Of a DNA stretch of 64,000 nt, positions 1 to 64,000 are shown piece after piece. The stretch lies in NCBI GenBank assembly GCA_037903475.1, contig JBAJFG010000562.1, positions 2,604,001 to 2,668,000 on the forward strand, in the 5' to 3' direction. Every line of letters begins with the position of its first letter. Position 1 is the stretch's first letter. A program made the translations under genes and the position numbers. The DNA comes from Ancylostoma caninum. Lineage: Eukaryota > Nematoda > Chromadorea > Rhabditida > Ancylostomatidae. The notes under the pieces were generated by a model. It was given only the letters and a program-made list of their open reading frames with translations. It was not told where the DNA came from and made no database searches.

Positions 1-3000
1 ACCAGTTGAATACGTCAATTGACCTCTGAATGCGCTGGTACCTACTTCTCTCAAATGCGCAGTTTTGCCATGAGTTAAAGGCTAGCACGAATTTTCGCAA
101 TCTGCTTCTTGACTATAATACAGGCTACGTGATAAAGATTGATGAAGATTATGACTTTATTATGTAAATCAAATGACACAGCATTCCGAAAAAATCCTAC
201 GTATGCATATATGAATCAATGCCATGTCAGAAAAAAACTACTCTTCCGAGTGAGATCCGGCTGTGTGGAAGCAGCCATGATGTCGCCACAGGAAAGACCG
301 TAAGTTATGCTCGTCGATTTTTGTTCGTCTTACAAAGAAATCAGCCTTCAGAATTTGATGTGCTCCTACGAGAACTAAGTCAGGTCGAAGCTTGCAAGTG
401 CTACATGAAATTCACTCCTTGTTCGCAAATCTGGTCGCTTTTTCGCCACAAGAATGCATCTATGCTCTACTACAGAACATTTTTTATCCTCTTGTTTCTC
501 ATCCAAACAATGTTCTAATGAGGGATTCCCTCGCTGGACTCACTTCTCATCGCGAATTGAATACGTGTGTAGGCCAGGTTTCAGAAATCCACTCGGAGGA
601 TTCATACTGACTTAGTTTCAATCCATTGTACTGCGCGGTGTAGGCACCTGGAACTTTTATTCCTCACGGAAATACCAAACTCCTAGAATCTGATCCATGC
701 AAGATCTGAAACAAAGCCAACCAAGTTAGTTGTGGCGCTGACGCTTTGTGACTCATACCGCAAAGAAGGAGCCTACTGCGAGCAAGATTGCACTAATTCT
801 GAGGTTCATTTTCACTGCGTCAATAATTGTGACGCATTTTTTAGAGGAACTGGAGCTAGCTCGCGTGCCGCAGATGTACTGTTGTCACATCACTTATAAC
901 TGCAAAGTAACATGAACACAGTCCGAAATGGATGAATGTTTCAGAATTTTCAATCATTACTTACATACGTTAAATTCACACGAGAAACGCCGCAAAATGG
1001 ATGGCTATCTTACCTTAATACGAAGAGGAAGTTATCCAACAACATGCTAGCTGTGAATTGCTAATGTAAGGAGATTAAAGAAATGAAATTGTTCTCATCG
1101 ATGTCGAATCCGTATACCCAGCTGCCATGGAATGTGGCGTTAAACGGAATACGTTCAAAACAAAAACAAAATGCGAAATGGCGATCGTGAGCACAATGAT
1201 TCGCTAAAACTAGCTTTTCGAAATAACAACGATGGCCAAAAATACGACAACAAGGAAAAGTGCATCCAGAAGAAATTCCACGAGTAATTTGGAACATTGT
1301 CGTAAGATAGATGTTAACTGTCTCAAATTCAACAAAAGACAACCTTTCTGCTTGGGATATTCTCCATCTCTTTCAACAGAGGCCCGAATACGCTGAGTGA
1401 AGTCACCGCATGCAGCTCTCCTGGTGTTAGGTTTAACTCCTCTAATATTTGTGAGGTGACTTTCCAACTAATCCAGATTGTGGAGGGGTTTTGAACAAGT
1501 CCACGTCTCAAGTGTCACGAAAACCTACCAACCCTCCAGAATCGGAGTTTCTGCACGTTCGAAGTTGTTGTTGTTCAATGAGTTTCTTTCTTACCGATAT
1601 TCGTAATAAACATAAACATAAACAATGCTGATTGAAATGGAAGCAACTGGGTGACTGTTCGATGAAATAAGTGCGACCCAAAACATATTTCTGGCCCAGT
1701 CCTGAACCAAACGTGACTTGTGAGCTTTGACGCGGCAAAGCATTCCAAATAGATTTACCCTTAGGACGGAGCACGTTTTCTCGGAGGAAAAGCGCGTGCT
1801 GTTACCGTGTTTGTGACCCACACTGTCAATCGCTGTATATGATGGGAAGTAGCGACGACATACGGGTCTCAGGTGAAGTCCAATGATCTGATAGAACACA
1901 AAATCTGTGCGTCAGTGAGCATTCCCAGATCTTGGAGATTCAAGATCCTTCTTTCAATCCATCCACAGAAACATGAGGAACTGCATGAGTCAGACGTTAC
2001 AGTGAAGTGAGCAGCACTAAAAGAACGGAAGAGTGAAAAGAATGGAAGCGGCTGCACCTATAACTTTGTGCGATTGCCATAAAACAATGCTGGAATCTAT
2101 CAGTGAGCAGATGAGCAGCATTTCCATACCGAAAACCATTATATATTCAATGTTATGCCAGCTTTCAAAGAAAAGAAGGAATCGCCTACATGATTCATTT
2201 ATTGAAAAATATCATTTTCTCCTTTCAAATTTTCGAACTCCTCTCGATTTTTTTCTCGTTTTCGACGAAGAAAACAGAAAATAATAAGAGGAAAAGCTCA
2301 AGCATAGTCCCTATGGTCTCTCTAACATAATGGTAATGTTTTATCCAGGTGAAGCTCTTTTAGGCAGTACTTGATTGAAAGGAGCAACGCGATTGGGAGT
2401 AAAAGCCATTTTGCTTAGTGGTGGACGACGTGATCTTTCTAGACAGTAATGCAAATGGTAAACGTTGAGCTGGGCTGTAATGTCGTCATCGCCGATGTGT
2501 AGTTCGGACATCTTCACTTCCGACCACCATCTCTTCCTATCTCTACAACATTAACAACACCAAAATCTAAAAATGCAAAAACACAATTTCTCCAATTTTT
2601 CAATGAAAATCAAGAGTGTAAAATCATAAATCATCCACTACACGTTCCAATGCCTTTTTCCCTTACGGATGAGTGAGAAAAGGCATATTCAGATGTTTAG
2701 AATCCGTATAAGAGTAGAAATTTCAAAAACCCATAAATATTACAGTAATGCAAGAACTTTCTCTTCTACATATAACCTGGCTAATTCCCATCTCAAGCCT
2801 CGCAGATGGTAAGGCATGGCTGAAGGTGATGATAATCCAAATTACCTCTATGCGTTCTCTTATGTAAGAAAGGTTAGTCGAGTTGCGAGGTACGTGTGAA
2901 GTGTCAGTGTTCCACTAAAAAATATCTGTGTTGCGGACTAGTGGTGCGAATATTCTGACTCTGCAGTAATTTCAAACATCATCCAAGTTAATGATAAGAT

Positions 3001-3518
3001 AAATAGTGACAAGTCAGGCTTTGCTATGCTACCGAGGTGAGCTGTGTCAACCAATCCCTCCACCAACTTCAGGGTGATACCACCCTTGCCAAGAGAAGGT
3101 CGAACACGTCGGAAATCGGCACGGTCGTACGCTCCCATCTCCGGCAGTTCACCTTTATCTGCACATTTTTGATTCTTTGTTCAGTCTACATATTCGAACG
3201 GACAGCTCGCCTTAAAACGCCCTCATTGAACACTTCGATATAGCCAACATTCCGTATCGATTAGTTGAAATTGCACGGATTTTCATAAGTCATTTGGACA
3301 AGATGGCTTGAAAACATAAAGAAGTTCAAAAGCAGAGAGAATTGTGTAACATCAGAATGCAGATTGATGGCTGGAGATATTAGGCGCATTGCAGGGATCA
3401 TTCCATTGCGAAATAGAGGTGTATTAAAGAAATAAAGAAAATAATTACAAGTGCTGAAAGAGATATAAGTGATTTCATTCACCTCACACAGCTCTTCAAA
3501 CCCAACCCTTCTAACACA
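1..3518. other. No gene recognised
   Basis: Apart from the degenerate TIR element at 200-836 I see no supported gene. Reading frames are short, mostly lack credible signals, and show no known motif. Confidence 0.5.
200..836. repeat. Degenerate relative of the 23079-23992 element
   Basis: Shares a run near 420-520 (TCGCAAATCTGGTCG, CTTGTTTCTCATCCAA) with 23398-23490, and ends near TGCGTCAATAATTGTGACGC. The left end is not clear. Short reading frames here are not credible genes. Confidence 0.5.
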
Positions 3519-3520
3519 TA

Positions 3521-3789
3521 CAGTGGACGTCAATGCGGTGGCCCATCTGCGGCCTCGAGAAGGACGCCCTGCCACCGCGCCGCGCGCGCCGTAAGCGATG
3601 TTTCTGCTGCTGTTATGCTATCTCTAGCAGCTTTCCTACCCGAACTTGAGAGTTTTCGACCAAATCGGGGAGAAAAGCGCCCAGAAATAGCATTCCGGCG
3701 GTAGATAACACCGATCCCTGCGTGCGCAGCGCTGTCGCGCTGCGTGCTTCTCGAGTCCGCGGATGGGCCACAGCCATTGACGTCCACTG
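3521..3789. mobile_element. Palindromic TA-MITE family, copy 1
   Basis: The 269-bp element begins CAGTGGACGTCAATG and ends CATTGACGTCCACTG, flanked by TA. Long inverted arms include GGTGGCCCATCTGCGGCCTC. Copies 2 and 3 are at 6755-7023 and 43169-43433. Non-coding. Confidence 0.88.
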
Positions 3790-4240
3790 TATGCACAACG
3801 TCGGGCAACGAAATTGGCTGCATATAACAAACATATCCACATGCCTCTAACAGACATCTCTTAGCTTTTGCTATTATTCTCTGATTTCACAAGTTACCAA
3901 TGCAGGGAGAAGATTTTCACTAGCGATGGATTCGAGGCTGACAAGAGGTTGAACAATGTGAATATGTACATTGGATTTTGAATACTGGATTTTGAATAAA
4001 CTAGTAACAAAGAAGCTCTCATTACACGTTGATTACGAGGATACAATGTGAATATAATATTCTGTTACTTCTTTTTGACAATTTATTTATGCTCGTACTT
4101 ATAGGGGTATCAGAAAGGTTTCCGACCCCGACCTGTTCCATCTCTCCTTTCCCAATACTTCACGTGTGGTCGTGTAGCCGGAAGCCTTCTAAGCTAGCAT
4201 GCCAAGTTTCATATTCTTAATCTGACCCGTTCAAAATTAA

Positions 4241-4882
4241 CCCATTGACGACCGCGCGCATTTTTGCGTGTCTGGCGCGTGGGACCAACGCCCCTTTCAA
4301 GAGCGCGGCTCCGGCGGAGTTCCACACCGTTACGATAAGATAATTAGGACTAAAACAGATCATTTTGCAGAAATAATTTGAAAACACAGTTCCACAAGAT
4401 CACTAGTATCATAGGACCAAAAAAGGAGAGAATCTAAACGCTTCTGGATTCCATTAAGGCCGAAGGAAGTTTGTAGAGGGTGTTTTCAGTGTTATAAGGG
4501 AGTGTTCAGAAAGTATACACGTTCGTACGGCTCTAACCTGACGAATAAGGAAGTGCAGGATGTAATGAACGTGTTTCTATGTAGGAAACGTGGCCTTTCT
4601 TCGGAATATTTCCATCCACTACACAAAAAATGCAAAGCGATTTCCCTCGACTTCAAAATCTCATCCTTTTCATGATATTTGTCGCAATAAAGGAGAATAC
4701 TTTCCTGAACCACAGTTGTTTTAGACGTTTTTAGGAAGTACTGTACACATTCTATGTGGAAATACTACTTCGAAAATAGGGTCCAGTACTTGATAATAGG
4801 GGCGCGGCTCACCGGTGAGCCGCGCTGTCCCACGCGACCAAAAAAGCGCGGCTCACCGGTGAGCCACGCGGTCGCCAGTGGG
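4241..4882. mobile_element. piggyBac-like MITE flanked by TTAA
   Basis: TTAA at 4237-4240 and 4883-4886 flank ends CCCATTGACGACCGCG and CGCGGTCGCCAGTGGG, that is CCC...GGG termini next to a TTAA duplication as in piggyBac elements. The interior contains two near-identical GC palindromes (about 4803-4824 and 4849-4870). No transposase. Confidence 0.75.
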
Positions 4883-4886
4883 TTAA

Positions 4887-6752
4887 TGGCGCTCTTTCCT
4901 AGCCTAACCACCACCCGTTTTACATGCTTCTCGACAGCACCCGTCCACAGATCATGATCTGCGGTTGCTGCCACACGAGAACGCGTATTCGAATCATTTA
5001 GTCACCCATCCTATTGTCCGGGCCTGGCACCCAGAAACTATTATCTGCCGGAAATGTGGAACAACATCTTCGTTCAACGAAATTCAGGTCAAAAACGAGC
5101 TGATGTCTGCTGTTACTCCGCCCTATGTGATAAAAAGAGCTCTTTGAACGGTTTAGAAAATAGAAATTGAGCTAAGAAAAGTGTTAGTGTTTTTATTAGT
5201 ATTAACCTTGTTTTATATTAGTGTTTGAGGAACCTACTTTTTGCTACAACAAAATTTCGTCGCTGCAGACGTTCTGAAAGTAGTCTAGGCCGGGATCTTT
5301 TTGATATATGTCCCCTATAGAGGTACCTGTGAAGGAATGCACACAAGGGTACGATCTGGGTTTGTTTTGAAACCATTGTCAGACTTCATCGCTGTTCTAG
5401 AAAAGTTTGTCATATATACATCATCCTACCTTCAGGTTCCCAAAGGGAGAAGCATTTCTCCCGATAGATGTCACTCTTGTATGCTAAAGAAGTCGTGCTA
5501 TTATGGAACCACCGCGCCTGATTGTTGTTTGCTACATAATTAAAGCTAACTAAGCTATTACCATTTCTGCACTCGCTTGTTCATCTTGAGAAAATAAGCC
5601 TAGATTTTCACAGAAAAATTTTAAGGTACCTATTGACGCTTCTCCTTCGAATGCAAGGACTTCAAAGAAGGGTTGAATTTCACGATGTCATCAGTGGAAT
5701 CAGATATTTTATGAATGATGAAATAATGTGATAGAACCACGAAAACCACTGTCATCGATGGCATTGAATTGAATTTTCTACGATCAATCTCGCATATATT
5801 CTCTGCACTAAACAGCGTGAGAGCGGCATTTACAGCCGTCACAAATTTCTATGACGGTAGTATTTTTCGTTTTACGAGATCTGAAGCGGCAGCCTTTGTC
5901 GTCATAAATTATAAATATGGCGAATGTTGCTGCCATTATAAGTTGCATACGAAAAAGCGGCTTAGGAGCTTCTACTTATCTCCATAGTTTTTCTTAAATC
6001 GGGCAAATCTAGCATTTTCCCCAAGCCTATGCTATGTCGATATGGAACTAACGAACCCCTCGTATGCAAATACAATCTCTGCTTTATTTCTTCTTTCAAC
6101 TTTCTTTTTACTAGTTGTGCCGTAAGTTCTACCATAACGTGTAAGGCGCCGCAGCAGGAATCGTGTTTGAGATAATTCAGAAACCTTAACAACCAGCGAA
6201 CCTAAAACCAACTCGAACAATCTATCTGGATTATAACTCGGATAATCTGAATTATGTTGTTGTCCGTTACCTCTAATTAATCTCATGGAGGAATGGGGTG
6301 AGCGTCACGATAATAATTCTTATCTAAATGCTTTGAGCGCTGCTGCTATCTGCAGGTTGTTAGGTGGCATCGCTTACTGAGTGCCTCACGTTTCGACTTG
6401 AACGTCGTTTACGGAAGCGTGAAAGTGGTGCAAAGTTCGATTATGCATTCTTAGTTATCCAGTATTTCATATCTCCTTTTCTATTGCAACACCGTTTTGG
6501 ACCAACTGAAGAGAACAACAGTATGTCACCTGAAAATCGTTTGACATCGCCTATTGGAGCCTAAAGCCTGCTTGTGGCAAATGTCCTAATGGCCATCCCA
6601 AATTCTTAACAAGAGAGGAGCCTCAAAGACTGTTTCTCCTGCACTTGGAATGAAATCATGTAAATAATAAAAATGTACACCATCACGGTCGAATAAGAAT
6701 CCTAACAAGATTGTGTGGTGCTGCATTTGTTATATTATTCTAGGTGTCAACA
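4887..6752. other. No gene recognised
   Basis: AT-rich DNA with short frames only. No domain, splice pattern or repeat that I can assign. Confidence 0.5.
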
Positions 6753-6754
6753 TA

Positions 6755-7023
6755 CAGTGGACGTCAACGGCGGTGGCCCATCTGCGGCCTCGAGAAGGAC
6801 GTCGCGTCACCGCGCCGCCTGCGCCGTAAACGATGTTTTCTGCTGCTGCTATGCTATATCTAGAGCTTTTCTGCCCGATTTTAAGGATTTTTGACCAAAT
6901 CAGGAAAAAAGGGACTAGAAACAGCATTCTGGCAGCAAACGACACCGGTCCCAGCGCGTGCGGCGCGGTCGCGCTGCGTCCTTCTCGAGGCCGCAGATGG
7001 GCCACCGCCATTGCCGTCCACTG
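6755..7023. mobile_element. Palindromic TA-MITE family, copy 2
   Basis: Also 269 bp, flanked by TA at 6753-6754 and 7024-7025. Arms are the same as copy 1. Overlapping reading frames on both strands are a by-product of the palindrome. Confidence 0.88.
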
Positions 7024-7060
7024 TAAGTCCTTGCGCCTTTTTCGGTTCCTTCGAATCAAT

Positions 7061-7306
7061 TCAAGGGTCTTCGTATAAGAAATTTGTTGGGTCAAAGTTG
7101 TTGGTGTTATCGAGATCAAATATGTCTTTATTAACCATAGAAAATCGCTGATGACCAGTCATTTTAAGCAAAATGTCCCATTCATACTTATCACAGGTCA
7201 ATTGGCCAGTTTTGATGGCCTTTCGAGCTCCAGCTGATTGACAGTAGGGGTGGCTGTCGGTTGCGCTGTCTTCTACTGACTCGTTGCTCCACTTTGCAGG
7301 CTTCAA
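7061..7306 (-). repeat. Coding-like relic shared with 21620-21760
   Basis: The minus strand reads ARKAIKTGQLTCDKYEWDIL here and ARRASKTNQATNAKYKRDIL at about 21740-21650. A shared protein-coding ancestor, probably a transposon or a retrocopy, is likely. The family is not recognised. Confidence 0.45.
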
Positions 7307-8043
7307 ACTTAAGCAAACTATCTCTTCAAGAAAAACTGTTTACAATATTCTTGTAGAGGAAGAATAGCGCTTTCGAATCGTAAATGACCCCTTTCCCTCA
7401 AATATGGCAAATTGGTGGAGAAAAATGCATCCGAAAAAAAAAAGCTCAAGGACTTATATTAGCACCTAATATTATAGCTTATCGTTGGCACACTGAGGGC
7501 TCTCAAGGCAAGCATGACTCCGAACTCAGGCATTTGTGCCTTGTCCTAAATCTACGCTGAAAAGATTACCTCATCGTTGGGAACATATGCGAAACGCACT
7601 GACTGCCTACAGAGGAGTGGGACTGCTGCGCGAGCAATGCAAGCATAACCATAGTATTTGAATAAAAATGTGGATAAAAACCGTGCGAACGAAGTTCTAT
7701 CGGCCGTGGATGACATCCAAGTACCGTGCCGTGCTGAGACATCTTAATAAAACTTTACAAGATTTATTATGGGTTCTCTCTTCCCTATAGAACTGTGCTT
7801 TGGAGAATTCTTTCATAACATTTCCTCGACCATGAGACAAGGACCTGTTAAGTGGCCTACGCAGCCGTTGTTATTCTGAGTTCTTGCCACGTGGAAACAA
7901 TTTCTCGGGAAGATTTCTGATATTTTTGTGTATGTATCGCTTTTTATGAGGGAATAGTCGAAGCACCACCACTTTCTCTCGTTTTCTCTTTCAGTTTTTA
8001 GCAGCAATAGTTTAGTCACTACTTATATGCCATGATCCGCACA

Positions 8044-9953
8044 CAGGGCCGGTAGTAATCCACCCCGCAAGTTGCCAACACGCGGTGGTACCAGGATGGG
8101 ACATCAGTGGTAGCCGTAACGGTGCGAAGGCACCTCGATCAATAGGGGCGGTTGATTTTCGCAAGTCTTTTTTTACATGAGTACCATCTCTGCAAATCAC
8201 TTCATTCCCATGTTTAGTGGTAAGATTTCTTGATTCCGAACTGTTGTGTAAAAATAAGGGGGAGCCCGAGGTGTCTGCGAGGTCGCGATCTCCTTGGGCG
8301 CCACCAAAGTTGCCACCTTAAAGGCAGCACCCACAGAAATTTTGGACCTCTTGATTTCGGCACAATTTGAGGTAAACGCATGCGCTGAACATTGTTACAA
8401 TGCCGAAAACAGTCGAAACCTTCAAATCTCCATATTCTGTAACCTCTCAGATCATCGCTTTGGGCAGATTGGGCCGAGTTGCGCGACTTGTTTGATGTGG
8501 ACCGATTCAAAAAAGTCGATATCGCTGCCTCCTTTATCAGCTGTTTTGTTGGCAAAATCGGTCTTTTGCACTGTTTTGCAGTGTTTCTGAAGCTGATGGA
8601 AGAAAACAAAGTTTGAAAAAGTTTGCATATCCGGTCAAGATGTCGCAAAACACTATTGAATTGTAAAATGGTCCCAATACAACGAAAGAATTCAAAATTG
8701 AAATAAATGACGAGAATCAGGCCACACTAGTAAAAAGCAAGTGGATTCGCGCTAAAATGACAAGTAGAAAACTTTGCTGTGGTAGATAATGCGAAAAAGG
8801 AGAGCTAAGGAATAAAATGAGCTTTCTGGTAACAAGAAAAGAAATGGGTGCCTACTTGATCAGCTGGCAACAGCGCTCCGCTGCCGCTACGACTCGATCG
8901 AACGACCCCACGCTGATCCTGCTGATCCAGGATCTTGGACATCCAACTCTATATATCTTAGAAGCTGTTGAGTTTTCCGTGCTCTTCTTTTGTAGAATTG
9001 TTGGGAGAATTGCTGAGCTTCCAAAACGATCAAAATCTCAGGTACGAAAATTTCCGTGGGTGCTGCCTTTAAAGGCAGCACCCGTCGAAACCATCGTGTT
9101 TGTGATTTCGCCGGATTCTGGGGTTTTTGGGGGTGTATTGCTCATATCTGGTGGTGAAATCGCGTGAAACATCCGAGAAAGCCGGAAAACGCGAAGCTGC
9201 TTTCCGGACATGCGCAGACAAGTATTCCGGCGGCGCTTTGCGTGCGCAAATGGGTCCCAGCATGGAGACAGGGAATCGGTAGCAGCCCGCATGCGTTCAA
9301 ATGCGTAAGCTGGCGCGTCGGGGCCCTCCGAAGCACTGGCCGACCGGGCGTGCATGCGACGGCAGTTCGCCGTTTCCTGCAGGTAAGTCGTTACTGTGTG
9401 TGTTCCTTGTAGATCCGTGATGTGCGCGACGCCTACTTTAGGGTCCGCAACTCAGGTCCGAGTTGAGGATTTCGACTCGTACTGCCTTTAAGGTGGCAAC
9501 GTAGGTGGCAGCAGGCGAGCGCGACGAGAGAGTGTTGAAGAAGAGAGGTTTCCCCGTTGGCAGGTCGGACATGCCCTAGGGCATGTCCGAGGTCGTACCA
9601 CGTCGGAACTTCAGCCGTGATCATGACCAAAGTGGTGTGCGTCGCTCACGCACTATTTTTGGTGAACAATCGATTTTTGCCAGAGTTTCGTTTGGAGTCT
9701 ATTCTTGTGTTATCTGGTTGATTTTTTTCTCTTTAACCCTTAGATAGCATTCCCCTGTAATCATTCCAAAGGTATAGTCTCATAGAATGATGGTAGCCAT
9801 GTTCGATATTGTGTGCGTCGCTAGGTTTTGCAGCCATAACGGAATGCCGCATTTACACCTACTTTGCATCCAAAGTTGCCATCTTGTAGGCAGTGTTGCC
9901 GTCATGGTGGCAACATTGATACCAACTTGCGGGGTGGATTACTACCGGCCCTG
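8044..9953. mobile_element. 1.9-kb terminal-inverted-repeat element
   Basis: Inverted ends of about 30 bp start CAGGGCCGGTAGTAATCCAC, and the complement ends at 9953. CAGGGCCGG-type ends suggest hAT, but I see no clean 8-bp duplication. The interior has several copies of a GGCAGCACCC-type repeat. Reading frames of 100-140 codons inside have no recognisable similarity. Confidence 0.65.
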
Positions 9954-10321
9954 GTGTATGAGACGGTCGAAATACCATATGAAAAAATGAAACCCTTCTC
10001 TAAAACACCAGTGAAAAGTTCTGTAGAATCTAGGCTATCTCGAATATGTTAACTAGAAACTGCAAGATCCTAAGAACTAAAAGAACTGATAGAATCACGA
10101 TCTACATCAGTGTAATTGTTTTCCTACGCAAGTTGGTATAGAAGTGAGGCGCAGATAAACACTTTTGAATTTAGAAGTAGAATCACGATCATTTCACTGC
10201 CTTTATCAATCTCCAGAATCCCATAACAAATTTATGAGTGCTAGAAAAACCATATTGTTTCTGGATTCTATTCGTGGTTTAGGACCAGACAAAGGAACTG
10301 TGGATAAACACCCCGCTGGTC

Positions 10322-12787
10322 ATGCATTTGGTAAGTAAGGAATTGCTGCCTCAGTATTTGTGGGAACAGATAAACTCAAAAAAAGTAGGTTGGAAGAAGA
10401 AGAAATCTACAAAAGAATCAAGGTGGTTCAATTGAATGAAGCAAATAACAACTAATTCTGCTTCTTGTACAAATTTCCTGGCAGAGGATTTAGTCTTCCA
10501 ATCCGAGATTATAGTCTTCCCGCGTTTGGTAAACATTTACTAAATCTCGCTTTGTTGCAGGTCTTGTATTTGGGGATCGCCATACTAACTGTCTCCTGTA
10601 AAGGTTTGCAATATCACACAAGTTTTGTGAACATCTCTCCTTGTAATCATGACCAATTACTCGTTTAGATATGGTACTTTTTGATAGTGGCCAAATCAGG
10701 ATTCCGGAGGACGATGTGAGTTAGAACACGTTAGCTCTTAACAAACTTCCAGTTTATCTCTGGCAGAAATTGTTCGAGCTTCTCTCCAAGTAACTGTTAT
10801 CCCTAAATAAAGCATTATGCTACGTAATAACGGATTTAGCTTGTGGGTGGTCCTAAAATACGGAATTGGAAGGCCGTCTCCGGCCGTTTTACCGGGACAG
10901 TGCTCAGAAAGCCAGCTATTATCTGGTTCAGAATTGGGGGAACAATAAATTTTAGGATCTTTTGGTTTCATCGAGTAGCCTCTCAATTGCACAGAACTCA
11001 ATCAAACGTTCTAGCAGGTTTTAACGGTTCCTGAAGCACAGGCCTGCTAAAAACCCCACAGGAGTTGAGAATCTCCGGAAAGGAACTTAAAAAATAGGAA
11101 ATATTTTTTTTGCCCAACAACCTGCGCACCGAGCCCTTCGACTTCATTTGATGTCGCTGGTCGTCCTCAACAGTTTCCATGAAATTGTTCCTATGCCAGA
11201 ATGATATTCCAGGCGAATTGTGTGATAAGATATGAGATATGAGAGCTACTCAGAAGCCCAAAAACAAATTGTCGACAAGCATTTGGCGAGCAAGTATTTC
11301 ATCGCATCTGAAACTTGCTTTTTCAAAAACTTGTCGACTTGGTTTTGCACTTCCTTGTCGACGGGTGGTCGACCGTATGAACTTGCTCTTGACCCCTTCT
11401 TCACTGACAATCTGTCAGCTCTACACTACAAAATTGCCCAAGGTAGGACCTGTGTGGATGTGGGGGTTTGCACTACCGTCCTTCATTAGGACGCAAACTC
11501 TTTCCCACTCGTTCTCTTCACACCAAGGTGTCGCTGTGTAGGCCTTATGAACTTTCAACGATTGGTCTCACCGTAGTTGCGAAATCGCACGATAGCCATA
11601 CTAGAGCCCCTAGTGGACGTTAGAAAGTGGGTTGGGGCAGCCACTTGGGCTTTGCACAGTCGCACTTGCAAAGTTTTCCGAAAATCAGCGAAAATAGTAA
11701 CTGGGAACAAATGCGAAACTTTTTTCATGAGCTTCGTAGGTAGAGTCATTCTCCGAGGTCATAGCGTTACATCCTTCCATTTGATGTCACCGTATTTCTG
11801 ACTGTGTCACCGTATTTCTGACATGCCTATGGATGAGATACCACTTCAATCCTCAGGTCGGCGCAGTCATTTTATTCAGAGGACAAAAGCTTTGAACAAT
11901 GGAGTGTTACTAACATAGTGTAGATGACTGCTAGGAATGACTCGTGTTGAGATGGTTGTTGGGATGCCCAAACTGACAAGGTGCTGCTTGTGTACCACAA
12001 AGGGAAGAAGGGGTGGTCGATTCAGACAGGAATGATAGGAAAAAAACCAGGATTACGCAAATACTGTGTGTCAGCACTGAGGTAGAGTGCTTGCTATCGT
12101 GCCACGAATGGGTACTTTAATGAACGCCTTAGTGGTTTTCAAGAACGTACCCGACGCGCCATATGTACGCAAAGATATTGCTATATGGTATGGATGCTAT
12201 GTCAATGTGGCCTTTTTGGTGTCCGTGCGCGCCAGCTTACACCAGGCTAGATTACTTCCACATGCTCACCTGACGTACACGTTGTGGAACCCACCAGCAT
12301 TGAGCGGGTGCAATCAAGAGCATCAAGGGAAGACAGCACCTTGCTGTTGCAGAGTTTTTGCGCTATTTCATCATTGGACGTGGGTTCGTCTTTCCTTTTT
12401 TTAAACCTGGGAATGTGGCGGAGCCTCCGCCACAATGATTTCATAGGTGCTGCCTTTAGACTATGACTCAAATTTTAGCAGTCATTTGAGCAAGTTATTC
12501 GGTTAACTAACATAACGTCAAGTTGATGAAGGCGAATTGTCATTTCTGCACAGGTTTTTTTTTTCGTGGTAAAACTTATTAATGCGAGCACCGGAAAAGT
12601 TTGCGTTCTAGTGCTCCAGCGGACTTCTCACAACGTTTTAATTGTACCTTCTGCATTACTGAATTTGGTACCACTCCCTTTTTCTTGTATTATTCTTCTT
12701 TTCTCACTGAAAATGATTCAAGTATGAATTTCAGCCTTGGATTGTGCCCAGCTACAACATCACTATCAAAAAGTACGTCATCGGGAT
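10322..12787 (+). other. Gene A exons 1-4: signal peptide and N-terminal linker
   Basis: Exon 1 gives MHL and ends at gtaagt. Exon 2 (43 nt) gives a hydrophobic run LYLGIAILTVSC. Exon 3 gives FDSGQIRIPEDD before gtgagt. Exon 4 (53 nt) gives SYNITIKKYVIG before gtgagt. Gene B has matching exons of 18, 43, 44 and 53 nt with the same phases (0, 1, 0, 2) and recognisably similar peptides (FDSGQIRMPDD; NYNVTIEKYVIG), which is what makes these short exons believable. YNIT and YNVT supply an N-glycosylation sequon. The function of the linker is unknown. Confidence 0.72.
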
Positions 12788-15700
12788 GTGAGTGATGGAA
12801 AATGTTCCGTTCTTTTTCTTCAGGATTCGTCCTATTTGTTGGCGGGCTCCGCTTTCTAGGCCCTACATGCATCATTCGCCCTTGTCGGGTACCTGTCTGT
12901 GTGGATACCGAACACTTCATATCGGCGTGGAGCAAGTTGTAACAGCTCTCCCTCGAGCCCCTTTTTGGCCGTTTACAGTGCGTCTCGAGATCTGTAGCGA
13001 TTTTAAAGACGATGCCCTTTGAGCACATAGGATATGACCGTGGCATCGTAAGTAGAATTCGTGAAGTTCATCTGTGATCGCGGCAACACCGGAACGGTTT
13101 TTGATGGACTGTCGTTCGAAGCGTGTTATACTAGCCGTTTATCGTTCCGCTCTATAGCGCTGAGATGGCCTTCTATTTCCTTCGCCGCAGACGAACACAG
13201 GCTGGACAGCGCTTCCATAAATCATGGATACTAGTCAGTCTCGAGACCTCTTACACACAAAATACCTTTCGTCGTGTGTTACCTCTCCCACGCAAAGTTA
13301 ACTAGAACTACGTATTACTTATGAGAAAGGTTGATATCGGAAAAGATCGCCGATCAAAGTTCTTGAACGCAACCGCCCTCAGTTTATGTCGTCACGTATG
13401 TGGTGTCGAAATCGTCCACTCTTGTTGTTATTACTCGCTGGTGAAGCTTTAGGTTTGTGTTTGCCGCTCAAATTCTTGTTCGCTGTTCCAGAAGAAGGAC
13501 AAATGTGGGCGTGCCATTTCCACAATGTTAACCGTTGAGTGGATATCGGTCAAATCCATCTTTGCGCAGTGGTCTCCTTCGAGGGACGCTTTGGAGAGTG
13601 ATGGTCTTTAGAAAGACATTTAAAGGTCTCATATCTGACATCGGCCTACAAGTGTTGCAACCTTGGGGATTCCGAACACTGTAGAAATCGAAACGGGTGT
13701 TCCCTCTTTAGTGCTTGATATTTATCCATAACTGCTCAAATGAATGAATGAGTGTTTCGAGTATGGTCATCTGTGACTGTTGCGGTGCAGCCAGAGTGCA
13801 CTTTCGGAACATAGTTGATCATCTATAATGGCTTCAGGGCTGATGCTCACGAAACAGTAACCAAGCAAACCAATTATGGTTAGCGTGACTAGTTATCGTA
13901 CAGACTACGTAGTGCTAGACGATGCAGAAGTGAATATTGGATTGTTGACCAAGTTTTGGCTGGTTCTGCATTCATGAATCCTAGCTCAGAGGGACAGGTC
14001 TTGCAAAGTCAGTCACAAGACGGCACTCTACGAGCAGGGATGAGCGGAATTACGCTTTCGAAAGTTCGGAAAATTCTGAATTATGCGAGCTTCTAGCTTG
14101 TAGGATTGGCGGTAGTTCGATGGTAACATCTCATATGTATTGTTTTTATCTCTCCAAATTGTGCCGAATTGCGAACTTCCTACAAGTTCCGACTTCCGAT
14201 CTTGCGGAATAATTCCGCTCACGTGTGTTTGTGAGGCTCTGTTGGCAGAATATGTTCACAATCATGAGACTTCGCTAACCTCTTAGGTTTGGCTTCTGCC
14301 TTGCAATAGCGAACACGCTGACGCAGTGTCTGTATCGCCAGAACAAGTGTTGATTTTTCTTCGAACAGTCCGCAGGGTAGCATCCGGTCTGGGCTGTGAT
14401 TCATGAAACGATAACCAAGCAAACCAACAATGGCTAGAGTGATTGGTTATCGTATTGACTACGTAGTGCTAAGAGACGCAGACAACAAAAGTTGGTTTGC
14501 TAGCCTGGGTTATCGTTTCATGAATCCCAGCCCTGATAGGTCTAGGTCGACTGTCTGATTGAGTGCTGAACCAGCACCGAACTACTCAATGTTAGCCTTC
14601 TGAGGTAAGGCATTGTTATATATTAGTCCAGTCCCAAGCCAGAGTAGGCAGAATGAATGCAGGCTACACTTCCTCAATTGAATGAAGCTGTCCGTACTTC
14701 CTAGTACGGAGTCCACTAGGAGCGCGAAATTAGCATGTGATGAGAAAATAAGAGTTTTCTCACCACTGCAACTCTGAGGGTGTCGAGTAGGCGCTGTAGT
14801 TTGTTAAAGGCAGCACTCACGGAAATTTTCGACTTGAAAAAGTCAACAAATCTCAAAGCTATCGAAGGTGCCAAACAATCGCATATAGTCGGAACTTTTC
14901 GATAGCACCAAAGACCCTGTTTTTAGAAGCTCACGGTAAGGTTAGGTGTAGCAGGTGTAGTCGAGTTGCATGAGCTATGGGATGGGGATTGACAGCAAAA
15001 GATCGTTAATGCCTTTTTTTCATCGGTTGGATATTTGCGCAATCAGTTATTTGTTCCATAATGCAGGCTTTCCGTACCTCATTAGGAAAAATAACCATTG
15101 GAAATTGTGACGCACTTAGCATACATGTCATTTGAAAATCAAAACCTCGGGAAATCTTCTAATAGGAGGAAATTTGGAGAAAATCGAAATTTCAACATAA
15201 AATAGTTTGAACTTTTGCTAAACAGCTTTAATTTCTGTGAAACACAAATGAGAAAGCAATCCATCTGATAGAAGTAGCAAAAGTACAAAAAATCCTCAAA
15301 ATGACTCACGAGGAGAGAAAAACGACTGGATTTTACCAGAACCGCAGTGAAACAGCTGTTTCTGTTGCAATTTGAGCAACAAACAACTAACGGGAAACTC
15401 GTCCAAATTGACCGGTGGCACAAAGATGTACCAGTTACTGCGATGAACGCAGTCAGTTTTCGTTGCTGTTATTATAAAGAAACCAATCGGAGTGCGCCAA
15501 AGTACCAGAATGTGTGAAAATCTGAGGAGCGAAAGTTTCCGTGGATGCTGCCTTCAAGCTCCCTAGAAGTCCTCCCTTGGAATCTTGTATATTGGGGACT
15601 AGCTGCAAACTACACTCTACACCATCCGAATAGCTATATATTCTTCTGTTCACCCCAGACTTTGATTTTTCAGGGCTTATATTTTGCCGACTAATCAGCC

Positions 15701-17071
15701 TTGTACGACGGACGAATCCTGCTTGATATTTCCTGGGACTCGTTGCTTGCACAAATATTGTACTACTCCTGGATCCCCATGCACAAGCGATAACGATTGT
15801 CCGGCAAAGCACCACTCGTACTGTGTACATTCGCAATGTATCAGTTTTGGACAAAAATGTGCGGAAAACGAACAGTGTCCCTTCTATCCAACAATTAATT
15901 GTTTGAATTCGATTTGCATCAGACCGAAGCACTGCGATACCAACGCCGACTGCATTGGATACGATGGAGCAGAATGTATTGGCTTCAGATGTGTAAAGCC
16001 AACACGTTCATGTAGACGCCATTCGGATTGTTTTTTCAAACCACATACTTACTGTATAGAATATAGATGCAGGTGGTTGTATCAATCTTGCACTGCCGAT
16101 TATGACTGCCCCTACATAGGTTACACACAGTGCTCGAATTCTCGCTGTGTTATCATCACTGAGGCTCCTGCAGAGCCCGGATCTTGCAACTCGAACAAGG
16201 ACTGCCCTAGTCAGAATATCTGTTTGAATTCAAAGTGCGTAAAGAAGGGCGCATGCACGAGTGATGCTGATTGTCGTAATTATCCCGAGCCATACTGTAT
16301 CGGCAACCAATGTCAGCGGCTAGGACAATGTCGTGTTGATTCCGATTGCCCACTGGATCCACTTATCTACTGTCTTGGTTACAAATGCGTTAAGCTTGGA
16401 CAGAGCTGCCGAGCTGACAGCGATTGCTCCTATCCGCAAGTAAGTTGCATTGACTCAAAATGCATCAAGCTAGGCCAACGTTGTCTCAGTGATTCAGAAT
16501 GTCCATACGCACCATGGACCTTTTGCATCAACTCAATGTGTGCAAAAGTGATAACATGCAATAAAGACTCTGATTGTGGACTTTATCACCAGACCTACTG
16601 TATTAATTCACATTGTCGATACCTCGGGCAGTCTTGTGAAACGGATGAAGTATGCCCACATTATCCGTTGACAGCTTGCGTCAACTTACAATGTGTGAAG
16701 ATTCATCAGTCGTGTAAACAACACAGCGATTGCCCTTATTTCCCACATACCTCGTGCATTGGAAACCAGTGTGAGAAACTGGGTGGAAGTTGCAAAAGGG
16801 ATGCTGATTGTCCATTCCCATTTTACACAATCTGCAAAGATTCAACGTGCCAAGCGGTAAGCGCATTCTTTACTTGTGTTCGAATTGTATTGAATTAAAA
16901 AACATTTTTCTAGAAAGGAACTGGAGACATTTTCTTCAACATTACTAATATCAACATTGGAGAGTGAGCTATTTTTATCTTTATCTTAGAATTTTACTTA
17001 TCTTCAGTCGGGTTGTTGCAAAGACAACGCTTTTATTCGACGAATTGAAAGCAGTCAAAATTATATACATA

Positions 17072-17119
<48 letters not shown>

Positions 17120-17214
17120 TATTATTATTATTATTATTGTATAATGCCAAAAGGTAAGTCCTCTCTTCAGCACCGACAATTTATTTACATATATATTATA
17201 TAAATAAATAAATT

Positions 17215-17245
<31 letters not shown>

Positions 17246-20200
17246 CACATATATAAATTGTCGGTGCTGAAGAGAGGAGTTACGTTTTGTCAGGCTTGTG
17301 CGAAAGTAATTTCTGGAAGGGACGTTCCAGTTCAAGACGTTATACCAAGACGATTTCAGCATGCTCCTAATCACCAATATGCTGTTGTGACTTTGCAACT
17401 CAACTAGAGCTCAGGAAAAGCTATTCAGTGAGGTTACGGTCTGGGAACAATGAGAATTAGTGGAAAACTCGATGACTTACTATGTCGGTTTTTGCGGGGA
17501 GGTTTTGGAATGTGAGGTTCAGATTACCCTAGAGCAGCAGAAATTCTGCTCCTCATCATCACTGCCGACCACGTCTGTGATAGATATTCAGATATCAACT
17601 CAAAGGAACAGTGTTAGGAATCTGCTCTCAATGTGTGACTATATTAGAGGAGGCTGCAGTAGATCAAATCACACTCCTACAGCTCCACCGAACTCCTACC
17701 ACCACCACCTTATTTGGTTCAGGAATACCTAGAGGAAAAATCCTTCTACCCATCCACATTCTCGCTACATGTTATCGTAGAGGAACCATCTCTATCTGTA
17801 CTGGCTACCCGGCCTAGAAAAGGAACCTTTTTCAGCAGAAAATTAGGTTAGAGAAAGTGCCATAGCGGGTGCGACGCTGGTCATTGGTCAGATCATGAGA
17901 AATTCACTTCAGCACTTTTCTTGACATGTTTATTGAGGTCAAATATTTTGAAAATGTAGTATAGTAGACATCCATCGCTGCTCTCAACATTTATATGGTA
18001 GGATCAGGTTTAGACTCCCCAGCTGCTCACAACGTTCAATCGTCAAGCTACATCCTGCGACCATGGTTGTGTTCGAGTTTAAAATTGCAGGAGGACAACT
18101 TCGCTATCAAATTGGGCCAAAGAAAAACGTATCTTTGTGCATACCGCGAAACGGCTATTAATTTCGCAACAGCCTGGTAATAGGATTTCAGAAAGAGTAC
18201 TTTTTGTAAATTTTGAAGAAATTGTTCATGAATATTTTGCCCAACGAAATCAAATTTACAAGCAAATTTTCGCGTCCTATGTCTCAGAACAGTCCACGGT
18301 GGATAAGATAAGCAATCACTCTAACCATCTTTGGTTTCCTTATTCAGCATTTCGCGCATCCGAGCGATGAAAAGAAGGACATGAACAGAAAGTATGACAA
18401 CCAAATAACAGGAAGAATCTCCAAGCTCACAAAAACTGAAATCTTCGCAAAAAATGGTTCCCATAATGTCGACGCGTTCTAGACAGAGATTCTTATTATT
18501 TTAAAAAGGTTTTTTCTAATCGCAAACTTTGACCTTCAAACTTTGCAGGGCACACGTTTTACCAATGGGAAAACGCTGCACTTTGGACAACGATTGTTCG
18601 ATATTCCCCAGAACCCAATGCTTTGATGGTTTTTGCGTATCAAAAGGAAAACCATGCCGAACAGATGCAGATTGTCCTCCCTATCCTCAGTCACAGTGCA
18701 TTCGTTCGCTGTGCCTTAAGATGAAAGATAGCTGTATCGACGACAGCGATTGTCCGTTTTATCCTCGCACGAGATGTATAAAATCAGAGTGCGTGAGACT
18801 GCAAGGTCAGTGCAGCACAAATGTGGATTGTCCGCTATCTCCATACACTGAATGTCACAACAATCAATGCATTCCTCGCCCTTGCAGGAGCAACGCCGAC
18901 TGTTTAACCTCTCCACCAATGAAATGTGTCCAAAACTCATGCAGAGAACTGTTCCAATCTTGCCGTGCAGATACCGACTGTCCGCAAAATGGGGATACTT
19001 TCTGCATCAAATCCCGCTGTGTCACACTGTTGCAGTGGTGCGCTAACGATAAGGGATGTCCTTACTATCCTCACACGTTATGCATGAACTCGAAATGCAT
19101 CAAAGCAGCCGTATGCAGTAATGACTATGACTGCCGTCAGTACCCAGGAACATTCTGCATTCAATCACAATGCAGAGAACCTGGACACTGCCGCGCTGAT
19201 TCGGATTGTGGAGCAGACCGCTCATTCAATTGTATCAGAAACAGATGCATAAAAATTGGACAGTCATGTAGAGTTGACGTAGACTGCTTGTACAACCCCG
19301 AGTTAATGTGTTTGGAAAGCAAATGCACGAAACTTGGGCAGGCTTGCACTGTGGACTCAATGTGCCCTAATTATCCACTTACGTATTGCATGCACTCAAA
19401 ATGTATAAAAATCCCGACATGCATAGGAGACGAGGATTGCAGAAATTTCCCACAAACGTCCTGTATCAATACGAAATGCGAAAAACTTGGTCAGAAATGT
19501 CGTGTGGATTCTGATTGTCCATTCAGACCATCTACAGGATGCGTGAACAAACAGTGTGCAAAACTAGGACAGAGCTGTCGGTTTGACACGGATTGCCCGC
19601 TCCATCCGAACACCATGTGCATCGACTCCAAGTGTGTTGGGGCTACATATTCTTGTGGGGCAGACCGTGACTGCCCGTATTATCCGAGAACGGTTTGCGT
19701 GAACGACCGATGCATCAAAGTAGGACAGGCATGTCGACAAGATTCTGAATGTCCACACCATCCTCACACATGGTGTATAGCTTCTCAATGCACCAAACTT
19801 GGGCAGCCATGCACCCAAGACCGGGATTGCCCCACCTATCCCCATACAGCATGTGTTGACTCACGTTGCATCAAGGTTGGCCAGAAGTGTGCAGCCGACA
19901 CTGACTGTAAATACTATCCAAAAATGGTGTGTTTAGATTCAAAATGCGTGAAGCTTAGCCAAAGCTGCTCGAGAGATGAGGATTGTCCTCACAGGCCTCA
20001 TACAATTTGTCTCAGGTCGTGGTGTGTAAGGGTTGGTCAAACTTGCAGCCAAGATCGAGACTGTGCAAACTATCCAGACCTACAATGTATAAACGGTAGA
20101 TGCCATCGGATTGCGGGGAAATGCAGAAGGGATTCCGACTGCCCACATCATCCCTATACAGGTTGCGTGCGGTCTGAATGCATGAAAGTAGGACAGCACT

Positions 20201-23200
20201 GCAGAAGTGATGAAGACTGTCCATCTTATCCATACATGGAATGTACGAACAACAAATGCGCAGCGGTACCTGGATCTTGTCGAACTGATCTCGATTGCTC
20301 GCAGCATCCTCCCAGAGAATGCATTCGCTCTTTGTGTGTGAAGCGTCGAACGTGTCGAGCCAACGACGACTGTCCCTTCTCTCCCGAAAATCGTTGTCTG
20401 AATACGCACTGTAACAAACCAGGCAAATATTGCAGAAAAGATCGAGAGTGCAAAAGTAAGGGGAATCGATTCTGTGTCAACCACCTATGCATTAGGCTTG
20501 ATCTTCCATGCACCTCCGATAGCGACTGCCCATACTATCCGAAAACGCTGTGTAAACGCACCCGCTGCGTCAAAAAACCGCGGACGGAGACAACAAAAAG
20601 TCCACCTACTCGCTCAACTCGACGGACTACCAGGCATACAACACAAAGACCACGTCCCACTACTACAACTACCACGACAACCACAACTACCAGAACGACT
20701 CCTAGGGTTGAGGATTTTACATCCAAATATAGTGAGTTTACTCAAGTTTCGTTGCCTTTCATGCTCGTTACCTTATTTCTTGTCTTCCTTTACCATTTAA
20801 ATCATTGATATGTATTTGCTTTCGCACTAGATCCATCTTCCACTCGAATCCCACCAGTCCTTGCCTTCGTTGTTTTATGTAAAACCTAAGATGTCCTTTG
20901 GATCCTGAACTGTCTCAGAACCTACTCTTATGCAAAGTCAATCGCCAGGTGTGGATCAGTAAGATCTAGCAAGCAGTAAAGAGCAGTAACTCATATTATT
21001 TAACAAGTTTCATAGTCGACCTGGAGGCTTTCTCTACGATTCGTTGATGAAATATGGTACTTCGAGGGAAAGTGCGAGTACTTCCTCCGAATGCATCCTG
21101 CGCTTGATTTTGGTTGAGAAACATTAACAACAATTTATTGAGAAGCAAATGAAGAGACCTACACAATTCGGCATGCTTTTTATTTGGCATCACCTTTTGC
21201 AAGGCTTGCAGTGTGTCCGTGGATTGTCGCGGTCACGTTAATTAAATTTGCTGCACTTTGCCGAAGCAATTGCACTTGTTGCAACTACTTGCATTTCTTG
21301 CAATGCAATGCATTACGATTGGTGTCACTGCATATTTCTCAGTGCGTTGTATAAAATGCAATGCATTAAATTGAAAGCATTGACAAAAAAGCATCGCATT
21401 GACAAGAATGCAATGCATTAAATTCGGTTCAATTACCCAAGTTTTATCGCTATTTTTATCTCCCAATTTTCGGTAACGTAATGTAGCTGTTTCAAGGCGC
21501 TTTCTTTCCTCTACAAATGTTTTTTCATGCGATTCCTCAGAAATATTCACTTACTTAATTTTTCAGACTTAAGAAGAAAAACGTCAAGTCAAGAAAAACA
21601 CCATTACTTCTTGAAAGAATTTTCTTCGGTCCCATTGAACTTGAAAGAACGCTGGCCATCACTTATTTTAAGCAAAATATCTCTTTTATACTTAGCATTG
21701 GTCGCTTGGTTTGTTTTGCTGGCCCTTCGAGCTTCAACTAAATGTCAAAACGGATAGGTATCGCTTGTGCTGTTTTTCATTGACTCTGTTCTCCTGAAAA
21801 CTGATTGCAAAATTATTTCAGAGCCTGAACAGATCTTTTCAATTCTACATGACAGATACCCAAAGGATAACAAATTGAACAGAAAATTGCAGCTGGAAAA
21901 AAGCGCAACTTATGCTAACACCGAATGTGTAGAGTGATTGTCAATACAATCGCGCTTCTCGCATGCTCATGAAGCATGCGGCGCGACCGCGTCGCTCGCA
22001 CTTGAATTCGCGCAGCCACAAAAAACTATAGGGTTTTCTTGACAGTTACTAACTTTCACTGATATTCAACATCAAATATGATGGAAAACTACTAAAAAAC
22101 CCTGACCCGCCACTGCGGCATCGCCTCCAGCGCGAATAGTCCTTAAAAACTCCATTTTCAGGACTCTGCCCTCCATCGTATGATCACCTGTCACGGGAAC
22201 CAGTTAGACGAAAATTCCTGGACCTACATAACCGATATAGGTATGAGGCTCATAAGCTTCATCACTCCAAATTACCAGGGTTTGATCTTCTAAAACAAAT
22301 AATATCTTCAATTCACTGAAATTTTCAGATCCCAGGTGGCTCTAGGTAATGTAAGGATGGGAAGTGGGGTATTAACCCGGAAAGCTACACATATGAAGAG
22401 ACTGGTTGGTTGACTGAGTGCTCTTTGATGTATCGCAATCCATCTTGCCTTCTCATTTGCATATACACTTTCAAATTTTCAATTAGGTCTTTTTTTAACT
22501 AGACCTACTCGTGCAAAACGGAAGAGTCGGCACATCGATCGGCTTCTCGCTGCTCTGACTCAGATAGCAAATATCCAGATGTTCTTGAAATTCGGAAGAT
22601 AATCCATAACCCGAGCATCGACCCCGTAGACGCAGCTAAACAGGTTTGTGAACCCTCTTATAGAGGTGGAAGATGGGGAATTTTTGTCTCTGACCTGAGG
22701 GCCTTATTTCACTTTGATCTTTTTGGGCATCTTCGCATGAGTAGAATAGTCATGCGCCAATGTTCACAATGGCATAGATAATTCTGTATAGGAGCCGCAA
22801 AAGCACTTCTCGAACTTGAGCTGAGCAGAGTTGTTATGCAGCGCATCTACAGCTAAAGGGCGGGAGGATTGGTGAAGAAAGCTCGTTGTACTTCCGCGTT
22901 GGCTCCGCCCACTTTCTCTCGACGGGCTTGGTTTGAAATAGTTTTAGCTGTTATTCTGTGTGGAATCATGCATATCTCTCACAGGGGCTGCTGAAGATTC
23001 CAATTTAGTATCAACACCAGGACCAAAACAGCTTGATAAGGCGGAACAGTTAGAGCTGCACAATTTTGGCATGCTCTACAGGGTGCGTCATAATTATTGA
23101 CGCACTGAAGTTGTGCTGTAAAAAGAACAGCATCCTGAAAAACCACTATATATGCATATCCAAAATGAGGGTCATGTCCTGGCGAACACAAAAAATCCAC

Positions 23201-26089
23201 TCCTGTTAGGAGAGCGCTCTCTCCTTGTAAAAGCAGCCATGAAGATAGCAGCAGAGAATATCGCCGATGCGCCGCAACTGAAGTTCGTCCATTATTCCTC
23301 CATATTATAAAGTGGGTAAGCTATAGGAAAACGATACTCCTATGTGAAAAGGGGCAGGTCTTACTCTCCAAGTATCACATGAAAGCATATCCTTGTTCGC
23401 AAGTCTTGTCGTGTTCCCGCCAAAGAAAGGCATCTATGTTTTACTATAGAAAAATTTTTCCTTTCCTTGTTTCTCATTCAAGCAACCTTCTAAGGGCACA
23501 TTTTCTCGCTCATCTCAGTTCTCATCACAAGGTGAATTCATAGGTACTTTGGCAGGACTTGGCTGCTGTGCAAGAGACAAAAGTGGTACGGGCCCAGTTT
23601 CAGAAATTTACTTGAGGGACTTCAATTTAGCAGAGAATAGGCTTCCTTGTGAACCGAGTTCCAGTCCACGGATGACCCCATACGGAAATCTTAGAGAGCA
23701 AGAGCTGCGCTATCATCCACAGAAACATCAAGCTCCCAAATGCTTATATATTCAAGATATAGGACAAAGTAGACCTGAGTTAGTTGCGGCGCAGAGGCTG
23801 TGCGATCCCTCGTCGTCTCTGTGAGTGCTTCAGCAAGGAAAGAGCTTGCTGTGAACAAGAGTGTATTTATTCGGATCGCCAAGACATGGGCTTTATTCTG
23901 CATATGCTTATTTGGAATGTTTTTGCATATTGTCTTTTCTACAGATTCATTTTAGATACGTCAATAATTCTGACGCACCCTGTATATCAGTAGTCTGCTA
24001 ATGTCGCAGGTTTGCATCTCGAACTCGTGAAAAGAGATATTCAGTGAGGGAAAGGTCTGAGGAATGAGAATTCTGATAACCCTGCAGCACGAACGCAGCC
24101 CGAACGGCGTAATGGTTCAGCAATCGCTACGAAACAGACGAATGCTTGAGCAACAATCGAGGGAAGGATAGCAGCAACTGGCCTCGAACCATTACGCCGT
24201 TTAGGCTGCGGTCGTGCTGCACAGTTATCAGAGGAGGATGAATGAGAATCTCAATGCCTTACTGCGCCAGTTCTTGTCGGGTGAATTTTTGAGTGAGAGG
24301 CTTAGCGCTACCGTGGAGCAGGGGAAGTCCTGATTCTGTTCGCCACTGCCAACGAATTTTTGTAGCAGAGTTTCGGACATCAAATCGAAATTACAATACT
24401 AGGACTCTGCTGTTAACGCTTGACTGGGTGGCAAGAGGCTGTAGCGGATCACTTCCTTAGAGCACCACTAAATTCCTGACACTACCTCCCTAAGGAGAAG
24501 ATCTGGTTTAGGAAAACATTGAAGTGGGAAACCGCTTCCGCCAATATCCATTCGCATTTCTTGTTATCGTACAGAAACCGAGCTTCATCTGCTTCATCTA
24601 CAGTAATTATATGGCTAGAAATGAGCCGTTCTGGGACGGAAAATTAAGTTAGAAAAGATGTCACACCAGGTGAAACGCTAGTCATCAATCAGATCGTGTG
24701 GTGTTCACATCCGCACCTTTCCTACGCTGTTGATTGAAGGCAGATATTATGAAACTGTAGTATAGTGCGCGTTCATTCGTGATCTCACGTCCGGATGGTA
24801 AGATCCGGTTTATGGGTTCTATGGCTGCCCTCAACGCCTGATGGTCTAGTGACATCCCGCGAGAACGACCATAGCTGTATTTGAGTTTGAAGTAGTAAGA
24901 AGAAAACTTCGCGAACTCCCAACTCACTGTCCATTAGGAAGGCAATTCCAAGCCGAAACAAATGCAGGATTACAGGACACCTCTTGTTCAGAGTGATCAA
25001 GTTTGAAGTCATCAATACCCGAAAATCACGTTGGCTCATCATTTGTTCGCGTCTCTAACTGGAAAGAGTTAGCCCGGATATCCAAGCGGCTTTTGAAAGA
25101 GGAGGAAAAGCCCTTTCAGAGGGTCACACAAGTTGGATTGAATTTGCTTAACTCCCACAGAAAAATTTATTTGTGCATACTCCAAAACGACAATTAATTT
25201 CGCACTAACCTGATATTAGCGACACTTCCACAGTAACACCCCTCAGCTCAGAAACGACAGTTCCATTAGATATTGCATTCGAGCGTTGGAAATCTGTCAG
25301 ATTTTAATACTCAGATGTTGCCACTAATTAATGAAGAGTTTGATTTGGGTAGAATGGCTTGATCACAGTGAGCGACGATCGAGCTGACCATTTTGCGGGC
25401 CGGTATCGAACAGCAACGCGGACGCACCGCGCACTGCGACCATACATATTTAGCCACGACAGCTCATCCGTGGCTCATCTAATTTTTTTGTGATATTCGA
25501 AGTTCTGCGATAGAAAAGCGACAAACAATAGGTATAGCTGGCAAGTATGATGATGCAAGTGCCCGATTCTCGAGTCCGTAAAACGTTTGGCTCCATCGTC
25601 GTTCACTTTGGAGTTATAAATTAAAAAGCCAAGTGAGCAATTAATCCGTGTAAGCTGTAGGCCTCTGAAAGCTGGTTCAATGAGATCAAGACTGGTCACA
25701 TGTTTCAACGAACCGGGTCACAGAATTTGTATCTGCCGAAATTCAATATTCCAAACTTTGGAAAGGTATGCAAACGTGTCCTTTTTTTTCAAATTTTAGC
25801 CACGTTTTATTGTTGATTATGCGATATTCTTCAGATGATGTGGGATAGTAACTCATACATTGGATGTGCCGTTGTTCGGTGTTCATCATTTACCAATGTG
25901 GTCTGTCACTATGGACCTAAGTAAGCGTACACTATATTGACTACAAATATGTACGGCCGAGTTTCAGTTTTGTTAAAGCGATAAAATTTCAGGACTCGAA
26001 GTATTGGTAGGTGGGGAAACACAATCTACCATATGGGTCCCACGTGCAACCGCTGTAAAAACTCGTGTGTGGAAGGACTTTGTAGTTAG
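10322..26089 (+). CDS. Gene A: secreted multi-EB-like-module/mucin/CAP (ASP-type) fusion protein, 1383 aa
   Basis: Hand-built model with 13 coding exons: 10322-10330, 10561-10603, 10669-10715, 12735-12787, 15674-16856, 16914-16963, 18549-20731, 22162-22240, 22329-22404, 22503-22643, 25661-25765, 25835-25920, 25993-26089. All introns are GT-AG, phases match at each junction, and the total is 4152 nt with one terminal stop. Order: signal peptide MHLVLYLGIAILTVSCKD (ATG placed before a gtaagt donor), acidic/N-x-T linker to residue 50, 15 four-Cys modules (about 58-445), linker 446-462, 26 modules (about 467-1155), Thr-rich stretch (about 1155-1185), CAP domain (1190-1383). Secretion is inferred from the signal peptide. 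CAP/ASP proteins are a known expanded secreted family of hookworms; the EB-like label rests on cysteine spacing only. The fusion rests on phase-compatible splice sites and is shared with genes B and C. Weakest points are the tiny first exon and the 2.9-kb intron 4. Confidence 0.8.
13835..13987. repeat. Small inverted-repeat MITE, copy 1 (gene A intron 4)
   Basis: Begins CAGGGCTGATGCTCACGAAAC, contains GTTATCGTACAGACTACGTA, and ends in a partly complementary ATTCATGAATCCTAGC. Related to the copy at 14389-14535. Confidence 0.5.
14389..14535. mobile_element. Small inverted-repeat MITE, copy 2 (gene A intron 4)
   Basis: Arms CTGATTCATGAAACGATAACC-like sequence and its complement, ending CAGCCCTG. 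Shares AACCAAGCAAACCAA and GACTACGTAGTGCTA with copy 1. Confidence 0.6.
15674..16856 (+). other. Gene A exon 5: first array of 15 four-cysteine modules
   Basis: A single 1183-nt exon starts after tttttcag and ends at GCG|gtaagc. It encodes 15 consecutive modules of the form C-x5-C-x7-C-x4-C with a six- to eight-residue spacer, usually with Asp before the second Cys and Tyr/Phe-Pro in the first loop (for example CPYIGYTQC). The spacing resembles EB modules of nematode extracellular proteins. The exon starts in phase 2 (G|GCT) and ends in phase 0. Gene B has the same exon at exactly the same length. Confidence 0.9.
16914..16963 (+). other. Gene A exon 6: short N-x-T linker exon between the two cysteine arrays
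   Basis: A 50-nt exon after tttctag encodes KGTGDIFFNITNINIG plus GA, then gtgagct. Without splicing it would end at an in-frame TGA two bases past the donor. With splicing, GA joins the G that opens exon 7 to give Glu-Ala-His. It resembles exon 4 in length, phases (0 to 2), an N-x-T sequon and a final I-G. Gene B has an identical copy at 33731-33780. Confidence 0.75.
17073..17139 (+). repeat. ATT trinucleotide microsatellite (gene A intron 6)
   Basis: About 22 units of TAT/ATT with one interruption. The gene B counterpart near 34043-34070 is much shorter. Confidence 0.95.
17142..17295. repeat. Foldback repeat with TA-rich loop, gene A intron 6
   Basis: The arms read CTCTCTTCAGCACCGACAAT and its complement around a TA dinucleotide tract. 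The arms continue into a shared AACTCC...GTTACGTTTT sequence. The same structure occurs at 34072-34515 in gene B. Confidence 0.8.
17330..18200 (+). repeat. Non-coding module shared by intron 6 of A, intron 6 of B and intron 10 of A
   Basis: This sequence recurs almost unchanged at about 37085-37990 in gene B intron 6 and, much more diverged, at about 24030-25210 in gene A intron 10 (shared landmarks: TGAGAAT, GTAGTATAGT, TTTGTGCATAC, TTAATTTCGCA). No intact reading frame is conserved. It is probably an old repeat or duplicated intronic DNA. Confidence 0.7.
18549..20731 (+). other. Gene A exon 7: second array of 26 modules plus Thr-rich tail
   Basis: A 2183-nt exon starts after ctttgcag and ends at A|gtgagttt, phase 1. 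It holds 26 four-Cys modules of 27-28 residues, then a basic Thr-rich run including an uninterrupted stretch of about 11 Thr, typical of an O-glycosylated hinge. Read without splicing, the frame continues into a hydrophobic tail ending at 20808. The strong donor and the phase-compatible CAP exon at 22162 favour splicing. Confidence 0.88.
21250..21430. repeat. ATGCAATGCATT-rich repeat cluster (gene A intron 7)
   Basis: Several copies of TGCAATGCATT, some followed by AAATT, occur within 180 bp in both orientations and form local inverted repeats. Confidence 0.6.
21620..21760 (-). repeat. Second copy of the relic seen at 7061-7306 (gene A intron 7)
   Basis: Similar minus-strand peptide and shared nucleotides such as TTTAAGCAAAAT. 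Interrupted frames. Confidence 0.4.
23079..23992. mobile_element. 914-bp TIR element with TA target duplication (gene A intron 10)
   Basis: Ends CAGGGTGCGTCATAATTATT and its near complement are flanked by TA (23077-23078, 23993-23994), suggesting a Tc1/mariner-type element. The interior shares stretches with 300-840 near the window start. No intact transposase was seen. Confidence 0.75.
24030..25210 (+). repeat. Old diverged copy of the intron-6 module inside gene A intron 10
   Basis: It aligns by eye with 17400-18180 over most of its length, with many substitutions and a 157-bp inserted inverted repeat at 24074-24230. Confidence 0.6.
24074..24230. mobile_element. Short palindromic MITE
   Basis: The ends GATAACCCTGCAGCACGA and TCGTGCTGCACAGTTATC form inverted repeats of roughly 45 bp with mismatches. 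No coding capacity. It lies within the 24030-25210 repeat. Confidence 0.7.
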
Positions 26090-29000
26090 TGGAGGAAGCT
26101 GTATGCGATCGCAAAATTTTTCTCAAACGTCCCTGAATGAATAGTGTTCGTAAATTTGTTTCTCGACAAGGGATGCACTTACGTAGATGGATTTATTTCT
26201 CCAGAATACTCATTTGCCAAGGTCTCGATGGAGAAAGCAGATACATATCTGAAGAATGTGGATCAAAATAGAAGCTCAGTAATTGCTAAACTTAGTAGAT
26301 GTAACAGATGTCAGTGCGTAATGATTCATAATCAACGACACATGATTCAGTGCTGACAAAAGAGGAGTGACACTCTGAAGGTTTCGTCACAGTTGGTTTC
26401 TGGGTGAGGCCGAAAGCCTGTGTTTGCGGGGGAACAATTTATTAGGTTGTCACTTAGAAAATGTCAAGCTTTTCGAAGTGCTTAATCAGTTTTCATTTTT
26501 CCTCTTGTTATGAAGGTGTGCTTTTTGAACATCACTTCCTTGTCCCTTGATCAGCTTTCAAATTGTTTTTTTTTGAAAGTAAATGTTCACTATTACTCGA
26601 AGGCCAGAAAATGGTGTCGTTATCGACTGTAATATGAACAGAGCCAAAGCGCCGCTTCGCGGCTTTTGTCCCGGATCCGTGTGCTACTTTACTTTTGGGC
26701 CATCTGGATTCAAAAAAGATTAATCCGAAAAAAAGAATCCCGAGCAGAAGCAGCACAAAGTCTCACCTAAAGCGCACTTTCATTACTGTCACACTGTATG
26801 TGTCTGATTTAAGCTCCTCATGCTCAAGGTTTCTAGGAAATGGTGAACTCCGTCAAAGCTGAGAAGCTAAATGACAATTTCTCAGGATTTTCTCGGGCTC
26901 ACTGTGAACAGAGATGTGGTATACCGGACTGTGAAACGAGGAACAAAAGACGATCTTCCAAGAACAATACGTCGTGTGACAGTGACAACTGTGTGCATAC
27001 GAAGAGAATTTTGAAAGGACGTCTTGAAAGGGGTCTTCACCGCAGCATGAGAAAGTTGTCAACTGAGCTGAGTATTGAAATGTGCAGCACTCCTCCTGGA
27101 GAGGGTCGATGGGTCGATACGGAGACGGTTCCTAGGGATGAAAGCCATTTTACAATCGGGCAAGCCTTTGAGCTATTCGAGTTTTGCTAAAAGATGTATC
27201 AGTTTATCTTGCACTCCTGAATGGCTGAGTATTAGGTTGGGGAATAAGTTCGTGCGGTTTTTCATTGGCATAGAAACCACTACTTTCCACGAACAATGTT
27301 AAGCAAACTGAATGTGTTGCATAGCTTGTGTCCCCTTCTATTAATGTTGCCAGAGACAGGGAAGCTTTTGAGCTCCAAGTCTACGAAAAACTGCTTCCTT
27401 TGAGAGGACTCAATTTGTAGCCCGCAACCGCAGCTCTTTGATGAAGTCTATGAAATAGACAAGGAACTGGACAAAATAAGTTGCATATGACTGCACTAGC
27501 CCTATAGAGTCGGGAGCAGTGAAAATCCCCCACATTCGAGTTTTTTGCAAGTCATTTTGGTGGAATTTGCATGGAAAAATCGAGCATTTCCAATGTGGTC
27601 GATCACCTCATTCCAAGCATTTTGGGCTTTTGCACGGATCGCGTTAACTAAACTTACACATCGTTAAGAATTAGCATCAGTAGTGATTACTCCTTACATT
27701 CGAAGGAACCTTAGCAGAAAATTGCCTTTACGTCCCTCAAACTGGGGGTCCAGAAAGAGAAGCAGTTTCAAGGCTAAAATTGTCCTGTCTAAAGCGTGCA
27801 TGTTTCTTCTGTGCTGTCCTTCCAGCACTAAGGGTTCCTCTATAGACGTCATTGATAACCAACTGAGCCACATTCCATCTACAATCGAAGTCGAACAGTA
27901 GTCGATGGCGGAGGGGTCCAATGTGGACTGGAAGGGTCCGGTTCCCTGCGGTAGAAAACAAGGTAAAGCGAGAATTGAGGAACAATGTTGCAATAGTTGC
28001 TAAGAGTAATCAAGAGCTACAAAATAGGCCATGAGGGCGATTCAGGCAGGGTTCAAATCATCTCGAGAAAACAAGTTGAAAAAAAAACCAAACGAACTTA
28101 TGCCCCAACCCAATACTACCATGAAAAATTCAGTCAGATTTTTTTCTATTCTATTCTATTCTATCTATTCTCACAATTTTAATTCTAATTTTATGCAAAA
28201 ATGTGTCAAATTTACCAATTTACACATTCAAGAAGTTTCTTCTACCTTACTGATGAGTGCAGGAAGAAACTTATTACACTGGTTAGTTTTCGTGTAAGGA
28301 TAGTGCACGAAACGAAAACTGAAATGATCCTAAGTAATTTACATATGATTTTCTCATTCATTTCTAGCCATCGTTACTGCACTGACGGAATGAAAAGCTG
28401 AAGAGTTTGCCGGCGTTCTGAATACCGTTTCGTACCTTATGTTTGAGCTTACATCCAGGGAAACGGAAAGTTTGTTCCATCTTCGTTTTCTTTTGAATTC
28501 AGAGCTAGAAAGCTCACCTTTTCCAGACATTTCTTTAGATTGTAGCCGCATTCAACCAGACACGGAGAATCCTGCTGAAGAGAACAATGATTTTTGAGCT
28601 ATGGAACCTTTCGCGAAGGTACGTGTCATTACGAAACTGAAATTCATGCAGCTCGGCAATTTAGCCTGAAAATCGTGCCATTCGGCAATTTGGTTTTCTT
28701 AATGCAAAATAAAGATGATTCTTACGCCCTTCACAGATTTTTATTAGAGCTTTAACAGCATTTCTGCAACCATTGCCACAGATATGTCATGAATAATAAA
28801 TTAATGACGTCATAATGTCATAAATATTGCATTTTGCTACTGTCATAAGTTATATATGGACGAGATGAGTGGTACTCAAGCGCATGGTTGTCATGATTGC
28901 GGTCTCCGGTAGAAACTTTTCTGGAACTTCACTTAGTTCAACGGGACCCCTCTCGAATTCAGGTACATTGGAGGAGAAGATTCACCATGTTCTTCACTTT

Positions 29001-29711
29001 GCCCTTTCAAGCAAGCCGTCTTACTTAGCTCCTTTCTTCTTCGCGCATCCCGCCACCAGGAATACCTTTCTTTCCTCCAGAGGGAACACCCACTGCGATT
29101 TTCCAGTTTGGGTTACGTTAGCAAAGGTGAAAAATTTTAAAAATTAGGGTGCGAGGACTTACATATCCACCATCGTGAACTGAATGGTCGAGTTTACGCG
29201 AGCTTGCTCACTTTTAGCCATGTGCAAAGCGTTTGGCATTCTTCTTCTGGTGGGTTATTCCGTGAGGGGACCCCGGACGTCCAAATCTGCTAGCGCATGC
29301 GAACACAAAAAAACCATGACTCGATCCCTACGACTCCGTACATTTTAATAAAATAAGTTCCGGATCCCTCAGTAATTCTAAATTCGGCGGATACGAAGCA
29401 TTATGGGGTGCTGCCTCTAAAAAAGGTTTTGTTGCTACTAGTCTGACTTACGTACGTATAGAAGTCCCTACAGAAGTAAATGCTGTAACTTCGGTCATGA
29501 GCTTAGAAAGTTTCCTGGCGAACGCAGCAATGATGGTTGCTCACTTTCTACCCTTCCTTTCGTTTTAGTTTTTGATGGAAGCTCTTTAGAATCATGTGTT
29601 GACAATGTGTTTGCACCCAACCAACCGTTGTTTTCTGTTCAAAACAAGCAATTAGTCAAAGGTGTTTGCGTTCATTTTCAGGGCCGGTGAAGGGAAGTAA
29701 GGACTCCATTA
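26090..29711. other. Spacer between genes A and B
   Basis: Contains the 3' flank of gene A, a solo mariner end (27232) and the promoter side of gene B. A Cys-containing frame at 26840-27190 is open but unlike the modules nearby, and I could not support it as a gene. Confidence 0.5.
27232..27660 (-). mobile_element. Solo mariner end and decayed 3' portion
   Basis: TTAGGTTGGGGAATAAGTTC at 27232 followed by GTGCGGTTTTT is a mariner-type inverted repeat. No partner end was found. The reverse strand through about 27660 has disrupted frames that could be the end of a transposase (AKAQNAWNEVIDHIGNARFF). Confidence 0.45.
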
Positions 29712-32700
29712 ATGTTGGTCAGGAATCTGGTGAGTGATATAAATTTGTCAATTCTTGAATGAAGACTCATTCGAACAAAATTGGATCTTTTGAAAGAAAG
29801 AAATCTCTCAACTAACACTAAGATTGTGTTGCATTCCAGGCTTATTATTTGGGATTCGCTGTTCTACATATTTGCTATGGAGGTAAGTTTTTGTTTTGAA
29901 GAAAGAATTAGAACTAGACAAAAAAATTTTTATGGAAATGAACTTTTGTTAGCGCTACTACGTATTCATTTAAGACTACACGATTTTCGATAGTGGACAG
30001 ATAAGGATGCCAGACGATGTGAGTAAGGACACATTTAGAGCAGAGAATACAGGCAATTTTAATGGTCCTTCTGAAATAAGTATAAATGAAGCATGATTCA
30101 AGCTTTCCATTCAACTACCTACTATTTCTGCTTGAAAGTGAAGGATATTGGCAGATACCTGTTGCACGTGCAGCTTGGTCGATGTGCAATAACTGTCAAC
30201 AACATGCAATGAGACCGTGTCAATCCAGTAACTGAACCCTGCAAACATTTCGTAGAATTTATTGTATGATTTAGTCTGATGCAGTACTCCTCAATCACTC
30301 TTAATGACGCTGGCACTTTCTTACATGATATTGAGGAGTGAAAGAAATTGGCGAACTGAGATGTTTCATTCTCAAACCTATTTTCAGCTGCCGACACCAT
30401 TCTTTGTGTCTATTTCCAATCCGTAGAATGCTTGAAGTATCACGTATTGCTACTAAATTCGCCTAGTCATTATCGTATACAGGCATGTATATTTGGCGAC
30501 ATTGAAATCGGATGCATTACGATAGGCTTAAGATTGCAACTTTTGCTTTTTTATCCATAACTTCTTCCAGAGTAGAGCATGGAGGTTCACATTTCTAGGG
30601 ATGTTGCAGATAGTCATATAGGATAGAAGCAGGTTCAAATCTCCTTATTTCATGGACTTTCTCTTTCTTAAGAGAAATTTTCTTTGCAGAGATCGAAATC
30701 TATAATTAGTTGTCCCCCAGAATGGCATTTGCCCTTGCAGTGGCGGACGCAGAAAGTGGGCGGGAGGGGGCGTGAGAAAAAAGTTGGGTCTCCGCCGTTT
30801 TGGAGACCCAGATGGAAAATAAAATTAATAAATATTAATTATAATAATAAATAATCAATAAAATTCTATTAAAAATAATAATAAAAATAAACAAATAAAA
30901 ATAAACTAATACGAGATTTTTATTTGTATTGTAAAGTAATTTCGAAAATTTGCCGACCCATTCTCGGAGGGCGCCCCTCCCCGCCTCCCGCCCCTCCCCT
31001 CCGTCCGCCACTGTGCCCTTGGTATTTGACCACTAAGTGGTTCCTTGCAGCAGAGTCAATCCGTAAATGCTGGTAAATGTGAGTGCGTTGATCAGTGGTT
31101 GATATCTGCTAGAACTGTGTGAGATTGCTTCAGTAGTGATCTTCTGTGGATGTTTTCGTCAGCCCCGCTCCTTCTATCTGCTCTGTTTAAAAGGAAGAGA
31201 CGTTTCTGGCGTTTCCATGAGTTCATGTAAAGGTGTTCGGTTCTATGGAGTTCATTGCTCCCTCGATACTCCGAACTATTCCTTTCGCATATGAGCATTT
31301 ACAACATCATTAGAAATTTGAGCCTCCATGCTCTACTTTGGAAGAAGTTATTGACGAAAAACCAAAAGTTGCAATCTTTTTGCTAGCTACAGTAGGTGGC
31401 ATGGAACGAAGGGATAAACGTGGACATATAATTATCATTGTATTCGTCACCTTTTTCATCCTCCTGCAGAATTGATCCAAGCGTTATTTTTAGCTGATGA
31501 TGTCTCCTAACTACAATGTAACCATCGAGAAGTATGTGATCGGAATGTGAGTTTATACAAAATTTCGTTTGGACCCCAAAATCCTACTTTCTTCTCAGGA
31601 GGCAGAGGCTATCGATTTGAGAACTAACTCGTTTCCACGGGTTTTTAGCGATTTCGGTCACTTCAAACGAGTTAGCGTCTTGTAATGAAGGTAGTTACTT
31701 TAGAGAATTAGAAATCTAATGGATCCCTACACAGAATTTAGAGGAATTTGAAAAATGGACATTACAGGCCGAATGTCTTTGGAAAATTACCTGGGAGTTT
31801 TCTAGTCTTATAAGAGCAAAAATGAACGTATTTTAATGTGGTTGCATCTTTGTATTATTTGCCTTGTATTTCGGACACCAAAGAAGCTGGTATTTCAACA
31901 AACGTTAGTACTAATCCTGCGTTTCAAGAACTGCACCTTAGAGATTCAGATGTCTTGTTCAGGGAGCACGGTAATTATTAAGCACAAATATGACGATTTT
32001 GGTGAAATCAAAAACTGACGGGTCTGAACCAACCTTCTGCTGCTTTTTCTTCTGAAACTTGATGAAAACCTTTTGCCAAATGCCCACCCTACTTCTATTA
32101 GATTTGCATAAGCCTACGAAATACCTCCTAGGATTTCGCTCTGGCCACTTTTCCCCCTTGTTTTGTAAGTAGGGGTGGAAATCTATTGACCTTTTCCGGT
32201 CAACAGAAGCAGTGCTCAAACGGATCTCCCTAGGACACAAGCTTCCACACTCTTGAATACTGGGCAGAAAATTGGTGAACTAGAGAGCCAACTAGAAAAA
32301 GTTCCTGGAAAAGATGTCCGAAATTTTGCACGTTTGTTCGAGATATTTAGAGTCAACATGAACACAGAGTCATGGGTTCCCCAAAAAATCACAAGAAATA
32401 ATTTTTGCAAAGTCTTTGGCCAAAGACTTTGTTGTCACACTGAAGAGACCGTTTGCCTCCAGATTTCAGCAGTCAGTCTGCGTTTTTAGGGCTTATATGT
32501 TGCCTTCGAAAAAGCCTTGTACCACGGATGAATCTTGTTCGATATTTCCTGGAACACGCTGCATTTTCAAGTACTGCACTACTCCTGGATACCCATGCAC
32601 AAGCGATAAGGATTGCCCGGCAAAGCACCATTCGTACTGTGTACATTCGCAATGTATCAGTTTTGGACAAAAATGTACGGAAAACGAACAGTGTCCCTTC

Positions 32701-34111
32701 TATCCAATAATTAATTGCTTGAACTCGATTTGCATCAGACCGAAGCAATGCTATACCAACGCCGACTGCACTGGATACGATGGAGCAGAATGTATTGGCT
32801 TCAGATGTGTAAACCCAACACGTTCATGTAGACGCCATTCGGATTGTTTTTTCAAACCACATACTTACTGTATAGAATATAGATGCAGGTGGTTGTATCA
32901 ATCTTGCACTGCCGATTATGACTGCCCCTACATAGGTTACACACAATGCTCGGATTCTCGCTGTGTTATTATCACTGAGGCTCCTGCAGAGCCCGGATCC
33001 TGCAACTCGAACAATGACTGCCCTAGTCAAAATATCTGCTTGAATTCAAAGTGCGTGAAGAAGGGAGCATGCACGAGTGATGCTGACTGTCGTAATTACC
33101 CCGAGCCATACTGTATCGGCAACCAGTGTCAGCGGCTAGGACAATGTCGTGTTGATTCCGATTGCCCACTGGATCCACTTATCTACTGCCTTGGTTACAA
33201 ATGCGTTAAGCTTGGACAGAGCTGCCGAGCTGACAGCGATTGCTCCTATCCGCAAGTAAGTTGTATTGACTCAAGATGCATCAAGCTAGGCCAACGTTGT
33301 CTGAGTGATTCAGAATGTCCATACGCACCATGGACCTTTTGCATCAACTCAATGTGTGCAAAAGTGATAACATGCAAGAAAGACTCTGACTGTGGACTTT
33401 ATCACCAGACTTACTGTATTAAATCACATTGTCGATACCTCGGGCAGTCTTGTGAAACGGATGAAGTATGCCCACATTATCCGTTGACAGCTTGCGTCAA
33501 CTTACAATGTGTGAAGATTCATCAGTCGTGTAAACAACACAGCGATTGCCCTTATTTCCCACATACCTCGTGCATTGGAAACCAGTGTGAGAAACTGGGT
33601 GGAAGTTGTAAAAGGGATGCTGATTGTCCATTCCCATTTTACACAATCTGCAAAGATTCAATGTGCCAAGCGGTAAGCGCATTCTTTACTTATGTTCGAA
33701 TTGTATTGAATTAGAAAAACCTTTTTTTAGAAAGGAACTGGAGACATTTTCTTCAACATTACTAATATCAACATTGGAGAGTGAGCTATTTTTATCTTTA
33801 TCTTAGAATTTTACTTATCTTCAATCGGATTATTGCAAAGACAACGCTTTTATTCGACGAATGGAAAACAGTCAAAATTATACATACTTTAACACTCATT
33901 TTATTCGCTACATCATTCTCTGTGGAAGCGGTATGCTTGCGTATTATAAATTGAAATTGCAGATATCTGCAATCTTTTGAAAGCCAAGACAAGACAACGC
34001 TTTCATTCGACGAATGGAAAGCAGTCAAAATTATATATGTATATATATTATTATTATTTTTATTATTATATAATGACAAAACGTAACTCCTCTCTTCAGC
34101 ACCGACAATTT

Positions 34112-34161
<50 letters not shown>

Positions 34162-34437
34162 CAGTGGCGGACGCAGAAAGTGGGCGGGAGGGGGGGCGTG
34201 GGAAGAAAAGTGGGGTCTCCGCCGTTTTGGGGACCCAGACGGAAAATAAAATTAATAATAATATTAATTATAATAATAAACAATAAATAAAAAATATATT
34301 AAAAATAATAATAAAAATAAACAATTAAAAATAAACTAACACAAGATTTTTATTTGTATTGTAAAGTAATTTCGAAAATTTGGCGACCCATTCTCGGGGG
34401 GGGGCGCGCCCCCCCCCCCCCCCCCCCGTCCGCCACT

Positions 34438-34476
<39 letters not shown>

Positions 34477-37400
34477 GAATTGTTGGTGCTGAAGAGAGGA
34501 GTTACGTTTTATCAGGCTTGTGCGAAATTATTAGGTTGGTGCAAAAATAATGCGCGTTTTTCGCTGCTTCATCTTCGGTGCAGAAAACTTCCGGTGTTTC
34601 TCACTATCTGTATGAGAAGTTGCACATGGTTTTGTAGCAAATTTTATGGCCTTTTCAAATATCTCATCCATTTTGAGAGAAATTCATGTTTTGGTGAATT
34701 TTTAGTTGTGGAACGAAAGGCGCCAAAACAAGTTTTTTTGCCAAACTCACTTCAGCGAGCTGATACTCGACGGCATCGCAGCAGGAATCGCTCAGAATAC
34801 CACCATAGTTTTGGCGAAGGGAGTGTGAGCGAATGCATTCCGCCGAGCTGCTCCCGGATTTTTCGGCTTGGTGTGCCTTGCTTCGAAAGTAAGAAATGTC
34901 GCATAGGTCTTCCTGAGGTTTGCGACCTCCAACTGATGACAATTATCAAACAGCATCCATCCAAAACAACATATTTGGTTTTGCAGAACATTGCCGGTGA
35001 TTGTTGTCAGACCATCCCTCCCTTCGGTAAAAATGAGAGGATGAAAAAGCTCGACGAGTTGATGTCGCGCATACTGAACGAGTAGCACATTGATCCTCGT
35101 TGAGAGGTCTGCTTCGCGCCTTTGTAGTGAAAGAATTGCGACCAAACAGTCGGTCGCTTAGTGATTAAATATGAAGTATAGACCCTCTTCGACAAAATGA
35201 GGTGCCTTGCTCAACAGTTGGATGAGGAACATGCACCGAAACACTCCCAGAAACCGAAGCAACACCAGCATAAGGTCACGACGACTTTGTGATGACCTGC
35301 TGCAAAAATTGCTCACTGCAGCTCATTCATTCTATTAGGTGCGTGCAAAAGTTCCGGGGCAGTTGGTGGTATTTCACCGTTCAACGTCGTTTTGCTCCTT
35401 GCGTTTGGGATATCCTGCAACGGTTTTCATGTATGCCGGTAGCCTAAGACCTCTGCTACCTACACCATCTTTGGCTCGTGTCTACGTCACAGCGTTGCTC
35501 TGTTTTGGGTGTAAAACCAATGTTGTGAGCTGTGCAATAATTTGGGGAATTTCGCTTTATGAAATCAAATCTAGACAATCAACAAGAGAAGGGACCCATC
35601 GCATCAATAATGCGTTTGTGGAGAGTATGTTCTGTAAAGCGCCAGGTGCTCGAAGGTTCCTAGGAATTCTGAGCGGAGATGAGGGCCCGGAAATTGGTTC
35701 ACAAGTTGTTCAGCGATTTGGTCATCGCAAAGGCGCCAAGAAAGAGCAGGTTGAACCAGACCTTGGGTAAAGTGCGCAAGACATTACGGGGAATTTGGTC
35801 AACAATGCCTCGTCACTTGAAGAAAATCGGTAAGAAGGGGAAGGTGAGTAGATGGATTTCGCGTGAGTTGAGCGATAAGCACCAACGTTCACACTGGCAA
35901 GTCTGCAGATATTCGACATTCAGATTTCCTATCAATTCGTTTCATGGAAGAATTGTTATTGTTGATAGAGAATGGGTTAGGTACGACAGTAGGAGGAGGT
36001 CATCCCAAAGCCGGGGCTCCTGCCACCCACCTAAAAATGGCCAAACCATCACTACCTTCCTTTAAAAAATTTTGACCTTTCATGGTCAGCAACTTGAGTC
36101 ATTTGCAATGAATTTGTTTTTTTAATGAATGAACAATAATCGCCCTATAGTAGTTGCTTTTCTCTAAAATAATCACGGGGAACCTCTTAAGCATAGGGCC
36201 GACACAGGAGGAAATATGTGGTCTCATCCGGTTGTAGGATAACGCACACCAGCGCGTTGCAGTGTCAACCGTATAAAGAATTGGCCACTCGTGCTCCGAA
36301 ATTCTAGCCTATCTTATCTTACTCCCTATACCTACCTCTAACAGACTACCCCCATTTCAACCTTTTGTGGCTTTACCTCCGCTGTAAAACTTCCAACGAA
36401 CAGACCCTACTGGAAAACGACGTGTGCAACTATTACAGGGGTAGATCTGTCAAATTTTTAGCTTCTGGAAAAATTTTTTCTATACCATATTGGGAACATT
36501 ATGCAGATGCTAATGCTTTTTGTTTTGAACAAAATTGCTGACTTTGGGTCAAGTTATGGCGTTTTGAAAAATTAGGTGCAACTGCCCCGGAACTTTTGCA
36601 CGCACCTAATACCTAATCTGGTGAGTGGTTTCAAGACGTAAATGGAATAGTTTAGAAACTTCACGGTGTGACCTCAGTGTTGCTCAATAAAATGGATTCT
36701 TCATTCCTACACGGTACCGTCCAGGCACACCCTGCACGACAGATACTTCACAGGTTCGAGGAACTGAGCTAGGAGACCCGGACTCCTACGTCATAATCAG
36801 CAAACTTCTCGCTCAACGACTACCACTTTCCCTAGAACCTGGACGGCTTCTTCCGGGAGAATTTCCTCGAAGACTAAAGTGATATCAAAACTGCCCTCCG
36901 GAAGTTTGTCGATTCTAGAAGGTCCTGTCAGAAAAGCACCATAGTCGTAGAACATCCATCTTATTGCTAAAGATTTGCGGATTACAATAGTTCTGAGCCC
37001 ATTGAAAAAGATCGATTTTGAAAGGAGTTATGAGGTTCGGAATCAAAGGCATGAAAACGCGCATTATTTTTGCACCAACCTAATAATTGCTGAAAGGCAC
37101 GTCCCAGTTCAAGACGTTATACCATTTCAGCATGCTCCCAATCAGCAATATGCTGTTGTGACTTTGCAACTCAACTAGAGCTCAGGAAAAGATATTCAGT
37201 AAGGGTACGGTCTGGGAACAATGAGAATTAGTGGAAAACTCGATGTCTGAACTATGTCGGTTTTTGCCGGGTATGTTATGAAATGTGAGGTTCAGATTAC
37301 CCTGGAGCAGCAGAATTTCTGCTCCTGATCACCACTGCCGACCACGTCTGTGATGGATTTTCAGATATCAACTCGAAGAAACAGTGTTAGGACTCTGCTC

Positions 37401-40400
37401 TCAATGTGTGACTATATTAGAGGAGGCTGCAATAGATCAAATCACACTCCTACAGCACCATCGAACTCCTAACACCACCACCACCTTATCTGGTTCAGGA
37501 GTACGTAGAGGAAAAATCCATCTACCCATCCACGTTCTCGCTACATGTTATCGTAGAGGAACCACCTCTATCTGCACTGGCTACCCGGCCTAGAAAAGGA
37601 ACCTTTTTCAGCAGAAAATTAGGTTAGAGAAAGTGCCATAGCGGGTGCGACCTTGGTCATTGGTCAGATCATGAGGTATTCACTTCAGCACCTTTCTTGC
37701 CATGTTTATTGAGGTCAAATATTTTGAAATTGTAGTATAGTAGGCATCCATCGCTGCTCTCAATATTTATATGGTAGGATCAGGTTTAGACTCCCCAGCT
37801 GCTCACAACGTTCAATCGTCAAGCTACATCCTGCGACCATGGTTGTATTCGAGTTTAAAATTGCAGCAGGAAAACTTTGCTATCAAATTGGGCCAAAGAA
37901 AAACGTTTCTTTGTGCATACAGCGAAACGGCTATTAATTTCGCAACAGCCTGGTAATAGGATTTCAGAAAGACGATACTGAATGTCTTCTTTGTGAATTT
38001 TGAAGAAATAGTTCATGAATATTTTGCTCAACGAAATCAAATTTACAAGCAAACTTTCGCGTCCTGTATCTCAGAACAGTCCACGGTGGATAAGATAAGC
38101 AATCACTCTAACCATCTTTGGTTTCCTTATTCAGCATTTCTCGAATCCCAGCGATGAAATGAAGGACATGAACAGAAAGCATGACATCCAAATAACAGGA
38201 AGAATCTCCAAGCTCACAAAAGCTGAAATCTCCGCAAAAGATGGTTCCCATAATGTCGACGTGTTTTAGACAGAGATTCTTATTATTTTTAACAAGCTTT
38301 TTTCCAATCGCAAACTTTGACCTTCAAACTTTGCAGGGCACACGTTTTACCTATGGGAAAACGCTGCACTTTGGACAACGACTGTTCGATATTCCCGGGA
38401 ACCCAATGCTTCGATGGTTTTTGCGTATCAAAAGGAAAACCATGCAGAACAGATGCAGGTTGTCCTCCCTATCCTCAGTCACAGTGCATTCATTCGCTGT
38501 GCCTTAAGATGAAAGATAGCTGTATCGACGACAGCGATTGTCCGTTTTATCCTCGCACGAGATGTATAAAATCAGAGTGCGTGAGACTGCAAGGTCAGTG
38601 CAGCACAAATGTGGATTGTCCGCTATCTCCATACACTGAATGTCACAACAATCAATGCATTCCTCGCCCTTGCAGGAGCAACGCCGACTGTTTAACCTCT
38701 CCACCAATGAAATGTGTCCAAAACTCATGCAGAGAACTGTTCCAATCTTGCCGTGCAGATACCGACTGTCCGCAAAATGGGGATACTTTCTGCATCAAAT
38801 CCCGCTGTGTCACACTGTTGCAGTGGTGCGCTAACGATAAGGGATGTCCTTACTATCCTCACACGTTATGCATGAACTCGAAATGCATCAAAGCAGCCGT
38901 ATGCAGTAATGACTATGACTGCCGTCAGTACCCAGGAACATTCTGCATTCAATCACAATGCAGAGAACCTGGACACTGCCGCGCTGATTCGGATTGTGGA
39001 GCAGACCGCTCATTCAATTGTATCAGAAACAGATGCATAAAAGTTGGACAGTCATGTAGAGTTGACGTAGACTGCTTGTACAACCCCGAGTTAATGTGTT
39101 TGGAAAGCAAATGCACGAAACTTGGGCAGGCTTGCATTGTGGACTCAATGTGCCCTAATTATCCACTTACGTATTGCATGCACTCAAAATGTATAAAAAT
39201 CCCGACATGCATAGGAGACGAGGATTGCAGAAGTTTCCCACAAACGTCCTGTATCAATACGAAATGCGAAAAACTTGGTCAGAAATGTCGCGTGGATTCT
39301 GATTGTCCATTCAGACCATCTACAGGATGCGTGAACAAACAGTGTGCAAAACTAGGACAGAGCTGTCGGTTTGACACGGATTGCCCGCTCCACCCGAACA
39401 CCATGTGCATCGACTCCAAGTGTGTTGGGGCTACATATTCTTGTGGGGCAGACCGTGACTGCCCGTATTATCCGAGAATGGTTTGCGTGAACGACCGATG
39501 CATCAAAGTAGGACAGGCATGTAGACAAGATTCTGAGTGTCCGCACCACCCTCACACATGGTGTATAGCTTCTCAATGCACCAAACTTGGGCAGCCATGC
39601 TCCCAAGACCGGGATTGTCCCTCCTATCCTCATACAGCATGTGTTGACTCACGTTGCATCAAGGTTGGCCAGAAGTGTGCAGCCGACACTGACTGTAAAT
39701 ACTATCCAAAAATGGTGTGTTTAGATTCAAAATGCGTGAAGCTTAGCCAAAGCTGCTCGAGAGATGAGGATTGTCCTCACAGGCCTCATACAATTTGTCT
39801 CAGGTCGTGGTGTGAAAGGGTTGGTCAAACTTGCAGCCAAGATCGAGACTGTGCAAACTATCCAGACCTACAATGCATAAACGGTAGATGCCATCGGATT
39901 GCGGGGAAATGCAGAAGGGATTCCGACTGCCCACATCATCCCTATACAGGTTGCGTGCGGTCTGAATGCATGAAAGTAGGACAGCACTGCAGAAGTGATG
40001 AAGACTGTCCATCTTATCCATACATGGAATGTACGAACAACAAATGCGCAGCGGTACCTGGATCTTGTCGAACTGATCTCGATTGCTCGCAGCATCCTCC
40101 CAGAGAATGTATTCGCTCTTTGTGTGTGAAGCGTCGCACGTGTCGAGCCAACGACGACTGTCCCTTCTCTCCCGAAAATCGTTGTCTGAATACGCACTGT
40201 AACAAACCAGGCAAATATTGCAGAAAAGATCGAGAGTGCAAAAGTGAGGGGAATCGATTCTGTGTCAATCACTTATGCATCAGGCTTGATCTTCCATGCA
40301 CCTTCGACAGCGACTGTCCATACTATCCGGAAACAGTGTGCAAGCGTACACATTGCGTGAAACAACCGCGAAAGAGGACGACATCAGTTGAACATACTCG

Positions 40401-41085
40401 TTCAACTCGCCCACCTACCAGTCAACGTAGTTCTAGGAGCCGTCGTACGACGACTACTAGTACTACTACCACCACTACCACTACCACTACCACTACCACT
40501 ACCACTACCACTACGAGAAACCGTCCAACTCCTCCACCATGGCGCCCGCGTCCCACCTGGTCACGAACGACTCGACATACAACTCCGCGCCGAACCACTT
40601 CCCGTCCAACTCCGCCACGGACGACTTCCCGTTCTACTACACCACGAATGACACCTCGCCCGAGTACGCCACGAACAACTCCCCGTCCAAGTCCACGTGC
40701 GTTCTGTCTCAATTTTGGCAAGGGATCTTCGGCTAATGTCCAATTTTTAACCAGAGTTTACTTCCAGCGAGCAGCATATATAACTGCGCAAATAATCCAG
40801 AAATGAATGACGCCGCAAGGAAACTGGTGGTCCAAAGACATAATAAGCATAGGTGCTTTCCGACTAGCAAGATATTTTCACCGAATTTTGCTGTGATAAA
40901 TAATTGTTTCTTGAATTTGCACCTCTTAGGAGCGATTTAGCGCATGGAAGAATTAAAAATGGGAGGCAACCAAGGAATTTTGCGACTGGTGGAAACATCA
41001 AGGAGATGGTAGCGGAATTTTTTCATTTCTTTTGTTACAAAACTGTTTAGGGATAAGATCTAATTCACAATAACGGGCTTACCCC

Positions 41086-41173
<88 letters not shown>

Positions 41174-42316
41174 TGTGTGTGTGTGTGTGTGTGAGAAACG
41201 AAATTCAGTGAGCGTGGCTTATAGTGAAGAAAATGACCTACACCGGGTCCATTGTCGCGGAAAGGGTGCGCCGGCGCCCGAAAGTAGGGAAATGCCTGGA
41301 GATGGGTCGAGCGGTGTGATGAGGCTGCGCCTGAGTCCTAAAATTTGGAAACGACTGGAGACCGGGGGTGCGCAAAAGCTCACAAGTAGGAGAAATTCGT
41401 AGGAAGTGTCCGTTCTTGCATGACCTGTGCACTGGCATTTCGGCCATTTCCCCTTGCTACATCAGCTAGGTGCGCAATATCTCTTTCCGTGCTCGCATTC
41501 TTTCTCCATTCCATTTCTGTCTGGAAGAACCATTCTCTCCCTTCCGTTTGTATACACCGGTGGGCCCTTATCACTCGAATTACAATTACAACCATTCAAA
41601 CATAAACCATTCCGAGATCATTTGCTTTCAATCGATTGCACTGAATTATTCACTACACTAGGGCCAAAAGACATTACTTCGCCGATATGGAAGAAAACTT
41701 CGCTGATAAGAGCGAGAGCTCTGAATTGGAGCGATGGATCTGCGTGAGAGGATAGAGATACTGTGGAAGGTTTACTAAACGCGGAACAAAATTCAATATG
41801 GTGTATGCGAGAGAAGTGAGCATTAGTAGAAGTCCGGTTAGACTGGTATCATTATATTCTCGTTGGCGTCTTCTGCTGTTCGTATAATTTGCGTTGCATA
41901 GTCGCTGTGACCGTGATTTCGCAATGTTTGAGAATTAGCTACGAATTGGTCCACCTTGGCTTAGTAAAATTCACCAATTACTGCATAGTCACGATTATTC
42001 ATATTTAGAAGTATGACTGCGGTCTGGAAATGCAAGCATACAATACTGCAAAGTCGTGTCCGAAGTCAAGAATTGATCAAATCAAAAAGCATTCGATGGA
42101 TGAAAATGCTTGGAGTATTAATCAGCCAAGTGCATCCCCTGAAGACGCCGTGGAAAAAGTTAGTAGGCTCATATGTATTGTAAAGTAATTTCAAAAATTT
42201 ATATATATATATTATATATACTATATATTAAGTTTATCGGGAAATGACTGAGACACTTCACCAAAAATTCTTTCTTGCAACCCTCCCGCGTGACCTATAC
42301 CTATATTTATATTTAT

Positions 42317-42347
<31 letters not shown>

Positions 42348-45300
42348 TATTATTATTATTATTTATATTTATTTTATCTATTTTATTTATTTATTTATAT
42401 TTTTATATTTATTTGTTTACCTATACCTATACCTATATTTTGAATCGTACGTGAATATATGATACCATGCTCCCTGAGCATCTGCGCCATGGGTGTGTGA
42501 GGACGAGGCGTCGGTGTGGTGTCGTTGTCAAGGCGCGAAAATGTAAGATTACCCAATTCAAATGATTTTCTTGTACGAGCTCCTATGGAGCACTAGTGGG
42601 AACAGGAGAGGTAACAACAGTTTCATGGCATTAGTCTCAGTGCTCCTCAGCCATATAACCATGAGCCGTCGGTTCCAACGTTCCTTCTCGGGTGCTACGT
42701 CTCCTTAAAGTCATTTTCCTAATCGGAGATGTCCTGAGCCGTGGGGCAGGGTAAGCTCCATCGGAGTTACTGGTAAGCAACATAGGGAAAAACAGCTGCA
42801 TTTACGATAGTTAGTTCAGTTTTTTTCGGAGACATCTCTTCCGGGTATATATATAATTTATTATATATATATAATAAATCTCTTTCTGGTTATGCTTCCT
42901 TATTTCAACCGCCTCCATAATTTTTCCTTCTAAAGTTTGCGTTAAATGTCGGTGAAGGACGGTTACTTTGAAAGTTGAAGCGCACTCGGTTATGTGTTTC
43001 AAGGTGTGATGCCTTGGAAAGCTGAACCCATTAGTTGAGTTCATCATCAATAATAAGTTGAAAACCTTGGTCGTGTTTCGGAACTTCCATGTAGCCATCT
43101 CGCCCTCTACTCCAAGTGAACCGGAGGGTCTGGAGACTTGTCAAGATTTTGACTTTCGGATTCACGTACAGTGGACGCCAATGGCGGTGGCCTAGCGGCC
43201 TCGGGAAGGACGCAGCGCGACGGCGCCGCGCGTCGGAGACGATGTCGTCGCCGCCGGAATACTATTTCTGAGGTCTTTTCTCCCCGATTTGCTCGAAAAT
43301 ACTTAAAATCGGGTGGAAAAGCTGCTAGAAATTCCGTAATAGCAGCAGAATACATAGGTAACAGCGCCCACGACGCGGTTGCGCGACGTTCTTCTCGAGA
43401 CCGCAGATGAGCCAACGCCATTGACGTCCACTGTATCTCTGGTAGAACACACACCCAAGTAGATTATCATTCCATCTACTTGTTTATATTTTTCAGGTTA
43501 CAGAACTTGTTTTTACTTCGTTTTTATAAGATGGCGCAAGTGGTTCATATCTATATTGCAGGCTATAACAAGATGGTGGACAGAACACCAACGCAACGGC
43601 ATAAACAATAAACTGGAGTACCATATCTGGCTTCACAATAAAAATACCGGAACTTTTTCTTGGATCAAGGTATTTCTATCCTTATAAAAATACATTCTCA
43701 TGTTTTTCCCTTAATTTAAAGTTAAACGTCGTTTTAGTTGGCTGATCTCTTGTTATTTTTGAGTACAAGTGAAATACATGACATGATATAGAAACAACAG
43801 AAACTCAAGACAAGGAACACGTCTCTTATTATGGTTATCATGCAAATTTCTTTTATTTTATTTATTTTTATTTTATTCGGTTGATAAGTTCATTCAATTT
43901 GTTCCACTGATTCTTCAAAAGAATTCGAAATGAAGTAAATACGTAAATAACAGGAGTTCAAAGTTGTGTTTCTTGTCGAGCGCTAATATCTGGGTCTTCA
44001 ACTTCGAGAGCTAATATTTGAAGTTCTAAACCCTCTCAAATGCAGTACTTATATCCGCCAGTTGATCAGGACAAGCGCTCGTACTTCGGCTGCTAATATC
44101 GTGGTTCGTGGACGCGGGCTAATTGAAAGGCTGGAATTCAGCTCAAGCTCTGTGGGGTGGGTGACTATTCATACGAAAAGTAATTAACGAGGTCGCACCT
44201 CGCTCGCACCTTGTTAAGGGCCAGCTGATTTCCCTTTTAAATGTACCCAAATCGATGATTCTGATTAGCTTCATCCCTAAATGTGTGCGACTAGCCATTT
44301 CATAGAGTGAGAAGTAGCTAGAGTTTTGCTACAAAAACTCGTGTGCTTATTTTCAAGCGCTCAAACTCTAGTGACAGTCAAAATACTCTCCATCTGACGC
44401 GCGGCACTTATAGACATTTTGCCAGTTCTCAGAACAATTTCTAGGTGCATCTCACAGGTTACTCCTTCATTAAAGTGGATAGGGAAGATGGAGTTAGGAG
44501 TTTACCATGGAATGCTTGCTTATACATCAAGCAAAACAAAAAAAACTTCAAAAAAATCTCTTAAATTAACTGAAGTGTGACGATGAGTTATTTTAGGAGT
44601 CAGTATTTGGCAGGGTGACGGAAAATTGTTCAAGTAGCCTGCGAGTGATCAGTACAGGCAAAAATCACCGGATGGGTATGTGGAAAGTTGGTAGCCCTTA
44701 ACAAGGTGCGAACGAGGTGCGAGACGAGTCTCGCTAATTACTTTTCGTATGAAAGGTCCCCCTCCCGCTCTGTGGAAAAACATATTTTGAGATGAAAGAG
44801 GGAAACCAAGAGAGGGGAGGGGAGAAAATGCGATGAAGGTTTGCTAGGATCGTCTCAAAGAAATTCTGAATCTTCAAATGCATGGATAGGCGACCAGTTA
44901 ATAAATCTGGGCTGGTAGTAAACCTAATGAAACTGTCACTTTACGATGAAAGTTAACTCGCAGCTAACTCCTAGCTTACGAAGAACTACAGGAGACATAA
45001 TGTAAGTTTTATTGGCGCGAACATGTTTCTTTAAGCATAAGCAGCAAGAATACTACGACAAAACGGGGACCACACTTGCAGGTGAACTCACAGTTCGAAA
45101 TCGAACTGTGAGCTCACCTGCAAGTGTCACGCTGAACATGCTGCCAGTATGAAACGACGAGGACACGCGGAGCGAAAGAGTGTGCGGCGAACAAGACGCA
45201 GACGGCGAACTCGTCGTTTCGCGAAAAAGTCCGCCGCAGGACTTTTTGCTCATGGTTCGAGTTCACCGTTGTAGGCAGCCGAGCGCGCACTTACTCCTTT

Positions 45301-46275
45301 CCTGTAAAGAAACAATCCCGGATATGCCCAGCTGATCGATGTTCTCATCGTCTCGATCACCATGACCTTTTGCCAGAGATCATTGATACCTCCGATTCTC
45401 TGGTGGTTGGTGATTTTGAAAGGTGACCCTTACACCTTCTCCGATTGAATCCCATATATTTTCTGTTTGCGAATTACATTTTGATCTTGACACAGCAAAG
45501 TTAGATTATGCGGGAAGACATTCGCTGACCACTTGTGTTATAATGCTCACATAAGTTCCGTTAGCACTGGAATCTATGGTTCAGAGGTATGTCAACATGC
45601 TCGGAGGACACGTGTATTTCATGGTAAAAGGTTCGACACCTCCGAAGAGTAGGAGGTTTTGCAGAAGCCTCAGCGTTCAAAGACCACGTCTTTCAGCTAG
45701 CTCTTAGCTTACTTGTGGTTGCGAACCGGAGCTGACAGTTCACCACGACCTTCTGCTCATTGCTTCGTCGTCGTTTCAAGAGGTTTACTACCACTCCTGG
45801 GCGAACAGACAACCAGACAGTAGGAGTAACGGCCTTTCTTGCAATTCTGCAACACGTGTCCAACTTTCGAGAGCCTCTTATTCACTAATTATTGCTAGTA
45901 AATATGGAATACTGATGCTATCCAAGTCAACAATGACAAACAAGAAAAGCAATTCTAGGAGCACCACCTTTCACCTCTCTCATTTCATTAAGATGTCATG
46001 GCACCATACTAACAGAGTTGGTTGCGCAACTCATGCCTGCCAAGGAGTCAAAATAATCATATGCAAATATGCTCCACAGTGAGTTGTTAACTTCAAAATT
46101 CATGCCGATCAATTCTAGATCAGAGCTCCAATATTTCCTTGCATAGCTTCTTGAAGTCTACTGATACAACATTTTTAGGGGACGGATTGTGAACCAAAGG
46201 ATATATACGCCGGGCCGACCTTGCCAATACTGCCCAGGGCAATGCAATGCGGCATTGGGACTGTGCACTAATTAG
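29712..46275 (+). CDS. Gene B: paralogue of gene A, secreted multi-EB-like-module/mucin/CAP fusion protein, 1451 aa
   Basis: Coding exons: 29712-29729, 29840-29882, 29975-30018, 31494-31546, 32490-33672, 33731-33780, 38337-40696, 40768-40852, 40930-41008, 42009-42158, 43562-43669, 45993-46078, 46179-46275. These sum to 4356 nt, 1451 codons plus stop, phase-consistent throughout. Signal peptide begins MLVRNLAYYLGFAVLHIC. Then come an N-terminal linker, 15 modules (about 60-447), linker exon, 26 modules (about 469-1157), a roughly 90-residue Thr/Pro/Arg-rich tail (about 1158-1250), and a CAP domain (1251-1451). The array exons are almost the same as gene A's, but signal, linker, tail and CAP are clearly diverged. 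Intron 6 (33781-38336) is enlarged by nested transposons; introns 3, 10 and 11 also carry elements. Orientation matches gene A, with 3.6 kb between them. Confidence 0.8.
30534..31372. repeat. Inverted-repeat element in gene B intron 3, interrupted by an hAT MITE
   Basis: About 60 bp at 30534-30594 (ATAACTTCTTCCAGAGTAGA, CATGGAGG) recur in reverse complement at 31312-31372. The hAT MITE 30738-31013 is nested between them. Confidence 0.6.
30738..31013. mobile_element. hAT-type MITE, copy 1 (gene B intron 3)
   Basis: The ends are CAGTGGCGGAC and GTCCGCCACTG, flanked by an exact 8-bp duplication TGCCCTTG (30730-30737 and 31014-31021), diagnostic of hAT insertion. The 276-bp interior is AT-rich in the middle and G/C-rich near both ends, with no coding capacity. 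Confidence 0.88.
32490..33672 (+). other. Gene B exon 5: first array of 15 four-cysteine modules
   Basis: A 1183-nt exon, the same length as gene A exon 5, bounded by gtttttag and gtaagc. By eye about 21 residues differ from gene A over the exon, and 8 of those fall in the first 25 residues. The remaining modules are nearly identical, including many silent positions. Confidence 0.9.
33731..33780 (+). other. Gene B exon 6: linker exon between arrays
   Basis: This 50-nt exon encodes the same linker peptide as gene A (FFNITNINIG). It is bounded by ttttttag and gtgagc, and joins exon 7 in phase 2. Confidence 0.72.
34072..34515. repeat. Foldback repeat with TA-rich loop, gene B intron 6 (contains hAT MITE)
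   Basis: Same inverted arms as the gene A intron 6 copy. The loop TA tract is expanded and interrupted by the hAT MITE at 34162-34438. Confidence 0.8.
34162..34438. mobile_element. hAT-type MITE, copy 2 (gene B intron 6)
   Basis: Same family and size (277 bp) as 30738-31013. It is inserted in a TA microsatellite with the exact 8-bp duplication GTATATAT on both sides. It splits the central TA run of a foldback repeat that is uninterrupted in gene A. Confidence 0.88.
34690..36960 (+). pseudogene. Broken mariner transposase remnants (outer element)
   Basis: Fragments in shifting frames from about 34690 to 35330, and again from 36640 to about 36960, align in order with a mariner transposase of the Hsmar1/SETMAR type. 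Several in-frame stops, frameshifts and the nested element interrupt it. Recognised by motif memory only. Confidence 0.6.
35335..36609 (+). mobile_element. Second mariner-family element nested inside the first
   Basis: Perfect inverted repeats of about 30 bp begin TTAGGTGCGTGCAAAAGTTC, with TA duplications at 35333-35334 and 36610-36611; total 1275 bp. The left half encodes a decayed mariner transposase N-terminal region in the plus direction (RINNAF near 35606, HLKKIGKKGKVSRWISRELS near 35815, YDSRRRS near 35980). The right half shows no transposase similarity that I can see. The insertion splits the host transposase just after its K-V-x(n)-HCSSF region. Confidence 0.9.
37085..37990 (+). repeat. 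Non-coding intron module, gene B copy
   Basis: Counterpart of 17330-18200, resuming immediately after the mariner target-site TA. By eye it carries noticeably more differences from gene A than the flanking array exons do. Confidence 0.75.
38337..40696 (+). other. Gene B exon 7: 26 modules plus long mucin-like tail
   Basis: A 2360-nt exon after tttgcag, ending C|gtgcgt in phase 1. The 26 modules differ from gene A at about 16 residues by eye, five of them clustered in the last module. The tail is much longer than gene A's. It has a run of about 17 Thr, then Arg-Thr-Thr and Thr-Pro-Arg repeats rich in Pro, consistent with a heavily O-glycosylated, extended hinge. A 71-nt intron then leads to the CAP domain. 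Confidence 0.87.
41087..41193 (+). repeat. TG dinucleotide microsatellite (gene B intron 9)
   Basis: Nearly perfect TG tract of about 107 bp with one GG interruption. Confidence 0.97.
42297..42440 (+). repeat. TTTA/TTA-rich low-complexity tract (gene B intron 10)
   Basis: Irregular repeats of TTATT and TTTATA. Any reading frame over it is a low-complexity artefact. Confidence 0.9.
43169..43433. mobile_element. Palindromic TA-MITE family, copy 3 (gene B intron 10)
   Basis: 265 bp with the same ends and arms as copies 1 and 2, flanked by TA. It lies 128 nt upstream of gene B exon 11. Confidence 0.85.
44170..44751. mobile_element. 582-bp TIR MITE (gene B intron 11)
   Basis: The ends CATACGAAAAGTAATTA and TAATTACTTTTCGTATG extend into imperfect inverted arms of about 50 bp with CTCGCACCTTGTTAAGGG. 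No coding capacity. Confidence 0.8.
44910..45797. mobile_element. TIR element family, copy 1 (gene B intron 11)
   Basis: The ends GGTAGTAAACCT and AGGTTTACTACC are near the boundaries. The interior repeats GTTAACTCGCAGCTAAC and a palindrome around 45080-45125 (GAACTCACAGTTCGAAATCG). A second copy is at 55121-55948. Confidence 0.8.
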
Positions 46276-46319
46276 GCAAAATTATCGAATTATAACATGA
46301 GAGTTCGCTTAAAATCTGT

Positions 46320-46325
46320 AATAAA
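46320..46325 (+). promoter_or_regulatory. Candidate polyadenylation signal of gene B
   Basis: AATAAA lies 45 nt downstream of the gene B stop codon, a plausible distance for a nematode 3' UTR. Confidence 0.4.
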
Positions 46326-46389
46326 GACGTGGTCAGTTTGTTGTCAAATATGTCTGAAAATTAGTAAATCTTCCAACCTGTCTGTACGG

Positions 46390-46451
46390 GAACTATCAGG
46401 AGAGATTCCCGCCCATCCTGTGTGATGGGCGGGAATCTCTTCTGATAGTTC
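46390..46451. repeat. Long hairpin 115 bp downstream of the gene B stop
   Basis: 28-nt arms pair at 27 positions around a 6-nt loop: GAACTATCAGGAGAGATTCC on the left and its complement on the right. It could be a tiny MITE or a 3' RNA structure. Confidence 0.7.
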
Positions 46452-47699
46452 ACATCACTCGCCCAATTCTAATCTATGCATAGAGTATGAGACGTACGCG
46501 TTATGAGTCTGCGAAGCAGAAAAAACCCCAATCTTCCGACTTAAAATTAACGATCTATACCTACCATGTGCACGGCTACTAATCTACCAGAAACCTATGT
46601 AGTCATCATTTAATGCATTGGCAAGAATAAAAAACAATGACATTGGTTAACTAACCTGAGTGAAGTCTTTGTGGTAGCCTAAGCCTTATAGTTGTGTTCG
46701 TTCATTTTTCCTTTATCTCAGAGTGTATCGATCAATGTTGTATGGTGCGTCACAGCACTGTGAACGCAAAAACGTGTGTTGGGTATGAATTCGAAATTGA
46801 AAAAGTGAAGGAAAAGCTCTTTATATCAAGCTGAATTGTGCAAGTCCCACTGTTTTGAGGATTTACAGCTTTTGATGTGGTTGTGTGATTGAGCATGCGA
46901 CTGCAATAGATGTATTAAACCGTTGGAAGCGATTGTGTCAGGGACGAAACTTCGGTAGACGTGCTACCCTAGTGATCTCTCACCCATAATTACCGTCCAT
47001 ATGGACGAGCGACTCCTCCCCGAACTGGTGCAGCCCATTCATAAACGCACTCTTAGGAAAACCCTTTAAATGAGACGATTCCTTGTCATGATAAGATACC
47101 CAAGATACAAGAGGAAGAAAAGAAAAAAGCTTGCAATGCCTAAAATCCCAAGCAGTCTCTGATCAAAGTACTAACCAGGCCCAACACTGTTAAACCTACC
47201 AAGTTAAACATTATGGTATCAATGTGACATTGTGCTTAATGAATCCATCTTCTTAGTCAAAATTCAAAGTGTTCGCGGAATCGTAGTGTCAACTCGCGTC
47301 CTCTGTCGAACTTCGAAAAGCCCATATTCATGCCCGTCAAAGTCTCGTTCCTAATTCGAAAGTCTCTTCGTAATCCGAGGCATCAACCGCTGAAATGTCT
47401 CCCTTCGGCAAAGATGTTCGGTTTCAAATAAATGGAGAATTTGAATGTTGCAACATTGGAGGCCAGTACAGTGCTACACGAAAGGGAAGAAGAGTCTTTT
47501 CTCAATCTCGAATACCTGCATATTTAAAGTTTCCTAAATGTTCACTTGAAGTGACAAAATTGTTCGGTTTTTATTTGGTTTCAAGTAGAATTCTTACTTC
47601 TGTCCTACCCCTAAGCTATTTACATAATAAAGCATAGTTGTAGTTGCTGTACAATAATGAAGTACAGTTATACACATGACACTATGAAGAGAATGATTG

Positions 47700-48275
47700 T
47701 CATTAACGCTCGTATGCACGCACATCCCTAATGGGGAAGGGAGGAGATCGGAACTGCTGTCAAGTATTCGAGCAGTTCGAAACGGTGGTCGGAAGATTGT
47801 TAGCATATTGAATTCTTTATGGATCCCCTATACATGTGCAGAGTACTGGACCACATCCCCATGGAGGGGATGCACATTCTCTACGCTGAATAGGAGATCA
47901 TGAGGGATCGCGCTACTTCGCAAATTAGCACCCAAACAATGGTGGATCCAGAGCCAACACATCTTCATGAAAGTATTCAGGCTAGAAGTATTTTCAAGAA
48001 ATACGAAACTTATGAGTAATTGAATGGCAAGCCTGATTCCTCGCGATTCTCTACTCGGTTTAGGGGATGTTCATCTCCTTCCTCCAAAAGACCTCGTCGT
48101 CTCGTGAAGAAGCAAGAGAAGCGCAGTCTGTCCAATACTTTGCACATATGCCAGGGATCCATAAAGGATTTAATATATTGGCAATCGGTCGAGCACCGTT
48201 AGGAAGTATTCAAATACTTGATAGCATTTCTGATCCCCTCCCCTACCCAGCGGGGATGCTCATGCATAAGGGCCT
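47700..48275. repeat. Foldback element with arms of about 150 bp
   Basis: The segment around 47712-47850 recurs in reverse complement at about 48135-48275, sharing for example TTTATGGATCCC and the GAACTGCTGTCAAGTATT region, with about 15-20 percent mismatches by eye. Confidence 0.6.
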
Positions 48276-48535
48276 AAGACACCGCACACGCAAAATACCG
48301 ACGAAATAGCAGAATTTTACTTGTTTTGTACAACTATGTTAATGTTTCAATGTGAATACCCGTTTAATGTTTGCATTGCATTTAATGTGGGAGAAGATGT
48401 TCATAGGTTAATCCAAGCGGGGTAAACGACTTTTTTTAACACAAAAGTTAAAACCACTATGCTTCTCACTATTGAAACCTTGCAGTTTAGTATTCCTTCT
48501 GATTCGAATTTTCCAACTTCATTATTGCTGAGGTT

Positions 48536-48589
48536 TACAAAGCGATTGTTGCTTTAGTGGAGTACAAAGCGATTGTTGCTTTAGTGGAG
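48536..48589 (+). repeat. Two perfect tandem copies of a 27-bp unit
   Basis: The unit begins TACAAAGCGATTGTTGCTTT. Copies are 48536-48562 and 48563-48589. Confidence 0.9.
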
Positions 48590-49189
48590 TTGGCTTGTCA
48601 TTGTGAACGATGTGGTTTATAAAGGGAGTAGAATAAAGATGTGAACAGGCATTGCTTGCAAACAGCACGGTAGTCATGCTTCACGGCGGTTATGCACGTC
48701 CGAACACCTCTTTGGACACTTTTTGTTATCCAAACGACAAGTACCCCAACTTGTTCCTCACGTAATTGGCATGCTCGAAGATTAGCTATAAAAATGAGCA
48801 CCCAGCATTAGATTTCTCCAGTAATCACAGATCTTCGACGAATCGATGGTCCTTATAGTATCATAGCGCGAAAAACATTAAGAAGCCTGCTGGACTGACA
48901 CCAAGAGCCCTACAATGAATAGAATTATTATCACTGTGTTTTTACTATTACTGAAGAGCTGGCCTTGTATCACAATCTCTGCAGATTCTGATTCGATTAT
49001 GGCAGATTGTTAAGGCACACTATAAAAGGCAGCAGGAGTACAGTTCCCGGCATTTGCGGTTTGCCTTTTTACCACCTCTGCTGCAGCGAAGGTGAGCGCT
49101 AGCCGGGCTGTATGTTCTTCACTTTGTTTTTGATTTGCCTTGTGACTGAATTGCGTTCTGCAAGGCAATGAGGTGTTTGAGAGCATGGT

Positions 49190-49275
49190 CGAGAATGTTG
49201 CCTTCGACCTCCAGCCTCCGACAAAGGCGACATCGCCGAAACGTTAGTCAAAGTGGAGAATAAAGAAGTATAACA
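49190..49275 (+). other. Retroelement-like 3' tail with GCCGAAACG motif
   Basis: GGCGACATCGCCGAAACG, followed by GTTAGTC and AATAAAG, resembles tails of Penelope-like or related retroelements that carry hammerhead-type cores. The CUGANGA half is not intact. No reverse transcriptase is visible nearby. Confidence 0.3.
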
Positions 49276-52200
49276 ATCTGAGCAAAAACAGCTAGAAAAA
49301 GGAATACTTCATAGATCCTCATAGTATTTTTGCCCATGTACCTCATGTGGATGAGACTAAGCTGAGCATTCATTGGTGGCGATGATGCCCACTAGCCAGA
49401 CTGCTGCTGTTACGAGGCACTCTCCACTCACACTACTCATTCAACTCTCTCTCTTGTAATTCACGAGTAAACATATTCCATTGAACCACCTCTGTTGTGT
49501 ATAAAGACAAGATAAATCCAAGAATCTCAGCACTACAACACAACCTTGCAAACTCTAGAGGATGAGTCAACGAGTTCTTCACATTTCCACGGGAGCACAA
49601 CCTTGGACCACGAAAAAATTTGCCAATTATGGAGAGGATTGTTCATGCCACTCGTTTCTGCAGAGGATTTCGTGGAGCTTCGAGGAGTCAGCTTCTGCTA
49701 AAATAGCGCTAGGCAGCAGTTCAATTTTACTAAAATCATATTGCCGTGAGGAGCAGAGGAGACCTTTCTAATGTGTTTTTGTAGGCTTTCTTCACGGACT
49801 GCGCTGGAACTCAGGTGGATGTCAGAACTGTAAATGGATGGCAACTAACGAGCCATAAACATTCTTTGATTTTGTTGACGAAGTTCAGATTTCCGTGGAG
49901 ACAATGCAGTTTAGCAGGAAAAAGTCCAAAATCTACTCGTAGCCTTTGAACTCGCTAACATTTCATTCGTGGCGCAATTAAGATGCATGAATGAAGGAGC
50001 AAAATTGGGTTACCAAGCCAACTTTAACGCCTTTGGTGCATATGTGCGATAGTCGGAGCGAGGCTCTCGCCTCCTTCACTTTGGACAGAAGACCAGCAGA
50101 ACCCCCTCACTTACGAGAAGGGGAGGAGACCGGGGCTAAGCCCCGATAACAAATTAACAAAATTAGTTTTTCTTTGGGGGGGAGGCGGGGGTGATAGAAA
50201 CGATGAAGGAAATGAGAAGATGAAGGACGTAAATTAGAAGACGAAGCAACAGAAGTCAATATCGGGAAGATGGACGGAAACATCCTTATTAGGAAATGTT
50301 GGTAAACTCCTTATTAGGACATGTTAGTAAACATCTAATGAAATATTGTAATAAATGTTTGTGTTGTGTGAGTAGGCCGGAACGAATGACACATAGGTTA
50401 CAAAATTCGAGTTGGAGCACTGAACTGAACAGACTGCAAGGGGTTGAAGGTGTTAGGACACTTCCGTGAATGAAAATTTCCAGACAGAACCGTTTGCATT
50501 TTTCGAAAGCAATAATTTTCGCGGCAGATCCAGTTCTACGATCAATAAAAGTATTAAAAGGAAGTGAATCAAAAATGGGATAGTGCAGGGAAAAAGAGGA
50601 GGAAGAACTGTATAATGTGAAACCAATTGAAAATTCTAGACCTAGTAAATATGTTACCGGATCCAAGTTGGGGTTTTTGAGACCAACGAAAATAGCGAAG
50701 AACAGTAGGTTTTTCGCGAATTTCTCTTCAAACACAAAACCAAATGAGATGATCAGGGCATCATATCGAAGTAGGAGAAATTCTCTATCGATCCTATTTT
50801 ATAATAAAGCGCTAGGAGATATTACGAAATATGTCTGTCTGTCGCCGGTTGACTCATCGCCTCAGGGAGTCGAGGGGACGGCAATTTTTTCCATTTTCGA
50901 ATAGAATTCTCGGCGATTATGGCAGAGATTCGCAGAAAAAAGATAGAGCAAGATTGAAGAGGGTTCCCCACACCCAAGACTATTTCGCAATTTATCGAGA
51001 ATGAAAGATCGGGGGCGTTGTGGTTGCACGCCCGTGGTTGAGATGCTTGAACTGCAAGCACATTTTGAGTCCAAGTGAACATAATCCAGACAAAACAGGC
51101 CAAGACGACCCCAACCTCCTTGATCTCTTTATTTCTGATGACGTTTTCAGAGTCCTATTTCTCCATGAAACATCATTCGCTCTACATGAAGCTAACAAAA
51201 TAGGCACGCGCAGTTCAAAACAAATGAGGCTCACATAGGACAGCTAAACTCTTCAAAACGTAGTATTTACCTGGGACTTCGGGAAAACAGTGTATGTGGA
51301 AGCCTCGAAAAGCCACGAAAGGGTGAAGAATATCGTTAGGTGATGTTGCGGTAAGATCGAACGGTTAGCTGCTGCAGCTGAACCACTCGTACAGCTTGCC
51401 TAAAGAGGTTTTTCTTTTTTTGACGCCCTCCCTTCAGCCTTTGGCAGATTCTTTTCTCTGGATACAAGTGAAGACGAGAAGAGAAGAGGTCGAAAAGTGT
51501 TTTGAGACCGCACAGGAATTTTTCAGAAAACCTTTGAAAACAGCGAGTCGAATGACTACTTCACAGTTCTAAAAAGAAGAATCGGTCAAAAATATTTATT
51601 GGAGTAGAAAATTTGAAACGTTCTGGAAAAACAGAAACGGTCACCTAAGAATTGAATTCAACTCATTTAAAAGGGAAATTCTGTCCGAAGTAATTTGACG
51701 AAGAAAAATAATCAAGCAGATTCGCCGAAGCGGCGCTCTGGCTCGGATTTTTTTTCAGAGTGTAGGTATTTTAGAGGTAACGTGGCGCAGGTATTCCGCG
51801 AAGCTGCGCTCTGGCTCGGTATGACATGATGGGTAAAAGTCTCTCCTGCGCTGTGAAGAAGGGGGTGGAGCCAAAACCAGTACACTGGCTCTGGTCAAAA
51901 GCGAGACAGTGCAATGAGGGAGGAGGGCGCAGAGCGACAACCCAGCCGTCCTTAAGAGGCCGTCTCCGGTACCGTTCATCTTTAGCGGAAACGACTTACA
52001 ACGTCTTTCCAGAAGAAGTGATGAGTGATATAGGTGTAATTTCAGGAAAAAAAAAGGCCACTAAGTACCCTCCACTAATATGTCCAAGTTTCAAATAAGG
52101 AAGTTACAAGGAGAAATAGCCGTTTTTTAGCACTTTTTAGTGTTGTCTAAAGGGAAAGGGTTGCTGTGGGTGAATTATAGGGCACTGGGCACGAGGAGGC

Positions 52201-52647
52201 AGAATATGAAGTGCTGATGTTCCTCGGACCCTCCCATTTTGGAGATAATCGCAATGTGAGTGCTTTTTATGTTGAAATTAATGTCATATTTTCCTCGTCG
52301 AGGCGATAACTCATTCCACTGCCGCCGTCGTTGCGCTGCAGATAGAAGGGTATAGCTGAGCTTGCCTAAATAGATGAAGGTAAACGGCAACTGAATTACT
52401 CAACAACACTTACGTCTGTAAGGTGACCCCCCCCCCCGGTCGTCGCCTTTTCGTGACCGCCAGCTAGAAAAGCTGTCGTTACCCCCCCCCCCTCCGGTAA
52501 TCGACAATTGGCATCGCTGAGAGGCCTCAGACCTCTCAGATCCTCTTCACTTCGCGGACCCCCAGCTCCCCCTATCATACCTATGCTTTGATGTCGTTGC
52601 ACTACGTTATCTCGCTCCCGCTAACCATTGTTGGTTCGCATCGCTAA

Positions 52648-52728
52648 CTAGTTAATCGTGAGTCCCAGGCTTGGTTTGAAACACAAAAGTGCACATAAAA
52701 ACAGAAGGTATATACTTCCACCTGCCAT
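52648..52728 (-). other. Possible signal-peptide exon on the minus strand
   Basis: From an ATG at 52728 the minus strand encodes MAGGSIYLLFLCALLC followed by FKPSLG, a textbook secretion signal with a cleavage-like SLG. It reaches a stop 26 codons later, with a possible gttagc donor overlapping the stop. No following exon was recognised. It could be a first exon of an unseen gene or chance. Confidence 0.25.
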
Positions 52729-54374
52729 TTTCTCGTACTTCCGGAGAAACGGTGAGTCTTGTTGAGTATCTTCCGCTCTTCTCTGTGTTGTCCTCAGATG
52801 TCCCACAAATGTTATACGTCTCGTTGTGGCGTCATAAACCCACAGATGAATGGCTGCCGTAAACAATATCCGTGAGTATTCTACGAATTTTACATCCAGA
52901 ATTGTGTCGTGACGTCCTCTGAAAGGCAGGATCTGCCTATAATGGATAGTGCGAAATCTCCGCATAAAATAAATATTTATGCACGAGACATTCGTTTAAG
53001 TAGCTCTTTCTCAAACAGCGGTTTGGTTATAGCCTCTTTTATGGTTATTTCCCCTGAATAACTTTCCGACAAATAATATATCTTGCCCTTCGATCCTCAA
53101 AGGCAGTGTCAAGGCAAAATTCTCGATAGTACAAATTCTTCATCTTTTTACTCCTTTCGGCGAGCCAGTTGCAACTGTGCATGGTTTACATACGAAAACC
53201 TTAAATTTTTGGGTTTTGAACGGTTCAAAGCTACGATGTGGACGAGTTGTCCGGTGAACATTGGGAACGATTCGATGAGGCTCTTCGTATTCTCGTACTT
53301 TGGACAAACAGGCTAATTATTGGCAAAGAGCATCTTAAGGACCATTAACAATTCTTTTTTTTGCTGGTAGGTAAGCAAAATTCAGGTCGAAATTCTGGCC
53401 CTGTATCGATTGAAACACTTGTAACTTGTTGAAAAGAAATACCTGTTCAACACGTTAATACTCTTTGGTAAGAGTGCCTTCCGCGGCAAACGAGTATGTA
53501 GAGGGACCACACTGTTAACAGTTAAACATGTCTCAACAGTCTAAGACAAGATTTAATATGTTTCCACAAAATCCCCGAAGGGGCGGAGCGGGCACTGGAT
53601 CAGCTTGCTTAGCTTTGGGTACCAATAGTGAAGATTCCGCCACCTTTCGGAACACATACTTTGATTCGGAAGAATTACACCATGTTGGCTGTAGTCTTTT
53701 GTCAATCTCCTTAGATATGACTTCTCTTTTGCAATGAATGTTGTACAGTAGAAACGTTTGACTAATGCTCGAAGGCTCGCACCTGGTATATGACGCGGTA
53801 TAGAGGCTGTTAGCAACATCGTAATATGGCGCTTGAAAGCCTCTACCGAGAAAAGGACCGGGTGTGCAGAATGATGCATGCATCTCCACTACCTTAATGT
53901 ATGTCCTTCTGCCCCTTATCGTACCTCAAACTACAGCGCTCGCACCTGCCCAGATCCTGCACTTCGGTGACTGGTAGTTCCTGTAAAAATGCAGCTTGGT
54001 GATTAGCACATGTGTAAAAATCTAAAAAGGGTACCTGTTCCTAATGAGAGTGCTGCATACCTCTGCGAAATTGTATTCTGTTGCATTGAATGAAAATAAC
54101 CTGTTGAGGATAGGGAGGAATTCTCTGTCGATGTAAGAGGGGAGGGGGGAGTACTTCTGGTTCGAAAACGGTTCTGAAGCTTTTCAGTCGATATTCCATA
54201 TGCGCCAGTCCTTTATGAAATTGATAGTTGACTCTCATAGCATAAAAAAAACTACGGTTGCAGGTTTATACAAGAAGGTGAATATCCAAATAAAATCTCC
54301 ATAAGAAGGAGGAACTCACAGCTTGCAAACTGCACACCTATGTATACCTTCGCTGGTGACTTGTTACAAAACCA

Positions 54375-54398
54375 ATGCGCCGCCTCATCATCTTTGTT
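54375..54398 (+). other. Possible first coding exon of gene C
   Basis: ATG followed by codons for RRLIIFV and a consensus donor (gtaagt), ending in phase 0. This is the same style as the tiny first exons of genes A and B, and phase 0 is what the 59422 exon requires. A possible second piece (GTIRFFSSSPI, about 54530-54561, then gtaagc) follows. The 5-kb distance and lack of any homologous check make this speculative. Confidence 0.25.
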
Positions 54399-55120
54399 GT
54401 AAGTATTTTTACACGCTCATTTAGCAATTACAATTCAATTTCTGGTTGGTTTCACTAGCTTCATTCTGGAAAATTCTTTACAATATCGCTTATTTACCTA
54501 CCTGTCCTCTTCGCTGCTCTCTGTTAGGGAACCATACGCTTCTTTAGCTCGAGCCCAATCGTAAGCAATCAACGTCTTTCGCAATAAGCGCAGCTTCGCG
54601 TGTATTACAGTGAATTTTTGGAAATCCTCTTGTAGTATTTGTCCTGATGATGATTAATTATCGCAGCTCTTCCTTACAAAGCGTGGAAGCATATTATTGT
54701 TTGAGAGAGTTAGCTTCTCAGGGGGGGTTTTAGCCTACCTCTTGCTGCTTCACTATCCATAACCTATTCTAAAGCTGATGAATACTGCCATATCGAGAAC
54801 TATATAGAAATCCGTTTGCGATAATGTTCATGGCAGGATCCTTTAGCCGGCGACAGCTCTATTCACGTTCTCAGTAAAAACCTTCAAATAGGTGTTGTTC
54901 TCTTCGTCTTTGTCATTTATTGTGTATCGTTGTTCTCGGGAACTTCAAAGCTGCTTGCACAAGAAGGGGTGATAATTCTGAGCTTGCTAACATATCACTT
55001 TTGTACCTATATTTTTAATGGCATGAGTCCTTCGAACACTTCACATAATAAGTGAATGAGATGTTTTGTGAATTCACGTGTTCAGTTCCGGAGGTTCTAT
55101 CCCGAAATGAATAAAAATCA

Positions 55121-55948
55121 GGGGTGGTAGTAAACCTACTGAAACTGTCAGTTAACGAAGAACGTTAACTGGCAGCTAACTTCCACCTTACGGGGAACTG
55201 CGGGAGAGTAACGTAAGCTTCATTGGCCCCAACATGGTTCTCTAAGTACGATGCTTAAAAACTGTGACGAAACGGGGACCATACTTGCAGGTAAACTCAC
55301 AGTTCGAAATCGAACTGCGAGCTCACCGTCACGTTGAACTTGCTGCCAGTATGAAACGACGAGGACGCGGTGAGCGAAAGAGTGTTCCAGAGGACTTTTT
55401 ACTCATGGTTCGGGTTCATCGTTGTAGCCAGTCGAGCGTGCATTGGCTCCTTTTCGGTGAAGACGCATATCCGGGCACATCAGCTGGTCGATGTTCCCAC
55501 TGTCTCGATCACCATGACCTCCCGTCGGAGATCATCGGTGACTCCAATCTCCTGGTGGCTGATTCCGACAGCTGAGCCCTACTCCTTCCTAAATTAAATC
55601 CCACATATTTTATAGGCGTAGAACTACATCTTTGAGCTTAATGCATCAACGTTAGGTTATGCGGGAAGAGATTCACTGGCCGCTTGGGGTGTAATGGTCA
55701 CATGAAGTCCCATTTGCACTCGAATCCATGGTTCAGAGGTATGTCGGCATACTCCGAGGACAATGGGCATCCCATCTGTGAAGGTTCGAAACCTCTAAGG
55801 GTTTGAAGGTTTTGCAAGAGCCTCATCATCCAGACCACAGTTGTCAGTTAGCTCCTAGCTAGTTCATCGTTGCAAACCAGAGCTGACAGTTCACCGCGAC
55901 CTTCTGCTCATCGTTTCATCGCCGTTCCAGGAGGTTTACTACCACCCC
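55121..55948. mobile_element. TIR element family, copy 2
   Basis: Perfect 17-bp ends GGGGTGGTAGTAAACCT and complement. The interior aligns with 44910-45797 throughout, including the CACAGTTCGAAATCGAACTG segment. Confidence 0.85.
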
Positions 55949-58900
55949 AGCATTCCCTAAACTGAGTCGAAGGTCGAGTCGCCAGACAGTCTTTCAGTAC
56001 AGTAGTAGCACCTGGGCAGACTTTTCCCCACATCTTGGCAGTGTATCTGTATTCCGTAACTCTCTCAGTTAATGCAAGAGCTTCAGTCTTTATTTTGTAC
56101 AATGGAAATGTTGCTGCTCGAGGCTACATCTGACAGGTGAAGAATTCTTGGAGAGCTGATATTCATGATTAAATAAATACTGCTATGTATTCTTCGTGGC
56201 GCTGATCTCAAATCCAATTTCTTCATCTGTTGCGCGGTGCCATCTAAAAATTCATATTTATTTATTTATTTACTACACCAGTAGGGGTACCCACTTGAGA
56301 AGATAGTCACGGCAAAGTTGTGTTTGGTAGTGGTGTAGCAAGGACCTTCCGGACGTATTTAACCGTAGCCTCAACCACTTTCGATAGAATTAGCCAACAG
56401 CGCATGTGTCATCATCAGGTTAAGCCTTACCTTACCAGTGAATTATTTTCGATTTAAAGTGATGCGAAATTGAAGAGCTCGTATACACATGAATTCCGTC
56501 GGTGGTAGGTGAATGGCGCTAGAGATAATGCCACTTCCCACGAGCGTATGGCATGCGCAGAAAATCTTACCCTGGATTTTCGGATGTCAGGTATTTCCTA
56601 AGCCTAACAATCCAAGACAGGATTTACCTTAAGACGAATCATGCGAAGGGATGTTACGCTTTACTTCGAGTAGATAATTGATTGCGATAGCATCACTGTG
56701 ACAGCACTCAGCACTGATCTAGTTGCAGCGAGCCTGACCGGTAGCCACATACGCTGTGTCGTAGTAAAATCTGCAGTGGTGGAGCATTTCCATTTCCAGA
56801 AAATCCTTTTTGCCTTTCGTTAATCATGTGGCTACACTACCTCACATTGAGTAAAAGATCAAACTGGAACGAAAGTTAGTAAAGCGAAAACACTTGTCAA
56901 AGATGAGAGAAACAGTTATGAAGGCACCGACCCAGTAGGATACAGATGGAAGGATCATTAGCTAACAGCTAAAATCGAACATTTTCGTATAATCGCTAAG
57001 GTGATTGTCACACCACATCGTCCATGTCCAAAATCTGCATATTTTTTTCTTCGCTCGAATAGCCAATTTTCCCTTTCGAGATTTATTCTGCTGGAAGACT
57101 ATCCAATTATCTTGTGTTGATTAACCTATTAGAAATAGTTACGGTGGATATTTTCAGCAGAATATGTCTCGGGGGCCAAAATTGACAGTGCTGGACAAAC
57201 AGAAATTACGTCGCGTAACCCTCCACGGAAGGCACGGTAGAAGGTGAGGAAAGCGGATTCGAGCCCAGCATCACAAACCACATGCGACCCATATAGCATG
57301 TTATGATTGGTAGCATCCAGTAGAAATCACATATCCTTGTCGAAACTCCACCTCTTACACAGACTTATTTACAGAAATTTGAGTGACAAGTGCTATGTGA
57401 GGTTGTGTTTTAGTTTCTTTTAGGTTCTTCTCATCGCAAAAACAGGTTTTGTCCCGAAAGGTGAGGAATCGTGTTTCGATTTGAGGTCACAAATGCTGAC
57501 GCAGAACCTAGCCAATGTCTGTAAAAGGGCTTTTCAGCATCCGCAGTGACTGCGAAGGAGCAGGTATACTACAATATTTGCTAACCATTGTTGCTGAAAT
57601 CTATCATAATTAATTCCGTATTTGTTCTCTAGTTTTTATTATAGTTGGTGGGATCTTTTCATTCTCTCATTTCATCAATTATCACCCCATTGAGTGCAGT
57701 TTTCCACTTGCTTTGAACCCACTGTCTTAATCTTAAAACAAGAGCATCAACCATTGCAGCTCAGAGCTATCATAATAACTTCATCAACATTCTGTGAATT
57801 CTAAATCTGCCTTCCTGTTCTATTATTATTGCTAGAGAAACGCAGCATTGAAAGCTTGTGGGCTCTTAAAACTCACTACTGCTCTTAACACAAACTCAAT
57901 TCAAAATCAGATATTGGTGAGGGTTGACATCAGTGCTTGTTCCTTGCAACTAGAACGTACCAAAGAGGATAGTATTGCACACATACCGTAAAAGATCATA
58001 GAGTGCGGGCAGTGCGCAGCATTTGGCGCGTATTCAAAGTTTGGACTTAGTGGATTCAGTCATGTTAAGCGGAGCTGGAGGAGGGGAGGGTGTGCTGGTA
58101 CTATTAGCAGTAGCAGGAAAAAAGCCGCCGCTTCATAGTATTCAGTAAAATGATAGTCGAGTATTCCTGCTCATATAATGAACAAATCATGTGAAATTCT
58201 TCGTGAGAACGGCCGTTCTACCAACACATATTCACCTTCAACAAATATTCTTTTCAAAAGGACTTTCTGTTCACAAAATACCTGTGATTTTGAAGAAGGA
58301 CTAGTTCCTGTCCAGCTGTTGGACCAGCTGGATCATTTCCTTTCTCTATGAATTAGAGACAGTTTCTTAAACTAGAAGGACCACTCTGGGAGAGACTTCA
58401 GGTTCTACCTGGCCGCACGTTCTTGGAGTTATTAGCGTATGAGCACTCTTTCTCTAACTTTAGAAGTTTCTTGAAAACACGGGGAAACGAGCTCTGATTA
58501 CAGTCTTTCTGATGATAACATCTTAACAAGCCCTAACAGATTCAATTATGATGTAGACAGTTTCCCGATAATTGGAGTCTGGATATGGGTTGTACCTAAC
58601 TGATATGTATCACTTCCCATGCAAATTCAGGCATCAAAATCATAAATGCCAATTAAGTCACTTTTCAGCTTTTTGTGACAGAGATTATTTGTAATGACTG
58701 GGGAGCCCATTTCTGATTACGGCTGCAACTAGTAATCCCCAACTAGGCTCAAGCATGTGGAGGGGAGAGGTCAAGCTGGGCATCGTGTTTGTTTTGAGGA
58801 AGACCCTCGGCAAATTTCGATGGCTCGATCGAGAGGGAGACGAGTTGTGACAGCTGTAAATGAACTCCTAGATCTCGATGTCCGCAGAGACAAGGCATGA

Positions 58901-59421
58901 TATACTGAGTCACGTCTCGCACGACTCGCTAACAAGGTGCAAAGTTCATAGAAGCGCTATAGTGACATTCGCTACCTATGGAAACAGTAATTCCTATCCC
59001 AATCTTGTGAGGTACCAACCGCGAAACAAAATGGTTGCGCATTGTCAATTGCAGGAAAATGTTTTGTAAAAAGAAAGGAAGAAATTGAGTGTGCAGAACA
59101 GTCAATAGCTGCATGTTCCGAATTGGCACACTCGAGGGAGCGTGAGAATTCGATTCAGGTAGTCATTCTACGAGAGGAGAAGGTGTCGGAGCCATTCGTT
59201 CTTGTCGGCTCGTGAAGTCATAGTTCATGTGAAGGAAAGCACGCAACAGCAACAGCTTCGGAATACATTTGCATTTGTGATAAGGCTAGGGATATCAAAC
59301 AAGAGATACAAAATGGCACACACACCGCATTCAAACGAAATTCATCTTTCGAATACAAAGAACATGAAAAACCACACAAAAAACTAACTCATTCTTCATT
59401 CCAAAGTTTCAGGTTTTTTAG
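55949..59421. other. Unassigned DNA upstream of the visible part of gene C
   Basis: Should contain part of gene C's first intron(s) or its 5' exons. A hydrophobic frame at about 58062 (MLSGAGGGEGVLVLLAVAG) is signal-like, but I found no good donor after it. Confidence 0.4.
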
Positions 59422-60887
59422 GACAAGCCACTCAAGTGTAAAAGCAATCTGGAATGCGCTACTGGGCTGAAGAAACTATGCATCAATGGCTTCTGCACGG
59501 AATCTTCCTCCAATCCATGTAGTAATGATGCAGACTGCCCTTGGTCCTCCCAGAGATGTTTGCAAAATCGGTGCATGGAATCTAATAAGTCCTGTACAAC
59601 AGATTCTGATTGTCCTTTCGGCGACTATCAGCCTTGTTCCGAAACAAAAAAGAGTCAATGGTGAGAACGCTTGCGATATTTGTAAACAAAAACCATAACT
59701 ATTTACATGGATTTAATAGCTATCAGAGTACAAGAGTGGACGTCATCCACTCTTAGAAATTACTTCTGGGATCAGTCTGGATCAACCCTAGCCACTGGCA
59801 TCATCACATCTTCTTTTCAGGGAATACGCGGACTGTCAACGACACAGATCAATTTTCTGCATCAAATCACGTTGCACTAAGATTGACCAAATATGCCAAA
59901 TTGACTCTGAATGCCGCTTCTATCCAGAAGTGCAGTGCATTAATTCTCAGTGTGCGAAAATTGGACAACCATGTGCGAAGGATCAAGACTGTCCTTTCTA
60001 TCTGTTTACAAGTTGTGTTGATTCCAAGTGTGTCAAGCTCGCGACGTGCTCAGAGGACACCGACTGTTCTGGCAACCCGCAATATTCTTGTATTGACTCT
60101 CTGTGCGTGAAACTGGGCCAATCCTGCAGCGAGGCTAAGGATTGCCCATATTACTGGGCAACTGAATGTGTGAATTCCAAATGTGTGAAACTCAGACAAC
60201 CCTGTGATGCTGATGCAGAATGTCCGTATTATCCTCACACTGCTTGTATTGATTCAAGATGTGAGAAGATCGGGCAAACTTGTCAATACGATATGGATTG
60301 TCCATTTTATCCGCAAACACCATGTCTTGCTGGAAAATGCGCCAAGAAAGGCGGAAGCTGTCGTAGAGATAGTGAATGTCCCAATTACCCCCTCACTGGC
60401 TGTGTTATTTCACAGTGTACAAAACTTGGAGAAGTATGTTGGTGGGATGAGGACTGTTCTCTTTTTCCTTACATGGAATGTTCAAATTCAACATGTAAAA
60501 AAGTCCCTACATGTGTTACCGATAACGATTGTGGCAATGATGTACCTCGCGAGTGCATCAATTCGCTTTGTCTGAAACGCCGACTTTGCAGGAATAACGC
60601 TGACTGCCCATTCTTCCCCAAGAATGTCTGTTCTAACACACACTGCGTAAAGCCTGGTGAATCTTGCACTTCTGATGATCAATGCTTGAAAGAGGGAAGG
60701 AGAAGATGTGTGATATCCACATGTATACGCCTGGACCTCCCTTGCACCTTCGACCAGGATTGTCCATTTTATCCATTCACCTATTGCCATGAAAATGAAT
60801 GCGTGAAAACGGAACTCAATGCGACGATACTACAAAATCCAATATTAAGAGGGAAAAAGTCTTGGAACAGAGAAAATCACCGAAAAG
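59422..60887 (+). other. Gene C cysteine-module exons
   Basis: Exon 59422-59660 carries CKSNLECATGLKKLC and two further modules and ends TG|gtgaga. Exon 59821-60887 continues with one module lacking its first Cys and 12 complete modules. The Trp made at the junction (TG|G) sits where the third module should close with Cys, so two half-modules meet there. Sequence is clearly related to the C-terminal array of genes A and B but far more diverged than A is from B. Confidence 0.8.
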
Positions 60888-63646
60888 GTACTCTTGTTCA
60901 TTCTCCGTCTCAAGTAGGAAAAGAACTAATGTGTCGTACTTTGACTTAAGTATTAGCGCAGCTATTTTCCCACCCCTTTGCCATTCTCTGGTGAACAATT
61001 TTGTACCATTCGGAAGCGCTTCCTCTCTACATGATCTTCCACCAAAATTTCAGTTGAAAAACTCTTTGTTGAGCATTAATCGAAAACAAGAAAAAGGAGA
61101 CTCTGGCACTGCAGTCTCATGAACTCGATATTCCATTTTGTTGGCTTGTAAAACTGAAGTAAATTGATGCTTTTGATATAGCTTATCACACGACGGTGTG
61201 CTTGTAGGATATAGATAATGGTATGACAAAAGCGAGCTGTGTTGCAAAAAATTTGTCATGATGAGAACAAAAACATGATGAAGTCTCTTTTTACTCCCAT
61301 CTGCTGCTGATCGATCAATATCAGAAACGCCTTGAGATAAACAGCGTAACAGGTCTTGTTGTAGTTCTGTTCTTTCGGCAAACTGTTCAAAATTACTTTA
61401 ATGAAACCGCCATGAAAGCTCATGATCAAAGTACCAAATGAACTCTTTAAGTACTTTTACGCGTTCAAGCGTTTCATGTAAAGACCAAATATCAGGAATT
61501 GGTGAGTATTATAATATTTTTCAGACAGTGTGTGAATGGTTCCATGATCCATCCTAACACCTATTCCAGCGTGCTTCCAAACCACTCTTAACGATGAACT
61601 GCGTGACCTACTGGTAAAAATTCATAATGATGGTCGACGAAAAACGGCGAGGAGGATGCATTTCGCTGCCGATCGAGGGAAGAATAAAACAGCAAAAGCC
61701 TTGTACGAGCTGGTATGCTGAAAGTGTTTATAATTGCTGTTTATAATTGTTGCTTTATTTTCTTCATCCTTTTCCCCAAGAGGCGCACCAATTATTAGGT
61801 TGTTGTAATATCGATGTCGGATTTTCCAACACCGAACTACGGAATAATACTTCGGAATGAGAAATGATGTTTCACTCGAATATTTGACACTTATTTTAGA
61901 GCTTATTTCTTCCTCTTTCCGCTCTTCCATTTCAATGATGACCTATTGACGTTTAGTGGCCTTCGCGTGGGTGAATCGAAGTGTAGTCGTTAGCAAGAAT
62001 TCGTCTCAAACTTGACCATGGATTTAAACTCGGTAAAAACGCAACAGCTAGGAAGGGGAATATAACCAACCTATGCGGGAAGGAATGTCGAATGAAATCA
62101 GAGCTCAATTTTGGTCCAACTAACCTAGTTTTGGAGAAAAATGTCTCAAAGTTGAGCACTAAAATTCAATGAAGTCAACGTCGTTCTCGAAGCACTGGTG
62201 GAAGTTCTAACCAGAGGATGTGTTCAGTATCTCGAAGGTGGCTATAGGGTTTATTGTTTTTCTACCTTTGGCGCCATGGATGGGATAGGCACGGTGAAAA
62301 AATTGGGCAAGTGAATTCTCCTCGAATTAACATCTGGGGTTTTGCAACAGCACAAGACCTCACTTCGCACTCCAGACATTCTGGAAGAAGACACAAGGAG
62401 TAATCCAGACTCGCCTTTGAATAGCTCACTCAGCGGACTTTTCCACTACAGATAACCACAAATTCAGGTGGTTAGGCTCATCCCTGAGAAGAATAGGCTG
62501 CGAATATAGCTCTGCTCAAAACGCCTTCGCAGATTTTGTTGACTCCAAAAAGCTTGGCTCCAAATCCAACGGAACCAAAACTTGGCTGAAAATAGGGGAA
62601 GATGTACTGATTCAAATGACGGCTCAATCGGGGCAAAAACTTCAGTTTTGGCCGAGTTACGACAACTCATGGTTAACTGTCAAAATTCGACATCGATTTC
62701 GCAACATGTGTATGTGCCGTTCAATCTCTTCCTTTCATCATATAATACTGAAATGCAGCCTGCCGCGCCGCATCATCCGCGCGACGCGGCCGACAAGCTG
62801 AGCGTTGTGGTTGTTGCGTGTTGCTTACGTTGACGTTCTGCGTGTGTCTGTTGGAGCGCTGACTCAAGATCTGAAATGTGTATTCAAGTATTTCCGAATG
62901 TAAACAAAGACACAGAAAAGCGATGGGAAACATAAGCAGACACGAATACCGACAACGTCCTTACCTCCTCACGTAGATGGTGTGTCGCGGCAGATCGGAT
63001 TGGCGGCATCCTATGATGTGACCAGAACTGTTGCATGGGGTGCCATGGTGCAATGCGCTTCTTCCGTTCTTTTTTTAGAAATACAACTGCAAGTTAGACA
63101 TGGCCTCTATAGTGTCGATAAGCGATTGTCTGAACATTTCATCAATCAAACCCGGCGTGAACGTTTTCCAGTAAGTGCTCTTGCTTTTTTGCTGTTAGGG
63201 TGAGGTTTGGATGGTGTCGTATCTTTCATCAGCTTGTACCATTGAAGAGTAATCATGCCAAGTCCAATAACAACAGTGGAGCAAGTGGTCAGATCTGCGG
63301 TGAAGTCGTGGTGTTGGAACTGCTTAAGCAGAGCAAATAAAACTACCGATGCGATGAGTCATGCGAACGTGAGACACTAGTCCCCTTTTATATCTTTTTG
63401 AATGTCTCTAAGCAGCTTGACCATTCTTTACAAGTGGTTATTTCTGCTTAAAGTCAAGTCCCCATTAATTTTTTTTCGTGTTCAATGAATTTATTTTAGA
63501 TTGTCTATCACAAAACACTTTCGCTTGGATGCGCATATCGGTTTTGCAGTGGGACAACCCCTACGAAACACGTTCTTCTATGTCACTACAGCGATAAGTG
63601 ATCTTTTCGTCTCAGAATTAACTGCCTTTCTACGAAAATGCAATGA
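59422..63646 (+). CDS. Gene C (5' incomplete): shorter EB-like-module/CAP fusion protein
   Basis: Exons seen: 59422-59660, 59821-60887, 61570-61712, 63079-63170, 63248-63368, 63500-63597, 63616-63646. These are phase-compatible and give about 596 residues to the stop. The first two exons hold about 15 four-Cys modules that end like genes A and B (CIRLDLPCTFDQDCPFYPF). A short basic non-Thr-rich tail follows, and AAA G|gtactc splices in phase 1 to the CAP exon, exactly as in A and B. The CAP part has NDELRDLLVKIHND, KYNCKLDMA, VEQVVRSAVKSW, LSLGCAYRFC and LLCHYSD, but lacks the usual Cys-rich C-terminus in the spliced frame. The acceptor at 63248 (gaag) is weak; gccaag at 63264 is an alternative. 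No signal peptide is firmly identified; the exon at 59422 needs a phase-0 partner upstream. Confidence 0.7.
61570..63646 (+). other. Gene C CAP-domain exons, shortened C-terminus
   Basis: Unlike genes A and B, the first two CAP segments are fused in one exon (61570-61712, no intron after the HN motif). Later exon boundaries correspond. After LLCHYSD the spliced frame ends within nine codons, at TGA 63644-63646. A different frame of the same last exon would read KCNDCKMQ and stop at 63662, which looks more like the normal C-x-x-C ending. A small frame disruption near the C-terminus is therefore possible. Confidence 0.65.
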
Positions 63647-64000
63647 TTGCAAGATGCAATGAGCCACAAGTTTCAAAACAATCATCCTCCATCAGTGTGG
63701 CCATTCATTGAATGGTGTGTACTACGCAGCTTGGGACTCCATTCTGCTCCAATTTCATGAGTTTTGCCCAATTTCAATGTCCATGTATAAATCCTAAGTT
63801 TCGTTTGTTTACCTTGAGAGTTCGCTAAAGTCTGCTGCTAAACAGTATGGAGGAGTGACGCCGAATGCTTTTGAACCAGCCATATATTCGCCAAAAAATC
63901 CACTCATAAGACGAAAACGAGCAAGCACAGCACGAGCTAGCGCAGGTACCATTGAGGGAACTAACAGGATCCACCGAAATATCACGGCTGCGATCAAAAC

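What the first reader, a model, noticed from the sequence alone, without database searches (positions are those of the whole stretch)
10322..63646. A cluster of three genes fusing long four-cysteine arrays to a CAP/ASP domain
Phase-compatible splice sites link EB-like arrays to exons with unmistakable ASP motifs in all three genes, each time through a phase-1 donor at the end of the array tail. The result is a secreted protein of about 1400 aa with 41 modules (about 164 module cysteines), a mucin-like hinge and a terminal CAP domain. Single- and double-CAP ASPs are well known in hookworms. I do not recall a described protein with this architecture.
Basis: partly seen in the sequence, partly recalled or inferred. 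Interest (0 to 1): 0.93.

Follow-up and report, generated by a model that had tools for sequence, protein, structure and literature searches.

The report
Hookworm ASP genes with cysteine-bead stalks
In a hookworm-like worm genome, a cluster of genes appears to encode extracellular proteins in which a long string of small cysteine-rich beads is spliced onto one domain of the well-known hookworm ASP (CAP) family; similar gene models exist unnamed in public databases, and I found no paper describing the combination.

Summary
The fusion is probably real. Genes A and B each carry a six-exon CAP domain with consistent phases and no stops. In B only a 71-base intron separates array from CAP, leaving no room for a separate signal peptide. 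Public gene models show array plus CAP in Ancylostoma caninum (ANCCAN_01594) and, with a weaker CAP, in Heligmosomoides polygyrus. In this genome 6 of 9 array loci (tiny C50 groups left out) have CAP exons downstream on the same strand, one on another contig. Arrays A and B are under purifying selection (dN/dS about 0.15; all 164 cysteines unchanged).

Corrections: 41 modules needs two array exons joined, but their direct join is out of frame; a 50-base exon could bridge them, unproven. The minimum is 26 modules plus hinge plus CAP. Gene C has about 15 modules, no threonine hinge and no found last CAP exon. No convincing signal-peptide exon was found. Extra: A and B share 96-98% identical arrays but CAPs only 31% identical. 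New variant of a known kind; function inferred only.

The parts
15674..16856 (+). Gene A array exon 1: 15 four-cysteine modules; phase-2 acceptor, phase-0 donor
   Evidence: Pfam EB 3.8e-14 and DUF7107 3.1e-8
16914..16963 (+). Gene A candidate 50-nt bridging exon (phase 0 in, phase 2 out) after a 57-nt intron; an in-frame stop follows if its donor is not used
   Evidence: identical in gene B; unproven
18549..20731 (+). Gene A array exon 2: 26 modules, Thr-rich hinge, phase-1 donor
   Evidence: Pfam EB 6.9e-9
22162..26086 (+). Gene A CAP exons: 22162-22240, 22329-22404, 22503-22643, 25661-25765, 25835-25920, 25993-26086 (stop codon at 26087)
32490..33672 (+). Gene B array exon 1: 15 modules (not scanned against Pfam)
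33731..33780 (+). Gene B candidate bridging exon, identical to gene A's
   Evidence: unproven
38337..40696 (+). Gene B array exon 2: 26 modules, Thr/Pro-rich hinge, phase-1 donor
   Evidence: Pfam EB 1.3e-6
40697..40767 (+). Gene B 71-nt intron between array/hinge and CAP exon 1
40768..46272 (+). Gene B CAP exons: 40768-40852, 40930-41008, 42009-42158, 43562-43669, 45993-46078, 46179-46272 (stop codon at 46273)
59422..59660 (+). Gene C first array exon in the window (two complete modules by cysteine pattern, a further one cut by an intron; ends approximate)
   Evidence: module profile scores it only 11.9, at background level
59821..60887 (+). Gene C second array exon: 12 complete modules, short tail without Thr tract, phase-1 donor
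   Evidence: Pfam EB 6.9e-8
61570..61712 (+). Gene C CAP exon 1 (exons 1 and 2 of the others in one)
   Evidence: (3nt8, E 5.5e-4)
63500..63597 (+). Gene C CAP exon 5, matched only by the first CAP of a double-CAP ASP (P0003, E 0.003)
   Evidence: exons 3 and 4 only tentative

Best explanation
The window holds part of a cluster of hookworm genes that encode an extracellular protein: a long string of about 26-residue four-cysteine EB-like modules (at least 26, perhaps 41, in genes A and B; about 15 in gene C), in A and B a threonine-rich, probably O-glycosylated hinge, and one CAP (ASP) domain at the C-terminus. Shown: modules, hinges, CAP exons, compatible splice sites, purifying selection on the arrays, recurrence at other loci and in other species' gene models. 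Inferred: that these splices are used, that the protein is secreted, and its mode of action. Most likely mode: the array is a stiff, protease-resistant disulphide-bead stalk that, with the hinge, holds or displays the CAP domain away from the worm surface or in the secretion, while the CAP domain does the binding (lipid or host protein, as in other helminth ASPs). By phase, the array-plus-hinge exon sits where an ordinary ASP gene should have its signal-peptide exon (phase-1 acceptor of the first CAP exon), which suggests assembly by exon shuffling at a phase-1 intron.
For: Exact phase-1 junctions in three genes; 71-nt intron in B; phase-consistent CAP exon chains in A and B, 12 exons, no stops; A. 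caninum P0001 with EB, DUF7107 and CAP over cut-off, whose locus lies in this genome with the same phase-1 junction; H. polygyrus P0015; 6 of 9 array loci followed by CAP, one on another contig; no signal-peptide-like exon in the gaps of 4 of 6 such loci; dN/dS 0.147 and 0.143 with 0 of 32 amino-acid changes at cysteine; five-module block predicted at pLDDT 88 as regular repeated hairpins; phase-1 acceptor also on the first CAP exon of a double-CAP gene.
Against: No transcript seen. The window's CAP pieces tested one by one give no Pfam match (0 of 4), and 2 of 3 first-exon pieces no PDB match; none of the window's CAP exons is among the 29 genome-wide Pfam CAP matches (150 of 359 candidates scored). 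3 of 9 array loci (D, E, 2580k) show no CAP, nor does the 10 kb held around the small C50 groups. H. polygyrus P0014 is an array model without CAP, and P0015's CAP is below Pfam's cut-off, 18.6 against 21.1 bits. No convincing signal-peptide exon. Weak start-exon candidates exist in the gaps of the P0001 and 2599k loci. Public gene models are predictions and could share an automatic merging error. Function is untested.
Confidence: 0.78

Rival explanations
1. Array exons 1 and 2 are alternatives, not in series: one upstream signal-peptide exon is spliced either to exon 1 (15 modules, ending at the stop in the small exon, no CAP) or to exon 2 (26 modules, hinge, CAP). The fusion is then real but 26 modules long.
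For: Exon 1 ends in phase 0 and exon 2 starts in phase 2, as exon 1 itself does, so both accept the same upstream exon and cannot be joined directly. The small exon 16914-16963 runs into TGA if its donor is skipped. Locus C4 has its 27 modules in one open frame and H. polygyrus P0014 its array in one model. The bridging exon was not recovered in D or E.
Against: The bridging exon fits exactly in phase and is identical in A and B. No signal-peptide-like start lies between the two array exons of A, and in B only a low-complexity one without a donor; but an alternative splice needs none there.
Confidence: 0.4
2. Array genes and ASP genes are separate neighbours, duplicated together; array transcripts end in the hinge and each ASP has its own first exon.
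For: Three of nine array loci lack a detectable CAP. The first CAP exon of a double-CAP gene also has a phase-1 acceptor, so phase alone does not decide. Read-through of the hinge in gene A ends in a hydrophobic tail at 20808.
Against: 71-nt gap in B; no start exon seen in the gaps of A, B, C, C4; gene models in two species join array and CAP; gene A's hydrophobic tail is not shared by B, the P0001 locus or C4.
Confidence: 0.12
3. The loci are decaying relics: genes that no longer make protein.
For: Gene C lacks a found last CAP exon and a Thr hinge; the 77-module locus has its array in two frames.
Against: A and B arrays and their 12 CAP exons are open; dN/dS of the arrays about 0.15. The frame change at the 77-module locus may be an assembly error in near-identical repeats.
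Confidence: 0.06

Closest known systems
Ancylostoma caninum ANCCAN_01594 (P0001; 'hypothetical protein', UniRef 'SCP domain-containing protein')
   Same: EB modules, DUF7107, threonine-rich hinge and C-terminal CAP in one predicted protein; its locus is about 35 kb from the window on the same contig, 98% identical over 329 residues and 100% over the matches of CAP exons 1, 4, 5 and 6
   Different: The model is 520 aa and starts inside the array; the locus holds 77 modules by pattern, in two frames. Not named or described as a fusion
Heligmosomoides polygyrus P0015 and P0014
   Same: Arrays of the same modules with a similar start; P0015 continues into a CAP
   Different: Asn-rich rather than Thr-rich tails; P0015's CAP is below Pfam's cut-off; P0014 has no CAP
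Double-CAP ASPs (PDB 3nt8, Na-ASP-1; A. ceylanicum Y032_0010g1028, P0003)
   Same: CAP of P0001 matches the second CAP of 3nt8 best (chain residues 234-424); P0003 has a Thr-rich hinge before its second CAP
   Different: N-terminal partner is a CAP, not an array; in this genome's copy the hinge and the start of the second CAP are one open stretch with no intron between
Single-CAP ASPs (ASP-2, platelet inhibitor among the PDB hits; NIF recalled)
   Same: CAP domain
   Different: No array, no hinge (recalled)
Anisakis EB-module transcripts (PMC5763927, passages read)
   Same: Runs of three to five EB modules in nematode proteins
   Different: Often associated with Kunitz domains, CAP treated as a separate family; far fewer modules

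Membership tests
CAP/ASP (SCP/TAPS) superfamily | CAP domain recognised by Pfam PF00188 | tested here: inconclusive
   Met for P0001 (59.1 bits, cut-off 21.1); the four CAP pieces of the window tested one by one give no match. Exons were not joined, so the whole domain was not scored
CAP/ASP (SCP/TAPS) superfamily | ASP exon order with consistent phases and cysteines | tested here: met
   Genes A and B: six exons each, same phases, ten cysteines each in the full codons; gene C only partly
CAP/ASP (SCP/TAPS) superfamily | Secretion signal | tested here: inconclusive
   Scans upstream of nine array loci gave only scattered candidates, judged by eye; long first introns cannot be excluded
EB module family (PF01683) | Profile match above the curated cut-off | tested here: met
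   4 of 4 array ORFs scanned, of six in the window
EB module family (PF01683) | Whole EB profile covered by one module | tested here: inconclusive
   The best stretches cover only about positions 12-40 of 52; I call the unit EB-like
Double-CAP ASP | Two CAP domains joined by a hinge | tested here: not met
   One CAP exon 1 per locus in the stretches scanned downstream of six arrays; an array in place of the first CAP
Double-CAP ASP | Hinge and second CAP start on one exon (seen in one double-CAP gene) | tested here: not met
   Introns of 1430, 71 and 682 nt there in A, B and C; none in the double-CAP gene

The most novel reading that the evidence does not exclude
Stalk and head evolve separately. 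A and B have nearly identical arrays (96 and 98% amino-acid identity) but CAP domains only 31% identical, and the 95% identical DNA block stops inside the threonine-codon tract of the hinge. So one stalk has been copied, or converted, onto different CAP heads, with the repetitive hinge codons and the phase-1 intron as the exchange point: a combinatorial system for presenting ASP heads on bead-string stalks of 14 to 77 modules.
Probability: 0.35. Interest if true: 0.72.

Novelty: new variant of a known kind. Interest (0 to 1): 0.55.

Why it matters
CAP/ASP proteins are prominent among the secreted proteins of hookworms, and little is known of how they act (PMC11745416, passages read). A recurrent class in which a CAP is mounted on a giant disulphide-bead stalk would give a testable idea of how some of them are displayed or anchored. 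It also shows why exon-wise annotation misses them: the CAP is split over six small exons that Pfam does not recognise singly, and the arrays run to several hundred residues or more.

Tried and rejected
Array derived from the cysteine tail of the first CAP of double-CAP ASPs: considered because the tails look alike by eye; a profile of 203 modules does not list P0003, P0004, P0005 or the tail exon in L049 among its best 70 hits, while a single-module exon at C620:2669636 scores 19.5 against 12.0 for the best non-array segment. Not supported.

P0005 (Trichostrongylus) first looked like a one-module relative; it aligns with the CAP1 tail of P0003 and reads as a truncated double-CAP model.

Membrane or GPI anchor from gene A's read-through tail: not shared by B, the P0001 locus or C4. 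Rejected as chance.

Bridging exon in D and E: my notebook (entry 3) said it recurs there; closer checking did not hold up (no matching 50-nt exon in D; in E it would need a 23-nt intron, shorter than my script allowed). Corrected.

Array against solved structures by sequence: 0 matches at E up to 1.

Signal-peptide exon: the scans gave scattered candidates, none that I saw shared by paralogues.

First-exon motif: background is not everywhere low. A place in C620:1936001-1956000 scores 17.8 and one downstream of E 15.4, against 23.2-34.5 leave-one-out at the six loci.

Literature searches. The one paper holding both Pfam numbers is the Anisakis paper, which treats them as separate families.
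Full report
What the sequence shows. The window is C620:2604001-2668000 of a 348-Mb genome in 638 contigs. It is very close to Ancylostoma caninum: the public protein ANCCAN_01594 (P0001) matches the genome at 98% over 329 residues of array and hinge and at 100% over the matches of its first, fourth, fifth and sixth CAP exons; the species name itself is inference. A scan for C-x5-C-x5..10-C-x4-C finds 96 modules in the window, all on the + strand: 15+26 in gene A, 15+26 in gene B, 2+12 in gene C. Pfam EB is above its cut-off in 4 of 4 array ORFs scanned (of six in the window), but with only the middle of the profile covered by the best stretch. Gene C's first array exon rests on the cysteine pattern alone: a module profile scores it 11.9, at background level.

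Junctions. Donors at 20731, 40696 and 60887 are phase 1, and so are the acceptors at 22162, 40768 and 61570. The introns are 1430, 71 and 682 nt. A phase-1 GT can be pointed to in the tails of 9 of 9 array loci (A, B, C, D, E, 2563k, 2580k, 2599k, C4), though these were picked by eye and a long tail holds GTs in all phases; in D and E a stop codon follows at once. In the 6 loci with CAP, a phase-1 acceptor is available before CAP exon 1 in 6 of 6: it is the only AG in the open stretch in C and the P0001 locus, one of two in A, two of three in 2599k, four of six in C4, and two of the six nearest shown in B.

The CAP exons. Single pieces are too short and divergent for Pfam (0 of 4), and of three first-exon pieces compared with the PDB only gene C's matched (Ancylostoma secreted protein 1, 3nt8, E 5.5e-4). 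tblastn with eight CAP queries finds exon 5 or exons 5 and 6 of A, B and C (best E 1.4e-6, 5.2e-7 and 0.003, the target being the 198-kb cluster). Guided by P0001's exons, the chain e1 (phase 1 to 2), e2 (2 to 0), e3 (0 to 0), e4 (0 to 0), e5 (0 to 2), e6 (2 to stop) is complete in A and B, 12 exons without stops, ten cysteines each. In gene C, e1 and e2 are one exon, e5 is clear, e3 and e4 are tentative, e6 was not found. A first-exon motif scored leave-one-out gives 23.2-34.5 at the six loci; the next best place in those stretches reaches at most 13.5 and their antisense strands at most 11.9. Elsewhere the background is higher: 17.8 in C620:1936001-1956000. For D, E and 2580k the best scores are 12.1, 15.4 and 10.4 (that profile included rows from A, B, C, 2599k and P0001, but not C4, which scored 31.4).

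Is it one transcript? No RNA data are at hand. For one transcript: gene B leaves 71 nt, with one ATG, for anything else; no hydrophobic start exon with a phase-1 donor was found in the gaps of A, B, C or C4, while the P0001 and 2599k gaps show a few weak ones (the detector was not calibrated on known signal peptides); the NCBI model P0001 joins array, hinge and CAP at just this junction; P0015 of Heligmosomoides polygyrus also runs from array to CAP, with a CAP score of 18.6 bits, below the cut-off of 21.1. Against: the models are predictions, P0014 of H. polygyrus has an array and no CAP, and the first CAP exon of a double-CAP gene at C620:838 kb also has a phase-1 acceptor. By comparison with P0003 the exon before it should carry the signal peptide; I did not locate that exon. 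So phase alone would also fit a separate gene.

How long is the array? Array exon 1 of A ends in phase 0 (after 16856) and exon 2 begins in phase 2 (18549); B is the same. A direct join is out of frame. A 50-nt exon at 16914-16963, after a 57-nt intron, has phases 0 and 2 and is identical in B at 33731-33780. It is one of 87 possible bridging exons by simple rules and not the best scored, was not recovered in D and E, and runs into TGA if its donor is unused. Exons 1 and 2 both start with a phase-2 acceptor and a similar first module, so they could equally be alternatives behind one signal-peptide exon. 41 modules is therefore a maximum; 26 plus CAP is the minimum. My scans found no convincing signal-peptide exon for any of the nine loci.

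Selection. Between A and B, dN/dS is 0.147 for exon 1 and 0.143 for exon 2; 0 of 32 amino-acid changes touch a cysteine, 60+104 cysteines in each gene.

Cluster. In the 198 kb taken as they lie (C620:2540001-2738000) there are further arrays: 77 modules (P0001 locus, two frames), 10, 14, and the pairs 15+17 (D) and 14+17 (E); C4 has 27, and C50 groups of 3 and 2. The genome search that led to them was a capped one, so more may exist. Six loci have CAP exons downstream on the same strand: A, B, C, P0001, 2599k and C4. Three do not in the stretches scanned: D (5.7 kb), 2580k (10.6 kb) and E (31.7 kb, 20 kb). The small C50 groups were left out of this count; the 10 kb held there gave no CAP match. 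The C620 loci are tandem copies and not independent; C4 is on another contig.

Stalk and head. The A/B duplicate (about 95% at DNA level, with insertions in B) begins 7 nt before the first array exon and ends at 20700/40488, inside the threonine codons of the hinge. Array proteins are identical at 367 of 384 and 649 of 664 residues; the CAP exons at 56 of 178. Either the array was copied to a new head, or gene conversion homogenises the arrays only.

Structure and function. A five-module block is predicted with mean pLDDT 88 as a repeated short turn plus hairpin; no significant PDB relative was found. Helminth CAP proteins bind sterols and fatty acids (PMC6193718, passages read) and abound in hookworm secretions (PMC11745416, passages read). 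I infer a stiff stalk that presents a CAP head; this is not tested. Confidence in the stalk reading alone is about 0.4.

Literature. Papers seen: PMC5763927, PMC6193718, PMC7694928, PMC11745416 and PMC7179942 as passages; the rest as search listings only. No paper in the held library holds 'EB domain', 'CAP domain' and 'nematode' together; one holds both Pfam numbers and treats the families as separate in Anisakis; none names ANCCAN_01594. None of the 15 of 17 papers listed holds both 'EB module' and 'SCP domain'. Most subscription papers are not covered.

Noticed in passing
C620:2563117-2569564 (L031), minus strand: P0001 locus: 77 modules in two reading frames (open frames of 1405 and 835 aa) with a three-module higher-order repeat; the frame change may be real or an assembly fault.
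   Followed up: partly
C620:2691439-2706785 (L038, L039): Array pairs D (15+17) and E (14+17) without a detectable CAP; E's second exon ends in a different proline- and cysteine-rich tail.
   Followed up: partly
C620:2669636-2669803 (1.6 kb past the window): Lone open stretch with one EB-like module (profile score 19.5), perhaps the last exon of gene C or the start of another array gene.
   Followed up: partly
C620:1944719-1948651 (L044, L045): CAP exons 61-91% identical to P0001's with no group of two or more modules in the 20 kb held.
   Followed up: partly
C620:842350-842900 (L049): Double-CAP ASP gene: tail of the first CAP, Thr-rich hinge and start of the second CAP lie in one open stretch.
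   Followed up: yes
P0002 and P0016: Bacterial-looking proteins from ENA/JGI sources with runs of similar four-cysteine modules (P0016 matches DUF7107).
   Followed up: no
window 3516-3793, 6750-7028, 43163-43436: A repeated element of about 280 bases in both orientations, 69-84% identical, likely a mobile element.
   Followed up: no
window 17452-18104 and 24234-24912: The intron before array exon 2 of gene A shares a 65% identical stretch with the large CAP intron of gene A, probably a repeat.
   Followed up: no
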